Shown one piece after another: positions 1-64,000 of a stretch of DNA of 64,000 bases; positions within the stretch are counted from its first letter, which is position 1; every line of letters starts with the position of its first letter. The notes under the pieces were generated by a model. That model ran no database searches and had not been told where the DNA came from. It saw nothing but the letters and a program-made list of their open reading frames with translations. This DNA is from Clostridia bacterium (GTDB lineage Bacteria; Bacillota; Clostridia; Acetivibrionales; STF1-152). The stretch spans positions 1-64,000 of the forward strand of contig JANQLN010000048.1 of NCBI GenBank assembly GCA_028280575.1. Reading direction: 5' to 3'. Made by a program: the position numbers and the translations under genes.

Positions 1-83
1 ACGGCGAATATCTGGATATTTAACGCTTTTTTTGAAGAATTCGGGCGGAAACAATGGACAAAAAGATGTTGTGCAGGAGTTTT

Positions 84-116
84 GTCCCAGGCTCCTAGGA
101 GCCCTGGCTTTTTTTA
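84..116 (+). terminator. Rho-independent terminator of a gene upstream of the window
   Basis: CCAGGCTCC-TAG-GAGCCCTGG hairpin followed by CTTTTTTT. Confidence 0.7.
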
Positions 117-197
117 AAAGACGTTTTTATTTTTGGTTAACTGTCATGTGAAACTATTGATTGTCATAAATATTAAAGTATATAAATTATTGCGGGG

Positions 198-1208
198 GTG
201 GACATAATTTTAAAAACCAAGCTTTTTGTTGATTATTTGCAATTATCAAAGGAATATAAGAAAATACCTTTTATAAATGACATTGACAGTGCCTGCTTTC
301 GTGGAATTGAAAGGGATCTTATAGCTATTTGCTTTTTAAACGGCCAAAAACAAAATGACAGTTTGAATCTCAATAAAGCTATGATGCTATTTACAGTACA
401 ATGCAGGCTGCTGGACAGTTTATGCCATAATTCCAAGACAAAAACCGAAGCAGCTTTCAGGCAGCTGCATATGTCAATGCTTGATGCCGTAGATATAAAC
501 AGGGATAAAAATGATTACTTTAAATATATGAAACCCTATCAGTATAATATTAAATACCTAGGCCAGCTTGTTGATGTATGCAGGAATCAAATAAAAAAAT
601 TAAATATTTCCGGCAAAAGCATAAACATAATAAAAAACAGAATCCATCTTTATACGGATGTTCAATCTTACAGGTACCTAAGCAGGAAAGATGCCCAGGA
701 ATCCCTTAAAACATGGTCGGGTTACCATAACAAAACCGGTAATCAGCTTTTTTGGTGGGAGTTTGCCGCAGCTTCCGCCTCTGTAATGGGTATATGCCAT
801 TTGATTTCATTCTATGGCTCAAAAAACCACCGGGCAGAAAACTCCGGCAGTACAAGCTGCTGTTATTTCCCATGGGTGTGCTGTATTTATGGCTTGCTTG
901 AAGGTCTTTTAAAAAAACGCAAGGATATCTTTGAAGGAAAGATAAGTTTTGTCAATTGTTATGAAAACTTGAAAATGCTTGAGCAAAGGCTATTAAAACT
1001 GATAAGCATTACAATGGCAAAGCTTGGTACCCCCGACCATTGCCCGAATTATAAAAAAAACCTTGAGAGTATTATATTAATGTACTTGTCCGACAGGGAA
1101 GCTTTTTTTGGTTTAAACACATTACTCTCCCAAAATATCGCTAAATCTCTAAAATTTAAAAAATCAATGCCGCTTATAAAATTAATGGATAAAATAGAAT
1201 GTGTTTAG
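198..1208 (+). CDS. DUF2600 / YtpB-like (tetraprenyl-beta-curcumene synthase family) protein
   Basis: 336 aa, GTG start; motif order (LLDSLCHNS, FRQLHMSMLDA, LYTDVQSYRYL, WWEFAAASASVMGI, YFPWVCCIYGLLEGL, LIxMYLSDR) fits the DUF2600 family as I recall it. Confidence 0.7.
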   Translation: MDIILKTKLFVDYLQLSKEYKKIPFINDIDSACFRGIERDLIAICFLNGQKQNDSLNLNKAMMLFTVQCRLLDSLCHNSKTKTEAAFRQLHMSMLDAVDINRDKNDYFKYMKPYQYNIKYLGQLVDVCRNQIKKLNISGKSINIIKNRIHLYTDVQSYRYLSRKDAQESLKTWSGYHNKTGNQLFWWEFAAASASVMGICHLISFYGSKNHRAENSGSTSCCYFPWVCCIYGLLEGLLKKRKDIFEGKISFVNCYENLKMLEQRLLKLISITMAKLGTPDHCPNYKKNLESIILMYLSDREAFFGLNTLLSQNIAKSLKFKKSMPLIKLMDKIECV

Positions 1209-1276
1209 TACTGCAGCGAAAAATTTTATTCTAAATGTCTTAAATAAACAGCAAATATCGTACCAAACGGATTGTG

Positions 1277-1807
1277 CTATGCGAAAAGGACCGTGCAAAT
1301 CCATACGGAAGCTGCCACACTTACAAAATCTGCAATTAAGGCTGCAATTATTGTAAATCCCGTATCACGAATGCTTATGGCGCCAAAGTATATAGTTAAG
1401 GTATAAAATGTAGTTTCCGTAGACCCCATCATTGTTGAAGCGATTCTGCCTATCAAGGAATCGGCTCCGTAAGCTTTAATTATATCTGTCGTCATCGCCA
1501 GGGACGCACTTCCGGAAATCGGTCTTAAAAGTGCAAGGGGCAGCACTTCAGGTGGAATGCCGATAAATTTCATAACAGGAGACACCGCATATATGATAAG
1601 GTCCAGAGCACCGGAAGCCCTGAATACGCTTATAGCAACCATTAAACCGACAAGGGGAGGTATTATTCTGATAATTGTAGAAATGCCCTGTTTTGATCCC
1701 TCAAGAAATACATCAAACACTTTCTCCCCTTTGGAAAGACCGCTTGCAAGTATCGTTATAAAAACTATTGGAACAGCGTATACAGATATATTTCCCAATA
1801 TATCCAT
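1277..1807 (-). CDS. spmB: Spore maturation protein B
   Basis: 176 aa nucleoside-recognition-type membrane protein (GSKQGISTIIRIIPPLVGLMVAISVFRASGALD); adjacent to spmA. Confidence 0.9.
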   Translation of the reverse strand: MDILGNISVYAVPIVFITILASGLSKGEKVFDVFLEGSKQGISTIIRIIPPLVGLMVAISVFRASGALDLIIYAVSPVMKFIGIPPEVLPLALLRPISGSASLAMTTDIIKAYGADSLIGRIASTMMGSTETTFYTLTIYFGAISIRDTGFTIIAALIADFVSVAASVWICTVLFA

Positions 1808-1811
1808 TTGA

Positions 1812-2411
1812 TCACCTGCCGTCTTTTTTGCTGCAGAACAGTTTTACAGCAGCAATACCTGCAAGGCACGAACAGATTGAGGCAATCCATATCGGTCCTA
1901 TTATATCACCGGGGGAATGAGATTTTGCAGAAGCTCTGACAGCAATAATTGTTGCAGGTATTAACTGAACCGCAGAAGTATTCAAAATAATGAACATACT
2001 CATGGAACGGTTTGCTTTACGCCTAAAACGGTTCAATTTTTGCATTTCTTCCATGGCTTTAATTCCAAGCGGCGTGGCAGCGTTACCAAGACCCAGGAAA
2101 TTTGCCGTGAGATTCATGACAACAGCTCCCAGGGCAGGATGTTTATCAGGTATGTCAGGAAATAGGAGTTTTAGTAATGGCAGTAGAATTTTTGCCAGCC
2201 CTTTTACCAGCCCGCTTTTTTCAGCTATCTTCATAAGCCCTGTCCACAAGCATATAATCCCTAGTAAACCAATTGCCAGTTCAACGGCCTTACCTGTGGA
2301 ATCAAATGCGGCTTTGGTAACTTCCTCCATGCGTCCGCTGAACATACCGACAATAAAACCTGAAATAAGCATAACTACCCATACATAATTTAACACCCGC
2401 ACACCCCGCAT
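1812..2411 (-). CDS. spmA: Spore maturation protein A
   Basis: 199 aa; NLTANFLGLGNAATPLGIKAMEEMQ signature. Confidence 0.9.
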   Translation of the reverse strand: MRGVRVLNYVWVVMLISGFIVGMFSGRMEEVTKAAFDSTGKAVELAIGLLGIICLWTGLMKIAEKSGLVKGLAKILLPLLKLLFPDIPDKHPALGAVVMNLTANFLGLGNAATPLGIKAMEEMQKLNRFRRKANRSMSMFIILNTSAVQLIPATIIAVRASAKSHSPGDIIGPIWIASICSCLAGIAAVKLFCSKKDGR

Positions 2412-2761
2412 CTAGTCATTATAAACAAAACGTCCCTTAATATATATTCCTTACTTTTAACTAACATGACACCCATTACCTTAAAAAAAAAGAAAAATAT
2501 TGTCGAAATCTGTCACATGTGATATAATATTTCCCAGATATGCGCGCAATATCGAATAGATATTAAAACAACGTATTAAAACAGGCAAATATGTAAATAA
2601 TATCTATTAATTATGGTAAAAAGTTCAAGTAAAATAACATGTTTTTTAAAATATGGGTTATAATAGTCCAAAAAAACTGTTGACGGATACTGGGATTTAT
2701 GTTACCATAATATTATAAAAAGTTTGTCGAAAACTGTAATATTTAGGGGAGGCTGTTATTT

Positions 2762-3004
2762 ATGAAATCTACTGGTATAGTAAGGAAGGTTGACGAGCTA
2801 GGAAGAGTTGTTCTTCCGATTGAGCTTAGGAGAACGTTGGATATAGCTCAAAAAGATGCGTTGGAGATTTATGTAGACGGTAGTCATATAATATTGAAAA
2901 AATATGAGCCTGCATGTATCTTCTGTGGCGATGCAAGAGATGTTAACGTTTATAAGGGTAAAAACATTTGTCCAAAATGTGTTGACGAAATTAAAAACGA
3001 TTAA
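2762..3004 (+). CDS. AbrB/SpoVT-family transition-state regulator with C-terminal CxxC motifs
   Basis: MKSTGIVRKVDELGRVVLPIELRRTLDI swapped-hairpin domain; SD GGGGAGG upstream. Confidence 0.92.
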   Translation: MKSTGIVRKVDELGRVVLPIELRRTLDIAQKDALEIYVDGSHIILKKYEPACIFCGDARDVNVYKGKNICPKCVDEIKND

Positions 3005-3017
3005 TGTCGAAACTACG

Positions 3018-3048
3018 GGCGCCCAGAAGTTTAAAGGGCGCTTTCTTA
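3018..3048 (+). terminator. Terminator after AbrB-family gene
   Basis: GGGCGCCC...GGGCGC hairpin followed by a T-rich tract. Confidence 0.6.
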
Positions 3049-3115
3049 TTTACATAAAATTTATTTGTTTATTTATGTCAAGTTATATTAACTTCCATAA
3101 TTTTTAACATATGGT

Positions 3116-4844
3116 TTATATGTTTATGGGTATAATTTCATATAAACCTGATACCCTGTTTCTTTTCAGGTAGTTGAATAGAAATACTTCATTATTTTCA
3201 ATATTTATAACTTCAAAATGTACCTGTTTAAGAATTTGTTTTGGAGTATAATTGCTAAATTGGGGTATATAATTTGTAATATTTTGCCTGCATGACAAAA
3301 AATTAAAACATTTGCTCCTGAATCCGGAAGGTAAAACAGCTTCAATGCCCTTTGGAAGATTCGGGTCATTATGGGCACTCAAATAATCAAGCTTTAAGTA
3401 TTCATTCACTTTATTTGAATCCACTTCCGGGAGCATATTCAGAAATCCATGCATTATAGTATAGAGTTTTTTGCTTTGTACAGGGGCTTTGAAATAATTA
3501 TTCAAATGGGTATATTGAGCAAAATTCTTAAAAAAATCCCATGGGCTTTCCAGAATGGAGAAAATATAATCCAGCGTGGATATAAAACGGCCGGAATTAT
3601 AATATTTATCAATCAGATTTTCTATTCTTTTTAGTCACAATCTCAAAACTGTCCATATATTTATTGGATAACACTTCATAGGGCGGATAATCCCTGAATA
3701 AATATCCATGTAAATCTGCCTCTTTCCTGATTTTAGATCCCTTAAGCATTTTCAAAAATCCAAGTTGGATCTGGTGGGCCTTCAAGGAAAATACCCTGTT
3801 GAATGCTTCACCGAAAGAATGCATATCTTCAAATGGAAGACCTGCTATAAGACCTGCATGTAAATGTATATTCCCCAGTGAAACAATTTTCCTTATATTT
3901 TCAAGGCTTTTATCAACCTCACATCTTCTGTCTACTTCTTTAAGTGTTATGCTTTTTGTCGATTGAATTCCGACCTCAAATTGAATCAGTCCCCTTGGTA
4001 TTTTTTTTAAGAATACCATGAAATCTCCATCAAAAAGGTGGGCATCGGCTTCAAAGTGAAAATTTATATTGTCCGTGACACTGTATTTATCGGACAAATC
4101 AAGCAGCAAATTAATTATTTGTTTTGACCTTTTTTTATGGCAATTAAAAGTCCTGTCAACAAATTTTATTTGACCCACACCTGCCTTGATAAGCTTTTCA
4201 AGGTCTTTCTCCACCCTGTCCATGGAAAAATACCTCATACCCTTTATGGTGGAGGATAAACAGTATGAACACTCAAAGGGACACCCCCTGGATGATTCAT
4301 AATAAGCAATCCTGCCGCCGAGAGAGCTTAACATTTCAGGCAAATAGGGAGAGGGTATATTATCCAGCTTCTTAACAATATTCAAACATTTATCCGGCTT
4401 TACCACTCCGTCTTGCCTAAGTATAAGCCCGGGGATTTCCCTCTTAGATACATTCCTTCCATTGAGGCATTCAAGCAGCATCGGAAATGCCTCTTCCCCC
4501 TCACCCCTTATTATATAATCAACATCAGGATTTTCATGCATAAACTGCTCACAATCAAATGATACTTCAGGCCCTCCAAGTATTATGCTGCAATCCCTAA
4601 AAACTTTTTTTATATTGGCTGCCAGCTTTTTAATATAATCAATATTCCATATATAGCATGAAAAAACAATATTATCAGGCATTTCTTCAATTATATGATA
4701 AAGTATTTCATCCAACCGCTCGTTGATTGTATGCTCAAACACACCGACATCACCACAGCTCACGCCACAAGATGCTTTAAGGTACCACACGGCCAGATTT
4801 GAATGTATGTATTTTGCATTTATTGCCACTATAATTGTCTTCAT
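3116..4844 (-). pseudogene. B12-binding-domain radical SAM protein with DUF4080-type C-terminus, split by a probable single-base frameshift
   Basis: ORF 3609..4844 has ESSRGCPFECSYCLSS radical SAM motif; ORF 3116..3505 continues the same protein in another frame. Removing one A from the A5 run (plus-strand T5 at 3628-3632) reads ..FEIVTKRIENLIDKYYNSGRFISTLDYIFSILESPWDFFKNFAQYTHLNNYFKAPVQ.. without a stop. Confidence 0.75.
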
Positions 4845-4919
4845 ACACTATATTATACCACTTATCTTTTACCGGTACCTTGTAACAAATAAAATTGAGG
4901 GTTACTTGCAGCATATTTT

Positions 4920-6107
4920 TCACCGTAGAATCAGCATCTGTTTTATATAATCCCAAAAGCTTTTTCTTCCAACACTGTGCCATGCCTTGATCTTGGTTTG
5001 GGCCACAACCTCCCCGTCAAGAGCGTAGCTTACCGTGCCTAAATCCATTCCTGCATAAACAGGTGCATCTACATTTTTAATAATATTTATATTTTTTTTA
5101 AGCTTTGCATATTCTTCATCCGAAAGCTGCAAGCTTACATTTTCAGCTGTTTTTGCCTCTACCGCCTTATCCTTGCCCTTTATAACAGGTATATCTGCTA
5201 CATAAGTTCCCTGTTCTAAAATCTCGAAACCTTTGTAGGTTTCAAATGCATAATCCAATATTTTCTTGCTGCTTAGCATTCTTTGCGTTTTGCTGGAACA
5301 GTATAAAACAACGGCTATGTATCTGCTGTTTTCTCTTGTGGCAGATGTGACCAGACACCTTCCTGCTTTGCCTGTATAACCTGTTTTAACCCCATCAGCA
5401 CCCCTGTACAACTCCAGCATTTCATTTGTGTTTTTTAAATTTTTCCCATGAACTGAAGCATATCTTGTAGATACAATTTCTGAAAACAAAGGGTTTTTAA
5501 GAGCGTATCCGGCTATAACGGCCATATCATATGCAGTAGAGTAATGGCCCTTTGCATCCAAACCGTGAGGTGTTTTAAAACAGGTGTTTTTTGCTCCTAT
5601 CAGCCTGGCCTTCTCATTCATCATATCGGAAAATCCTTCGACAGTTCCGCCAATATGTTCCGCTATAGCTATTGAAGCATCATTGCCTGATACCAGCAAT
5701 AATCCATACAGCAATTCATTGAGAGTATACTTTTCACCTTCACGTATCTTAAAGCTTGAACCGCCTATGGACGCAGCCCTTTTACTTATGGTAACAAGAT
5801 CATCCGGCCTGCCTTTTTCGATTGCAATTATACCTGTCATAATTTTTGTCGTGCTGGCCATTGCCCTTTTGGAATGGGCATTTTTATCAAAAAGAACCCT
5901 TCCCGACTCCATATCAATAACAACAGCAGCCGCAGCATTTACCTTCGGGGCACTTGTCTTGGCATCATAAGCGAAAACACTAATACCCGTATCCGGTAAA
6001 AAGTTTTCATCAACTATATCATAACAAATTAAAGTGTTGCAATTTAACATAAATATCATTATAATAATACATGCTATCGATAAATTCTTACTTCTTATTG
6101 TTATCAC
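4920..6107 (-). CDS. D-alanyl-D-alanine carboxypeptidase (DacB/DacF-like, S11 family)
   Basis: 395 aa; MASTTKIMTGI (SxxK), SGNDASIA (SxN), DGVKTGYTGKAG (KTG). Confidence 0.93.
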   Translation of the reverse strand: MITIRSKNLSIACIIIMIFMLNCNTLICYDIVDENFLPDTGISVFAYDAKTSAPKVNAAAAVVIDMESGRVLFDKNAHSKRAMASTTKIMTGIIAIEKGRPDDLVTISKRAASIGGSSFKIREGEKYTLNELLYGLLLVSGNDASIAIAEHIGGTVEGFSDMMNEKARLIGAKNTCFKTPHGLDAKGHYSTAYDMAVIAGYALKNPLFSEIVSTRYASVHGKNLKNTNEMLELYRGADGVKTGYTGKAGRCLVTSATRENSRYIAVVLYCSSKTQRMLSSKKILDYAFETYKGFEILEQGTYVADIPVIKGKDKAVEAKTAENVSLQLSDEEYAKLKKNINIIKNVDAPVYAGMDLGTVSYALDGEVVAQTKIKAWHSVGRKSFWDYIKQMLILR

Positions 6108-6532
6108 TCCTTAAAATAATTTATCGAAAAAAATATATGGTTTGTAACAAATACAAATATAAAAGCCATTACAAAATCATATACAGCTTAACTTGCTAAT
6201 GCTTAACTTTGTACTTAAGCAACTTATGTATACATAAGTTGTAAATAAAAGTAAACTTAATATATAGAAAAATGCTTTTAATAATATATGTATAAATGCT
6301 AATGTTTATGTAGTAGATAAAGGTAAAAAAAGAGAGTTATAAAAACAAAAAAAATATTAAAACTATAACTGTATGGAAAATTAAATGCTAACGAATGATT
6401 AAATATAAAAAACACAACCGTCAGTGACTTATCCGGCAATATAGGAAAATAACCGTTTGAACAATAGTAATTTAATCTTTCACATACCATTAAAGTATTT
6501 ATGTTAATTCGCCGATAGTATATATAAGGGGC

Positions 6533-8128
6533 TTGCTAATGGATGCAAATCTATTTTATGAAAACGAGTATATGAAAATTTATGCTTTAGAGAAAAATCT
6601 TTTTGTTCAAACTATAAGAAGAGGCATGGCGCTGGATAAACTTAAAGCTTTTATTGCAAATCATCCGCAGATAAAGATCACCAGCTTTAATACACTGGTC
6701 AGTGCAATAAATAACGCTCCGAAGCCCATGCAGAAATTCGCGGAGCTTCTGGATGAAATTGATCTGGAAACAACTGAAGACCATATGTACGCTTACGTAG
6801 TTTTCAATCTGCCTTCCGGCGAACTTAAAAAGGATAAACTTCCTGCCCTTAAGAAAAGGGTCGCCAGGCTGCTTAAAGAATTAAATATTACATATGGTAT
6901 TAAAGCGGACCTTTTTGAAAATGAGCTGATTACCGGAAAGCGGTATGTTGCAGCACAGGGGAATCCTCCCTTGGACGGCATGGATTCGGTTATAAAAATG
7001 TACAAATTGAAAAAAGCCAAGCCGGAAATAGACAGCAGCGGAAAAGTTGATTTCCAAAATATGAATCTGATTAATATCGTAAAGCCCGGGGACTGGCTTG
7101 GTGAACGGATTGATGCAACCGAGGGCAAAGCCGGGATGACTATAAAAGGTAAAACAGTACCGCCAAAAAAAGGCCGTACCTATCCGATGGTATTTGACAG
7201 GAAGACTATTCATGAAGCATTTGAAGAAGGGAAAACTGTTCTTTATTCCAAGATTACAGGTGCTGTAAACTATGAAAACGCTATTCTCAATGTTTCCAAT
7301 CACCTTGAATTAAAAGGTGATGTAAACCATGCAACGGGCAATATTAATTTTGACGGTTATGTCTCAATAAAGGGAACGGTCAACGACGGTTTTTCAGTGG
7401 AAGCAACCCGCGATATTGAAATTAACGGGGAGCTTGGAGTTGGAAACGTAGGCAGTATCATAAGTAAAAAAGGAAGTATCATTATAAAAGGCGGAATAGT
7501 ATCCAAAGTAAGGTCCAGGGTAAAAGCGGCACAAAATGTTACTCTCAAATATGCGGATAATGCAAATATTCAAGCAGGAGGATCAGTTCATATCGGATAC
7601 TATAGCAAGGACTGTGATATTGAAGCCAGTGAAATAGTGATAGAATCAATGGGCGGACAGGTAATCGGCGGGCATTTAAAGGCAAGGTACAGTATAAAGA
7701 TACCAAAGGCAGGCTCAAGAATTGAAAAAAGGACATTGTTGACCATAACAGGTTTTGACAGAAGTGAAATGGAAAAAACGATCAACCAGATGTTAACAAG
7801 CCTTAACGAATTAAAAAAAGCTATTGCCGACAAAAAAAATACGGTAAAATATTATGAAGAGCTCCAGACAATGGATAAAAGCACCGTAAGAAAATACAGC
7901 GCCGCTTTAGAGGATTTGTTTGAACTAAGGTCAAAAATGTCCAATGTTGAAGAATCTCTGAGAGATATAAAGAAAAACCTTAAAACAAGAGGAGAAGGAG
8001 AAATAATCATTTCCAAAAGAATTTATCCGAATTGCCGTATATCACTTAAAAGCCGCAGCCGTGAAATAACAAAGGAGCAGCTTGCAACACGCTTTGTACT
8101 GATTGATCAGGATATAAGCATAATTTAA
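6533..8128 (+). CDS. FapA family (DUF342) protein
   Basis: 531 aa; PGDWLGERIDATEGKAGMTIKGKTVPPKKGR and beta-helix region followed by coiled coil. Confidence 0.85.
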   Translation: MLMDANLFYENEYMKIYALEKNLFVQTIRRGMALDKLKAFIANHPQIKITSFNTLVSAINNAPKPMQKFAELLDEIDLETTEDHMYAYVVFNLPSGELKKDKLPALKKRVARLLKELNITYGIKADLFENELITGKRYVAAQGNPPLDGMDSVIKMYKLKKAKPEIDSSGKVDFQNMNLINIVKPGDWLGERIDATEGKAGMTIKGKTVPPKKGRTYPMVFDRKTIHEAFEEGKTVLYSKITGAVNYENAILNVSNHLELKGDVNHATGNINFDGYVSIKGTVNDGFSVEATRDIEINGELGVGNVGSIISKKGSIIIKGGIVSKVRSRVKAAQNVTLKYADNANIQAGGSVHIGYYSKDCDIEASEIVIESMGGQVIGGHLKARYSIKIPKAGSRIEKRTLLTITGFDRSEMEKTINQMLTSLNELKKAIADKKNTVKYYEELQTMDKSTVRKYSAALEDLFELRSKMSNVEESLRDIKKNLKTRGEGEIIISKRIYPNCRISLKSRSREITKEQLATRFVLIDQDISII

Positions 8129-8243
8129 GGAATGAATAATAAATTTATTATTCATTCTTATCAATATTTATATATTTCCTCCAAAAAATACTACTAATAA
8201 TTAATTGTAATTCCGCCACAATAATTATAGAGGAGGTGATATC

Positions 8244-8438
8244 ATGGCAAATAACAATCCAACCAAGACCCAGTTTGAACAAATGAAATATGAAATTGCT
8301 AATGAAGTTGGAGTTAACTTAAAGCAAGGTTATAATGGAGACCTTTCTTCTTACGAAGCAGGTAAGATAGGTGGAAACATTGTAAAAAGGGTATTCCAGT
8401 CCTACACTGGCAATCAGTACAATGTAACCCAGAAGTAA
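8244..8438 (+). CDS. Alpha/beta-type small acid-soluble spore protein
   Basis: 64 aa; MKYEIANEVGVNL...LSSYEAGKIGGNIVKRVF; strong SD AGGAGGTGAT. Confidence 0.95.
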   Translation: MANNNPTKTQFEQMKYEIANEVGVNLKQGYNGDLSSYEAGKIGGNIVKRVFQSYTGNQYNVTQK

Positions 8439-8564
8439 TGACGCTGATGTATAAATAGAACTTAAAATCCAGCATTACATCAGCCTGAAAACCCGCCGGG
8501 GACATTGCGGATTTTTGTAAGGATATGGTGCAGGATTTGACAGGTTCTATAAAGGCAATTAACA

Positions 8565-8596
8565 AAAATAGCAGGGATATATCCCTGCTATTTTTT
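8565..8596 (+). terminator. Rho-independent terminator after the SASP gene
   Basis: AAAATAGCAGGGAT-A-T-ATCCCTGCTATTTT perfect stem with T-run. Confidence 0.85.
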
Positions 8597-8670
8597 ATTA
8601 TCATTTGTTTTACGAATATAAACTTCATAATTGAAAAAACTATTAAATAAAACAGAAGGTGTGAAAGCAT

Positions 8671-9363
8671 ATGCTTGTTGTTATTGTCAGAGTAATTGTT
8701 TTGTACCTCCTGGTGGTCACTGCTACCAGGGTTATGGGAAAACGCCAGATAGGAGAGCTCCAGCCATATGAGCTTGCAATAGCCGTCATGATATCGGATC
8801 TTGCTTCTATTCCCATGCAGGATATTGGTATACCTCTGCTCAACGGTATTATTCCAATACTGATTTTACTGGTTTTACAGGTCCTTTTCTCTTTTATGAC
8901 CCTTAAAAACGAGAAGCTGAGGGCAATTATTTGTGGAAAACCCAGAATACTAATTGCAAACGGAAAATTAAACGAATCCAATATGAGAAAGGAGCTTTAC
9001 AATTTAAATGACTTGCTTGAACAGTTAAGAATAAACAATACACCTAATATTTCAGATGTGGAGTTTGCAATACTGGAGACCAGCGGGCAATTAAGCGTTA
9101 TTCCAAAATCTCAAAAAAGGCCGGTAACTCCCAAAGATCTAAATATACCAACCGAATATGAAGGTCTTCCACTGGATATTATAATTGACGGAATTATTGA
9201 TATAGGCAATCTTGATATTGCAGGTCTTGACGAAAACTGGCTCAGGCTGGAATTACATAAAAATGGTATCAACACAATTCAAGACGTACTTTTTGCAAGC
9301 CTGGATACCAACGGCAACCTTTACGTACAAAGGAAAATATCCGGCAGGAGGAAAAATAAATGA
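8671..9363 (+). CDS. DUF421 (YetF/YcaP-like) membrane protein
   Basis: 230 aa; RVMGKRQIGELQPYELAIAVMISDLASIPMQD. Confidence 0.9.
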   Translation: MLVVIVRVIVLYLLVVTATRVMGKRQIGELQPYELAIAVMISDLASIPMQDIGIPLLNGIIPILILLVLQVLFSFMTLKNEKLRAIICGKPRILIANGKLNESNMRKELYNLNDLLEQLRINNTPNISDVEFAILETSGQLSVIPKSQKRPVTPKDLNIPTEYEGLPLDIIIDGIIDIGNLDIAGLDENWLRLELHKNGINTIQDVLFASLDTNGNLYVQRKISGRRKNK

Positions 9364-9752
9364 GCAGTCTTTCAAAAATTCTTATTTCAGTGCTTGTAAT
9401 AATGGCATTGATAATTTTTGCCGGTATACTCATTAATAACAGATTATCAACTACCGCCCAAACAATGGAAAATTATTTGAATATAGTTGAACAGCATACT
9501 TCAAACAAAAATTGGAGTCAATCCCAAAACGAATTTACAAGGGTTATGCAGTATTGGGACGAGCTGGAAAAAAGTTGGACCATAATGGCCAACCACACAG
9601 ATATAGATGAAATCAGTACAAGCCTTAACAGGATAAAAAAGCTTATTGATTTAAAGGAAAGTTCCATGGTACTCTCCGAGCTATATGTACTTAAGGAGCT
9701 TGTAAGAAACGTACCACAAAAAGAAAAGTTAACGCTCAACAATATACTTTGA
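9360..9752 (+). CDS. DUF4363 family protein
   Basis: 130 aa, N-terminal TM, overlaps the DUF421 ORF; YWDELEKSWTIMANHTDIDEI. Confidence 0.75.
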   Translation: MSSLSKILISVLVIMALIIFAGILINNRLSTTAQTMENYLNIVEQHTSNKNWSQSQNEFTRVMQYWDELEKSWTIMANHTDIDEISTSLNRIKKLIDLKESSMVLSELYVLKELVRNVPQKEKLTLNNIL

Positions 9753-9773
9753 CAGCCGGAAAGCATATTTATC

Positions 9774-10577
9774 CTAAAAGCTTTTTCTTTGCCTTAAAGA
9801 TTCATAAATCATTATACCGGCTGCAATTGACGCATTAAGGGATTCCGCCCTGCCTTCCATTGGTATCTTTACCAGCATGTCTGCTTCTTCTTTTATAATA
9901 CGGCTTATACCGTCAGCTTCATTTCCTATTACTATAGCAACATCTTTTTTCATATCAGCATCAAAATATCTGATTTTACCTTTTGCATGTGAAGCGTATA
10001 TTTTTATCCCCCTTGACTTAAGCCTGAGAATTAAATCCGTAACACTGCTGCAATATGCACTGGGTATGTGGAATATGGAGCCTGCAGTTGCCCTTACAAC
10101 CTTTGGATTATATATATCAACACACGCCGGGGTTAACAATACACCCGAAAAACCTGCAGCTTCCGCAGTCCTCAATATTGTCCCCATATTCCCCGGGTCC
10201 CGTATGGAGTCGGCTATGACAAAAAGATTGGTATTATCGAATAAATCATATAAAACATATTTTTTCATTTTTATAACAGCAAGTATACCCTGCGGGTTAT
10301 CAGTATCTGAAATGTATGTAAACAGTTTATCAGGAATTTTAAAAAGACTGATATTGTATTTTTTATGGCTTTTAATATGGTTTAACAGTTTGCTTTCTGC
10401 AAATGATTCGGAATAAAAAACGCTTTTTATTTTTACCCCCGAAAAAAAGGCATCCATTACAAACTTTAGGCCTTCCACAAAAAAAAGGGATGTTTTCTCC
10501 CTGTATTTTTTCTTGTGTAAAGACCTGACTTCTTTGATATTAATATTGCTTTCACTGGTTATATGCTGAAAATCCAT
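9774..10577 (-). CDS. TrmH/SpoU-family RNA 2'-O-methyltransferase
   Basis: 267 aa; ADSIRDPGNMGTILRTAEAAGF, IVIGNEADGIS, IPMEGRAESLNASIAAGIMIYE. Confidence 0.95.
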   Translation of the reverse strand: MDFQHITSESNINIKEVRSLHKKKYREKTSLFFVEGLKFVMDAFFSGVKIKSVFYSESFAESKLLNHIKSHKKYNISLFKIPDKLFTYISDTDNPQGILAVIKMKKYVLYDLFDNTNLFVIADSIRDPGNMGTILRTAEAAGFSGVLLTPACVDIYNPKVVRATAGSIFHIPSAYCSSVTDLILRLKSRGIKIYASHAKGKIRYFDADMKKDVAIVIGNEADGISRIIKEEADMLVKIPMEGRAESLNASIAAGIMIYESLRQRKSF

Positions 10578-10624
10578 AAATCCTCAATCTAAAAAAAAAG
10601 CTTTTTGCTTATGCTATTATTTTT

Positions 10625-10753
10625 TAGTACTACAGCAAAAAAAACCTTATAAAGCTTGTCTTTGCGAGTCCGTCATTGTAGTGCCCGGCACTCAGGGTAC
10701 GAAGCTTACTGTTGTTTTCAAAACCGATAATAGAATTTTTTGCCGCAGTACTA
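10625..10753. repeat. Short MITE-like element with terminal inverted repeats
   Basis: Left end TAGTACTACAGCAAAAAAAA, reverse-complemented right end TAGTACTGCGGCAAAAAATT; no coding capacity. Confidence 0.55.
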
Positions 10754-10811
10754 TTTAAACCGATAAAGGTGCAATCAGCTTGACACATAAGCATGTGCCA
10801 ACACCTTCTGC

Positions 10812-11165
10812 CTATAATGAAATTTTAACTTTTTCAACAAGCTGTGCAAAACCCTCCGAATCATTAACTGCCATGTCTGCCAGCACTTTCCTATTTAATG
10901 ATATGCCCGATTTTCTGAGACCGTTCATGAGTTTGCTATATGAAAGACCATTAATCCTTGAAGCCGCATTGATCCTGGTTATCCACAATTTTCTAAACTC
11001 TCTTTTCTTATTTCTCCTGTCCCTGTATGCATAAATCAGTGATTTCATTACTGCCTGGTTTGCAGCCCTGTACTGTTTGCTTTTTGCCCCAAAATAACCT
11101 TTAGCCAATTTAAGCACTCTTTTATGCCTTTTGCGTGTTTTCATTCCACCTTTAACTCTTGCCAT
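10812..11165 (-). CDS. rplT: 50S ribosomal protein L20
   Basis: [33 protein letters not shown]. Confidence 0.98.
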
Positions 11166-11189
11166 AGTCTTAGGCCCTCCTTCCGTTTA

Positions 11190-11387
11190 TTATTTATAAG
11201 GTAGCATTTTTTTTATTGTACCTGCATTCGCACTTGATGCATATGCACCCAGTCTATGGTGTTTTTTTGCCCTTTTAGACTTTGATATTAGCCTGTGGCT
11301 TCTAAATGCATGGCTCATTTTAACCTTCCTTTTTGCCGATATTCTAAACCTCTTTTTTGAAGAGCTATGGGTTTTAAGCTTTGGCAT
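11190..11387 (-). CDS. rpmI: 50S ribosomal protein L35
   Basis: MPKLKTHSSSKKRFRISAKRKVKMSHAFRSH. Confidence 0.98.
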   Translation of the reverse strand: MPKLKTHSSSKKRFRISAKRKVKMSHAFRSHRLISKSKRAKKHHRLGAYASSANAGTIKKMLPYK

Positions 11388-11453
11388 CAGATTCTAACCT
11401 CCTTTTTCTATCGTTAATTATTTGGCTCTCATTATCAATCCAAGAAGCCTTAA

Positions 11454-11966
11454 TCAGTTTTTAGGATTAAGTATCATCATCATATTTCTGCCTTCCATTT
11501 TGGGATTTCTTTCAACCTCGCCCAGCTCACCTACAGCTTCGGCAAATTTAACAAGGATGTTTCTGCCCAAAGAGGTATGCTGCATTTCTCTTCCCCTGAA
11601 TCTAACGCTGACCTTTACTTTGTTTCCCTCTTTAAGGAATTTCTGTGTATGCCTTAGCTTTGTGTTGAAATCATGCTCCTCAATTTTGGGTCTCATCCAG
11701 ACTTCCTTGATATTAATGGTCTTTTGGTTCTTTCTAGCTTCCTTTTCCCTTTTTGCCTGCTCAAACATATATTTCCCATAATCCATTATCTTGCAAACAG
11801 GCGGATTAGCCTTTGGAGAAACCTTTACAAGGTCCAGGTTTTTTGAATTGGCTATCTTTTGTGCTTCTCTGGCAGATATTACACCGATCATTCCACCGTC
11901 TGAGTCAACCAACCTGACTTCTCTGTCCCTAATCTGTTCATTTACCATTAATCCATCTTTGCTAAT
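11454..11966 (-). CDS. infC: Translation initiation factor IF-3 (predicted ATT start)
   Basis: MVNEQIRDREVRLVDSDGGMIG; SD GGAGGTG lies downstream of the ORF-track TTG at 11984, so start is most likely ATT at 11966..11964 (ISKDGLMVNEQIR). Confidence 0.9.
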   Translation of the reverse strand: MSKDGLMVNEQIRDREVRLVDSDGGMIGVISAREAQKIANSKNLDLVKVSPKANPPVCKIMDYGKYMFEQAKREKEARKNQKTINIKEVWMRPKIEEHDFNTKLRHTQKFLKEGNKVKVSVRFRGREMQHTSLGRNILVKFAEAVGELGEVERNPKMEGRNMMMILNPKN

Positions 11967-11984
11967 AATAAAACACCTCCACAA

Positions 11985-12165
11985 AATTTTATAGCAGAAC
12001 TACTTAAATATCCTTAAAACCTATAACACTTTTTTTAAATGCAATAAAAAAAGTGGATCTAAAAAAACTATCCACATAAATACCGCATAAATATAACTTT
12101 GCAATATTAACCCTGCCGGACATGTCCGCAAGGTGAGAAGTGGAAAGCTTCTTCTTTATTTTTCA
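11985..12165 (-). ncRNA. Putative L20-type autoregulatory leader upstream of infC-rpmI-rplT
   Basis: Structured leader containing CACCTTGCGGACATGTCCGGCAGGG and GTGGAT/ATCCAC stem, between a consensus promoter and infC. Confidence 0.55.
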
Positions 12166-12170
12166 ACGTT

Positions 12171-12200
12171 ATAATAACAAAAACTTTGCATGGCTGTCAA
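12171..12200 (-). promoter_or_regulatory. Sigma-A-type promoter of the infC operon
   Basis: TTGACA (12200..12195), 18-nt spacer, TATTAT (12176..12171). Confidence 0.65.
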
Positions 12201-12525
12201 GTGTTAATTTGTATTTTTGCATTCCCAATGATAACTGTTTCATTATACACATAAATCTTCTCAATTATTAAAAATGGGAAATGCTAAAATTAATTTGAAA
12301 AAAAAATTTGTATAATAATACATACTGTCTTTGCACATAATACAAGAAAATAGATTTTGGAAGTGATAATTTGTCCGTTGAAATACACCCGTTTAGAAAA
12401 AGAACCACAAACAAATGTCCTGTTTGCGGTTCCGTTATGTATATTGTCCATTGGAGAAATAAAACCCGGAGCCTTAAATGCTTTGCTTGCCATTTTGGCT
12501 TTAATTATTCATAAGGTATTTAGTT

Positions 12526-13650
12526 TTAAACCGACAGCTCACGGGATATTTCCTTAAGTCTTACGGGAATATTAATTTTTTGAGGACATTTATCCAGGCA
12601 TTTTCCACAATTTACACACTCCTCAGGGCTTGTTCCCATATGCTCAAGCTTTCCGTATTCTTTATATTTCTCCCTCGCATATTCCGTTAATTTATATACC
12701 CTGTGATATATCATTGTCTGAAAAACATCGGGAATCTTTATCCCCTTTGGACATGGTATGCAATAAGAACATCCCGTGCAGTAAAGGTTCGCAAGCTCCT
12801 TGGTTTCGGCAAGCATTTTATCTATACTATTCCTTTCCGCATCTGCAAGTTTTGAATCCCTTGACGCTGCTTCACAATTTTGCCTTACCATTTCAATGGT
12901 TCCCATTCCGGATAAAGCACAGCTTACATTGCTGTTACTTATTACAAACCTGAGTGCAAGCTCTGAAGAACTCTTTGCACTCTCACCTATCTTATCAATA
13001 AAAAGCTCCGACGGATATGCAAGCCTGCCGCCCCCAACAGGACCCATTATAACTGTGCCAAGTCCTTTCCGGGCTGCATATGCTATCGATTCTTCATTAC
13101 TTTTATCCAGTAAATTATACTGGCAAAGAACACTTTCAAAAGCTCCTGTATCAATAATTTCCTTCATGACGCCGGCCTTGTCATGAAAGGAAAATGAAAT
13201 GTGTTTGATGAGTCCCTCACTTTTGGCTTTTTCAGCTTCATCAATCAGCTTCAGCTTTAAAACAGTATCATTGAAATTCTTTTTATTAAGAGCATGGAAA
13301 TGATAAAAATCTATATAATCGACATCCAATTTTCTAAGCTGTTCTACAAGCAGCCTGTAATAATCGGAAGTTTCCTTGACATCCCATGTGGGAATCTTGG
13401 TAGAGAGATATACCTTATCCCTGTAGCCTTTCAAAGCTTTTCCAACAACTATCTCGCTTTCACCCTTGCAGTAAAAATGGGCAGTATCAATATAGTTTAC
13501 TCCCAGGTCAAAAGCCTTATGTATCATTGGAATTGCCTTGTCTTCATCAACATGCCATTCTTCACCCTCTCCGCACGTTGGCAAGCGCATTGCTCCAAAT
13601 CCCAGCACTGAAATGTCAACACCCGTATTGCCGAATTTTCTGTATTTCAC
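12526..13650 (-). CDS. Aldo/keto reductase with C-terminal 4Fe-4S ferredoxin domain
   Basis: 374 aa; MKYRKFGNTGVDISVLGFGAMRLP; CTGCSYCIPCP and CVNCGKCLDKCP. Confidence 0.95.
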   Translation of the reverse strand: MKYRKFGNTGVDISVLGFGAMRLPTCGEGEEWHVDEDKAIPMIHKAFDLGVNYIDTAHFYCKGESEIVVGKALKGYRDKVYLSTKIPTWDVKETSDYYRLLVEQLRKLDVDYIDFYHFHALNKKNFNDTVLKLKLIDEAEKAKSEGLIKHISFSFHDKAGVMKEIIDTGAFESVLCQYNLLDKSNEESIAYAARKGLGTVIMGPVGGGRLAYPSELFIDKIGESAKSSSELALRFVISNSNVSCALSGMGTIEMVRQNCEAASRDSKLADAERNSIDKMLAETKELANLYCTGCSYCIPCPKGIKIPDVFQTMIYHRVYKLTEYAREKYKEYGKLEHMGTSPEECVNCGKCLDKCPQKINIPVRLKEISRELSV

Positions 13651-13729
13651 AAAAACACCCCTCTAATACAATGATTTAACTTATTTATATATATAAATAT
13701 ATTAACTAATATAAAAACAAATGTCAAGA

Positions 13730-14026
13730 TTATGAAGAATAATTTTCTATTATGTTTTTAAGCTGCTTAATGGTTTGCTCGAAATTTTCAATATCAATCC
13801 AATAATAAACATCCCTGCACATCTTGCGGCATTTGACCAGCCCTGCATTCTTTAAAACATTTAGATGGTGAGATACGGTAGGCTGCGGAACATTAAGCTC
13901 TTCCGACAGCTCCGTTACATTATATACTTCACGGCATTCATCCGAGTCAGGCAGTAATTCCAATATCTTTAACCGGCCTGGGTCTCCAAGACTCTTTAGC
14001 GCCTTTGCTACCTTTTCAAAATCCAT
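13730..14026 (-). CDS. ArsR-family winged-helix regulator
   Basis: MDFEKVAKALKSLGDPGRLKILELL...LNVPQPTVSHHLNVLKNAGLV; SD GGAGG before ATG at 14026. Confidence 0.9.
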   Translation of the reverse strand: MDFEKVAKALKSLGDPGRLKILELLPDSDECREVYNVTELSEELNVPQPTVSHHLNVLKNAGLVKCRKMCRDVYYWIDIENFEQTIKQLKNIIENYSS

Positions 14027-14043
14027 ATGCAAAACCTCCATAT

Positions 14044-14682
14044 TCAGCTTATATCAATATCATCAAAAACTATTGGTATTAACCTTTTAAATTCTTCAAG
14101 TATTGGAATTGCAACCTCTCTCATTTGGGGATGGGCGTCACGGGCGGTCCTTAAAATAAAGAAGTTCCTCCACGACCTTAAATTCATTGTCATAGCAATC
14201 TCAGTTTTAAGTGAATTGGGAAGTATGCTGCGGGCTTCCTGCGGTTTTGCACCCATTTCAACCAGTTCCAGATACTTTTTTTCAATGCTTTCCATAACAC
14301 TTTCCCAAATCTCATATTTCCTTTTGTCTTCTTCATTGTCTGAATCCCAAAAGAACGGCTTAACAAATGTGAGCTGGTTGTCATACTTATCCTTGCTGTA
14401 ATTACAATACCGGGTGCTTTCCTGGGAGTATGACCCATGCCTGTGCCTTACAATTTCATGGGTAACCCCCCGGTCACATATAATACGCACTGTTACCGAG
14501 AAGTGCTCAATTACGGATTCATGTCCCCGCTTTATAAGGCCTGCAACAAACTTTTTTGCAGATTGTGAGGTTATTTTTTCCTCACTTTTATAGCATGTCC
14601 TGCCGGCCTTTTCAATATTCCTTAGAATCTTATCCCCGTCTACCTCTGATTCTATTGCAAACGACGGCTTAACTACCTTCAT
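14044..14682 (-). CDS. thyX: FAD-dependent thymidylate synthase
   Basis: RHRHGSYSQESTRYCNYS (RHRxxSxNxxSxR-like motif); likely start MKVVKPSFAIESE. Confidence 0.95.
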   Translation of the reverse strand: MKVVKPSFAIESEVDGDKILRNIEKAGRTCYKSEEKITSQSAKKFVAGLIKRGHESVIEHFSVTVRIICDRGVTHEIVRHRHGSYSQESTRYCNYSKDKYDNQLTFVKPFFWDSDNEEDKRKYEIWESVMESIEKKYLELVEMGAKPQEARSILPNSLKTEIAMTMNLRSWRNFFILRTARDAHPQMREVAIPILEEFKRLIPIVFDDIDIS

Positions 14683-14731
14683 TAAATCACTCCATATTTT
14701 ATTCTTAATACATTTTAACATTAAAAAAAGA

Positions 14732-14769
14732 CTGCCGCAATGCAAAAGTTCACTTTTGCATTGCGGCAG
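14732..14769 (-). terminator. Strong terminator after the uracil permease gene
   Basis: 17-bp perfect stem CTGCCGCAATGCAAAAG-TTCA-CTTTTGCATTGCGGCAG, T7 tract on the minus strand. Confidence 0.85.
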
Positions 14770-14783
14770 CCTGTATTTAATTT

Positions 14784-16088
14784 TTACAACTCTTTTGGAA
14801 GCACCTTGTTGGCAATAATGCCCAAAAATGCCGCAATAAATAGTCCTGAAAGATTAAAGGTTTCACTGACCTGGATACCGCTAACTCCAGGTCCGTTCCA
14901 GACAGAAATACCAATACCTGTTGTTAAAATTATTGCTACAATGAAAAGATTCCTGCTGTGGGCAAAATCCAATTTGGCTTCTGCCAAAGTCCTTATGCCG
15001 ATACTGGCTATCATACCGAACAGGATCATTGACACACCACCCATTACAGGAAGGGGTATGGTTTGCAGTATGGCACCGAATTTGCCCACCAGGCTGAGTA
15101 TAATTGCAAATACGGCCGCTATTCTTAAAACAGATGCTTTGTAGTTCTTTGTTACAGCAAGAACGCCCGTATTTTCACTATATGTGGTATTTGCAGGACC
15201 GCCAAGAAAACCTGCAAACATAGTTGCAATACCATCACCGATAACAGTTCTATGAAGCCCCGGGTCTTTGAAGAAATCTTTTTTAACAACCGCACCGTTA
15301 GTTGTAATATCCCCAATATGCTCCATAAAGGTTACAATTGCAACAGGCGCAATAAGCCCTATTGCCGACCAGCTAAATTTGGGCAAAGTAAAAAAATCAC
15401 CTTCAAATATTGCTTTGAAGTTAAACCATTCGGAATTTACAACGGCTGAAGTGTCCACAAGCTTGGAGACACCGTTTATTCCTATACCATCAAGTATAAG
15501 GCAGAGGATATAACCGGAAAATATACCGATCAATATAGGAACCAGCTTGAAAAACCCTTTTGTAAAGATCATAATCAGAGCTATTACAAGCACAACAAAT
15601 AAAGCTATTAACCAGTTAACCAGCAGTTGATTTCCCGTTAAGACCGCACTTAAGTCAGGCTTCATATTTATATTCCTGACAGCAACCGGACCAAGCATAA
15701 GACCGATAACAACAATAACAGGACCGGTAACAACAGGCGGAACAAAGCTTTTTACGGTTTCCACACCGGCAAAATAAATAAGCAGCGCTATCAACAAATA
15801 GATTACACCGGCAGCCATTATACCACCGCCGGCCTGGGCAATCCCATGCTTTGCAACTACGGTAGAAATACCTGCAATAAAAGCAAAGCTGGAACCTAAA
15901 AATACAGGAACCTTACCTTTAGTAACAAAATGGAAAAGCAGTGTACCCACACCTGCCGTAAATAAAGCCACCGCAGGACTCAGCCCTGTAAGCAGAGGTA
16001 CGAGAACCGTAGCGCCAAACATGGCAAAAAGGTGCTGCAAGCCCAGGACTAAATCCTTTCCCCCTATAGTACTTGAATCTTTTTGCAT
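14784..16088 (-). CDS. uraA: Uracil permease / NCS2-family transporter
   Basis: 434 aa; LGLQHLFAMFGATVLVPLLTGLSPAVALFTAGVGTLLFH. Confidence 0.9.
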   Translation of the reverse strand: MQKDSSTIGGKDLVLGLQHLFAMFGATVLVPLLTGLSPAVALFTAGVGTLLFHFVTKGKVPVFLGSSFAFIAGISTVVAKHGIAQAGGGIMAAGVIYLLIALLIYFAGVETVKSFVPPVVTGPVIVVIGLMLGPVAVRNINMKPDLSAVLTGNQLLVNWLIALFVVLVIALIMIFTKGFFKLVPILIGIFSGYILCLILDGIGINGVSKLVDTSAVVNSEWFNFKAIFEGDFFTLPKFSWSAIGLIAPVAIVTFMEHIGDITTNGAVVKKDFFKDPGLHRTVIGDGIATMFAGFLGGPANTTYSENTGVLAVTKNYKASVLRIAAVFAIILSLVGKFGAILQTIPLPVMGGVSMILFGMIASIGIRTLAEAKLDFAHSRNLFIVAIILTTGIGISVWNGPGVSGIQVSETFNLSGLFIAAFLGIIANKVLPKEL

Positions 16089-16383
16089 ACAAAAACCCTC
16101 CTTGAAAAAATATAAATTATTACATAAGCAGATTGCTCTGCATACAAAAGCTTCCTGCCAAAGGTAGGAAGCTAATAAATGTACAATGCACGGAAGTTAC
16201 TATCCAAAAAAATCAGTACGTTAAATATTTCCAAACCCCATCAAACTTTCAAAGCCAAATTAAAGGTTATAACCAATTTTCATCTATATTATATCATGTA
16301 AAGACCATACTTATATATCGACATTATTATACATTATCGTACGAAATATGTCTACTAAATTTAACAAAAATATTACTTTTATA

Positions 16384-18291
16384 TTACAATTCCCTTTTCT
16401 TTATTTCTTCGACAATACTTTCAGTAAATTCTTCCAGAGGCCTGGTTCCCATATCCCCTTCCTTTCTTGACCTTACAGCTACCGCATTGTCCTCGACTTC
16501 CTTGTCTCCCAAAACAAGTATATAGGGTACCCTTTCCATTCTGGCCTCCCTGATCCTGTAGCCGATTTTTTCATTCCTCCTGTCTATTTCAGTCCTTACG
16601 CCCTTTTCCCTTAAAACACTATTCACCTTTTTTGCGTAATCAATATGCTTTTCAATCAAAGGGAGTATCTTAACCTGCACCGGTGCAAGCCATGCCGGAA
16701 ATGCTCCGGCATAATGCTCTGTAAGAATGGCAATAAACCTCTCTATACTGCCGAAAACAACCCTGTGTATTGTAACAGGCCTGTGCTTTTCTCCATCTGC
16801 TCCAATATAGGAGAGGTCGAATCTTTCGGGCAGCTGGAAATCCAACTGGATGGTTCCGCACTGCCATGTACGGCCGATTGTATCTTCCAGGTGAAAATCT
16901 ATCTTAGGTCCGTAAAAGGCACCGTCACCTTCATTTATCCTGTACGACATTTTTTTTGTATCAAGTGCATCCTTAAGTGCATTTATTGCCATATTCCACT
17001 GCTCGGCAGTCCCCAGGGAATCTTCCGGTTGAGTGGATAATTCTACATGGTATTTGAATCCAAAAACGCTGTAAAATTCATCTATCAAATCTATTACTCC
17101 AATGACTTCATCCTTTATATGGTCTTCAGTCATGAAAATATGGGCATCATCCTGGGTAAAGCACCTTACCCTCATAAGTCCATGAAGTGTACCTGATAAT
17201 TCATGCCTGTGGACAAGACCCAGCTCACCGACCCTTAACGGCAGCTCCCTGTATGAGTGCAGGTCCCTGTTATAAATAAGCATGCCTCCAGGGCAGTTCA
17301 TAGGCTTTATAGCATAATCCACCTCATCTATTTTTGTCAGGTACATATTTTCCTTATAATGATCCCAATGCCCTGACCTGTGCCACAGCTCTTCATTGAG
17401 TATAACCGGTGTTTTCACCTCATGATACCCTCTTTTCTCATGCTCTTTACGCCAGTAGCTTTCCAGTTCATTCCTTATTATCATGCCCTTGGGAAGAAAA
17501 AATGGAAAACCCGGACCTTCTTCAAATATGTCAAATAATTGAAGCTCTTTGCCCAATTTCCTGTGATCTCTCTTTTTTGCTTCTTCAAGCCTGTCAAGAT
17601 ACTCCTCAAGCATGCTGTTTTTCGGAAATGAGGTCCCATATATCCTCTGCAGCATCTTGTTGTTTTCGTCGCCCCTCCAGTAGGCTCCTGCTACGGAAAG
17701 AAGCTTGAATGCCTTTATCTTTCCTGTAGACGGTATATGAGGCCCTGCACAAAGATCCACAAAGCCGTTTTGCCGGTAAAATGATATTTCTTCTCCTTCA
17801 GGCAGGCTCTCTATGAGCTCTACCTTGTATGGTTCATCATTATCCTTCATCAATTTTACCGCATCATCCTTTTTCAAAGTAAACCTCTCCAGCCTGATAT
17901 CTTCTTTGATAATCTTTTTCATTTCAGCTTCTATGCCTTCAAGCTGTTCAATTGTAAAGGGCTTGTCGATATCAAAATCATAATAAAAACCGTTTTCAAT
18001 GGCAGGTCCTATTGCAAGCTTTGCTCCGGGATAAAGCCTTTTAACAGCCTGGGCAAGGATGTGGGAGCTTGTATGCCTGTAGGCATCCCTTCCTCCCTCA
18101 TCTTCAAATTTTAAAAGGTTAAGCTCACAATCCTTATCAATTTTCGTAGATAAATCCGTTACCTTACCGTCAATTTCAGCAGCAACAACTACCCTTGCCA
18201 ATCCTTTGCTGATATCTTTTGCAACGTCAAAAGCAGTAATCTCCATGCCATATTCCTTTACACTTCCGTCTTTAAGTGTTACCTTTAACAT
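16384..18291 (-). CDS. thrS: Threonyl-tRNA synthetase
   Basis: 635 aa; TGS, class II aaRS motifs and anticodon-binding domain. Confidence 0.98.
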   Translation of the reverse strand: MLKVTLKDGSVKEYGMEITAFDVAKDISKGLARVVVAAEIDGKVTDLSTKIDKDCELNLLKFEDEGGRDAYRHTSSHILAQAVKRLYPGAKLAIGPAIENGFYYDFDIDKPFTIEQLEGIEAEMKKIIKEDIRLERFTLKKDDAVKLMKDNDEPYKVELIESLPEGEEISFYRQNGFVDLCAGPHIPSTGKIKAFKLLSVAGAYWRGDENNKMLQRIYGTSFPKNSMLEEYLDRLEEAKKRDHRKLGKELQLFDIFEEGPGFPFFLPKGMIIRNELESYWRKEHEKRGYHEVKTPVILNEELWHRSGHWDHYKENMYLTKIDEVDYAIKPMNCPGGMLIYNRDLHSYRELPLRVGELGLVHRHELSGTLHGLMRVRCFTQDDAHIFMTEDHIKDEVIGVIDLIDEFYSVFGFKYHVELSTQPEDSLGTAEQWNMAINALKDALDTKKMSYRINEGDGAFYGPKIDFHLEDTIGRTWQCGTIQLDFQLPERFDLSYIGADGEKHRPVTIHRVVFGSIERFIAILTEHYAGAFPAWLAPVQVKILPLIEKHIDYAKKVNSVLREKGVRTEIDRRNEKIGYRIREARMERVPYILVLGDKEVEDNAVAVRSRKEGDMGTRPLEEFTESIVEEIKKREL

Positions 18292-18549
18292 AATAAAACC
18301 TCCTCCAAATAAAAAACTCCCGTTCCTCTGTACCGTACATCACAAATACAAAGGGACGAGAGTATTATCCCGTGGTTCCACCCTAATTGGTTCTCATAAT
18401 GATTATAACGTAAATCACCGTTCAAGCTCAAAAGGTGGTTTCAATCAAGCAAATCGCAAAAGTGCTTTCAGCCGGCGGCACCTTCTCTCTTGGGCAACAA
18501 ACTGCTTAATCTACTTGTCTTTATCACAGCCTGATGAAATTTCTAATTT
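18292..18549 (-). ncRNA. T-box leader (Thr) upstream of thrS
   Basis: Minus strand AGGGTGGAACCACGGG T-box sequence; downstream hairpin-rich region; candidate specifier ACC in GATTGAAACCACC. Confidence 0.92.
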
Positions 18550-18555
18550 TAGCTT

Positions 18556-18585
18556 ATTATAATACTATAATAAGGCTTATGTCAA
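18556..18585 (-). promoter_or_regulatory. Promoter of the thrS T-box transcript
   Basis: TTGACA (18585..18580), 18-nt spacer, TATAAT (18561..18556). Confidence 0.75.
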
Positions 18586-18595
18586 GGCATTATCA

Positions 18596-19132
18596 TTAAA
18601 ATTCAGGTTCTATAAGTCCATAATCTCCGCTCTTTCTTTTATATACAACGTTTGCTTTTTCGGTTTCCGCATTACTGAACATAAAAAACTCATGTCCGAG
18701 AAGGTTCATTTGAAGTATCGCCTCTTCCACATTCATAGGTTTGATTGCAAACTTTTTGGAACGGACTATGTTGAATTCTTCCTCGTTATTGCCCAGACCG
18801 TTAGCTCCATTGTTAAAAAACTCAGGTGTATGTGAATTGTCGTGAAGACGTTTTTTCAGCCTTGTTTTATTTTTTATTATTTGCCTTTCAATAATATCAA
18901 TTGCCTTGTCAATGGAAGCATACATATCCGAGCTGGATTCCTCCGCTCTTATTAAAACTCCGTTAAATGGTATTGTTACCTCCAATATGTGCCTGTTCTT
19001 TTCAACACTCATAGTAACATGTACATCTGTGTCAGGTTTAAAAAATTTTTTGAGCTTGCCAAGTTTTTTAGTTACCTGGTCCTTTAATGCAGGAGTTACA
19101 TTAAAACTCTTTCCGCTTACAATGAATTTCAT
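18596..19132 (-). CDS. hpf: Ribosome hibernation promoting factor (long form)
   Basis: MKFIVSGKSFNVTPALKDQVTKKLGKLKKFF; C-terminal MNVEEAILQMNLLGHEFFMFSNAETEKANVVYKRKSGDYGLI. Confidence 0.95.
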   Translation of the reverse strand: MKFIVSGKSFNVTPALKDQVTKKLGKLKKFFKPDTDVHVTMSVEKNRHILEVTIPFNGVLIRAEESSSDMYASIDKAIDIIERQIIKNKTRLKKRLHDNSHTPEFFNNGANGLGNNEEEFNIVRSKKFAIKPMNVEEAILQMNLLGHEFFMFSNAETEKANVVYKRKSGDYGLIEPEF

Positions 19133-19503
19133 AAAACCAATCCCCTTCCGCCTGGATAAACATTATTGCTTACCTTAAATTTGATGTTGAATTCATTAGT
19201 TAATTTTACCCTACTATTAACAATTATAAAACAAAATCATAAATAAATAAACATATATAAAGTAATTTGGACATAATAAAAACGGGAAAATATCGATCAA
19301 TTAACTTATAACTTTTGTTTATTGAATATTCGGCAAGGTACTAGTATATCATTTCCTCAAATTGGGATAATGAACTGTCCTGAAAAGTCTTTATTTAAGA
19401 ATATTTTATGATATAATATTCATAAATGCACTGCAATTCAGCCCTTGATTTTATGTGTTACAGACCGCTAATCGTTAATATTGAGGGAAAAAGGATATAT
19501 GCT

Positions 19504-20409
19504 ATGGAAAGTATAATTGATGTTATTAATAAAAGGCTTTTAAATATAGATAAGATTGGTTTTGGACGACACACTTTTACCATCACTTTGGGTAATGAAT
19601 TTTTTAATGCGAAAGTGGGCTTATTACATGATACCCATTGTCATTCCTGTTTTGAAATTCACTATGTAGCAAAAGGAAGGATTTTAATGAAGATAGGACA
19701 GGAAAGGCTTGAAATCAATGAGGGAGGATTTGTTATTATCAAGCCTCATGCTTACCATACAACATTTATAGACAGTGAAATTAATAACACATTAAGATGC
19801 AGCTTTACATTTTCATACAGTCTAAGAAAGCGTAAAAAAAATGAGGATGTTTTTGCCAGGCAAGATGCTGCCATCAAAAATATTATTGGAATGAAAAGCT
19901 TTTTATATGGCAAGTCCGAAAAAATATATGAAAGCCTATTAAATATACATGATGAAATAGAATCCGACAGTATATTTTCCCGAAAGAACATACAGGCATC
20001 TTTCACAAGGATATTCATAGAGATTTTCAGGTCGACACAAAAAAATCTGCATAAGCAAACGCCTGCAAAAAAAACTTTGTATGAAAAAAGAAATTATATA
20101 ATTGATTCATACTTTACCGAGAATTACATGAATTCTGAGGCTGGTATAAAAGAGCTTTCGGAAATAACCTGCATAAGCATCAGGCAGCTTGAGAGAGTAA
20201 TGCTGAAAATTTACGGATGTTCATTCAGGGAAAAATTGACTTCAATAAGAATTGAACAGGCAAAGCATCTTCTTTTAAGTACACAGATTAGTGTGGAAAA
20301 AATATCACAGCAGACAGGTTTTTTCAACCTGACATATTTTTACCGGGTGTTTAAAAAAAAGACAGGTTTGACACCGGGAAAATTCAGGATAAATAGTATT
20401 GATCCGTAA
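19504..20409 (+). CDS. AraC-family regulator with cupin sensor domain
   Basis: HCHSCFEIHYVAKGRILMKIG cupin; C-terminal double HTH (KISQQTGFFNLTYFYRVFKKKTGLTPGKFR). Start at ATG 19504 preferred because the ORF-track N-terminus overlaps a repeat. Confidence 0.9.
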   Translation: MESIIDVINKRLLNIDKIGFGRHTFTITLGNEFFNAKVGLLHDTHCHSCFEIHYVAKGRILMKIGQERLEINEGGFVIIKPHAYHTTFIDSEINNTLRCSFTFSYSLRKRKKNEDVFARQDAAIKNIIGMKSFLYGKSEKIYESLLNIHDEIESDSIFSRKNIQASFTRIFIEIFRSTQKNLHKQTPAKKTLYEKRNYIIDSYFTENYMNSEAGIKELSEITCISIRQLERVMLKIYGCSFREKLTSIRIEQAKHLLLSTQISVEKISQQTGFFNLTYFYRVFKKKTGLTPGKFRINSIDP

Positions 20410-20682
20410 CCACTTCCGTGAAAATATAGAATTGAAATATAGTAAAAGAAAAAGCGCCTGTTTTTAAACATAATATCCAATAATATGAAAAATCATTATA
20501 CAAAAACGACATCAAACCAATAGATTAGTCTTCTCTATTCATTTAATCCCGGATACCGTTATAGTAAATTATATAGTGAGAACATTAAAATGCACGGGCA
20601 GGTTTGCAGAGTAATGCTGCTGCCTTGTTGTATGAAGCTTTTGCAAGCTTAAACCTTAATATAGCATAAAGGAGATTTTAAC

Positions 20683-21996
20683 ATGAAAAAAACACAAAAA
20701 CTTTTTGAACATGCAAAAACATTCATACCTGGAGGTGTACAGCTTTTCAGCAAAAGACCGGACCTTCATGCCCCAGGCCTCTGGCCTGCATATTATAAAA
20801 AGGCAAAAGGCTGTGAAATATGGGATCTCGACAACAAACACTATTATGATATGAGTCAATTTGGTATTGGTGCGTGCCTTTTGGGATATTCCAACCCGGA
20901 CATTACAGAGGCTGTTATTAAAAGTGTTAAAAACGGAAGCATGACCACCCTTAATTCACCTGCAGAAGTGGAACTTGCAGATATATTGTGCCAGATACAT
21001 CCATGGGCAGATCAGGCAAGATTTGCAAGAACAGGTGGAGAAACAGCAGCGATTGCCGTAAGAATAGCAAGGGCAGCAACAGGAAAAAGCAAAGTAGCCG
21101 TATGTGGCTACCACGGATGGCATGACTGGTACCTTGCTGCTAACCTGGGAGAAGATGATTCACTTACAGGACATCTTTTGCCTGGGCTTCATCCTTATGG
21201 AGTACCGAAGGAACTGAGGAGTACTGCCTTTGCATTCAAATATAATGACAAAAATGGTTTCATGAAAGTTATAAATAAATATGGGGATGAACTGTCCGCT
21301 GTTGTTATGGAACCATGCCGTTCGTACAATCCTCAGGATGGTTTTTTAGAGCTAATCCGTAAAGAAACGAAAAAAAGAGGAATAGTTTTAATATTTGATG
21401 AGATAACAATCGGGTGGCGTTTTAATTTTGGAGGTGCACACCTTAAATTTGGCGTTAATCCCGACATGGCAATTTTCGCCAAAAGTCTTGGGAACGGACA
21501 TCCTATTGGAGCCGTTATCGGAACAAAAGAAGCTATGGATGCTGCAAATGATTCATTCATAAGCAGCACTTCCTGGACAGAAAGTGTGGGGTCTGCGGCA
21601 GCACTTGCATCAATACGTGTAATGGAGAGGGAAAATGTTTCAAGGTATGTGGAAAATTTTGGTGTTAAGCTTATTGACCTGTGGAGGAAATATGGAGAAA
21701 AGTACAATCTCTCGATAAAGACAGGACACACTTTTCCATGTGTTTCTGCATTTTCATTTGAATATGAAAATACCAGGGCTTTTCAGACTCTTTTTATCCA
21801 GCTTATGCTGGATAGAGGATTTCTGGCCGGTAATTCTGTTTATCCTGCACTGGCCCATAACGACCATGTCCTTGATAAATATGAAAAGGCACTGGACGAA
21901 GTGTTTTCTGAATTATCAGATGCCGCTTCAAAGGGTGAAGTAGAAAAAAGGCTTAAAGGACCTGTTAAAATATCATCTTTTGGGAGGCTGATATAA
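20683..21996 (+). CDS. Class III aminotransferase (glutamate-1-semialdehyde aminomutase-like)
   Basis: 437 aa; GYHGWHDWY, LIFDEITIGWR, FAKSLGNGHPIGAVIG PLP-lysine motif. Confidence 0.92.
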   Translation: MKKTQKLFEHAKTFIPGGVQLFSKRPDLHAPGLWPAYYKKAKGCEIWDLDNKHYYDMSQFGIGACLLGYSNPDITEAVIKSVKNGSMTTLNSPAEVELADILCQIHPWADQARFARTGGETAAIAVRIARAATGKSKVAVCGYHGWHDWYLAANLGEDDSLTGHLLPGLHPYGVPKELRSTAFAFKYNDKNGFMKVINKYGDELSAVVMEPCRSYNPQDGFLELIRKETKKRGIVLIFDEITIGWRFNFGGAHLKFGVNPDMAIFAKSLGNGHPIGAVIGTKEAMDAANDSFISSTSWTESVGSAAALASIRVMERENVSRYVENFGVKLIDLWRKYGEKYNLSIKTGHTFPCVSAFSFEYENTRAFQTLFIQLMLDRGFLAGNSVYPALAHNDHVLDKYEKALDEVFSELSDAASKGEVEKRLKGPVKISSFGRLI

Positions 21997-21999
21997 ACT

Positions 22000-22794
22000 A
22001 TGGAAAAGGATATTTTTTCACTTAAAGACAAGGTTGCTGTAGTAACAGGCGGTACAGGTCACCTTGGAAGTGTAATTGCGAAAAATCTTATAGACTATGG
22101 TACCCGCGTAGCTTCAGTTGATATAGTCGAAAAAAAAGCGGAGCAAATAATTGAAATTCCTGAAAACAGGAAAAGATTCCATATGCTTATGTGCGATCTT
22201 TCGAGCACCGGGTCAATAAGAAATATGTTCCGTAAAGTTGGTGAATCACTGGGTAAAATAGATATACTGGTTAACTGTGCCGCATATGGAGGAGGATCAG
22301 GAAATAGAAGCAGCGTGTATAATGAATTTGCAGATGACGATGTCTGGAATAGGGGAATTGACGGTACATTGAATGTTACATACAGATGTATAAGGGAAGC
22401 TTTTCAATGGATGAATAAAAACTCAAGCATAATAAATATAGCTTCCATGTATGGAGTGGTGTCACCCGATCCGGATATTTATGGCGATACCGGATTTGAC
22501 AGTCCACCTATGTACGGGGCAGGAAAAGCAGGAATTATACAACTTACAAGGTATTATGCCGCCAATTTTGCAAAGTATGGCATAAGGGTAAATGCCGTAA
22601 CACCGGGACCCTTTCCTGGGGGGTCCGTACTTGAAAACCAGGATTTTATGGAAAGACTAATCTCAAAGACCATGATGAAAAGAACGGGTAAGCCTGAAGA
22701 GCTTGCGGGAGTAATCATTCTGCTTGCATCGAACGCTTCAAGCTTTATGACCGGTTCCAACATAGTGGTTGACGGGGGTTGGACAGCATGGTAA
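22000..22794 (+). CDS. Short-chain dehydrogenase/reductase
   Basis: VVTGGTGHLGSVIAKNL; MYGAGKAG (YxxxK). Confidence 0.92.
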   Translation: MEKDIFSLKDKVAVVTGGTGHLGSVIAKNLIDYGTRVASVDIVEKKAEQIIEIPENRKRFHMLMCDLSSTGSIRNMFRKVGESLGKIDILVNCAAYGGGSGNRSSVYNEFADDDVWNRGIDGTLNVTYRCIREAFQWMNKNSSIINIASMYGVVSPDPDIYGDTGFDSPPMYGAGKAGIIQLTRYYAANFAKYGIRVNAVTPGPFPGGSVLENQDFMERLISKTMMKRTGKPEELAGVIILLASNASSFMTGSNIVVDGGWTAW

Positions 22795-22816
22795 TAAAAT
22801 ATAAGGAGCAATTAAT

Positions 22817-23629
22817 ATGACGAAAGGTTTTAGCATTAAATCCAGCCGGGTGCTGGAAAAACTCCGTTCAGGAGGTATAGCAAGCTGTATGAAATTGAAC
22901 ATGGCCGATTCAAGAGCATTTGAGATTGCCGCAATGACAGGGTTTGACTGTTTGTGGACAGATATGGAGCATGTTGCAAACGACTGGTCTGTCGTTGAAA
23001 AACAAATCCTGGCCGCAAAAGCTTACCGCACTGATATTCTTGTACGTGTTTCGAGAGGATCATACAGTGATTACACAAGACCGCTGGAACTTGACGCTTC
23101 CGGAATAATGGTACCACATGTAATGGGGGCTGAAGATGCAAAAAAAGTCGTTCATATGACAAGATTTCATCCACTGGGCAGGCGTCCTATCGATGGAGGC
23201 AACGCAGACGGGGCATATGGTAACATTGATATAACGGAATATATAAGGGATGCCAATAATAACAGGTTTGTCATTGCACAGATAGAAGATCCGGAACCCC
23301 TGGATGAAATCGACGCAATTGCATCACTGGATGGTATTGATATGCTGTTTTTTGGCCCGGGAGATTTTAGCCAAGGTATAGGCTTTCCGGGAAAATGGGA
23401 TAATCCACGGATTAAAGAAGCACAAAAAAAAGTAGCAGATGCTGCTGCCAGGGCCGGAAAAATTTCCGGTACCGTAGGAAATCCTGAAAATCTTGCAGAC
23501 CTTATAAATACAGGATACCGCTTCATATGTATGGGTGCTGACGTACTGGGACTTGCCCGGTATTTTACAGGTATCCTTTCATATTTCAATGAAATTGAAA
23601 AGAAGCAGCCAAAAAGCATTTATGACTAA
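22817..23629 (+). CDS. HpcH/HpaI-family aldolase
   Basis: 270 aa; FDCLWTDMEH, VRVSRGSYSDYTRPLELDASGIMVPHV, IAQIEDPEPLDEIDAI. Confidence 0.92.
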   Translation: MTKGFSIKSSRVLEKLRSGGIASCMKLNMADSRAFEIAAMTGFDCLWTDMEHVANDWSVVEKQILAAKAYRTDILVRVSRGSYSDYTRPLELDASGIMVPHVMGAEDAKKVVHMTRFHPLGRRPIDGGNADGAYGNIDITEYIRDANNNRFVIAQIEDPEPLDEIDAIASLDGIDMLFFGPGDFSQGIGFPGKWDNPRIKEAQKKVADAAARAGKISGTVGNPENLADLINTGYRFICMGADVLGLARYFTGILSYFNEIEKKQPKSIYD

Positions 23630-23782
23630 TCTGAAAAAGAAATCACAGGATTGAGATTAAGCTGTCAAATTTGCTGATTTCACTTTTTCCATCAAGTATG
23701 CCTATTTCCATTTCCATATCTGATATTGGAGCATGTTATATGGTATTGAAAATCAAAACAGGCAAATTTATGTATCAAAAAA

Positions 23783-23976
23783 TTATCCACAAAAAACTCA
23801 TATTATAAACAAGAAAAATATGTAATTAGCTGTACCCTTTATTATTTGCACTCTTACAATCCTACATGTTTTCCACAGGAAAATCACAAAACAAGTGTTT
23901 CGAAAGTGCGTTTCCTGTGGACAATGTGGATAAAACTGTGTATAACTTGAAAAACTGGTTTTCAAGGTGTGGATAA
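23783..23976. promoter_or_regulatory. Cluster of DnaA-box-like 9-mers
   Basis: TTATCCACA 23783, TTTTCCACA 23869, TGTGGACAA 23916, TGTGGATAA 23925, TGTGTATAA 23937, TGTGGATAA 23968. Confidence 0.6.
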
Positions 23977-24016
23977 CATTTTAATGTATAATACTATTAT
24001 TCTTGTTAATACCTAG

Positions 24017-24188
24017 TACCTTGCGTCATCTAAAAGTATTGTTTTGCAACGGTCTGATTTTCGCAATACTTCGTTGTCGTCAATGAAGTGTCGTACCTAA
24101 GTGTCGTACCAACTGGAACGACACAGCAATGACGGACCCGCGCAGCCTACCGGAACGACACACATGCTCGCACCCGTTACATCGCAAT
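24017..24188 (+). repeat. Dispersed repeat, partial copy; inverted relative to 50619..50790
   Basis: 172 bp with about 2 mismatches to the reverse complement of 50619..50790 by eye. Confidence 0.9.
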
Positions 24189-24646
24189 CCGGCACTTACT
24201 TATTAAGTCTTTACTTTATCTTACAGATGCAAGCGAGTAAGTGCCGGATTCCTCAATCCTCCGCCTTGTAATACGAAAAAATCTGCTGCAATTCAACCCT
24301 GAATCTCATATGTTACAGACCAATAGTGGTCTGTAACACATGAAGTTATGTCACATTTTTGAAACATCACCTGTTTTTTTTAATCTCTTGGTGAATTCAT
24401 TCAAATTTGAATCCATAAATATCCGCTTTGAACATGTCAAAGCATATTCTTAGATTTCTTCCGGATAGATTGGACAAATTGCTGTTTTTATTCCAGGAAA
24501 CCTTTTTCCACAGCACATCTCCCCCCATTTGCCTGCATGAACCAAGTTCAAACCCTTTTATTTCAGTTCCCGTAACATCATCAAAAAGAGCGGCTCTTAT
24601 GTATCCAGATTTTTGGACAAAAGCATTTATATAGAGGGTCGATGTT

Positions 24647-25684
24647 ATGCACCTTGGCGCAACAGTATCGAATAAACTGGGTTCACAAGGCCTTGTTGTG
24701 CCCCTTGATGAGTATATTGAGGCTGACGATTCATTCGATCCCGACTACGGAATTCCGAAAAGGGCTTATACATTTGTAATAATAATCAATACAAAGCTTT
24801 TTGACGACTGGGGAGTTGATTATATTACACATGACTCGTCATTTGACGAAATTCTGGAAGCCGCTTCAAAGATGACCGGGACAAATCCCGTTACAGGCAT
24901 AAAAAATTATGGAATGTTTACAAGAAAAGGCGGAGAACTTTTAAGAGCTCTTAACACTTATTATTCAAAGAACCCGGCTTATAGGACATTCTGGGACCCT
25001 GAAGATCCTTACACTGATGATATATCGGAAATAAAGTTTGTATACACTACAAATGATGCTTTTGTAAAAACATACGAATGGATGAAAGAAGCTTCACAGT
25101 ACATGCCTCCGGGCTGGACAGTCGGGGAAGGAGAAGAGAATTTTTACACAAAAGATGGAGATGTGGCAATAAATCTAATGACACACCCCGGAGGAAAGTT
25201 CAGAAGCCTTTACGTTGCAGGAGAAAAGGAAGTTCTTTCTAAGTTTAAGTGCATAAAGCTGCCGGCGTTTACAGATGAAGACGGCAACAAACTAAGAGGT
25301 ACAGCTCCCGTTCACACATGGGCAGTGCCTGTTGCCGCAAAGGATAAGAAAAGCTCTTATGAAATATGCAAAATTTTGGGTTCTAAGGAAATAAGCAAAA
25401 TTGCCTATGAAGAAAAATGGCTTTCGCCTGTTTTTGCCGAAGGAGTAGCATGTGTAAATCCTGATGATCCGTATACAGCCGTAAGTATTGAACAAATTGT
25501 TGAATCACATGGCTATAGTGATCTTGTAGCCACAACAGCTTATGGGCAGTGCTATAACCTTGAACTTGATTTGCTGCATGCATACTCCAAGGGAGAGATA
25601 ACAGACCTTAAGGATGGATTGGCCAAGCTGCAGAAAACCATGGAAACATGGAGAGATGATGCGGTAAAGAACGGTACAAGATAG
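24647..25684 (+). pseudogene. Extracellular solute-binding protein, apparently N-terminally truncated
   Basis: 345 aa matching the C-terminal two thirds of ABC sugar/oligopeptide-like SBPs; no signal peptide or lipobox, no permease genes alongside. Confidence 0.65.
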
Positions 25685-26038
25685 TATATACTTTTTGAAA
25701 TAGTGAAAAAACAATACTTGAACAGGTTTTTGTGATTGCATGTTTTTTGATATTGAAAGGCTGGCAAGGCCGGGTACGGAGTCAGGGGTTCCCCCTGGCT
25801 CCACTCGGAAAATCGTATAAAAGGGATTTTGAATTATAGTTGAGAATATTTCTAAATATTGTATGAAAAAAATAAAAAAGTACACCTGAAACCAACTGCA
25901 AAGACACGGTGACGGTTCCGTTTTGAAATGGTGATGCATGGAATAATTGAAAGGAAGCCTCAAGGACGCAACGTATTTGTTGTTTAAGGCAGACAGACTA
26001 AAATGAGAAACTAAAGAAATTTGATGAGGTGTGAGAGA

Positions 26039-26064
26039 ACGGGAAAATAATTTAATTTTCCCGT
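26039..26064. terminator. Inverted repeat, possible terminator of the giant SLH gene
   Basis: ACGGGAAAAT-AATTTA-ATTTTCCCGT. Confidence 0.45.
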
Positions 26065-26133
26065 CTACTCGATTACTATTAAAGAATTTGATTATCCTGC
26101 TTTCTCATTTAATACCTTTAAATGTTTCTTATC

Positions 26134-29100
26134 TTATTTTCCCATAACCTGCATCTGTACCGTTATGATTTTGGCTGCTTCAGCACGGGTGGCGTTATCA
26201 GCCGGAGCAAACCGGTTACCGCCTTTCCCGGATATAATGCCCGCGCGCTGCATGATTGATACTGAAGCTTTTGCATACCCTGAGATTTCTGTATCATCTG
26301 CAAAGGTCAAAGCCTCTGCGAGTGCCGGCAGGGTATACCCTTCTACCTTATCCGCATATCGTACCGCAATGACAGCCATTTCCTGACGCGTAATTGGGTC
26401 ATTGGGATTGAATTTCCCGTCATATCCGTTGATGATGCCTTTTTCTGCTGCCCATGCTACGGCACCGAAGTACCAGCCGGTATTTTCCACATCATCAAAT
26501 GGTGCCTTTGTATATGCATTAAGATTCGCACCGCTCATGCGGGCAAAAATAGCCGCAAACTCGGCACGGGTGATGTTGTCGTTTGGTGCAAATGTGGTTT
26601 CTGTTTTACCGTTTACCATACCACGGTTTGCAAGGTAGTATATATATTCTTCCGCCCATCCCGATACATCGCTGAATTTGATGAACTCATAGCCTACGGC
26701 AAATTTGGAGAAATGATCTGTTGTAAACACAATCGCTCCAAGCCCTGCGTCGTATTTCGCATCAGCCATCTTAACAATCTCACTGCTGTCGCTGATATAG
26801 TAAGCAGTCACATTTTCGGCTTTCTCTCCTTCTTTAAGCGCATATGGAAGTGCAAGGGTAACTGTTCCGCCGTTAAAGGCTGTTATATTTTTGCCGCTTG
26901 CCTCAATGCTGAAATCATAAACCGGCCTTCCGCCTATAAGTTTTTGTGCTGCTTGCGGCAATTCGGACTGTTCTACCTGGCCTATGGAAATGCTGACTTC
27001 ACTTTCTTCCGCCTCTTCTGCAATAGCGGCCATCGCCTCCGGGGTAAAAGTCATTGTTGCCAGTTCCGACGACACTTTCACGGAGGTGTCACCTGCACCG
27101 GCAAGGGCCTTAACCGCTTCCCGGGATAGTTCAAGCTCAAGGGCCCTGGTATCGTCCGGCAGCTTGAGTGAAATTGTTGCCACCTCCGCTTTACCTTCTG
27201 ATGCCTTCCGTGTTTCCTCAATCAGCCTGGTGACAGCTTCACCGGCTAATTTTGCTTTTGCCCTGCCGCCCGAGTCAACCTGGGCCTCTACCTCCAGCCT
27301 GCCTTCTTTTAATTCAGGTTCTTCCGAAGCCGGCGGAGCTCCGACCCATTTATCAGATCCCTGTTCTTTAGTGTAATTATCGGTATAGTGCCACTCTATG
27401 TCATCACCGTCTTCTAGCCTGTATTCCCTCAAGCCCAGGCTGGGATGCTTTCCGTTGACTTTGTACATCCAGCCCGAAAAGGGCCCGTTGTCAAATTCAT
27501 ACAGCCAATGTCCACCAAACCCGGACGGTGCCTTGATACCTCCAATATAATTGTACTGTGTCTCATCATACTGAATATTGTGTCGGTCCAGGGCCATGAC
27601 AAAGGCATCATAGACATATGAACCTTCAGGCAGAGTCAGTCTGGTCCTGGGAATCCAAGTCTGGAAAGCCTCATGGGCATCTTCTGTGTAATGTTTGCTG
27701 TCGCCTATAAGCTTAAAGGTAACGGTAATGGTTTTTTCATTGGCATCATCTGCCGGTTTTAACCCGTTTATAGCTCCAATCAGGCTTTGGAGCGCATTGT
27801 ATATTTCCGCCTGTCCTGCCGTCTCACTTTCACTTGCTTCAATTGCCTTGTTTAAAGCGGTTAAAAGGGCACTCCAGGTAGCTGATGTATAATCTGATTC
27901 TTTCAGAGCGGACGCCTGGGCAATCTTTGCATTGAGCTCGGTTTTATCCACCGGCTGAGGCTGAGGTATACTGGTATCCTTGAAGATATAGATATTGTAA
28001 GGTTTACCGGCATCAAGCATTTTTGTATAGGCTACCAGTGCCCTGAAGCCCTGCTCAGAAGCCATTCCATTATATTTTGTATCGGTAAAGCCGAATTTGT
28101 TGTCAGTAGTTTTATAACTCAGCAAAGCATCAACAGCACTTATGTCCTCCTTGATAAAACGGGGGTCTGTATCAGCGTCAATACCCAGTGCGGACAGGGC
28201 CACAATTACCATGGATGCGGAATTTGAATTTTCCTCACCCCAGCTTTCAAAGCCCCCGCTTACAGTTTGCATGCCCGATAGGCAGTTAACAGCATCTTCC
28301 AGGGCAGCTTCAACATTTTCGTCATCCCTGTAATTTGCCAGGGCAGAAATTGCCATACCTGTAATATCCGGGTCGGCCTTATTCCCGTTAAGAGCCCAGC
28401 CGCCGTCACCTAACTGGGCGGTAAGAAGATACTGCATAATCTTTTCCCTTGTCCAATTTGCAGTAGGGGGCAGGCCGTAATCTCCCGAATCATATGCAAT
28501 AAGTGCAAAAATGTAGTTGTTTATGGTCCCCAGGGACGGTGTCTGGGCACCGGCATTGTAATTTGCAATTTTTTCAATAAAGTCGGCAGTGCCGCCTTCT
28601 CCGTCATCCACGGCTGTAGCGTCAATCCCCATAGATGTCAGCGAAATGGCCACCCTTTCGTAATCGGTGGCGGGTGCGGACGTTTTATTATAGACACTCA
28701 AGGCATTTGCAACAAGCGTATCAATATCCATATAACCGCCCATGCCGTAGGCTGCCATGTCCATAACATCCCAATCCCCGCTGCTTCCCTTCAAGCTGTT
28801 GGAAATAGCTGTCAGGATGGTTTGGATAATCCTGGCTTTGCTTGCTCCTTCATCAAACACAAGGGCGTCCATGGCCGCAGTAAGTGCGGCAAGAGCTTCA
28901 TCCACTCCATCCTGGACCGCTTCATCGTCTGCAGCTGCGACCCTGGCAGCCTCCAGCGCCTCTGCAAATACCGACCAGCTCTCTGCCGTATAGTCTGCCT
29001 CTTCCAAGGCATCCCCCTGTTCTATTTTTTTATTTATATCACCCTTGTACACTGAACCGGCCTCACCTGCAACCGTCAAGGCCACATCTTCCATTTTTGT

Positions 29101-32100
29101 CACATAGTATTCCTTTTCCCTTGTCCACCAGGTGGGTCCGTATTTCACCCAGATATGTCCGCCCTTCAGCTTGTACTTTCCCGGTTTTGTATTTTCCGGA
29201 ACAGTAAATGTTATGGTTTTCAAGTTATCCAATTCATCTGTGTTTTTTACATTGGCTGACTTTACACGCTCAAACCCCGGTATGTCGGTACCAAAGACGG
29301 TATACGAGTCAAGCAGGTCCACAATGGTTCCCGACATGGTGGTATGGTTGTCTTTGAGCATTTCCGTATCAATGCCCGGTATGGATATGGTCACCTCATC
29401 TCCTGCTTTTACAGTACCTGTGCCCGCTGCTTCTGCAGACAATACATCCTCAGGTTCATAATGGGGATCCTCAACCACCGTCAAACAGATGTCGGGAAGC
29501 CTTGAAAATTTGTTTGATATCTGGTCCGCATCCAAATTAGGAGGGGCTGTTCCTGTTGGCGTTTCAGCGTAAAGCCCGCTTCCGAACCAGCTCAATTTTA
29601 TATATCCCCCGGTTAAATCAACTTCTCCCGAGCCCGTAAGCTCGAAGGCCAAAGCGCCTGAAGCATACTGGCTTGAGCCGGAGCCTACCATATGATAGCG
29701 GGGCATATTTGAATAATATTCCATACGCATGGATGCCGGATTGTAAATTCTAGATACCTTGGGTACCGGCACCATTATACCGGTATATGCTATGCTGACG
29801 GTATCCCCCTGGTAAAATGCACTGCCTTCCCTGGACACATTTGTAATTTTCATGGAAACCGCTTTGGCCCTTATGCCGTATGCAATAGAGGTTGTGTTTC
29901 CATCTTTGTATGCGGTCACTATAACAGGATTGTACTTATCCCGCAGGGGCACGGTAAATACGCCGTTTGCTTGCGGATAATAGGTAACACCGTTTACCTG
30001 GGCGGACAGGGCGGCTTCGCTTTCACTCTCCGCTGTAAAGGTAAACATGTATTCTTTTTCTTCTTCCGTAAAATACATGATGTCATATTTTGTAACCCGG
30101 CAGTCAATATCTGTACTGAGAGCAGGTCCCTGGCTGCCGGGGGTCTTGACGCATACGGGTATGACGGGAATCTGCCCCGAATATCCTTCATAGCTTATTG
30201 AAAAATAGGCAAGCCCTTCCTTGAGCCCCTTTACGTAATATTTTGTCAAGTCCTGTGTCCCGTTATTTTCAACCCTTTTTTCAATTTCAAAAACACCTTC
30301 TTCCCCGGACAGCTCAAATATCAAGTCGTCCCGGTTGTATGCCTTATCCTCGTCTCCTACCCTTGGGGTATCAAATATCACCATCTCTTCTTTTTCTCCC
30401 GCGTCGATGTTGACAGCCATGGTACTGAGCAGGAAGTCCTTGCTGTAGTCCTTTGCAACCCCTTCTTGCGGATTCATCGAATCCAGCAGCTCCGCAAGAT
30501 CCTCTTCCATTTTTTCCAGGCCGTATATCCATCCGCGAAAAAAGTACTTTTGGTCCGGTGTCAGAGCCTCGTATGCCGCACGGATCTGCTCTATGGCCTC
30601 CCGGTCTTCCAGGGTAAGCTCTTTAACCTTGAGTTTTTTGTTCAGTGCAATAAGCATATCAATAACTTCATCTGCTTTTAGCCTGTCGGCTTCATAGATG
30701 GCTTCTATGCGCGCTTCAGCAGCTTCCAGGGTTTCAAGGTTGTTAACTTCTTCCTTTTCGTCCTCCGTAAGGTAGCCGTAGAACCTGCGCACCTTGTCTA
30801 TCTGTTCTTTATCCCCGTAGATGATGTCTCCGATTTCAGGAATTTCCGCAATCATCTGTCCTACCTGTACGGGAGTACGCTTGATTTCGATTGTGTAGGT
30901 ATAGGTTTTTCCCGAACTGTTATTGGGACTGTTATAGCGGTTGTCGATAATTGCATTGATTACCTGACCGTCTTTAACGGAAAATGCAGCAGGCTTATTC
31001 AGCACGCTGCTTCCTCCGGACTCAAGCTCAATTACCAGATAGCGGTCTATATCCCTGCCTTCATATCCTATGTAACGTTCCGCAGAAACAGTTATTTCGT
31101 CTGTCCCTTCAGGCACCATATAATACCCGGTAGAAGACGTAACATCTTCGGTTTTATCACCTGTGGTAAATTTTACTGCAAGAAAAGAACCGGACCTGGG
31201 GTGGCAGTGAATGTCAATTCCTCCGTCCACAGAGTATTCAAGGGTGAGCCTATCTCCGTCCTCAACCAGGTAATCCTGCGAGGTGTCCCATATGCACCAG
31301 TTGTTGATGCTCATAACCCACTTGCTGCGTTCCTCCGAATCACCTTCAGAAAGGTATCCCACAGTTCTTACATGGTCTTCAGAGGTTACAGGACCAATTC
31401 CCTCAATATATGCAGGAGTACCAATAACATAGTATTTTTGGGAAGCCAGCGCCCCGGTGATAGCCTCACGCACCGTCATGCCGGGAGTGATGTCTACTTC
31501 CACATCTTCCAGCAGTACGCCAAAGGGCTCCTGGTAATCGCCCAGGCCGGTGAGCGGCTCAATTGTTACATTAGAGCCCCACGGGCTTAAAGTAGTCCAT
31601 TTTCTTTCCACCACATCCTGTACTGTTACCGTAACCTTTCCCAGATCTGTGGGAGGTTGGGGTGTTTTGTTTAAATCAGCTAAAACAGCATTTACCTCTG
31701 CCTGGCCGGCCTGCATTTTCAGCAGTATGCCCAGGGCTTTATCGTAATAGCCTTTATATTCGGTGTCAGCCAGCATCTGCAGTTTATCTTCACTGGAATT
31801 TATCTCCGCTACTTTTTTAATCAGGTCATCCTTGTCAGCCGCTTCTATAAGGCTGTTCTCACCATAGCCCAAATCTCCTCCATAGCCATAGACACTAAAC
31901 TGCAGCCTGAAAACATCACCGTCCTGGGGGATGCAGTCGGACATTCCGTAGCCGGGCAATTGATTATTGGCTGTGTACATCCATCCGGCCATCCGGTAGT
32001 AGTCGAATTCTCCCAGGAAGCCGGCTTCCGCCCTTGCTCCCACCGTGCCTTCGCTTGCGGTAATGGCATCTATGATATACTGGGGTATATCCGCTTCGGC

Positions 32101-34497
32101 AGGCCCGTTATCCTTGACGGCGGAAAGGTAAAAGGAATTGTCGATTGTTCCGGTATTTTTATAATTCCCAATGCCTAATATCCTGGTGATTACGGAAGCC
32201 AAGTTTTCTCCGTCATTGATGGATATTTGCACAGGCTCCAGTACAAACCCCTGACCCAATGTGAACTTTTCTACGGAAACACTTATACAAGGCGCAGGTA
32301 TTGCAGATTGTTCCAGTTCATTGATTTTTTGCTCCGCCGCCGCCAGTTTATTCCGGCTGTCTTCTGATACAAGGGCTTTTTCCTGGTCATTCAACAATTC
32401 ATAATCAGCCCTTGCTTTCAAAACAGCTTCTTTTTCGGACAAAGTCAATGCATCAACATCCGGCAGCGCTTCAATCTTTGCATTAACCGCCTCTACTCTC
32501 ATGGCACTTCTTTCAAGCGGGGCAATTACCGCAAAGACATCAGCCAGCTTATTAAAATTGGTTACGTTTACATAAGTTTTTGCCAGTTCATTGAGGGCGT
32601 TGTAGGCCGTATTGGCCTCTAATGCAGCCTGCTTGTCGCCGATACCTGCATCCTGGGGAGACGGCAGCAATTCTATCAAGCTGTCCACTTCCTGTGCCGC
32701 CGCTCTTGCTTCCAAATCGTATATTTTCTCTTCCGCCGCTGTTAATTTACCATAATTGGTTATAGATTCTTTTTGCTCATTGCTTAAAGCATCATAGGCA
32801 CTTCTTGCTGCCTGCACATCTGCTTTATCTGAAAGCAAAATTGTTTCTGTTAGAGGAAGCGTCCCTATTAACTCTTCAACTGCATCGATCTCAAGCTGAG
32901 GGATTTTTTCTTCCAAAGCTGTTAAACCTTCAATATTAGTTACAAGCTGCTGATACTTCTCCGGTAAAATATTGTATGTGTGGAGGATATGCCTGATCTC
33001 TCCCCTGTATCCCAGTGTAACGGGCGAAGGCAAAGCTGCAATACGGTTTTTTAATTCCACAGCAGTAGCAGTTGCAAGATTTGTTGTAAATTCTTGAGCC
33101 TCTGCCAGTATACCATAAACCTCATCCGTAACGCTTGACTGCTGATTTGCAGTCAGCTTATTATAGGCATCTGACAACGACTCCACCTGTGGAGCGTCAC
33201 CCAAAGTGAGAACATTAATTTCTGGCAGATGTTCAATTAAGCCTTTAACAAAACCACCCAGGGCAGGCGATTCAGCAAAGGGTTTTACAGTCCAGCCATA
33301 CCATTTTTCATCGTCTGGATTTCCGTCGTCTATGTTTTTATAGCTGCCTACATGCTCATTCGGCACATATACGGTCCTTTCCTCCGGGACCCCGCCAAAA
33401 GTAATATCCGGATTATCTACTGCTACGTCCTCTTTCCCAAGGTATAGCTCACTTAAAGAGCCACAATTGGTAAATGAATATTCAGGTATTATGCTTATTT
33501 CAGGCAGCCATACTCTGGCAAGGGAAACATTTTCATAAAAGAAACCCAGATTTTCAGAGGCTGAATACGCCTGTGGAATATAGACACTTTCCAGACCGGC
33601 ACACATTTGAAACAGTGCATAGCTTAATTCCTGCAAGTTTGGAACTACCAGTGTCTTCAGGGCGTTAAGAGATGAAAAGGCACCTGATTCCGCGTTTCTG
33701 AGATTTGTTAATTTTAAGGTATGCATAAAGATGCAAGAATAAAAGGCATTTTCCCCCACTTCTTTAACCGAGGGCAAATCAACTTTTTTAAGACCCCGGT
33801 GCATATAAAAAACGTCATCCGGCAGCACCCCTCCGTTAATATCTACGGTGTGAGACGCTGTAAGGGTTTCAAGGTTGGGCAGGCTGCTTTTTATATAAGC
33901 CAAATCCTCACCGGTTACTGTTCCTCCGGTGAATTCCAGCGCCGTTACCGCATCCGGGCCGCTTACCTCCGCCGACATTACAATATCCTGTAAGGAATCA
34001 CCTCCCGCGTTCCCTTCACCGTTAATAACGGCGGTCAGCAGCGCCGCCTCCGGATTCCATACCACAATAGCTTTTTCCCTTGTGTTGTTTGATTCATTGG
34101 CTTCACTTACAGCTTCACTGCTGTCGGCCACTACCTTCAAGGTATAATTCCCCTGTGCAAAAGGAGTCCAGTCAAAGTAAACAGTTTCAGTATCTCCGCT
34201 ATATACCGAAGCTGCTACCGTTTGTTCCTGCAGCAAATCATCATTTGCATACAGGGCAACCTTGAACGGTTCTGCCGCTTCCGCGTCCCCCGCGTTGTAA
34301 ACCGCGGCGGCCACACTGACCTGCTGTCCTGCTATTACACTTTTGCGCGTGGTTATTCCCGCAACCGTCAGGTCAGGCTTCCCTTCTGAAGCATACACCT
34401 GCGTTGTGGACACCGGCGGGACAAAAAGCCCCGTTATAAAGGTGAACAGAAGCAGGATGCTAAGAAGAATTGTTTTTGACTTCTTCATGCCATTCAT
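26134..34497 (-). CDS. Giant SLH-domain surface protein with CARDB-like, LRR-like, DUF4430 (transcobalamin beta-like) and alpha/alpha-barrel domains
   Basis: 2787 aa; signal peptide; GWMYTANNQLPGYGMSDCIPQDGDVFRLQFS and SGWMYKVNGKHPSLGLREYRLEDGDDIEWHYT (DUF4430-like); barrel repeats (QLGDGGWALNGNKADPDITGMAISAL, SGGFESWGEENSNSASMVIVALSALG); three C-terminal SLH motifs. Confidence 0.88.
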   Translation of the reverse strand: MNGMKKSKTILLSILLLFTFITGLFVPPVSTTQVYASEGKPDLTVAGITTRKSVIAGQQVSVAAAVYNAGDAEAAEPFKVALYANDDLLQEQTVAASVYSGDTETVYFDWTPFAQGNYTLKVVADSSEAVSEANESNNTREKAIVVWNPEAALLTAVINGEGNAGGDSLQDIVMSAEVSGPDAVTALEFTGGTVTGEDLAYIKSSLPNLETLTASHTVDINGGVLPDDVFYMHRGLKKVDLPSVKEVGENAFYSCIFMHTLKLTNLRNAESGAFSSLNALKTLVVPNLQELSYALFQMCAGLESVYIPQAYSASENLGFFYENVSLARVWLPEISIIPEYSFTNCGSLSELYLGKEDVAVDNPDITFGGVPEERTVYVPNEHVGSYKNIDDGNPDDEKWYGWTVKPFAESPALGGFVKGLIEHLPEINVLTLGDAPQVESLSDAYNKLTANQQSSVTDEVYGILAEAQEFTTNLATATAVELKNRIAALPSPVTLGYRGEIRHILHTYNILPEKYQQLVTNIEGLTALEEKIPQLEIDAVEELIGTLPLTETILLSDKADVQAARSAYDALSNEQKESITNYGKLTAAEEKIYDLEARAAAQEVDSLIELLPSPQDAGIGDKQAALEANTAYNALNELAKTYVNVTNFNKLADVFAVIAPLERSAMRVEAVNAKIEALPDVDALTLSEKEAVLKARADYELLNDQEKALVSEDSRNKLAAAEQKINELEQSAIPAPCISVSVEKFTLGQGFVLEPVQISINDGENLASVITRILGIGNYKNTGTIDNSFYLSAVKDNGPAEADIPQYIIDAITASEGTVGARAEAGFLGEFDYYRMAGWMYTANNQLPGYGMSDCIPQDGDVFRLQFSVYGYGGDLGYGENSLIEAADKDDLIKKVAEINSSEDKLQMLADTEYKGYYDKALGILLKMQAGQAEVNAVLADLNKTPQPPTDLGKVTVTVQDVVERKWTTLSPWGSNVTIEPLTGLGDYQEPFGVLLEDVEVDITPGMTVREAITGALASQKYYVIGTPAYIEGIGPVTSEDHVRTVGYLSEGDSEERSKWVMSINNWCIWDTSQDYLVEDGDRLTLEYSVDGGIDIHCHPRSGSFLAVKFTTGDKTEDVTSSTGYYMVPEGTDEITVSAERYIGYEGRDIDRYLVIELESGGSSVLNKPAAFSVKDGQVINAIIDNRYNSPNNSSGKTYTYTIEIKRTPVQVGQMIAEIPEIGDIIYGDKEQIDKVRRFYGYLTEDEKEEVNNLETLEAAEARIEAIYEADRLKADEVIDMLIALNKKLKVKELTLEDREAIEQIRAAYEALTPDQKYFFRGWIYGLEKMEEDLAELLDSMNPQEGVAKDYSKDFLLSTMAVNIDAGEKEEMVIFDTPRVGDEDKAYNRDDLIFELSGEEGVFEIEKRVENNGTQDLTKYYVKGLKEGLAYFSISYEGYSGQIPVIPVCVKTPGSQGPALSTDIDCRVTKYDIMYFTEEEKEYMFTFTAESESEAALSAQVNGVTYYPQANGVFTVPLRDKYNPVIVTAYKDGNTTSIAYGIRAKAVSMKITNVSREGSAFYQGDTVSIAYTGIMVPVPKVSRIYNPASMRMEYYSNMPRYHMVGSGSSQYASGALAFELTGSGEVDLTGGYIKLSWFGSGLYAETPTGTAPPNLDADQISNKFSRLPDICLTVVEDPHYEPEDVLSAEAAGTGTVKAGDEVTISIPGIDTEMLKDNHTTMSGTIVDLLDSYTVFGTDIPGFERVKSANVKNTDELDNLKTITFTVPENTKPGKYKLKGGHIWVKYGPTWWTREKEYYVTKMEDVALTVAGEAGSVYKGDINKKIEQGDALEEADYTAESWSVFAEALEAARVAAADDEAVQDGVDEALAALTAAMDALVFDEGASKARIIQTILTAISNSLKGSSGDWDVMDMAAYGMGGYMDIDTLVANALSVYNKTSAPATDYERVAISLTSMGIDATAVDDGEGGTADFIEKIANYNAGAQTPSLGTINNYIFALIAYDSGDYGLPPTANWTREKIMQYLLTAQLGDGGWALNGNKADPDITGMAISALANYRDDENVEAALEDAVNCLSGMQTVSGGFESWGEENSNSASMVIVALSALGIDADTDPRFIKEDISAVDALLSYKTTDNKFGFTDTKYNGMASEQGFRALVAYTKMLDAGKPYNIYIFKDTSIPQPQPVDKTELNAKIAQASALKESDYTSATWSALLTALNKAIEASESETAGQAEIYNALQSLIGAINGLKPADDANEKTITVTFKLIGDSKHYTEDAHEAFQTWIPRTRLTLPEGSYVYDAFVMALDRHNIQYDETQYNYIGGIKAPSGFGGHWLYEFDNGPFSGWMYKVNGKHPSLGLREYRLEDGDDIEWHYTDNYTKEQGSDKWVGAPPASEEPELKEGRLEVEAQVDSGGRAKAKLAGEAVTRLIEETRKASEGKAEVATISLKLPDDTRALELELSREAVKALAGAGDTSVKVSSELATMTFTPEAMAAIAEEAEESEVSISIGQVEQSELPQAAQKLIGGRPVYDFSIEASGKNITAFNGGTVTLALPYALKEGEKAENVTAYYISDSSEIVKMADAKYDAGLGAIVFTTDHFSKFAVGYEFIKFSDVSGWAEEYIYYLANRGMVNGKTETTFAPNDNITRAEFAAIFARMSGANLNAYTKAPFDDVENTGWYFGAVAWAAEKGIINGYDGKFNPNDPITRQEMAVIAVRYADKVEGYTLPALAEALTFADDTEISGYAKASVSIMQRAGIISGKGGNRFAPADNATRAEAAKIITVQMQVMGK

Positions 34498-34568
34498 ACG
34501 CTCTCCCCCTCAAATTATAGTTTTTCCAAAACACGACCGCTTATTTTTCGACCATTTACCTTATAATA

Positions 34569-34610
34569 AAAAAGCACCACCCGTTACAGGTAGTGCCTCC
34601 GTTTTTCGGT
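34569..34610 (-). terminator. Leader terminator/conserved element copy A
   Basis: Minus: CCGAAAAACGGAGGCACTACCTGTAACGGGTGGTGCTTTTTT; matches copy B at 49831. Confidence 0.65.
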
Positions 34611-34784
34611 CAGCGCCGTCATGAAAAAATCTATTAAATTTTACAGGATGAAAATCCTGTCTGATTATTTTATACTGTAATTCAAATAAAAACAAGCTCA
34701 GCAAAAAGTTTTTAAAATATTACAAAAAATCAAAACATTATACATTTCAAATAAAATAGAATTATGAAGTAAATTATAATATAT

Positions 34785-37358
34785 TTATTGTTCAGAAAAT
34801 TCATTGATGAACTGTTTGAATTTACTATTCTTGCAATGCTCCATTAATCCATATTTCACCTTTATTCTATCCAGTTTTTCCAGCACAGGTTTTGCGATGA
34901 GCCACAGGAATACTACAGTGGCAATAGCATGAACAAGATCAAAAGGAATACCTTGAAGGTATGCAAAATAAAACATCTCTATCGTGGGATGACTCTGAAA
35001 CATGAGAACCGCCGCAGGATTCATGATTCCCCCATAAATAATGAAAGTGGCCAATCCACCGAAAATGCACAGTGCTGCTGTATTCCTGCGAAGAATACCC
35101 TTTTGAAACAGCACCCCCGCCAGAAAGCCAACGATACCAAATGCAAACATTTGCCAGGGTGTCCATGGCCCTTGTCCAAAAAACATATTGGAAACAAAAC
35201 CGGTGACTGCTCCCACCAGAAACCCCGATTCACCGCCAAAAGCTACGCCTGCAATGATAACTACAGCTACTACGGGCTTAAACTGAGGCAGCATGAAGAA
35301 AGCTGCACGACCAGCTACACCAATAGCACATAGCACCGCAATTACAATTAATTCCCTGGCCTGTGGTTTTCGACTTTCAAACACCATTACAAAGGGCAGC
35401 ATTGTTTCTAAAATAATGAGCATACTAATAAAATAATATTTCCTGTCACCCAGGTAATAGATACCTATATAAATTGTCAACGGTATCACAAGCAAAATTA
35501 TCACCACAGCTGCAAGTGTCCGTTTTGAAAGATGTCTCTTTATTACTTTATGCCGCGCTGCAGATTTTATAGAGCTTTCCTTCCACACCGATTTGTTTTC
35601 ATTTTTCTCCTTAAATTCATTTTGCTCCCATATGCCAGGGCTTATTGGTATGTCTCTCTTTTGCAAAGTCTTTATTTTATAAGGTTTTGCATTACCCCCG
35701 CAGGCAATAATCACCTCTTCCGCCGTCACCGCATTGGGCAGCCTGTGTCTTGCCATTCGATTAGCAGCAGTGGTATAAAAGCTGTTGCCGGAAAAAAATC
35801 GGTTGGGCGCCTCCACACTAATAATATTTCCATCGAAAAACAGGGCACACCGGTGAGAATACTGTGCACAGAACTCTATATCATGGCTTACCATTACAAT
35901 AGTAACACCTTTTTTCAGAAGGTCAGCCAGAATAGCAGCAAATTCATGTTTGAATTCGCCGTCCATACCCTTGGTGGGTTCATCCAGAAGAAGTATCCTG
36001 GGCTCAAGCAACAATACCTTCGCCAGTGCGGCACGCTGCTGTTCTCCACCCGACAGATCGTATGGATGCATGGAAAGCAAACCATCAAGACGGCACAGCT
36101 TTGAGACGGTGCACAATTTTTTATTCTTTACCTCACTTGAAAGCTTATTGCATGAGAGCATCTCAAGCAGATCTTCCTTAACTGTCTTTTTTACAAAAAC
36201 AGCCTGCGGGTTTTGGGGCAGCACACCAAGCATTTGATTAAAAAGCTGACCGCTGTCAATATCAGACAACTCCTTGCCATATATACTCACATTACCCCGA
36301 TAAGGTCTGTTTATGCCGAAAATCAGTGACAGTGCTGTAGTTTTTCCGGTCCCATTTCCGCCTAAAACAGCATAGAACTCTCCCGGGAATACTTTCATGG
36401 AGAGTCCCCTAACAACATCCGGAGTATCTTTTTTATATCGGAACCACACTTCTTTAAGCTCAACGGCAGGGATACAGGTACGATCAGACAACTGCATGCG
36501 GGATATGCCTATATCTCCCAGCGGATTTTCCTTTGCAAAGGAGTCCAGCCATGTACGTCCCTCTCTTACGGTTACGGGACAGGTCAGATTGCTCTGCACC
36601 GCTGAATATATTTTCATGGGTACAGGCATAGCAAGAAACATCCCATGTTTCCTCTCCTTAAGCGTCTGGCCTACCTGCTGGGCTGTTCCTTCACAGATGA
36701 ACCGGCCGTCGTCCATTACCAACACACGATCTGAGTGAGGAAATACTTCCTCCAGCCGATGTTCGGTGATGATGACGGTAACACCCAGTTCACGGTTTAT
36801 CCTGCCCACAGCACCAAGAAATTCTGCTGCGGCAATGGGGTCCAGTTGACTGCTTGGCTCGTCCAGAATCAGTACTGATGGCTGCATTGCCATGATTGAC
36901 GCCAGGTTCAGAAGCTGTTTTTGTCCTCCTGACAACTCGGTAACATTTTTATAAAACCATGTCTCTATCCCAAAAAAGGACGCCATTTCCGCAACCCTCA
37001 GTCGGATTGACGGAGTATCAAAGCCCAAACTTTCCAGTCCAAAAGCCAGTTCGTGCCATACCTTGTCGGTGACAATCTGATTATCTGGAGATTGCTGAAC
37101 AAAACCAATTTTTGCACTTTGAGTTCGCCGGTCAACATCACTAAGGGATATTCCCTCAAACAAAATCTCTCCGCACAGCTTCCCATGGGGTGAAAGCACA
37201 GGTTTCAAATGTCTTAGCAGCGTGGACTTACCACAGCCCGAAGGGCCACAAAGAACAACAAACTGTCCCGCTTGTATTGATATGTTAAGACTTTTCAATA
37301 CCGGTCCAATCTGACCAGGGTAAGTAAATGTCAGATTTCTGATTGTATAGCATTCCAC
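34785..37358 (-). CDS. ECF transporter fusion: two ABC ATPase domains plus membrane S-component-like domain
   Basis: 857 aa; two Walker A ([18 protein letters not shown]) and two LSGGQ/LSGGE motifs, then ~6 TM segments (GVAFGGESGFLVGAVTGFVSNMFFGQGPWTPWQMFAFGIVGFLAG). Confidence 0.9.
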   Translation of the reverse strand: MECYTIRNLTFTYPGQIGPVLKSLNISIQAGQFVVLCGPSGCGKSTLLRHLKPVLSPHGKLCGEILFEGISLSDVDRRTQSAKIGFVQQSPDNQIVTDKVWHELAFGLESLGFDTPSIRLRVAEMASFFGIETWFYKNVTELSGGQKQLLNLASIMAMQPSVLILDEPSSQLDPIAAAEFLGAVGRINRELGVTVIITEHRLEEVFPHSDRVLVMDDGRFICEGTAQQVGQTLKERKHGMFLAMPVPMKIYSAVQSNLTCPVTVREGRTWLDSFAKENPLGDIGISRMQLSDRTCIPAVELKEVWFRYKKDTPDVVRGLSMKVFPGEFYAVLGGNGTGKTTALSLIFGINRPYRGNVSIYGKELSDIDSGQLFNQMLGVLPQNPQAVFVKKTVKEDLLEMLSCNKLSSEVKNKKLCTVSKLCRLDGLLSMHPYDLSGGEQQRAALAKVLLLEPRILLLDEPTKGMDGEFKHEFAAILADLLKKGVTIVMVSHDIEFCAQYSHRCALFFDGNIISVEAPNRFFSGNSFYTTAANRMARHRLPNAVTAEEVIIACGGNAKPYKIKTLQKRDIPISPGIWEQNEFKEKNENKSVWKESSIKSAARHKVIKRHLSKRTLAAVVIILLVIPLTIYIGIYYLGDRKYYFISMLIILETMLPFVMVFESRKPQARELIVIAVLCAIGVAGRAAFFMLPQFKPVVAVVIIAGVAFGGESGFLVGAVTGFVSNMFFGQGPWTPWQMFAFGIVGFLAGVLFQKGILRRNTAALCIFGGLATFIIYGGIMNPAAVLMFQSHPTIEMFYFAYLQGIPFDLVHAIATVVFLWLIAKPVLEKLDRIKVKYGLMEHCKNSKFKQFINEFSEQ

Positions 37359-38221
37359 TTCCGTTCCTCCCTTACATTAATCATGACAGGTGCTATGCAA
37401 AGTGCCAGGTAGCAAAAGTACAAGCTGACGGAATAAAGCTCGGTACATACTCCCTTCATGGTGGGGAAATACCTCCAGTATAAGCCGTCAAACGCTGAGC
37501 CTGCCAAAATATGTCCGCCACAAAGAATAAAAAACACAAGAATCCTTTTGTCCCTGCTGTCAAAGCGGTAAATCGAAAATGCTGTGCGTCCGGGCAGTCC
37601 ATAGCCCCGGCTCTTCATAGAATCTGCAGTCTCAACAGCATTTTCCAGCGCCCATGACACCATGACAGACAGTATCCTGATTCCATGCTTGATTCTCTGT
37701 AAAAGACTTCCGTTAGACACATCCCGCCCTACACATTTCTGCGCATTGGACACCACCTTAAGCTGATCTTTAAATCGGGGCACAAAACGCAGTGACATGG
37801 ATAAGATCAGTGACATGGCAGGTATAACCCGTCCAAAAAGATATACAAACTTATCGGAGGTCATCACCGTGTTGTAGCAGGAAAACCAGCATATCACGGT
37901 AATCAGCATCACAGCTGCCGCAATCCCGTAGGTAATGGATTCGAGCGTCAGAGGATTACCGTTTTTAAGGTAGGTGAGAATGGTTTCCCCCTCATGATTG
38001 AATGCGGGATTTATAAGCGCTGTAACAACCAGCATGGGCAGCATATATTTAAGATTAAAGCCAAGCGCCTTTTTCCCGTTTAGATACACCGAGTAGGTGA
38101 AGGCACACACCAGCGAAATACCCAGACATACCGGATGCATAAAGAACATAGAGAACAGCAGCACCAAGGTGAAATAAACAAAATTTACGACGGGGTGGCA
38201 GGAGGTAAAAGTGTCCTTCAT
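37331..38221 (-). CDS. ECF transporter T component (EcfT/CbiQ-like)
   Basis: SLRFVPRFKDQLKVVSNAQKCVGRD; TADSMKSRGYGLPGRT; ATG at 38221 overlaps upstream stop (TAATG). Confidence 0.88.
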   Translation of the reverse strand: MKDTFTSCHPVVNFVYFTLVLLFSMFFMHPVCLGISLVCAFTYSVYLNGKKALGFNLKYMLPMLVVTALINPAFNHEGETILTYLKNGNPLTLESITYGIAAAVMLITVICWFSCYNTVMTSDKFVYLFGRVIPAMSLILSMSLRFVPRFKDQLKVVSNAQKCVGRDVSNGSLLQRIKHGIRILSVMVSWALENAVETADSMKSRGYGLPGRTAFSIYRFDSRDKRILVFFILCGGHILAGSAFDGLYWRYFPTMKGVCTELYSVSLYFCYLALCIAPVMINVREERKWNAIQSEI

Positions 38222-39081
38222 TATTCTCCGCCTCCGGTGGCGTAATACCCTCCGACATCCCTGCCGAGATCGCAGGTGTATACCCATTCAACCACATCGC
38301 CGGGCTTTAACCGGTAGCGAGAGCATCCGTAGTTGGGAAACCAGCCGTTTACCTTGTACATCCAGCCGGAAAGCTCTCCGCAGTCAAACTCATACAGGTT
38401 GTTAATCCCCTCTATATAGGCACTGTTATAGATGGGAGTATTTTCAAATTCCATGTGTATCCTGTTTTTCTTCATCTCCCTCAAGAGTACGTTGAATACC
38501 GATTCACCCTCATAGAAGGTGACACTTGTGGCAGGGAAAATAACCCCGTCTTCAGGCACCAGTTCTACTTTTTCCTTATCTAAGTGCTTCATGTTTTTTA
38601 AAATGGTATCACAGCGTACAGAAAGCGTACAGCTATGTGCCACATCAGTTATCACAGCATCCTGGGGCTCTACCGGAACAGGCTTGCCCTCAGGCACAGG
38701 AGCGGTGATGTACCTGTCCTTTCCTGTTTCAGGGTCAATTACCATGCCCTGCTGCATGGAATAGGATTCGGAACCGTCATATACCCCTTCTGACGAGCCC
38801 TCCCGCTGATTAGGCTCCAAGTTAACCGGATACTTCGCTTCTTTTAGCCCATCAGTATTGGCAGGAGACGTATCGTCAGTTGAAGATGCAATGTCAGCAG
38901 AACCCGGAGGCTCTGATGGTTTATCAGGCCATGCAGTCTTGGCTGTGTCTGTATGGGAAATATCCGCCTTATAGGATATATCACTTCCGGCATAATTCCC
39001 GCCCAAAAAATAGGCTGCAGCAAGCACAAATACTATAACAGCCGCCGCAATTATTTTTCCTTTGTATTTTTTCATATCCAA
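38221..39081 (-). CDS. Membrane-anchored DUF4430 (transcobalamin beta-domain-like) protein
   Basis: 286 aa; N-terminal TM; FDCGELSGWMYKVNGWFPNYGCSRYRLKPGDVVEWVYTCDLGRDVGG. Confidence 0.85.
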   Translation of the reverse strand: MDMKKYKGKIIAAAVIVFVLAAAYFLGGNYAGSDISYKADISHTDTAKTAWPDKPSEPPGSADIASSTDDTSPANTDGLKEAKYPVNLEPNQREGSSEGVYDGSESYSMQQGMVIDPETGKDRYITAPVPEGKPVPVEPQDAVITDVAHSCTLSVRCDTILKNMKHLDKEKVELVPEDGVIFPATSVTFYEGESVFNVLLREMKKNRIHMEFENTPIYNSAYIEGINNLYEFDCGELSGWMYKVNGWFPNYGCSRYRLKPGDVVEWVYTCDLGRDVGGYYATGGGE

Positions 39082-39096
39082 TCAATTCCTTTTTGT

Positions 39097-40770
39097 TTAT
39101 AGAAGATTTAACACACCCAGCATTCTAAAGAGCATTTCGGCGACCTCGCAGCGCTTTATGGGCACTTTGGGCCTTATATCCAAATCATCCTTTGAAAGTA
39201 TGTCCTCCCTGTAGCAGAACGCCAGCGACGTCCGGGCCCAGCCGGAAGAAGTTACGTAATCTGTAAACTGTGCCAGTATATCCCGTACTGTGCCATCTGA
39301 AAGTGAGGTGTCCATACCGCAGAGTCTTGCTGCACCGGCAGCCATGACAGCCGCCTGTTCACGGGTAATGGTGCCCTCAGGATAGAATGCCGTGTCAGAA
39401 ACACCTTTTACAATGCCGTAATTATATGCTGTGCCCACATATCCTGCGTACCAGCTGCCTGATGCAACATCGGAAAACACGCTGCTTTCATTTTCACCAA
39501 GTCCCAGACCCCGCACCACTATGGCGGCAAACTCGGCACGGGTCATGGTTGCCTCAGGATCAAAAATATCCTCTGTTTTGCCGTTTATTACACCCCTTGC
39601 AGCCAGTGCCTCAACAGCCGGCCGGTTTACATGGGCACTGATATCGGCAAAGGTTTTTCCCGGCCTTGCAACAGGTACTGCACTGACATCGGAATGCTTG
39701 CCGTAAAGGCCTTCACCGGCCTTCGGCCCTTCATACACCGCATCAGGAATTGAAATGGCGTCATCCATTCGGTATAAGCTGTTTTTCCCGTTCTCTGCCC
39801 GCTGAGCCGCCACAAGCCCGTAAAACCCCTGCTCAGTCGCCATCTGGTTGCTGCCGCTGCCGTCCGCAGTATGAAGGAAGCCCCTGCCTTCCATATAAAA
39901 TGTAAGAAGATTATCCACCAGCATATTACCTTGCTTTACAAAACGGGAGTCCTCCAGGGATATACCAAGCTCGGTAAGAGCCACGATAACCTGCACACAG
40001 CTTTCCGAATTGGCGGTACCCCAGCTGGCAAAGCCCCCGTCGTTGTTTTGCAGGGCAGACAGGCGGGAAAGTGCTTCTTCGGTAACCTTTCTGACATCCG
40101 ACCGGTGCTGGTACTTGGCAAGTGCCTGAAGTGCCATGCCGGTAATATCAGGATCGGAAGCCTCGTCACCTTCCGTGGCATAATCCGTGCCGCCAAAAAG
40201 TGAGAATCCACCGTCCGGAAGCTGACGGCGCAAGATCTCGTCTACATACATGTTACGGGTGGCCTGGATTTCGGCATCAGGATTTTCAGGCATGGGATAA
40301 TTGCCGCTGTCCAGAGCAATCAACGCCCAGACAGGTCCGTTTATTCCCTGCCATATGGTCTTTTCGAAATCCCCCAGAGCAGTCAGCAGATTGTATCCCG
40401 CCACATCGCGCGGATCTCTTCCGATTGAGGTCAGAGCCACCGCCACACGGGAATATTCGGTATACTTTTTTTTATGCAGCACACCTCCACAGGCTTTGAC
40501 ATATGACTCTACAGTTGTATAATAATCTTGAAAATACTTTTCCGGCACCTCATATCCGGAGCGGGCCAGTCCAAGAACTGCCCACTCGCCCCCTACGGAG
40601 CCGACCTGCGGATTTTTTACCGTTTTATATATATACTGAGCCGTATCGGCGATAACAGAATCCAATTGAACGGCAGTTGCCGCCGAAGCGGCAGCCGCAA
40701 AGCCCATAACAAATACCAGAAACAAGACCAGAGCTATTGTTTTTTTCATAATGATTTTCAATATCCTCAC
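39097..40770 (-). CDS. SLH-anchored alpha/alpha-barrel (prenyltransferase/transcobalamin alpha-domain-like) protein
   Basis: 557 aa; signal peptide; QLPDGGFSLFGGTDYATEGDEASDPDITGMALQALAKY, NNDGGFASWGTANSESCVQVIVALTELG; C-terminal SLH motifs. Confidence 0.87.
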   Translation of the reverse strand: MRILKIIMKKTIALVLFLVFVMGFAAAASAATAVQLDSVIADTAQYIYKTVKNPQVGSVGGEWAVLGLARSGYEVPEKYFQDYYTTVESYVKACGGVLHKKKYTEYSRVAVALTSIGRDPRDVAGYNLLTALGDFEKTIWQGINGPVWALIALDSGNYPMPENPDAEIQATRNMYVDEILRRQLPDGGFSLFGGTDYATEGDEASDPDITGMALQALAKYQHRSDVRKVTEEALSRLSALQNNDGGFASWGTANSESCVQVIVALTELGISLEDSRFVKQGNMLVDNLLTFYMEGRGFLHTADGSGSNQMATEQGFYGLVAAQRAENGKNSLYRMDDAISIPDAVYEGPKAGEGLYGKHSDVSAVPVARPGKTFADISAHVNRPAVEALAARGVINGKTEDIFDPEATMTRAEFAAIVVRGLGLGENESSVFSDVASGSWYAGYVGTAYNYGIVKGVSDTAFYPEGTITREQAAVMAAGAARLCGMDTSLSDGTVRDILAQFTDYVTSSGWARTSLAFCYREDILSKDDLDIRPKVPIKRCEVAEMLFRMLGVLNLL

Positions 40771-40797
40771 CCCCTGTTTTACAAAAATTCTTTTATG

Positions 40798-43700
40798 TTA
40801 TTCGAACATCATCTGCACCAGTACGGTCAGCATCTTGGAAGCCTCCGCACGTGTCGCTTTGTCTAAAGGTGCAAACATATCGTTTTCCCTCCCGCTTATT
40901 ATACCTGCCCTCTGCATAGCACTTACCGCATCCCTTGCATAGCCTCTCACCTGCGTCTGATCTGCAAAGGTTTTAGCCTGAATGTCGGCAGGCAGGCTAA
41001 ATCTCTTATACGCTGCATAACGGAAAATCATCACAGCCATATCCTGTCGGGTAATCCTGTCCGCAGGAGAGAAAGTGTTTTCCGAAATCCCCGTGGTGAT
41101 ACCGGCATTGACAGCCCATTCTATATTCTTAGAATGCCAGACGGTCTTGTCAATATCAATAAACTTATTACCCGCAGCCGGCATCTCTTCTCCACTGATA
41201 CGTGCAAGAAGTGCTACAAACTCCGCTCTTGTAATGCTGTCCTCCGGTGCAAAAGCAGTTTCGGACCTTCCTTTTATGAAGCCCCTTTCTGCCAGATAAT
41301 AAATATATTCCTTTGCCCAGTGGGTATCTGAGACATCTTTGAATACCACATTGTACTTCTCGTAGACAACAGCATATACGGAGAAGTGGTCTGTTTCAAA
41401 GATAATGCTGCCGGTTTCCTCATCGTATACGGTACCTTCAATTTTTACTGCCTTTCCGTTTTCACCGATGTAGTAAACAGTTAGCTTTTCGTTATCCTCT
41501 CCGGGCTGCAGCGTATATGGAAGAGATACGGTGACCTTAGCTCCCAGTGAACTGACGGACTTGTCTCCCACAACTACAGAGAAATCGTAAACAGGTCGGT
41601 CTCCGACCAGTGCCCTGTTCTCGTCCGAAAGTGAAGCTGTTTCCACCTTTTCGATACCAATGCTGACATCCGAACCGCTTTTTTTTGCAATTTCAGCCAG
41701 CACTTCCCTGGGCATGGTGATGTCTGCAATACCTGTCGATATCCTCATCCCTATGCCCGCGTCGTTTGCCATGGAGGAGACAGAAGACATAGGAAGTGTT
41801 ATATTCACCTTTCCCACATCACCGTCTATTTCAGGTGTGATGGTAAGGTTTGGAATATTTTCACTCTTTGCCCGTTCCACTACTTCCTCCAGGGATTCCG
41901 CGGAAACCTTCACTTTTGCCGTACCATTATCTATCTCGGCTTTGGGCTTAAGCGTAACCTCATTTGTCGGTCCTTCAGGTTCCTTGTCACTGCCTCTGAT
42001 AGCGGACGGCGCACTGCCCGTATCAAAAGCGCCCAGCTCGTTGAGCCTTTTTATGGCAGCGTTATAGTTGACCACATTACCTACGGTGATGTAGAGCTTC
42101 TGCTCTTGTGTCAGAGCCTTGTATTCCGCATCGGCATTCATGACGGCGGATTTGTGGGATAAGGTGATCCGAGAAGCCTTTGGAATTGAAGCCAACAGGT
42201 CTTTTACGTTCTGAATTTCATCATAGAAAACAAGTTTTTCCTCCGCCGCCTTGAGCGTTGCCAGGTTTGTGACCTTTGATTTTTCAGAGGAGTTCAGGAT
42301 ATTATAAATTGCTCTCGCGTATTCTATTGCCCGTCTGTTGCTTACGAAATTGTAGAAGGTTATTTTGCCTGCAGCAGGAAGCTCTGTGATTAAACCGGTT
42401 ACATACGACGCGCCGCTGTCCGGGCTGATGACATGCAGCTCGTACCAGGTGCCGGTGTAGTCGCGGTCCTCAGTTTCCTGATTGTTCATGGACGGCCAGG
42501 CGTACTCGCCGACTCCTATGTATATGGTGTCGCCCAGACGCACCGGAATTGTTTCCGTGCGTTTATAAAAGCTATTGCCTCCCGCGCCGCTCCTGTTCTT
42601 GTCATTCAAATATGTCTTGACAAGATAATTTTTGTTCGAGGCAGTTGGTATCACTTTCACATTGGCTCTGCTGCCCGATATGACCAGCGCATACTCATAG
42701 GTCACACCTGTGGCCGCTTCCTTCACAAAGGCCGGCGTAAGGGTTGCGGCACTGACCGTCAGGCCTTTCAATGTCGTATCCGAGTTGTGCCAGGTGCCGC
42801 CCAGATCGACCCCCAGATTCTGTGTAAACACTACACGGATTTTATCTCCGTGTTCAAGCTTGCCGTTTGCAACCGAAAACTCCTGGAAGCCATAGTTTGT
42901 GAACCAGTCGTTTAAGGTTCCCATCCAGCCGGAACCTGGATCGCCGGAGAATTCTCCCATCTCTTTATCACCCTTAATTATCTTGGCAAGATATTCTATG
43001 TCATAAAAGTCGGCCTCTTCGCTGCCTCCGATACCCGCCCAGCTGTAACCTGAGTCCGCAAGGGCCCGAAGCACAGCGGTCATCATTGTGTCATTTTGAC
43101 CCAGAGGATATCCTGGCTCACTTATGATTTTCCCGGTAAAATCACCTCCGGGGAAGGTGTAGTTTTCAACATATACATCTACCGTACCAACCTGCTCTCC
43201 AGCGTCAAAATCGCTGTTGCCAATCTCCCCGGTATCACCAGTCTCCTTTTTTTCCACCGCTGCCATGGCAGCAAGCGCATTACTCTTAGCCGTTTCAATC
43301 GCGGGATTATTCCCTGCCGCTGCTATGGCTGCGAGACCGTTATTGTATGACGCAACCATCAACGCCCAGTTTTGATCGGTGTAGTCACTCCTGGAGTAGG
43401 CGTTGAAGGCCTCTGTCAGCTCGTTGGCAGCCTGCTCGGCAGGAGAGCCGGCCACGGGGCCCCATGTGACGGTTACGGTGACGTCGTTATACGGCATGGC
43501 GAAACGGTATATAGCGCCAGGAACACGGAGCCTTCTTCCGCCGATGCTGTCATCGAATTCAAAATCCGTTATCACATCGGCATAGAATGTATCATATTCA
43601 TCCGGGCCTTCAAAGAGAACGCTTTTGATCTCATACGGTTCACCATTGATATTGACGGTGACATTATGAAGCAGCTCATAATATGTACCTGTATAATCAC

Positions 43701-46700
43701 CGTGCGTCATCTCCGACCCGTCGATGGACCAGCCTTCGCCCGAAACGACATTCGGACCGCCGTGTATGCCGTCCGGGTCGATGAGCTCGTAGGTGGCATA
43801 TCCCGGGTCGAACATCAGCGTCACCCAGCGGTCGGGATCAGTGGTGTCTGCTTTCGTCACCAGGCTGCTTCCGACATCGCCGTAAGTTAAACCGTCATTG
43901 ACATCTCCGGTTTGCCGTATACAGAAGTCCGGCCGGCGAAGCCAGGTCGAGAATGTGTTAAATGTATTTTCACTATCAGCAGCATAGCCGTCGATGCCGT
44001 GGTTCTGCAGATAGGCCGTCATGTCGGCCAATGCCGCTTCCGCCGCATCGGTGTAGGCCTCTATAACCAGGTTCAGGTCATACGGGTCAATATAGGGAAG
44101 GCCATTGTCATGTACCGCAACGACCGCGTCGTACCTGGCCTGCTCGCCCATGGTCAGCTCACCTTTCTGATAGTCGGTCAGCGCCGCATACTGCCCGATC
44201 AGGCCGTCGAAATGTGTGCCGTCTGGAATTGTATAACCGGTAATCAGGTGTTCGACGCTGGAGGCCAGCTTAGACAAGTCATCAGGCAGGCGGCCCAGGA
44301 CATTCCGAAAGTCGGATAATTTCTTCGTATTGTCGGCCGTCTGCGCGTCATGTATGGCTTTAATGGCTTTAACAGCGCTCTGCTGGGCCTCTGCGGCTTC
44401 ACCGATTGTAGCCGCGTTCGTTATGCCGTCAACACCTGTCTGATATACCTGTTCGATCGCCGTCCAGTCAGCAGCAGTAAAATACTCCTCACCATAAGCA
44501 TTGTAAACTGCATCCAGTTCCGTCTTGATTGCGGCCTTGACCGCAGCCGGGTCTGAAGACGGCGTCACATGGACAAGGATTGGAGAGCCGTTCGTCAGCG
44601 ACCCGTTTGCGCTCTTGTCATAGACGGTTAGCAGGTAGTACCCCTCGGCGTACAACGTGTGTATAAAGCTGCCGCCCGGTCGGGTAACAACACCGGTATC
44701 AATTATGGCAGCCGAAGCAAGCGCCTCCGCTTCCGTCGCAAAGCATGTGCTGACATAAACTGCCGCGCCCTCAATCGGAAAATACCTGCCGGTATAGCTG
44801 GAAGGAAGCGCGGTCTGCGCAGTCGCCATAAGAGTGAACTCCTGTCCCACCTCGGTGGTCAGGGACACAATCTCTGCATTGCTTTGCTCGAACCGCTGGT
44901 ATTTGATACTTCCTCCTACCTCGCGCAGCAGATAAGGCATGAGCGAGCCGCTGAGGTTATAGTAGGTGGGCACTGCAGTCAGGACAAGCGTGACCCTGTC
45001 ACCGTCCTGAAGCCGGATGCCGGTATAGCCTAATGAGAGCGGCGGATTGTTCATAGACAATGTCGTCGGCTCATGAACGAATATGCCGTTGATATAGACT
45101 CCTACATAGCACTCAACACGTCCTTCCCTATACCATAGGGGAGAATAATTGTCCCCCAGCATCTGTGTCAAAGCATCTCCCAGCGTCTCACCGCCTGACA
45201 GCGTCAACTCTCCGTAGTTGCCTGCCGCATCGTGAACCATACCACCTTTATAAACAGCGTAATTATCCACAATAGACAAATTAACACTTATATCACCATT
45301 AGGTACGAGCCCCTTATAGCAGGCATCCCAAAGTGACTTGCAGGCATTTACATAGGAAATGGCTTCATTCACCCCAATACCGTCTGTGGGTGCATCATGA
45401 CTGTCATAAAACTCCAGAGCTTCCGTCCGTGCTGCTATTAAGGCATTGTGGCCTTCAGCGTAGTCCGACTCAGTCATGTAGCCCGGGTTGAATAACTTGT
45501 TTGCCAGCACAGGTATGATGTTATACGCCATTTGTGCGTTCGCCAGCTGGGTTTTATCGGCAAGAAGATCAAGGGCGTCAAGGGCGTCGTTGAGGGCATC
45601 GGTCTGGGCCTTTAACTCGTCCTGATAATCTGCTGTATTTAATACGGTTGGGCTGCCTTCATTGTACAGTGAGTCAAGCATGTCATTAGCTGCAGTAAGC
45701 TCATCCTGCATTGCGGTCCATGCGACAGCTGAATACTCACCTATAACCTTAGTGCCTGCAAGCTGTACTGCCTCGTACAACAGCGTTGCATTGACATTTG
45801 CGGTAGGAAGCAGCTTCGATATCGCATTCTGGAGTTGGTCTTCCGCAGCATCCACAGCACTCTGTGAGGCAGCAGTATTATCATTTATAGTGTTAGCTTC
45901 AATCAAAACGGTCTGCATATCATTCCAGAATCCGTTCTCACTTGTTTCAGTACCATTCCAGCGATCTTCAGCCTGATAGTAGCTTTGGGCATTTTCACCA
46001 GTAACACTGTTAATCACAGCCTGTAAAGATGTTTTCTCAGCTGAGCCTTGTTCACCCCATTCAACAATCAGGTAGCAAACAGGTTCGGTTGTCTTTTTAA
46101 ATCTATACAGAGAATAAAACAATAAATAATTGGCATCATCATCTGTTTTATAACTGCTCAACTCCGGCGATGCATTAAATGAACTCATAGCCGCACTGAA
46201 AATTGCATTGGATGCTGTCGGTAATATTTCTACTGCTAACGCATCTTTCTGGTCAGCAAATATTCTGTTGATCGGTGTACTCCCATAGTTTGATGAGTTT
46301 ATTATCAGGCTTTCATAGCTACTTGCAACCGATACCTTGTACAGGGGAAGACCATTGTACTCTCCTATAGCTGTACCGTATGTATTCTCCATATCCGTTA
46401 TGGTGAATACACTATCTTCACCTGATGATTCTGTTAACTGAATAATAAAGCAATTCGTTGTTACCAGTGCTGCATCACTAGCCCTGATTCCGGCATATGC
46501 CGGTGTGTCATCCCAAACTATACCTTCAATATCAGGAAGGTCACCTGTACCTAAGGAAAATTCGCTTAACGGCAAATCCCATGATGAGCCGTCGGCATTA
46601 AGATAATTCTCTCCGGTAGGACCAGTTTCCAGATTTATTACTAGATCTGCGACAACAAGTATGTTGGCTTGCAGCAAATCCATAAACTGGTCGCCCATTA

Positions 46701-47553
46701 CACCGCTTATATTTATGGACGTTGCTTCCGCCGAAGTTTCTACCAGGAAGTAATCTAAACCCTGGTAAATACCCAGATCGGTTATGGGCAATACATCTCC
46801 TGACTCATTTTTAATTGACCATTTTGTCTCGGCTGCTGTAACCTCCTCCACCGTCACGACGGCGGTGCTGCTCGTGGCCGCTGCACTGCTTTCGACCAGG
46901 GTGTTGGTGGCTGTGACATAGTAATATGAGGTTCCCGCCGTTTCTGTGGGCGGCGTGTAGCTGTTTGCCTCCGTTCCGGCAATCGGCGTAAAATTAGTAT
47001 TATCCTCGCTGCTGTACCACTGATAAGTAATCGTGCCACCGTCATATACGGAAGCGATTACTGTCAGCGCATCGGCCGTGTCGCCCACGGAGAAGGTCAC
47101 TTCTGCCGTGCTCAGATCGGTTTTAAACACCGGAGTCTCGGCTGCCGTAACCTCCTCCACCGTCACAACGGCGGTGCTGCTTGTGGCCGCTGCACTGCTT
47201 TCAGCCAGGATGTTGGTGGCTGTGACATAGTAATATGAGGTTCCCGCCGTCTCTGTGGGCGACGTGTAGCTGTTTGCCTCCGCTCCGGCGATCGGTGTAA
47301 AATTAGTATTATCCTCGCTGCTGTACCACTGATAAGTAATCGTGCCACCGTCATATACGGAAGCGGTTACCGTCAGCGCGTCGGCCGTGTCGCCCACGGA
47401 GAAAGTCACTTCTGCCGTGCTCAGATCGGTTTCAAACACCGGAGTCTCGGCTGCCAGGGCTGAATTAGTTAAACCAAACATTACAGAGACAATCATAACT
47501 AATATCAAAAAAAGTGACGAGAATCTCTTCTTCCTCTTAATATTTTGTTTCAT
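40798..47553 (-). CDS. Giant SLH-domain surface protein with Ig-like tandem repeats, FIVAR-like and DUF4430-like domains
   Basis: about 2250 aa from MKQNIKRKKR (ORF track start 47631); two 103-aa N-terminal repeats; GSGWMGTLNDWFTNYGFQEFSVANGKLEHGDKIRVVFTQNLGVDLGG; three C-terminal SLH motifs. Confidence 0.85.
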   Translation of the reverse strand: MKQNIKRKKRFSSLFLILVMIVSVMFGLTNSALAAETPVFETDLSTAEVTFSVGDTADALTVTASVYDGGTITYQWYSSEDNTNFTPIAGAEANSYTSPTETAGTSYYYVTATNILAESSAAATSSTAVVTVEEVTAAETPVFKTDLSTAEVTFSVGDTADALTVIASVYDGGTITYQWYSSEDNTNFTPIAGTEANSYTPPTETAGTSYYYVTATNTLVESSAAATSSTAVVTVEEVTAAETKWSIKNESGDVLPITDLGIYQGLDYFLVETSAEATSINISGVMGDQFMDLLQANILVVADLVINLETGPTGENYLNADGSSWDLPLSEFSLGTGDLPDIEGIVWDDTPAYAGIRASDAALVTTNCFIIQLTESSGEDSVFTITDMENTYGTAIGEYNGLPLYKVSVASSYESLIINSSNYGSTPINRIFADQKDALAVEILPTASNAIFSAAMSSFNASPELSSYKTDDDANYLLFYSLYRFKKTTEPVCYLIVEWGEQGSAEKTSLQAVINSVTGENAQSYYQAEDRWNGTETSENGFWNDMQTVLIEANTINDNTAASQSAVDAAEDQLQNAISKLLPTANVNATLLYEAVQLAGTKVIGEYSAVAWTAMQDELTAANDMLDSLYNEGSPTVLNTADYQDELKAQTDALNDALDALDLLADKTQLANAQMAYNIIPVLANKLFNPGYMTESDYAEGHNALIAARTEALEFYDSHDAPTDGIGVNEAISYVNACKSLWDACYKGLVPNGDISVNLSIVDNYAVYKGGMVHDAAGNYGELTLSGGETLGDALTQMLGDNYSPLWYREGRVECYVGVYINGIFVHEPTTLSMNNPPLSLGYTGIRLQDGDRVTLVLTAVPTYYNLSGSLMPYLLREVGGSIKYQRFEQSNAEIVSLTTEVGQEFTLMATAQTALPSSYTGRYFPIEGAAVYVSTCFATEAEALASAAIIDTGVVTRPGGSFIHTLYAEGYYLLTVYDKSANGSLTNGSPILVHVTPSSDPAAVKAAIKTELDAVYNAYGEEYFTAADWTAIEQVYQTGVDGITNAATIGEAAEAQQSAVKAIKAIHDAQTADNTKKLSDFRNVLGRLPDDLSKLASSVEHLITGYTIPDGTHFDGLIGQYAALTDYQKGELTMGEQARYDAVVAVHDNGLPYIDPYDLNLVIEAYTDAAEAALADMTAYLQNHGIDGYAADSENTFNTFSTWLRRPDFCIRQTGDVNDGLTYGDVGSSLVTKADTTDPDRWVTLMFDPGYATYELIDPDGIHGGPNVVSGEGWSIDGSEMTHGDYTGTYYELLHNVTVNINGEPYEIKSVLFEGPDEYDTFYADVITDFEFDDSIGGRRLRVPGAIYRFAMPYNDVTVTVTWGPVAGSPAEQAANELTEAFNAYSRSDYTDQNWALMVASYNNGLAAIAAAGNNPAIETAKSNALAAMAAVEKKETGDTGEIGNSDFDAGEQVGTVDVYVENYTFPGGDFTGKIISEPGYPLGQNDTMMTAVLRALADSGYSWAGIGGSEEADFYDIEYLAKIIKGDKEMGEFSGDPGSGWMGTLNDWFTNYGFQEFSVANGKLEHGDKIRVVFTQNLGVDLGGTWHNSDTTLKGLTVSAATLTPAFVKEAATGVTYEYALVISGSRANVKVIPTASNKNYLVKTYLNDKNRSGAGGNSFYKRTETIPVRLGDTIYIGVGEYAWPSMNNQETEDRDYTGTWYELHVISPDSGASYVTGLITELPAAGKITFYNFVSNRRAIEYARAIYNILNSSEKSKVTNLATLKAAEEKLVFYDEIQNVKDLLASIPKASRITLSHKSAVMNADAEYKALTQEQKLYITVGNVVNYNAAIKRLNELGAFDTGSAPSAIRGSDKEPEGPTNEVTLKPKAEIDNGTAKVKVSAESLEEVVERAKSENIPNLTITPEIDGDVGKVNITLPMSSVSSMANDAGIGMRISTGIADITMPREVLAEIAKKSGSDVSIGIEKVETASLSDENRALVGDRPVYDFSVVVGDKSVSSLGAKVTVSLPYTLQPGEDNEKLTVYYIGENGKAVKIEGTVYDEETGSIIFETDHFSVYAVVYEKYNVVFKDVSDTHWAKEYIYYLAERGFIKGRSETAFAPEDSITRAEFVALLARISGEEMPAAGNKFIDIDKTVWHSKNIEWAVNAGITTGISENTFSPADRITRQDMAVMIFRYAAYKRFSLPADIQAKTFADQTQVRGYARDAVSAMQRAGIISGRENDMFAPLDKATRAEASKMLTVLVQMMFE
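46836..47453 (-). repeat. Two tandem ~309-bp coding repeats (Ig-like domains)
   Basis: AETPVF[EK]TDLSTAEVTFSVGDTADALTV...VVTVEEVTA repeated twice, near-identical at nucleotide level. Confidence 0.9.
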
Positions 47554-47617
47554 ATTCTGTTTATGTGTATAAGGGGCATCAAAAAGACACCCCCAATATA
47601 CTACTCCTTTCTTATGT

Positions 47618-49387
47618 TCAGTTCCCAACAAACTTGATCAGGGTAATATACGGTGAATTAGTGCTGTCCTGCGTAATCACCTGGACATACGTTGTCTCCC
47701 CGGATGTGACAGTGAAAGGCACAGCCTGACCGGATGTTTTGCTCACACCGTTAATAAAGAAATAGTCTGTATTGTTTTCTGCCGCATTGATATAATAAGT
47801 TCCTGCGTTTAAATTAATGGTCGTTGTACCCATATTTGAATGGTTAACTGTAACGTTCATATAGTACTGGCTTTGTCCATATTTAATTGTCGGGATATAT
47901 TGTGCCGCACCGCTGCCCGTGTCGTCGGCGTCATAAATACCTTTAATCTCAGTACTCGTCTCTCCAAACACTGCACTTACGTTCATTGTACCTGTATATA
48001 CACGTACAAAGCGGATGTTGGAAAGGGATACGGGTTCGCCGTCGGAATTGACAGCCCAGGAGATATCGATGGGGTCACCGCCGGTGGACGAATCTGTCGC
48101 CGCATAAGGGTTGTAGCTTGTCGTACCATAGTTTGAGCCGTTGGCATGGACGTCAGCGTAGCCAAAGGTATAAAGCATTGTGGTTGGCGCTGTCTGGTTC
48201 AGATTGACACCCTTATAGGCCAGCGTCGCCGTTGCGCTGCCAACGATCGCATTGGGAGGAGTATCACCGTCCTGAATTGTCTGACTTTCCTTCAATGTTG
48301 CGAAGGACAGCTGGTCGATGTTGGCCATAAGACCCGAGACTCCAGCACCCGTGTAAGCCGTGGCTGTGTTGTCCGTTGCGTCGAAGTAATTGCGCGCCAG
48401 CGGGAACCAGCTGTGATCGTGGTATGCGTTCGTCGTCATTTCAGAATAGCTGCTCCACGTCTGGGTCGATCCGCTGACGGACACGTTGTCGGTATCCGCG
48501 TAGGGAACATTGACACGCGTGGATGTGCCGCTTGTGTTATCCGACGGGGTGGGGTTGCCGTAGACAAACTCGCAGTCCCAGTCCGTCCCGCTCATGTAGT
48601 GGCGCGAGCCGGCGATGTCATACCACGTGTCAGGTACGCCGTTATTGTCCAAATCCTGAGCTACCTGGATGCAGCCCGGTTCGGACCAGTTGGTGAAAGC
48701 GTTGCCGTAGACGATGAAGTCCACGCCATATTTGTTGGTGTTGGTGTTGTCGATGCCGCTTTCGCCGAAGTCAAACACGATGGAGCCGCCGTAAGCGCCC
48801 AGGGAAACGCCAGTAGCAAAGTTGGCATCGACCAGCGTCTTAAGAGCCGTACCGCCTGACTGGTAAATGTCGCCCCAGCCACCCGAGTCGATGCCCTCGT
48901 TGACAAACTGGCCGGGAGCCGGCAGAAACGAATAAATTCCGGTACCGGAAGAGCCAGCAGTTCCGCCGGTGGGTTCTTCACAGTTAAATGTGAGATCGTA
49001 TTTGTTGTCTTTCGTCTGGATCTGCACGGTCGAAGTAGTGCCTTCAGGCAACGTCACCAGGCAATAGTCGTTGCCGCCCGAAGAACTGTATACCGTGAAT
49101 ATCCCGCCGTTCGTAACCGTCGGCGTCCCTTCATATTTGCCAGTGGTGAGAATCATGGAAAAGCTGAATGGGTAGTCGCCGTCGGTTGAGTCGATGTCAA
49201 AATCATATGCGGAGTTCTGGTTGATCGCCAGGGCTTCTGTCCCGCTAGATACTGAAACCGTCAGCCCGTCCACCGTAACAGAATCCCAAGTATCGTCCGC
49301 TAATGCCATAATGGGTACGAGCGTCAAAATCATGGCCAGCATCAACACGAATGCCAGCAGTTTTGTTTTTTTGATCCTTGTAGTCAT
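47618..49387 (-). CDS. Secreted cell-surface protein, function unknown
   Basis: signal peptide MTTRIKKTKLLAFVLMLAMILTLVPIMALA; SD AGGAGG before ATG 49387; SLGAYGGSIVFDFGESG...VDFIVYGNAF. Confidence 0.8.
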   Translation of the reverse strand: MTTRIKKTKLLAFVLMLAMILTLVPIMALADDTWDSVTVDGLTVSVSSGTEALAINQNSAYDFDIDSTDGDYPFSFSMILTTGKYEGTPTVTNGGIFTVYSSSGGNDYCLVTLPEGTTSTVQIQTKDNKYDLTFNCEEPTGGTAGSSGTGIYSFLPAPGQFVNEGIDSGGWGDIYQSGGTALKTLVDANFATGVSLGAYGGSIVFDFGESGIDNTNTNKYGVDFIVYGNAFTNWSEPGCIQVAQDLDNNGVPDTWYDIAGSRHYMSGTDWDCEFVYGNPTPSDNTSGTSTRVNVPYADTDNVSVSGSTQTWSSYSEMTTNAYHDHSWFPLARNYFDATDNTATAYTGAGVSGLMANIDQLSFATLKESQTIQDGDTPPNAIVGSATATLAYKGVNLNQTAPTTMLYTFGYADVHANGSNYGTTSYNPYAATDSSTGGDPIDISWAVNSDGEPVSLSNIRFVRVYTGTMNVSAVFGETSTEIKGIYDADDTGSGAAQYIPTIKYGQSQYYMNVTVNHSNMGTTTINLNAGTYYINAAENNTDYFFINGVSKTSGQAVPFTVTSGETTYVQVITQDSTNSPYITLIKFVGN

Positions 49388-49551
49388 AAATATGCCTCCT
49401 ATTTTTTGTTTTTTCCTGTTTTTTACTATTGACAATCTTCAAGTGCAATTCAAGGACTGTCTCAAGTCAGTACCTGTTTTAGCAAATTTACTTTTCTATA
49501 ATACCCTCAAAGCAACCACTCCCTTTCGTCATACATCTTATTTTTAAACCT

Positions 49552-49743
49552 TCAAAATTCAAACTTTCTGGTCTTTTTTTCCACCATTACAGGCTGTCTG
49601 TCCTTTATTACAATTCTGAACTCTCCGTCAGAAGCTGCCCTTATAAGATTTATCAGCTTTTTCTCTTTTCTACTGACGTAAAGCCGGGTATTTTTTTCAT
49701 TAACGTTATGCAAACCTTCTACACCCTCTCCTGTCATTTTCAA
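49552..49743 (-). CDS. Small DUF2292-like protein (second copy)
   Basis: KEKKLINLIRAASDGEFRIVIKDRQPVMVEKKTRKFEF, parallel to 49993..50163. Confidence 0.65.
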   Translation of the reverse strand: MKMTGEGVEGLHNVNEKNTRLYVSRKEKKLINLIRAASDGEFRIVIKDRQPVMVEKKTRKFEF

Positions 49744-49830
49744 TAAGTGGTAACCCTTGCGATGCCTTTTCTCTATGCTTTCAAAATATCAGCTGATTAT
49801 GGTTCAGCTTTACATAGTATTTTTAAACTA

Positions 49831-49873
49831 AAAAAGCACTACCCACATTTAAGGGTAATGCTTCCGTCTTTCG
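49831..49873 (-). terminator. Leader terminator/conserved element copy B
   Basis: Minus: ATCGAAAGACGGAAGCATTACCCTTAAATGTGGGTAGTGCTTTTTT. Confidence 0.65.
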
Positions 49874-49992
49874 ATAAGCACTGTGCAGAAATTTATAATT
49901 TCCGCTTTCGCAAATAACTCTTATACCAATAGGTTAATAAAAACTTTGCGCAAAAACTCTTTTAACTTTTAAACAATCTTGCCATTGCACCG

Positions 49993-50163
49993 CTAAAGCT
50001 TGATTGATTTTGTGACCTCTTCTATCCTTACCGGCTGTTTATCCTTCACAACAATCTTAGCCTCACCATAGTCAATCTCACGAAGAATCCTTATGAGTTT
50101 TTTTTCCTTTTCACTCAACCTCTCCGGCAGACTATTTTTCTTTTCATATATAAAATCAGGCAC
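49993..50163 (-). CDS. Small DUF2292-like protein, GTG start, absent from the ORF track
   Basis: SD GGGAGGTG then GTG: MPDFIYEKKNSLPERLSEKEKKLIRILREIDYGEAKIVVKDKQPVRIEEVTKSIKL*. Confidence 0.8.
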   Translation of the reverse strand: MPDFIYEKKNSLPERLSEKEKKLIRILREIDYGEAKIVVKDKQPVRIEEVTKSIKL

Positions 50164-50198
50164 TTAAAAACACCTCCCTATCGCTCGTAGAGTATTTT

Positions 50199-50374
50199 GG
50201 TGTATAAAACAGGCAGGTCTTCTGGCTCAAGCATCATCATTCCTTCTGCCTTCCCGGTTTCCCAGTGGCATTTCTGAAAGAACTCCTCTTTTACAGCGGC
50301 GGGACCGCGCGGGATTTTCACCCGCTTTCCTTTTCACCAATCCCTAATTTACTTAAAAACTATAATTGGCACCT
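50199..50374 (-). ncRNA. Cobalamin (adenosylcobalamin-type) riboswitch
   Basis: Minus: GGTGCC...AGGGATTGGTGAAAAGGAAAGCGGGTGAAAATCCCGCGCGGTCCCGCCGCTGTAA...GCCACTGGGAAACCGGGAAGG...GAGCCAGAAGACCTGCCTG (B12 box). Confidence 0.96.
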
Positions 50375-50536
50375 TTTTTTATGTTTAATTTTCCCTATTA
50401 TTATAACACGAGGCAATTCACTAAACAACGAATTTTATTATTATTTATTGTAATTATTTTTTATCCTTTATAAAAAAGTCCTTAATTGCAAAAGTTACTT
50501 CCAGTTAAAAGCTAAACTATATTTCAAAACCACTAG

Positions 50537-50790
50537 TACCTTGCGTCATTTAAAATATTGGATTTGCGGCGAGGATGATTTTTGCAAGACGAGGCGGAGG
50601 ATTGAGTAATGCTGGCGCATTGCGATGTAACGGGTGCGAGCATGTGTGTCGTTCCGGTAGGCTGCGCGGGTCCGTCATTGCTGTGTCGTTCCAGTTGGTA
50701 CGACACTCAGGTACGACACTTCATTGACGACAACGAAGTATTACGAAAATCAGACCGTTGCAAAACAATACTTTTAGATGACGCAAGGTA
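50537..50790 (-). repeat. MITE-like element, complete copy
   Basis: TIRs TACCTTGCGTCATTTAAAATATTGG / TACCTTGCGTCATCTAAAAGTATTG (reverse complement of right end); four GTGTCGT[AT]CC motifs in both orientations internally. Confidence 0.85.
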
Positions 50791-50924
50791 ATATATATAA
50801 TGATGGGTTAATTGGTAATAAAAAAAATTTGTGTGCAGCACTGTTTTTTCAATAAACATATTGCATTAAAAAATAATCTATATTATAATTGAGACAAAAT
50901 TAAATAAAAATTTCAGCATAATTG

Positions 50925-51004
50925 TTTTGAAGTAATGGTGCTTTGAAATAGCCGTTAAAATGGTGTTGAAAGGAGAATGTACTCCTTTTATACACCATTT
51001 TTTT
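50925..51004 (+). promoter_or_regulatory. Putative ANTAR-type two-hairpin antitermination leader of the ammonium transporter gene
   Basis: Hairpin 1 TTTTGAAGT-AATGGT-GCTTTGAAA; hairpin 2 AAAGGAG-AATGTA-CTCCTTT nested in terminator AAATGGTGT...ACACCATTTTTTT; both hexaloops have A1 and G4. Confidence 0.65.
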
Positions 51005-51088
51005 ATTGTTTTTAATAATACCAAATGGATAATGCTGAAAGAATGCAAATGAAATGTTGCAAAATTTAAATTTGTGGAGGTTGTTATA

Positions 51089-52408
51089 GTGAAAAGGAAT
51101 TTATTGATTTTAAGCATAGCAGTAATTTTGCTGCTTGTGCCCGTTTACAGCATGGCTTCGGAACATACGGCTCAAAGTAACGCCATTGCAATCAATACTG
51201 TTTGGACACTTATGGCAGGTTTTTTGGTATTTTTAATGCATGCAGGATTCACATGTGTTGAAGCCGGCTTTACACAGTCAAAAAACACAGTGAATATCAT
51301 AATGAAAAACTTTATGACCATTTCAATAGGTATACTGGTATATTATATTGTAGGTTTTGGTTTGATGTTTGGTCCTGATGCTGGTGGAATCATAGGAACA
51401 AAAGGTTTTGCACTTACAAACCCGGATATATTCGATTTTGGAATCCCCACTGAAGGCTTTTTCTTTTTCCAGGCGGTTTTTGCAGCCACATGTGCGACAA
51501 TTGTTTCAGGAGCTGTTGCTGAAAGGACAAAATTCAGTGCATATCTCATTTTTACAGTTGTTATAGTAGCAACGACCTATTCTACCGTCGGCCACTGGAT
51601 ATGGGGCGGCGGCTGGCTCAGTGAAATGGGTTTCATAGATTTTGCAGGTTCAACGGTAGTACATGCTTTAGGCGGGTTTTCAGCAATGGTAGGTGCCGCA
51701 CTTGTAGGTGCCCGTAAAGGCAAATATGCAAAGGGAAAAGTGCACGCAATTCCCGGACACAGCATACCTCTTGGTGCCCTGGGTGTCCTGATACTGTGGT
51801 TCGGCTGGTTCGGCTTCAATCCGGGCAGTACTATCGCAGGAACTGATTCAAGCATCGCTTCCATTGCTGTCACCACCGCTCTTGCAGGAGCTGTTTCAAC
51901 TGTCACAAGCATGTTGTACAGCTGGATCAGATATGGCAAGCCAGACATAAGCCTGACACTCAACGGATGCCTTGCCGGTCTTGTAGCTATTACGGCAGGC
52001 TGTGCCGCAGTAACACCAAACGGAGCATTGATAATTGGTGCGGTTGCCGGTGTATTAATGGTCATATCAGTTGAATTTTTTGACAAGGTAGCAAGAATTG
52101 ATGACCCTGTCGGTGCCATATCGGTCCATGGAGTATGTGGTGGTTTCGGTACAATAATGGTCGGTTTTTTCGCTGCAGACGGCGGATTATTCTATGGCGG
52201 AGGATTAAAGCAGCTTGGTATCCAGGTGCTTGGTTTTACAGCTTCAGCTACACTGGCGGTAGTAATTGCCTATATTGCTTTCAGTATACTTAAAGCAACA
52301 ATAGGTATAAGGGTTACTGAAAATGAAGAAGCAGAAGGTCTTGATATAGGCGAGCATGGAATGGTGGCATATTCCGATATAAATGGAGCAGATGTTAACC
52401 TTGGGTAG
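51089..52408 (+). CDS. amt: Ammonium transporter
   Basis: LMHAGFTCVEAGFTQSKNTVNIIMKN; HALGGFSAMVGA; GTG start after GGAGG SD. Confidence 0.95.
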   Translation: MKRNLLILSIAVILLLVPVYSMASEHTAQSNAIAINTVWTLMAGFLVFLMHAGFTCVEAGFTQSKNTVNIIMKNFMTISIGILVYYIVGFGLMFGPDAGGIIGTKGFALTNPDIFDFGIPTEGFFFFQAVFAATCATIVSGAVAERTKFSAYLIFTVVIVATTYSTVGHWIWGGGWLSEMGFIDFAGSTVVHALGGFSAMVGAALVGARKGKYAKGKVHAIPGHSIPLGALGVLILWFGWFGFNPGSTIAGTDSSIASIAVTTALAGAVSTVTSMLYSWIRYGKPDISLTLNGCLAGLVAITAGCAAVTPNGALIIGAVAGVLMVISVEFFDKVARIDDPVGAISVHGVCGGFGTIMVGFFAADGGLFYGGGLKQLGIQVLGFTASATLAVVIAYIAFSILKATIGIRVTENEEAEGLDIGEHGMVAYSDINGADVNLG

Positions 52409-52528
52409 ATAAGTGTGAAGGTTATTCATTACAACGCTTTGCAGTGACGGGCAAATAAAAATATGAAGCAGATGTATATTTTCTATGAATAAAGGTATCA
52501 TGGTCTTGATTCCTCAGAAATCCCCGGT

Positions 52529-52557
52529 TTTCTATCGCAGACTTACCGGGGTTTTCT
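52529..52557 (+). terminator. Terminator after the ammonium transporter
   Basis: CCCCGG...CCGGGG followed by TTTTCTTT. Confidence 0.65.
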
Positions 52558-52633
52558 TTGCCTTGGATACTTTCCAGGAGGAATACCTGATAAGTCATAA
52601 ATGAACTTTGTGTTTACCAGCCTTCACAATAAA

Positions 52634-52667
52634 AAGACTGCCGGCAAATTATGTTTGTCAGCAGTCT
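52634..52667 (-). terminator. Terminator after cysK
   Basis: Minus AGACTGCTGACAAAC...TTTGCCGGCAGTCTTTTTATT. Confidence 0.65.
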
Positions 52668-52727
52668 GAGGTCATATTGGAATATATAACATTGATTTTA
52701 CCTCATTGCCAAAAACTGTCTCACTGC

Positions 52728-53666
52728 TTATAAATCTTCTTCAAATATTCCGCCGGACAGATACCTTTCACCTGTGTCGGGAAGGATTACAACTATTGTT
52801 TTGCCCTTATTTTCATCCCTTTGTGCAATTTTCACTGCCGCATAGGCTGCCGCTCCTGATGAAATCCCAACAAGCAGTCCTTCAGTCTTTGCAAGCCTTC
52901 TTACTGTTTTTAATGCTTCTTCATTTTTCACCTTGAAAACCTCGTCAATTACGGACCTGTTTAAAACCTCAGGTATGAATCCGGCACCAATTCCCTGTAT
53001 CTTGTGGGGGCCGGCCTTCCCGCCGGATAATACAGGTGAATCAAAAGGCTCAACTGCTACTATCTTTATACCGGGCTTTTTATCCTTAAGCACTTCCCCC
53101 GCACCTGTAACGGTGCCCCCTGTTCCAACACCGGCTACAAATATGTCTATATTCCCGTCCGTATCTTTAAATATTTCTTCCGCAGTAGTCCTGCGATGTA
53201 TTTCAGGATTGGCAGGGTTTTTAAACTGCTGGGGCACATAAGAATTATCAATTGTGGATGCCAGCTGCTCTGCCTTGTTTACAGCACCCATCATCCCTTC
53301 ACTTCCGGGAGTCAGTACAAGCTCTGCACCCAGTGCCTTAAGTAAATTTCTCCTTTCAACACTCATGGTGTCAGGCATGACCAGTATGGTTTTGTAGCTC
53401 TTTGCGGCAGCTACAAAGGCAAGGGCAATTCCGGTATTGCCGCTGGTAGGTTCAATAATTACAGTCTCCTTGTCAATTAATCCCCTATCCTCTGCATCTT
53501 TAATCATTGCATATCCTATCCTGTCCTTTACACTGCCTGCAGGGTTAAAATACTCCAGCTTTGCCAGCAATCTTGCGCCGGCACCATTTGACCTTCCATA
53601 GGATCCCAGCTCCAGCAAAGGAGTGTTCCCTATCAATTCCGTAAGATTAGCTGCTATTTTACTCAT
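52728..53666 (-). CDS. cysK: Cysteine synthase A
   Basis: 312 aa; [45 protein letters not shown]. Confidence 0.96.
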
Positions 53667-53797
53667 AATATAACACCTCCATTCAAATCCCTATTATTTT
53701 AGTAGTATTTCTTTATATAGTATTCCTATTGGTTTAATAATATACCTGTCATGCTTGTCTTGTCAAGTATTTATTTTAAAAAATAATCGGTGTATTA

Positions 53798-54328
53798 TTA
53801 ATGCAGCCTCATTATCTGTTTATTAACTGCAAATCCGATTAAAGCAGCCGCAATTACTTTAATTATGTCGCCCGGTATGAAAAACAGGGTGCCTGCCTTA
53901 AATGCTTCAAAGATACCCATTCCTGTTGAGGCACTCAGCCATGGAAATCCTATAATGTGAACTGCAATTATACCTCCTATGGCATTTGCCGCCGCAAGAC
54001 GGTAGATATTATTTTTTTTGCCTTTTAGAAGCGATATGACAACTGCACCGGCCAAAAATCCTATATAATAGCCTCCTTTCGGACCGATTATCACTCCTAT
54101 GCCGGATTTTCCTCCGCCAAAGACAGGTAATCCCGCAGTGCCGAGCAAAAGATAAGTTATAATGCTCAGCGCTGCAAATTTTGCTTTAAGTACGCTTCCG
54201 GCCAGCATTACTCCCAGGGTTTGTCCCGTTACCGGCACAATGCTGAACGGCAAAGGTATATATATATACGAAAGCACACAAATCATTGCCGATATTAATG
54301 CGGAAAATATGTAATCTCTTAATTTCAA
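53798..54328 (-). CDS. bioY: Biotin transporter BioY
   Basis: 176 aa; PVTGQTLGVMLAG, GLPVFGGGKSGIGVIIGPKGGYYIGF. Confidence 0.95.
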   Translation of the reverse strand: MKLRDYIFSALISAMICVLSYIYIPLPFSIVPVTGQTLGVMLAGSVLKAKFAALSIITYLLLGTAGLPVFGGGKSGIGVIIGPKGGYYIGFLAGAVVISLLKGKKNNIYRLAAANAIGGIIAVHIIGFPWLSASTGMGIFEAFKAGTLFFIPGDIIKVIAAALIGFAVNKQIMRLH

Positions 54329-54378
54329 AATATATCATCCCCTATAAATAAAATATGAAAGCTATTTTATATGTAAAC

Positions 54379-54425
54379 AAAATAATTGTCAACTGATTAT
54401 TTTATTAACAGTTGACAATTATTTT
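54379..54425 (-). promoter_or_regulatory. Putative BirA operator upstream of bioY
   Basis: TTGTCAACT-N15-AGTTGACAA within a 17-bp perfect inverted repeat (AAAATAATTGTCAACTG / CAGTTGACAATTATTTT). Confidence 0.75.
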
Positions 54426-54701
54426 GCGGCAAAACAAAAAAAATTACGGATCAGCATTGCTCAAGCTCTTTTGCCTTAAGAACCTGCAGGCTGTTCAAAT
54501 ATTAATTAACTTTAATTTAACTTATACTTAATTGCATATTAAAGATTGAAATATAAACTTGTCTCGGCAAAAGGCAATGGTAATTTTTAAAACCTGGTAA
54601 TTTTTTAGTATTACCGTTTACATACTTAATATAAAATTAACATTGTCTTAAAGCTTGTTTTACATTAAATTAATAAAATTAAAAAAACAGGAGGTATTTT
54701 T

Positions 54702-55694
54702 ATGAAGTTGAGAAGTATTAAGGGCCTATTTTCATTAGCTGTGGTTATGATACTGGCTTTATCATTCGCTGCGTGTGAAAAAAAGAATGATGATGAAGGA
54801 AACACCGACCAGACCAAGCTGGAGGGGGATGTTATAATTGACGGCTCCGGTACCGTTTTTCCATTGATGGCAAACATTGCAGAAGAGTATATGATTAATG
54901 AGCAAAAGGATGTGAATGTACAGGTAAGCCGTGCAGGCTCCAGCGCCGGTTTCAAAAAATTCATAGAAGGAGAAACAGATTTTTCTAATGCATCAAGGAA
55001 AATTAAGGATACGGAAGTTTCACAGCTTGAAGAAAAAGGACTGGAAATGGGCGCTGATATCATGGAATTTAAACTGGCATATGACGGTTTAACAATGGTT
55101 ATCAATAAGGATAATACCTGGGCGCAGGAGATGAAAAAAGAAGAAATCGTTGACATGTATGTTTCAGGCAAATACAAAGCCGACGACAAGGTATTATGGT
55201 CTGATATAAGGTCCGATTGGCCGGCTGAAGAGATTAAATTCTACGGACCAAACGAAAATCATGGGACATATGAGTTCTTTTTTGAAAAAATCCTGGATGA
55301 GCAGCCTATTGTTGCAACTGCCAACCTGCAGCAGGAATACTCTACATTGGTTGACCTGGTATCTAATGATAAATATGCCATAGCATTCTTCGGTTATGGT
55401 TACTATGCCAGCAATACGGGCAAGCTTACAGCCGTAAAGGTTGACTTTGGCAGCGGTCCCGTCGGACCTTCCCTGGATACGATTGGTGAAGATCTTGATT
55501 ATGCCGGATTTACCCGTTTGGTATACACATACCTTAATCTGAATTATGCAAAAGATAAACCCCAGATACTCGACTATGCAAAATATGTCGTATCTGATAA
55601 AGGGGCAAAGAGGCTGGCTGGGGATAACGGATTCGCTCCTCTTCCCGACGCCCAGTATGCTGACTACCTTAAAGAATTGGAAGCAATAAAATAA
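54702..55694 (+). CDS. pstS: Phosphate ABC transporter substrate-binding protein
   Basis: IIDGSGTVFPLMANIAEEY, SRAGSSAGFKKF, lipobox SFAACE. Confidence 0.93.
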   Translation: MKLRSIKGLFSLAVVMILALSFAACEKKNDDEGNTDQTKLEGDVIIDGSGTVFPLMANIAEEYMINEQKDVNVQVSRAGSSAGFKKFIEGETDFSNASRKIKDTEVSQLEEKGLEMGADIMEFKLAYDGLTMVINKDNTWAQEMKKEEIVDMYVSGKYKADDKVLWSDIRSDWPAEEIKFYGPNENHGTYEFFFEKILDEQPIVATANLQQEYSTLVDLVSNDKYAIAFFGYGYYASNTGKLTAVKVDFGSGPVGPSLDTIGEDLDYAGFTRLVYTYLNLNYAKDKPQILDYAKYVVSDKGAKRLAGDNGFAPLPDAQYADYLKELEAIK

Positions 55695-55802
55695 TAACTT
55701 ATTACTTAAATAATCAATTTTTAAGATGAGGAGGCATATTTTACTTCCTCATCTTAAAGATGTTTATAGAACATTAAAAAATTAGTTGGAAAGGAGAGTT
55801 AT

Positions 55803-56729
55803 ATGGGCAAACCTTTTAATACCAGGGATATAATTATTAGAAATGTAAGCAGCGGTAAAACCAAGCGGAGTGAAAAATATGTGCCTTCCTTTTTTTTTAT
55901 GGCAGCGTCACTTTCTATAATAACATCAATTGGTATAGTATTGACATTGGTATTTGATGCCTACCATTTTTTCAGCAAGATTCCTTTACGGCAGGTCTTC
56001 GGCACAAAGCTGGCACCATTGAGTCCAACTCCTTCATTCGGCATATTGCCTTTAATAAACGGGACAATCATTACTTCAATCATTGCCATGTTTGTAGCAG
56101 TTCCAATAGGTCTGACCGCCGCAATTTTTTTAAGTGAATTTGCATCGGAAAATACGAGAAAAACGTTAAAGCCTATTATGGAAATGTTAGCAGGTATTCC
56201 TACGATTGTGTACGGTTTTTTTGCTTATTCCTTTGTCACCCCTCTGCTAATGCAATTAATTCCAAATCTAGGTGCAAAAAATGCTCTCAGCCCGGGAATA
56301 GTTATGGGAATAATGATTATTCCCCTTGTTACATCACTATCTGAGGACGCCATGAATGCGGTTCCCAACTCCATTAGAGAAGGAGCTTTGGCACTTGGCT
56401 CCACTAAACTAGAGGTTACACTGAGGGTTATTGTCCCCGCAGCGTTTTCCGGAATTATTTCTTCCTTCATACTGGCAGTTTCCAGAGCTGTAGGCGAAAC
56501 GATGATTGTAGCAATTGCAAGCGGAAGCTCCAAAAAGTTCACCTTGGATATCACCGAATCGATGCAGACCATGACCGCATATATTGTAGAGTTTACAAGT
56601 GGTGACGCGGGCAGCGGGACCATTGGATATTACAGTTTATATGCAGTAGGATTAATCCTTTTTGCTTTTACTCTTTTTATGAATTTACTGGCACAATATA
56701 TTTCTCGAAGATACAGGGAGGAATACTGA
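55803..56729 (+). CDS. pstC: Phosphate ABC transporter permease PstC
   Basis: GIPTIVYGFFAYSFVTPLL, EGALALGSTKLEV, GETMIVAIASG. Confidence 0.95.
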   Translation: MGKPFNTRDIIIRNVSSGKTKRSEKYVPSFFFMAASLSIITSIGIVLTLVFDAYHFFSKIPLRQVFGTKLAPLSPTPSFGILPLINGTIITSIIAMFVAVPIGLTAAIFLSEFASENTRKTLKPIMEMLAGIPTIVYGFFAYSFVTPLLMQLIPNLGAKNALSPGIVMGIMIIPLVTSLSEDAMNAVPNSIREGALALGSTKLEVTLRVIVPAAFSGIISSFILAVSRAVGETMIVAIASGSSKKFTLDITESMQTMTAYIVEFTSGDAGSGTIGYYSLYAVGLILFAFTLFMNLLAQYISRRYREEY

Positions 56730-56731
56730 TA

Positions 56732-57682
56732 ATGAATTTTACAAACAATGCCTTAGAGAACAAAGAAACACATAAATCCATGCATGATGCAGAGTCGAAA
56801 ACCCTTTTTGATTCGGAAAGTGTCAAACGGAGGATAAAAAAACGTGTTATTATCGACAAAGCGGCAAAAAAAGTATTTTCCCTTTCAACCGTATTTGCAC
56901 TGTTGATTTTAAGCATATTGCTCTATAGAATACTGGCCGACAGCTACGGATGGTTAAATTTGAGGTTTTTAAAAAGCAACCTGTCAATGAATCCCCAAAG
57001 AGCAGGAATATATGGTGTTATAATTGGTTCTGTCTTGTTAATGACTGTTGTAATACCCGTAACACTTCTATTGGGAGTATCTACAGCTATATATTTAGAA
57101 GAATTTTCTAGTAAAGGCAAATTACAGTCCATAATAAAAACCAATATTTCCAACCTGGCAGGTGTTCCTTCTGTAATTTTCGGGCTTTTAGGCCTGACCG
57201 TATTCGGAAGGCTGCTTAATTTAGGCTCCAGCGTACTGGCAGGAGGATTGACCTTATCTTTACTGGTTCTTCCAATTGTTGTTGTAGCAAGCCAGGAAGC
57301 AATAAAAGCAGTCCCCGGCTACTTAAGGGATGCGTCATATGCCATAGGCGCCACAAAGTGGACAACCATAAAAAAAATTGTACTCCCGGCCGCACTGCCC
57401 GGCATATTGACAGGTTCCATATTATCTGTTTCAAGGGCTATTGGAGAAACCGCACCCCTGGTTGTTCTTGGCATACCCACATTGATTTTAAGAATACCAA
57501 ACAGCATAATGGATGATTTTACCGCACTTCCAATTCAAATTTATTACTGGACGCTTGACACCGTGCTTACCGCGGAATATGCAAATCTTGCTGCGGCTAC
57601 TATTGTAGTATTGTTGGTATTATTGTTTTTAATGAATTCAATTGCAATTTTTATAAGAAATAAATTTCAAAGAAGATATTGA
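56732..57682 (+). CDS. pstA: Phosphate ABC transporter permease PstA
   Basis: NLAGVPSVIFGLLGLTVF, RDASYAIGATKWTTIKKIVLPAALPGI, GETAPLVVLG. Confidence 0.95.
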   Translation: MNFTNNALENKETHKSMHDAESKTLFDSESVKRRIKKRVIIDKAAKKVFSLSTVFALLILSILLYRILADSYGWLNLRFLKSNLSMNPQRAGIYGVIIGSVLLMTVVIPVTLLLGVSTAIYLEEFSSKGKLQSIIKTNISNLAGVPSVIFGLLGLTVFGRLLNLGSSVLAGGLTLSLLVLPIVVVASQEAIKAVPGYLRDASYAIGATKWTTIKKIVLPAALPGILTGSILSVSRAIGETAPLVVLGIPTLILRIPNSIMDDFTALPIQIYYWTLDTVLTAEYANLAAATIVVLLVLLFLMNSIAIFIRNKFQRRY

Positions 57683-57700
57683 ATTGGAGGAGGAAAAACC

Positions 57701-58489
57701 TTGACTGGAACAAACGTTAATTCAAATAAGACAGAAGATATTGTGTACGAGGTTAAAGGCCTGAATCTTTGGTATGGAAGCGAACAAGCACTTAAAAATA
57801 TTAATCTTCTTATCGGCAAAAATAAAATTACGGCAATTATCGGCCCGTCAGGATGTGGCAAGTCTACATTCATAAAAACACTTAACCGTATGGTTGAACT
57901 CATACCGATTGTTACTACATCCGGTGAAATTATTTACCACGGCACTAATATTTTCGATAAATCAATAAGGGTAGAAGAGCTGAGGACAAGGGTAGGAATG
58001 GTATTTCAAAAACCCAATCCGTTTCCAAAATCCATATATGAAAATGTAATTTACGGACCAAAAATCCATGGAATCCGCAATAAAAAAAAATTGATGGAAA
58101 TCTGTGAAACAAGCTTAAAAAACGCCGCCCTCTGGGAGGAAGTCAAAGACCGGCTGCATGACAATGCTTACGGTCTGTCAGGGGGACAGCAGCAAAGGCT
58201 TTGCATTGCAAGGGTTCTGGCAGTTGAGCCTGAAGTTGTATTGATGGACGAGCCTACATCGGCATTGGACCCTATTTCCACTTTGAAAATAGAAGACCTG
58301 GCGCAGGACTTGAAGGAGCACTATACTATTGTCATAGTTACCCATAATATGCAGCAGGCAGGCCGTATATCAGACAAAACCGCCTTTTTCCTAAACGGCG
58401 AAGTAATAGAATATGACCTTACGGAAAAAATATTCAGCAAGCCTTCCGATAAGAGAACGGAGGATTATATAACAGGCAGATTTGGTTAG
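57701..58489 (+). CDS. pstB: Phosphate ABC transporter ATPase PstB
   Basis: [33 protein letters not shown]. Confidence 0.97.
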
Positions 58490-58602
58490 GTCCAATCCGC
58501 CTTTTTTATATTTAATTTTCATAAAAGCAATTTTGCTTTAATATATAAAAAATGGTAGAATATATATAGGACGAATAGTAAAATTATATAAATAAAAATG
58601 GA

Positions 58603-59352
58603 GTGAAAACTATGGTAACAAGACACACATTTGATCAAGACCTTGAGGAGCTGCATCTTGATTTGATAAAGATGGGAAGTATGGTTGAGGAATCAATAGA
58701 AAATACTATTACTGCTTTAAAAAAGCAGGATATTGAGCTCGCAAAGGAGATATTCAAAAATGATGACGTAATAGACGAGCTGGAAAGAAAAATTGAGAAA
58801 CGCTGTATTAATCTCATAGCCCGTCAGCAGCCGCTGGCAGGTGATCTTCGGACAATCAGCGCAGCTTTGAAAATTATTACCGACATTGAGCGAATAGGAG
58901 ACCATTCGGCAGATATTGCGGAGATTACAATCCGCATGGCAGGTGAAAAATATATAAAGCCGCTTATAGACCTTCCAAAAATGGCTGAAAAAGCAAAACA
59001 GATGGTCAATAAATCAATAGATGCATATATAAGGCAGGATGTCAGCCTGGCAAGGGAAGTGTGTGCAAGTGATGATGATGTTGACGAGCTTTTCTTCAAA
59101 ATAATTTTGGAGCTTATAAGTATAATGAAAAATGATTCCAATGCTATTGAACAGGCTATCAACTTCATGTTCATATCAAAATATCTGGAGAGAATGGCGG
59201 ACCATGCAACAAATATCAGCGAATGGGTGGTATTTAATGTTACAGGTGAGCACAAGCACCTGGCAAAAATGCTTCACAGGGATGATTATAAAAACAATCC
59301 CTTTGCCGATCCCTTTGATATTGCAAGAAAAAAACAAGAAACCGGAGAATAA
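58603..59352 (+). CDS. phoU: Phosphate signalling protein PhoU
   Basis: FDQDLEELHLDLIKMGSMVEESI; QQPLAGDLRTISAALKIITDIERIGDHSADIAE. Confidence 0.96.
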   Translation: MKTMVTRHTFDQDLEELHLDLIKMGSMVEESIENTITALKKQDIELAKEIFKNDDVIDELERKIEKRCINLIARQQPLAGDLRTISAALKIITDIERIGDHSADIAEITIRMAGEKYIKPLIDLPKMAEKAKQMVNKSIDAYIRQDVSLAREVCASDDDVDELFFKIILELISIMKNDSNAIEQAINFMFISKYLERMADHATNISEWVVFNVTGEHKHLAKMLHRDDYKNNPFADPFDIARKKQETGE

Positions 59353-59374
59353 TTGATGCAAGGGAGGTAAACAA

Positions 59375-60088
59375 ATGTCCAGAGAATTAATTTTCGTAGT
59401 TGAAGACGAAAAGCATATCCTGCAGCTTATCAAATATAACCTGGAGGCAGCCGGCTACAGAGTAACCACATTTGAAAGCGGAGAAAGCTTTTTAAATGAA
59501 GTAAAAAATACTGTTCCCGACCTTATTATGCTTGATATTATGCTTCCCGGCATGGATGGCTATGAAGTGTGCAGGCAGGTCAAACAATTTCCTTCGACAA
59601 AAAACCTGCCCGTCATTATGCTGACAGCAAAAGGGGATGAATTTGACAAGGTTCTCGGACTTGAACTGGGAGCAGACGATTATATAACAAAACCCTTCAG
59701 TGTAAGGGAGCTGCTGGCAAGAATCAAAGCACTTTTCAGAAGAATTAACACATCTTCCGCAGAGGACTCGGAAATTGTCAAGCATGACGGCATTATAATT
59801 GATACTACAAGAAGGGAAGTTTATAAAGATGGTGAGCTGATAGATATGCCCCTAAAGGAATTTGAGCTTATTAAAATGCTGGTCAAAAATAAAGGCAAGG
59901 TACTCTCCCGCGACATCCTCCTTGAAAAAATCTGGGGATTTGATTATTACGGTGAGACAAGAACAGTTGATGTACATATAAGATACCTAAGGCAAAAGAT
60001 TGAATCCGACCCCAGTGCTCCTCAATATATCGAAACAGTAAGGGGAATCGGGTACAGATTCAATGACAAGGCAAGGCAGGTAGTATAG
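59375..60088 (+). CDS. OmpR-family response regulator (PhoP/PhoB-like)
   Basis: Receiver LIMLDIMLPGMDGYEVCR; winged helix ETRTVDVHIRYLRQKIE; follows phoU. Confidence 0.94.
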   Translation: MSRELIFVVEDEKHILQLIKYNLEAAGYRVTTFESGESFLNEVKNTVPDLIMLDIMLPGMDGYEVCRQVKQFPSTKNLPVIMLTAKGDEFDKVLGLELGADDYITKPFSVRELLARIKALFRRINTSSAEDSEIVKHDGIIIDTTRREVYKDGELIDMPLKEFELIKMLVKNKGKVLSRDILLEKIWGFDYYGETRTVDVHIRYLRQKIESDPSAPQYIETVRGIGYRFNDKARQVV

Positions 60089-60120
60089 CCCTTAATTGTT
60101 AACTCTGGAGGGTATATAGG

Positions 60121-61899
60121 ATGAAAAGAAAAATATTTTTGCTGTATATAATACTCGTTATTATTGGAGTTACAATAACAGGCTTCTTCACATCTCAGAT
60201 ATCACACAGGTTTTATACGCAGGAAGTACAGCAAGGCCTGATAAACAATGCTTATTTAATAAAATATCATCTGGAGAACCATCCCAGTAAAAACGGAGCG
60301 GTAAATTACAATATAGAAGCAGCAAGGTATTCAGAGATTCTAAATAAACAGCAAGTTGAATTGGGCAACGGATATTATACCAGGATCACCTTTATTAATT
60401 TTGCAGGAAAAGTACTTGGCGAGTCTAAGGCCGATTACAGAGAAATGGAAAACAAACTTGACAGGCCTGAAATCCAGCAGGCAATCAAAGGCAGTGTAGG
60501 TCTTGATAAACGCTTCAGCAATACCCTGAAAGTGGATTTTCTTTACGTTGCGGTCCCCGTTGCCAGTCATAATTTAATCATACGCCTTTCTATTCCTCTT
60601 CTAAAGCTTACTGAAATTAATAATATCATATGGAAATATGCAGCTTTGGGAATACTGGCAGGAATATTGCTTACAACTATTCTGGCATTAAGGTTTTCCT
60701 ATTCACTTACAAATCCAATAAACGAGCTTAGTTCATTATCACGTGATATTGCCGGAGGTAATTATTCCAAAAGGGTTAATGTTGTTTCAAAGGATGAGCT
60801 TGGTGAACTGGCAAAAGCGTTTAATGAAATGGCCTATAAGCTGGAAAAAACTGTGGCGGATCTGAAAGATAAAAATATTAAATTTGACTCGGTAATGCAT
60901 AGCATGTCAAATGGCATAATAGCAGTTGACCGGAATTTCAGAATAATACTCATAAACTCCATTGCATGCAAGCTTTTTAACATATCCGAGCAAGAAGCAA
61001 TGGGAAATAATTTCACGGAAGGGGTAAGAAACAGTAAAATAAATAAGCTTATTGAAAGGGCAATAAAGGAAGACTCCCAGTTTACGGAAGAAATCAGAAA
61101 CAGCAGGCATTACGACAATATCCTTAGAATTACGGCAGTGCCGTTAAGGCAAAAAGAATGGACCGGCTCCAATTCAGGAGGCATTATATCAATACATGAC
61201 ATTACCAATATTAAAAAGCTGGAGCAAATAAGAACAGAATTTGTCTCAAATGTTACACATGAACTAAAAACACCCCTTACATCAATCAGGGGATTTGTAG
61301 AAACACTACGAAACGGTGCCATAAATGATCCAGGAGTTGCCGGAAGATTCCTTGAAATAATTGATATAGAAGCCGAGAGATTATACACACTTATAAACGA
61401 TATACTGCAGCTTTCAGAAATTGAAACCAAACAGAGGGACACCAATATAAAAAAATTCAAATTCCTTCCCCTGTTGAAAGAAACTATCTCCGTTCTTGAA
61501 GGCAGTGCCGAAAGCAAAAAAATTAGAATTAAATATAATGTGGAAGAAAATCTCAACATTATTGCAAATAGCAACAGAATAAAGCAAATGCTTATAAACC
61601 TGATTGACAATGCAATCAAATACAATAGAAAAGGCGGTTATGTTTCCATTACGGCTTATAAGGCCGAAGGGTCCGTAATTGTTATTGTAAAGGATAACGG
61701 TATAGGTATACCGGAAGACCACCAGAAAAGGATATTTGAGAGATTTTACAGGGTAGACAAGGGCCGTTCCAGAAGCATGGGAGGAACAGGCCTGGGGCTT
61801 TCAATCGTAAAGCATATAGTAAATTTATACAGCGGCAATATCAAGATAATCAGTAAACCAGGCGGAGGTACGGAATTCATAATCCAGCTTCCAATGTGA
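60121..61899 (+). CDS. PhoR-like sensor histidine kinase (HAMP, PAS)
   Basis: FVSNVTHELKTPLTSIRGFVETL; DNGIGIPEDHQKRIFERFYRVDKGRSRSMGGTGLGLSIVKHIV. Confidence 0.94.
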   Translation: MKRKIFLLYIILVIIGVTITGFFTSQISHRFYTQEVQQGLINNAYLIKYHLENHPSKNGAVNYNIEAARYSEILNKQQVELGNGYYTRITFINFAGKVLGESKADYREMENKLDRPEIQQAIKGSVGLDKRFSNTLKVDFLYVAVPVASHNLIIRLSIPLLKLTEINNIIWKYAALGILAGILLTTILALRFSYSLTNPINELSSLSRDIAGGNYSKRVNVVSKDELGELAKAFNEMAYKLEKTVADLKDKNIKFDSVMHSMSNGIIAVDRNFRIILINSIACKLFNISEQEAMGNNFTEGVRNSKINKLIERAIKEDSQFTEEIRNSRHYDNILRITAVPLRQKEWTGSNSGGIISIHDITNIKKLEQIRTEFVSNVTHELKTPLTSIRGFVETLRNGAINDPGVAGRFLEIIDIEAERLYTLINDILQLSEIETKQRDTNIKKFKFLPLLKETISVLEGSAESKKIRIKYNVEENLNIIANSNRIKQMLINLIDNAIKYNRKGGYVSITAYKAEGSVIVIVKDNGIGIPEDHQKRIFERFYRVDKGRSRSMGGTGLGLSIVKHIVNLYSGNIKIISKPGGGTEFIIQLPM

Positions 61900-61971
61900 A
61901 AATTATGGATTTTTTTCGGTTTATCCGAAGCAATTTGCTCATCCGGGTTTAATATACTGAATATCATCTGT

Positions 61972-63582
61972 TTAAATCCGGTTATTTCTATATTCAAGTG
62001 GCGGTATACCCATGACTTTCTTGAATACTCTTGAGAAGTATTGCGGATCATGGTATCCGACAGTTTGAGAAATTTCCGATATATTTGCATCTGTATTCTT
62101 CAGCAATTCACAGGCATTGTTCATTCGTATACATGTCAGGTATTGAAGCACGGTTTTTCCGGTTTCATTTTTTAATATGGTAGATAAATAGTTGGGATTA
62201 ATGGAAAATTCACGTGCTATTCTTTTAACTGTTAAATCCTCTCTGTAATAGGTTTTTATAAACCGTATAACTCTGCAAACCATATCTTGGCATTTATTTG
62301 CTATGAAATTGGATTGTTCGTCCGTTTGCAGCATATCTACTATAGCAGTATATAAATAATTGACAATGTCGTCCATACTGCTGAAGCTGTCAAATATTTG
62401 GCCGGTCAATAGAGCAGGGTCAATCTTGTCGTCTATATCAAGTCCCAGCTTGCTGCAAGCTTTTAAAAATACATTCATTACTTCTGTAAATATAGAACGG
62501 ATATGAGCCCCTGAGGCCTCCTTATAATGCTCAATCAGGAAAATGTATTCAAGAATGATCTTTATATTCTTTACATCATAAAACTGTATATATTTGCCCA
62601 ATAAATGTAATTTGTTATCCGGAAATGTAAAATTTCGCTTTGTTTCCGCGTCCTCAATCCTGTAAATCCGGTTATTCCCATGAATGAGCCTTAAATCAAA
62701 AGCTTTTTTGGTGTCTTTATAGAGTTTTTCATTTACTTTGCTTTGTATACTGCTTATTGCCAAGGTTATGGATATTTTTAAGAACCGGGTAGCTTTATTG
62801 TAAATATCAAATACTAATTTGTCACTGTTCTTTTTCAGTTTCTCCATATTTGTGTCTTTCAATATTATAAATAGTTGATTCTTATCTTTATAGTTTGTTA
62901 TTTTTAATGCATTATAATTTTCATTAAGCTCATCAATTATATTATTTAAACTGAACCTGACAAGATTCCTGTCTTCATATTTAAACTCCGATTGATAATA
63001 ACTGCTTCCGTCAATGTTAACCAGGATTAATATATACTTATATCCATCCCCGCTCCCGGGAAGATGGATTTCCTTATCCTGCCTTCCTTCTTTGGCAGAA
63101 TGAAAAATTTCATTGATGGATCTCTCAAGCAGCAGCTTTTGTTTGCTTCTCTCCAAATCTTCAACACTTCTTTTAATTATTTTAACTTCCTTTTCATGGT
63201 CCAGCTCATCCAATACACTTTTCATTGTTTTGATAAAGTTACTCTTGTGAATTGGTTTTAACAAATATCCGCTTACTCCCATATTGATTGCCTGCTCGGC
63301 ATATTCGAATTCTGCATACCCGCTTACAATAATAAACTTTGTTTTTGGATATAAAGGCTTCACTTTTTCAATCAGTTGAATTCCATCCAGACAGGGCATT
63401 CGAATATCTGTAATAACAATATGCGGCTTGTAATTTTCAATTATTTCGAGGGCATTTTCTCCATTATCTGCCTCCAGGATATTGGAGAATTCAAAATGAT
63501 ATTTTTTAATTTTTGAAATTATTCCATTTCTTATCCACTCTTCATCGTCAATTACCAAAATATCATATAACATATTTATCAC
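61972..63582 (-). CDS. YesN-like response regulator with AraC-type output domain
   Basis: ILVIDDEEWIRNGI receiver; NISEISQTVGYHDPQYFSRVFKKVMGIPPLEYR. Confidence 0.94.
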   Translation of the reverse strand: MINMLYDILVIDDEEWIRNGIISKIKKYHFEFSNILEADNGENALEIIENYKPHIVITDIRMPCLDGIQLIEKVKPLYPKTKFIIVSGYAEFEYAEQAINMGVSGYLLKPIHKSNFIKTMKSVLDELDHEKEVKIIKRSVEDLERSKQKLLLERSINEIFHSAKEGRQDKEIHLPGSGDGYKYILILVNIDGSSYYQSEFKYEDRNLVRFSLNNIIDELNENYNALKITNYKDKNQLFIILKDTNMEKLKKNSDKLVFDIYNKATRFLKISITLAISSIQSKVNEKLYKDTKKAFDLRLIHGNNRIYRIEDAETKRNFTFPDNKLHLLGKYIQFYDVKNIKIILEYIFLIEHYKEASGAHIRSIFTEVMNVFLKACSKLGLDIDDKIDPALLTGQIFDSFSSMDDIVNYLYTAIVDMLQTDEQSNFIANKCQDMVCRVIRFIKTYYREDLTVKRIAREFSINPNYLSTILKNETGKTVLQYLTCIRMNNACELLKNTDANISEISQTVGYHDPQYFSRVFKKVMGIPPLEYRNNRI

Positions 63583-64000
63583 CCCTCTTGATATCCGTAT
63601 ACAGGAAGCTTGATAATCACCTGCGTACCTGCACCCGTTTTACTCTTTATTTCAATTCCATATTGATTGCCATAAGTCAGCTTGATTCTATCATTTACAT
63701 TTTTGACACCGATGCTTTTCTTATAGTTTTTCAATAATTTCTCCTCTCTTCCATTTACATAATCAGTCAGATTTTTAAGCTGTTCTTCAGACATCCCGCA
63801 GCCGTCGTCCAAAACCTTTATAAACAGGCAATAATCTTTGATATAGGCACATATTTCAAGGTAACCCTTTTCTTTTTTGTTGTAAAACCCATGGACTATT
63901 GAGTTCTCGACAATGGGCTGAAGGATAAATTTCAGGGTTTTGCAGGATTTAATCTTTTCATCCACATTATAAAATACATCAAAGCAGTTTTTAAATCTTA
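63579..64000 (-). CDS. YesM-like sensor histidine kinase, C-terminal part; gene continues beyond window edge
   Basis: LKFILQPIVENSIVHG, DDGCGMSEEQL; frame open upstream of 63965 (RFKNCFDVFYNVDEKIKS). Confidence 0.92.
   Translation of the reverse strand, partial: RFKNCFDVFYNVDEKIKSCKTLKFILQPIVENSIVHGFYNKKEKGYLEICAYIKDYCLFIKVLDDGCGMSEEQLKNLTDYVNGREEKLLKNYKKSIGVKNVNDRIKLTYGNQYGIEIKSKTGAGTQVIIKLPVYGYQEG

What the first reader, a model, noticed from the sequence alone, without database searches (positions are those of the whole stretch)
26134..50374. Candidate Gram-positive surface capture-and-relay system for vitamin B12 with intrinsic-factor/transcobalamin-like domains
Seen: a cobalamin riboswitch heads a minus-strand gene run with small DUF2292-like proteins, a secreted surface protein, two giant SLH proteins, an SLH alpha/alpha-barrel protein, a membrane-anchored DUF4430 protein and ECF transporter subunits. 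Established: animal intrinsic factor, transcobalamin and haptocorrin combine an alpha6/alpha6 barrel with a C-terminal beta domain related to DUF4430, and ECF-type B12 transporters (e.g. CbrT) exist. Inference: wall-anchored alpha/beta proteins bind cobalamin or corrinoids and pass them through the membrane-tethered beta protein to the ECF importer. This would be a Gram-positive counterpart of the BtuB/BtuG outer-membrane strategy.
Basis: partly seen in the sequence, partly recalled or inferred. Interest (0 to 1): 0.88.

Follow-up and report, generated by a model that had tools for sequence, protein, structure and literature searches.

The report
Bacterial wall-anchored vitamin B12 capture-and-import operon
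This bacterium carries a B12-switched gene cluster whose wall-anchored proteins have the same two folds as the human B12 carriers (transcobalamin, intrinsic factor) plus a Bacteroides-type B12-binding protein, all next to a B12-type membrane importer; it is very probably a B12 scavenging machine, outlined in 2007 from gene context but, as far as the papers searched show, never tested.

Summary
Confirmed and strengthened. A strong cobalamin riboswitch (112 bits) precedes a minus-strand run containing toroid, DUF4430 and SLH surface proteins, a membrane-tethered DUF4430 protein, an ECF T subunit and an ABC-ABC-S fusion. New here: the unnamed 605-aa secreted protein is a BtuH homologue (E=2e-19 to the B12-bound Bacteroides structure 7BIZ); the S component matches CbrT, the biochemically proven ECF B12 transporter (6FNP, E=2.5e-19); the toroid-DUF4430 models retrieve transcobalamin, intrinsic factor and haptocorrin structures ahead of every other fold. 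Of 20 DUF4430 loci from 20 Bacillota genomes, 15 carry a cobalamin riboswitch; of 80 loci centred on the S component, 58 have DUF4430, 55 the toroid, 41 a riboswitch. BtuH is fused to DUF4430 and SLH in six of these. A membrane-anchored DUF4430 gene sits directly before cbiQ in 52 of 68. Best reading: wall-anchored cobamide capture feeding a dedicated ECF importer, in a monoderm that also makes cobamides. Binding and hand-over are inferred, not shown; in the models the two domains are not closed as in transcobalamin. The giant protein at 26134..34497 may be a separate transcription unit. Prior art: Burroughs 2007 predicted the core idea; Putnam 2022 noted Firmicutes BtuH near an ECF gene.

The parts
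50195..50391 (-). Cobalamin riboswitch aptamer; expression platform probably sequesters the Shine-Dalgarno of the next ORF
   Evidence: RF00174, 112.3 bits; anti-SD pairing in the fold
49993..50163 (-). Small DUF2292 protein, first ORF after the riboswitch
   Evidence: PF10055 E=5.5e-5; relatives near riboswitches in L063, L126, L080, L088
49832..49873 (-). Conserved hairpin/terminator-like element CGAAAGACGGAAGCA...TGCTTTT
   Evidence: exactly two copies in the genome, both in this locus; relatives in other B12 loci
49552..49743 (-). Second small protein, distant paralogue of the DUF2292 protein
   Evidence: phmmer link to DUF2292 proteins of related loci
47618..49435 (-). Secreted BtuH homologue (ATG start probably 49387); BtuH2 contacts Gln333, Asn399, Phe401, His476 conserved as Q176, N245, F247, H339
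   Evidence: 7BIZ E=2.4e-19, 8BLW_B E=1.6e-14; profile E=8e-40 and 4.7e-49; positions
40798..47631 (-). Giant SLH-anchored protein (start probably 47553): Ig-like repeats, divergent DUF4430 (aa 1502-1620), SLH x3
   Evidence: SLH E=3.5e-31; DUF4430 E=3.8e-25 with the profile made here
39097..40770 (-). Alpha/alpha toroid (aa 34-345) plus SLH x3
   Evidence: SLH E=2.3e-29; toroid profile
38221..39081 (-). Membrane-tethered DUF4430 (transcobalamin beta-domain-like) protein; its stop codon overlaps the CbiQ start
   Evidence: PF14478 E=7.2e-19; N-terminal TM segment; same arrangement in 52/68 loci
37331..38287 (-). ECF T component, CbiQ family (start probably 38221)
   Evidence: PF02361 E=4.3e-10
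34785..37358 (-). Fused ECF ATPase-ATPase-S component; S part (34788-35501) is CbrT-like
   Evidence: TIGR04520 E=5.5e-100; profile vs 6FNP CbrT E=2.5e-19, next hit 0.09
34570..34608 (-). Second copy of the hairpin/terminator-like element, between the S gene and the giant gene
26134..34497 (-). Giant SLH protein: CARDB, LRR_5, DUF4430 x2, toroid (27949-28866), FIVAR, DUF4430 (27334-27657), SLH; possibly a separate transcription unit
   Evidence: AF2 model of toroid-FIVAR-DUF4430 best matches TC/IF/HC

Best explanation
It is a cobamide (vitamin B12) scavenging system of a monoderm bacterium. When intracellular cobalamin is low the riboswitch permits expression. A secreted BtuH protein and SLH-anchored proteins with transcobalamin-like toroid and beta-grasp (DUF4430) domains catch cobamides in the cell wall. 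The membrane-tethered DUF4430 protein, made in step with the T subunit, collects the ligand next to the membrane, probably by closing on a toroid partner as the two halves of transcobalamin do, and presents it to the CbrT-like S component of a dedicated ECF transporter, which imports it with ATP. Shown: sequence and fold homology, anchoring signals, gene order, riboswitch, co-occurrence across genomes. Inferred: binding by these particular proteins (best supported for BtuH), order of the relay, the split-transcobalamin closure. Confidence is about 0.9 for cobamide uptake and about 0.5 for the relay through the tethered DUF4430 protein; the figure given is for the whole scheme without insisting on the relay order.
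For: Riboswitch at the head. BtuH homology to the B12-bound structure with 4 of 8 contact positions kept, the phosphate-binding Asn invariant in 9 homologues. S component closest to CbrT (PMC5997447). Toroid-DUF4430 models: the 15 best PDB matches are all transcobalamin, intrinsic factor or haptocorrin; best match better than the best cyclase by a factor of several thousand in E-value. Survey of 80 S-component loci: 58 DUF4430, 55 toroid, 42 SLH, riboswitch in 40 by the model made here, one more by Rfam; 37 of 43 same-strand riboswitches directly precede toroid, DUF4430, BtuH or CbiQ genes. DUF4430-centred sample: riboswitch in 15 of 20 loci, about 50 per Mb against 1.4 per Mb in the window's own genome. 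BtuH fused with DUF4430 and SLH in six named loci, and with DUF4430 in four further proteins. In L118 a predicted lipoprotein fuses toroid and DUF4430 directly before cbiQ. No Omp85, so monoderm; pyruvyl-transferase (CsaB family) present for SLH anchoring.
Against: No binding or uptake data. The DUF4430 profile reaches transcobalamin only marginally by sequence (E=0.035), and the toroid sequence profile finds terpene cyclases, not transcobalamin. The AF2 models do not reproduce the closed sandwich (global TM 0.23-0.49, rmsd 12-23 A). Three BtuH2 contacts (Tyr510, Trp511, Trp577) are not conserved. The organism has most de novo cobamide genes and other riboswitch-linked BtuFCD-type genes, so need for the system is not obvious. 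Terminator-like hairpins may split the locus.
Confidence: 0.8

Rival explanations
1. Only the ECF importer and BtuH handle B12; the giant SLH proteins are structural or adhesive wall proteins with inherited folds that no longer bind corrinoids.
For: They carry Ig-like, LRR, CARDB and FIVAR modules typical of adhesins; the 2787-aa protein lies behind a terminator-like hairpin; 20 of 80 S-component loci show no toroid or DUF4430, some of them short contigs.
Against: Toroid and DUF4430 co-occur with the riboswitch in most loci and are often the first gene after it; BtuH is fused to them; the fold match is specific to B12 carriers.
Confidence: 0.12
2. The system imports cobalt or another tetrapyrrole (for example heme) rather than cobamides.
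For: CbiQ-family T subunit is best known from cobalt uptake; other ECF systems import heme (PMC7299338, abstract).
Against: No CbiM or CbiN gene in the run; S component matches CbrT; cobalamin riboswitch; BtuH.
Confidence: 0.05
3. In this cobamide producer the wall proteins mainly retain or hoard cobamides (own or foreign) at the surface, denying them to competitors, with import secondary.
For: Cobamide biosynthesis genes for most steps are present; several large candidate binding proteins per transporter.
Against: The importer genes are part of the same run and are conserved with it; repression by cobalamin fits uptake.
Confidence: 0.1
4. The toroid proteins are terpene-cyclase-like enzymes.
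For: The sequence profile finds squalene-hopene cyclase and drimenyl diphosphate synthase.
Against: Secreted and SLH-anchored; the cyclase DxDD motif reads DxDI or DxDM in most members (last Asp missing); fold search ranks transcobalamins first.
Confidence: 0.02

Closest known systems
Bacterial transcobalamin-like SLBB surface proteins with CbiO/CbiQ operons (Burroughs et al. 2007, PMC1796856)
   Same: Secreted toroid plus transcobalamin-like beta-grasp proteins, often two SLBB paralogues in one operon with CbiO-like ATPase and CbiQ; B12 scavenging predicted.
   Different: That text contains no mention of riboswitches or SLH, and predates the CbrT and BtuH work; the membrane-tethered DUF4430 coupled to cbiQ is not described in the passages read; it reported hosts usually lacking B12 synthesis, whereas this host has the genes.
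BtuH B12-binding surface lipoproteins of Bacteroides (7BIZ; Putnam et al. 2022, PMC8941943)
   Same: Homologous C-terminal B12-binding domain, riboswitch-linked locus, cell-surface capture.
   Different: No outer membrane or BtuB here; secreted or fused to DUF4430-SLH instead of a lipoprotein with Ig domains; Putnam et al. list only three Firmicutes homologues, one near an ECF gene.
ECF-CbrT vitamin B12 transporter (6FNP; PMC5997447)
   Same: Homologous S component and ECF architecture.
   Different: Dedicated T subunit and ATPases, with ATPases and S fused, rather than a shared (group II) ECF module; accompanied by extracytoplasmic proteins that ECF transporters are not known to use (own knowledge).
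Animal transcobalamin, intrinsic factor, haptocorrin (2BB5, 2PMV, 4KKI)
   Same: Alpha/alpha toroid followed by a beta-grasp domain of the same fold, in the same order.
   Different: Wall- or membrane-anchored, multi-copy beta domains, low sequence identity (10-16%), domains often on separate polypeptides.

Membership tests
Cobalamin riboswitch (RF00174) | Match above the curated threshold over the full aptamer | tested here: met
   112.3 bits against 31.5, positions 1-189 of 189
BtuH B12-binding proteins | Homology over the C-terminal B12-binding domain | tested here: met
   phmmer E=2.4e-19 and profile E=8e-40 to 7BIZ
BtuH B12-binding proteins | B12-contact residues (Gln333, Asn399, Phe401, His476, Tyr510, Trp511, Trp577, Leu578) | tested here: inconclusive
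   First four conserved; Tyr510, Trp511, Trp577 not; Leu578 is Phe
BtuH B12-binding proteins | Binds B12 | not testable with these tools
   No assay possible
CbrT-type ECF S component | Closest solved S component is CbrT | tested here: met
   6FNP E=2.5e-19; next hit 0.09
CbrT-type ECF S component | Transports cobalamin or cobinamide | not testable with these tools
   No assay possible
Transcobalamin/IF/HC fold | Toroid followed by beta-grasp domain, each matching the carrier fold | tested here: met
   Top 15 PDB matches for both models; beta domain TM 0.70 to 5NO0
Transcobalamin/IF/HC fold | Closed two-domain sandwich around the ligand | tested here: not met
   Unliganded AF2 models have a different domain arrangement (global TM 0.23-0.49, large rmsd)
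Transcobalamin/IF/HC fold | Conserved corrin-contact residues | not tested
   Residue-level alignment to the carriers' binding site was not available
Burroughs 2007 SLBB scavenging operons | Toroid plus SLBB surface proteins encoded with CbiO/CbiQ | tested here: met
Burroughs 2007 SLBB scavenging operons | Host usually lacks key B12 synthesis enzymes (a tendency, not a strict criterion) | tested here: not met
   cbiC, D, E/T, F, G, A, K, J, H, L, cysG/hemD and cobS, U, T, A present

The most novel reading that the evidence does not exclude
A split transcobalamin: in Gram-positive bacteria the toroid sits in the wall and the beta domain is tethered to the membrane beside the ECF T subunit; they close on B12 together and hand it to the S component, which would make this the first ECF transporter with a dedicated extracytoplasmic binding pathway and the probable ancestral form of the animal B12 carriers.
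Probability: 0.4. Interest if true: 0.87.

Novelty: new variant of a known kind. Interest (0 to 1): 0.72.

Why it matters
How Gram-positive bacteria catch the large, scarce B12 molecule in their wall is largely unknown, while the Bacteroides route is now well described. The locus gives a defined, widespread, riboswitch-tagged set of genes (about a third of 149 sampled Bacillota genomes have DUF4430, and in a 20-locus sample 15 sit by a cobalamin riboswitch) that makes the question testable. It also bears on the origin of human intrinsic factor and transcobalamin, and on whether ECF importers can use external binding proteins.

Tried and rejected
Sequence-only link of the DUF4430 domain to transcobalamin: marginal, replaced by fold comparison. 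The single phmmer search with the tethered DUF4430 protein found nothing in PDB. Search for BtuH in the window's own order: absent in the other 57 genomes apart from one weak N-terminal match outside the BtuH domain, so the order was not informative for BtuH. Diderm host considered and rejected: no Omp85. B12 auxotrophy as the reason for the system: rejected, the biosynthesis genes are present. A second riboswitch before the 26134..34497 gene: none at E<=1. The conserved hairpin element as a B12-specific regulator: it also precedes what looks like a thiamine operon (L167), so not exclusive.
Full report
OBSERVATION. The window holds a single Rfam match, a complete cobalamin riboswitch at 50195-50391 on the minus strand, followed by a minus-strand run down to 26134. 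Pfam and NCBIfam give DUF2292, SLH triplets on three proteins, DUF4430 on the 286-aa protein and on the 2787-aa giant, CbiQ, and a fused ATPase-ATPase-S protein. A profile built here also finds a divergent DUF4430 in the 2277-aa giant, two further copies in the 2787-aa giant, and alpha/alpha toroids in the 557-aa and 2787-aa proteins. In the whole genome DUF4430 was found only in this locus. The locus is richer in G+C (42-52%) than its flanks (34-42%). The organism has no Omp85, so 'Gram-positive' in the sense of monoderm is supported; its name was not established.

The 605-aa secreted protein is a BtuH homologue: phmmer finds only two PDB chains, 7BIZ (BtuH2 of Bacteroides thetaiotaomicron with bound B12) at E=2.4e-19 and the H-domain of BtuG1 (8BLW_B); a profile of nine Firmicutes homologues gives E=8e-40 and 4.7e-49. 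With the numbering of PMC8941943, mapped onto the chain by an offset of 100 that fits all eight named residues, Gln333, Asn399, Phe401 and His476 are kept in the window protein (Q176, N245, F247, H339) and the Asn is invariant in all nine homologues; Tyr510, Trp511 and Trp577 are not kept.

TRANSPORTER. A profile of six S components finds CbrT of ECF-CbrT (6FNP) at E=2.5e-19 with nothing else below 0.09. CbrT was shown to import cobalamin and cobinamide (PMC5997447).

FOLD TEST. AlphaFold2 models were made of toroid-FIVAR-DUF4430 of the window giant (pLDDT 84) and of L118, a natural toroid-DUF4430 fusion with a lipoprotein-like signal directly before cbiQ (pLDDT 90; sequence). For both, the 15 best PDB matches are transcobalamin, intrinsic factor and haptocorrin (E 1.4e-8 to 5e-7, and 5.7e-10 to 1.4e-7), ahead of cyclases (2e-4 and 3.7e-6). 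The beta domain alone matches at TM 0.70. Global superposition is poor (TM 0.23-0.49), so fold and domain order agree but the closed arrangement is not reproduced. By sequence the toroid resembles terpene cyclases, but the DxDD motif mostly reads DxDI or DxDM.

CONSERVATION. In the window's order, five further genomes carry the same run with the riboswitch. In 80 named loci chosen only by the S component, DUF4430 occurs in 58, toroid in 55, SLH in 42, BtuH in 6; the riboswitch model built here finds riboswitches in 40 and Rfam one more. A membrane-anchored DUF4430 gene is directly upstream of cbiQ in 52 of 68 loci, median gap -2.5 nt. Of 43 same-strand riboswitches, 37 have a toroid, DUF4430, BtuH or CbiQ gene as first or second ORF. 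A DUF4430-centred sample of 20 genomes, not selected for B12, has riboswitches in 15 loci, about 50 per Mb against 1.4 per Mb in the window's own genome; the background rate comes from that single genome. BtuH is fused with DUF4430 and SLH in six named loci, and with DUF4430 in four more proteins, one of them also with the toroid. Such fusions tie two unrelated B12-carrier folds to one function.

MECHANISM. Shown: homologies, folds, anchors, order, riboswitch. Inferred: capture by BtuH, toroid and DUF4430 proteins in the wall; concentration at the membrane by the tethered DUF4430 protein; import through the CbrT-like S component with CbiQ and the fused ATPases. The stop codon of the tethered protein overlaps the probable CbiQ start, which argues that the two act together. 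The host also has most cobamide biosynthesis genes and other riboswitch-linked uptake genes, so this would be salvage rather than the sole source.

REGULATION CAVEAT. The riboswitch appears translational (anti-SD ACACC). Two strong terminator-like hairpins with a shared upstream motif lie after DUF2292 and before the 2787-aa gene. Whether one transcript covers the run is therefore open, and the giant at 26134..34497 may be expressed separately; in relatives L081 and L127 the giant has its own riboswitch, but none was found here.

PRIOR ART. Burroughs et al. 2007 predicted B12 scavenging by such proteins from gene context; Putnam et al. 2022 noted three Firmicutes BtuH homologues, one near an ECF gene. 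Searches of the open-access library found no experimental study of the Gram-positive system; subscription papers were mostly not searchable. Hence 'new variant of a known kind'.

Noticed in passing
window 49832-49873(-) and 34570-34608(-); also L063:9302, L074:3218, L080:3941 and 12995, L166:9845, L167:372: A conserved hairpin plus terminator motif (GCTGACCGAANNACGGAAGC...GCTTTTTT), two copies in the genome, both in this locus; in other genomes near B12 loci and once before what looks like a thiamine operon; no Rfam match in window, L063, L074 or L080. Possibly an undescribed attenuator.
   Followed up: partly
window 49993-50163, 49552-49743: Pair of small DUF2292-type proteins right after the cobalamin riboswitch; relatives in L063, L126, L080, L088 near cobalamin riboswitches. 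Role in B12 uptake unknown.
   Followed up: partly
L182:9341-10269: A membrane-anchored DUF4430 protein beside a CbrT-like S component with no own ECF module and no cobalamin riboswitch, inside what looks like a carboxylase/decarboxylase operon (biotin carrier, transcarboxylase); suggests DUF4430 may be a more general partner of S components.
   Followed up: no
G000 C7, C63, C45, C4, C101 (L035-L039): The other five cobalamin riboswitches of the genome precede cobamide biosynthesis genes, BtuFCD-type transporters and anaerobic ribonucleotide reductase NrdD.
   Followed up: partly
window 26000-50000: G+C 42-52% against 34-42% outside; BtuH domain absent from the other 57 genomes of the order, which suggests horizontal gain of at least that gene.
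   Followed up: no
L037:6832-9517: Nitrogenase-like proteins (by eye) follow a riboswitch-linked BtuCD-type transporter in the same genome.
   Followed up: no
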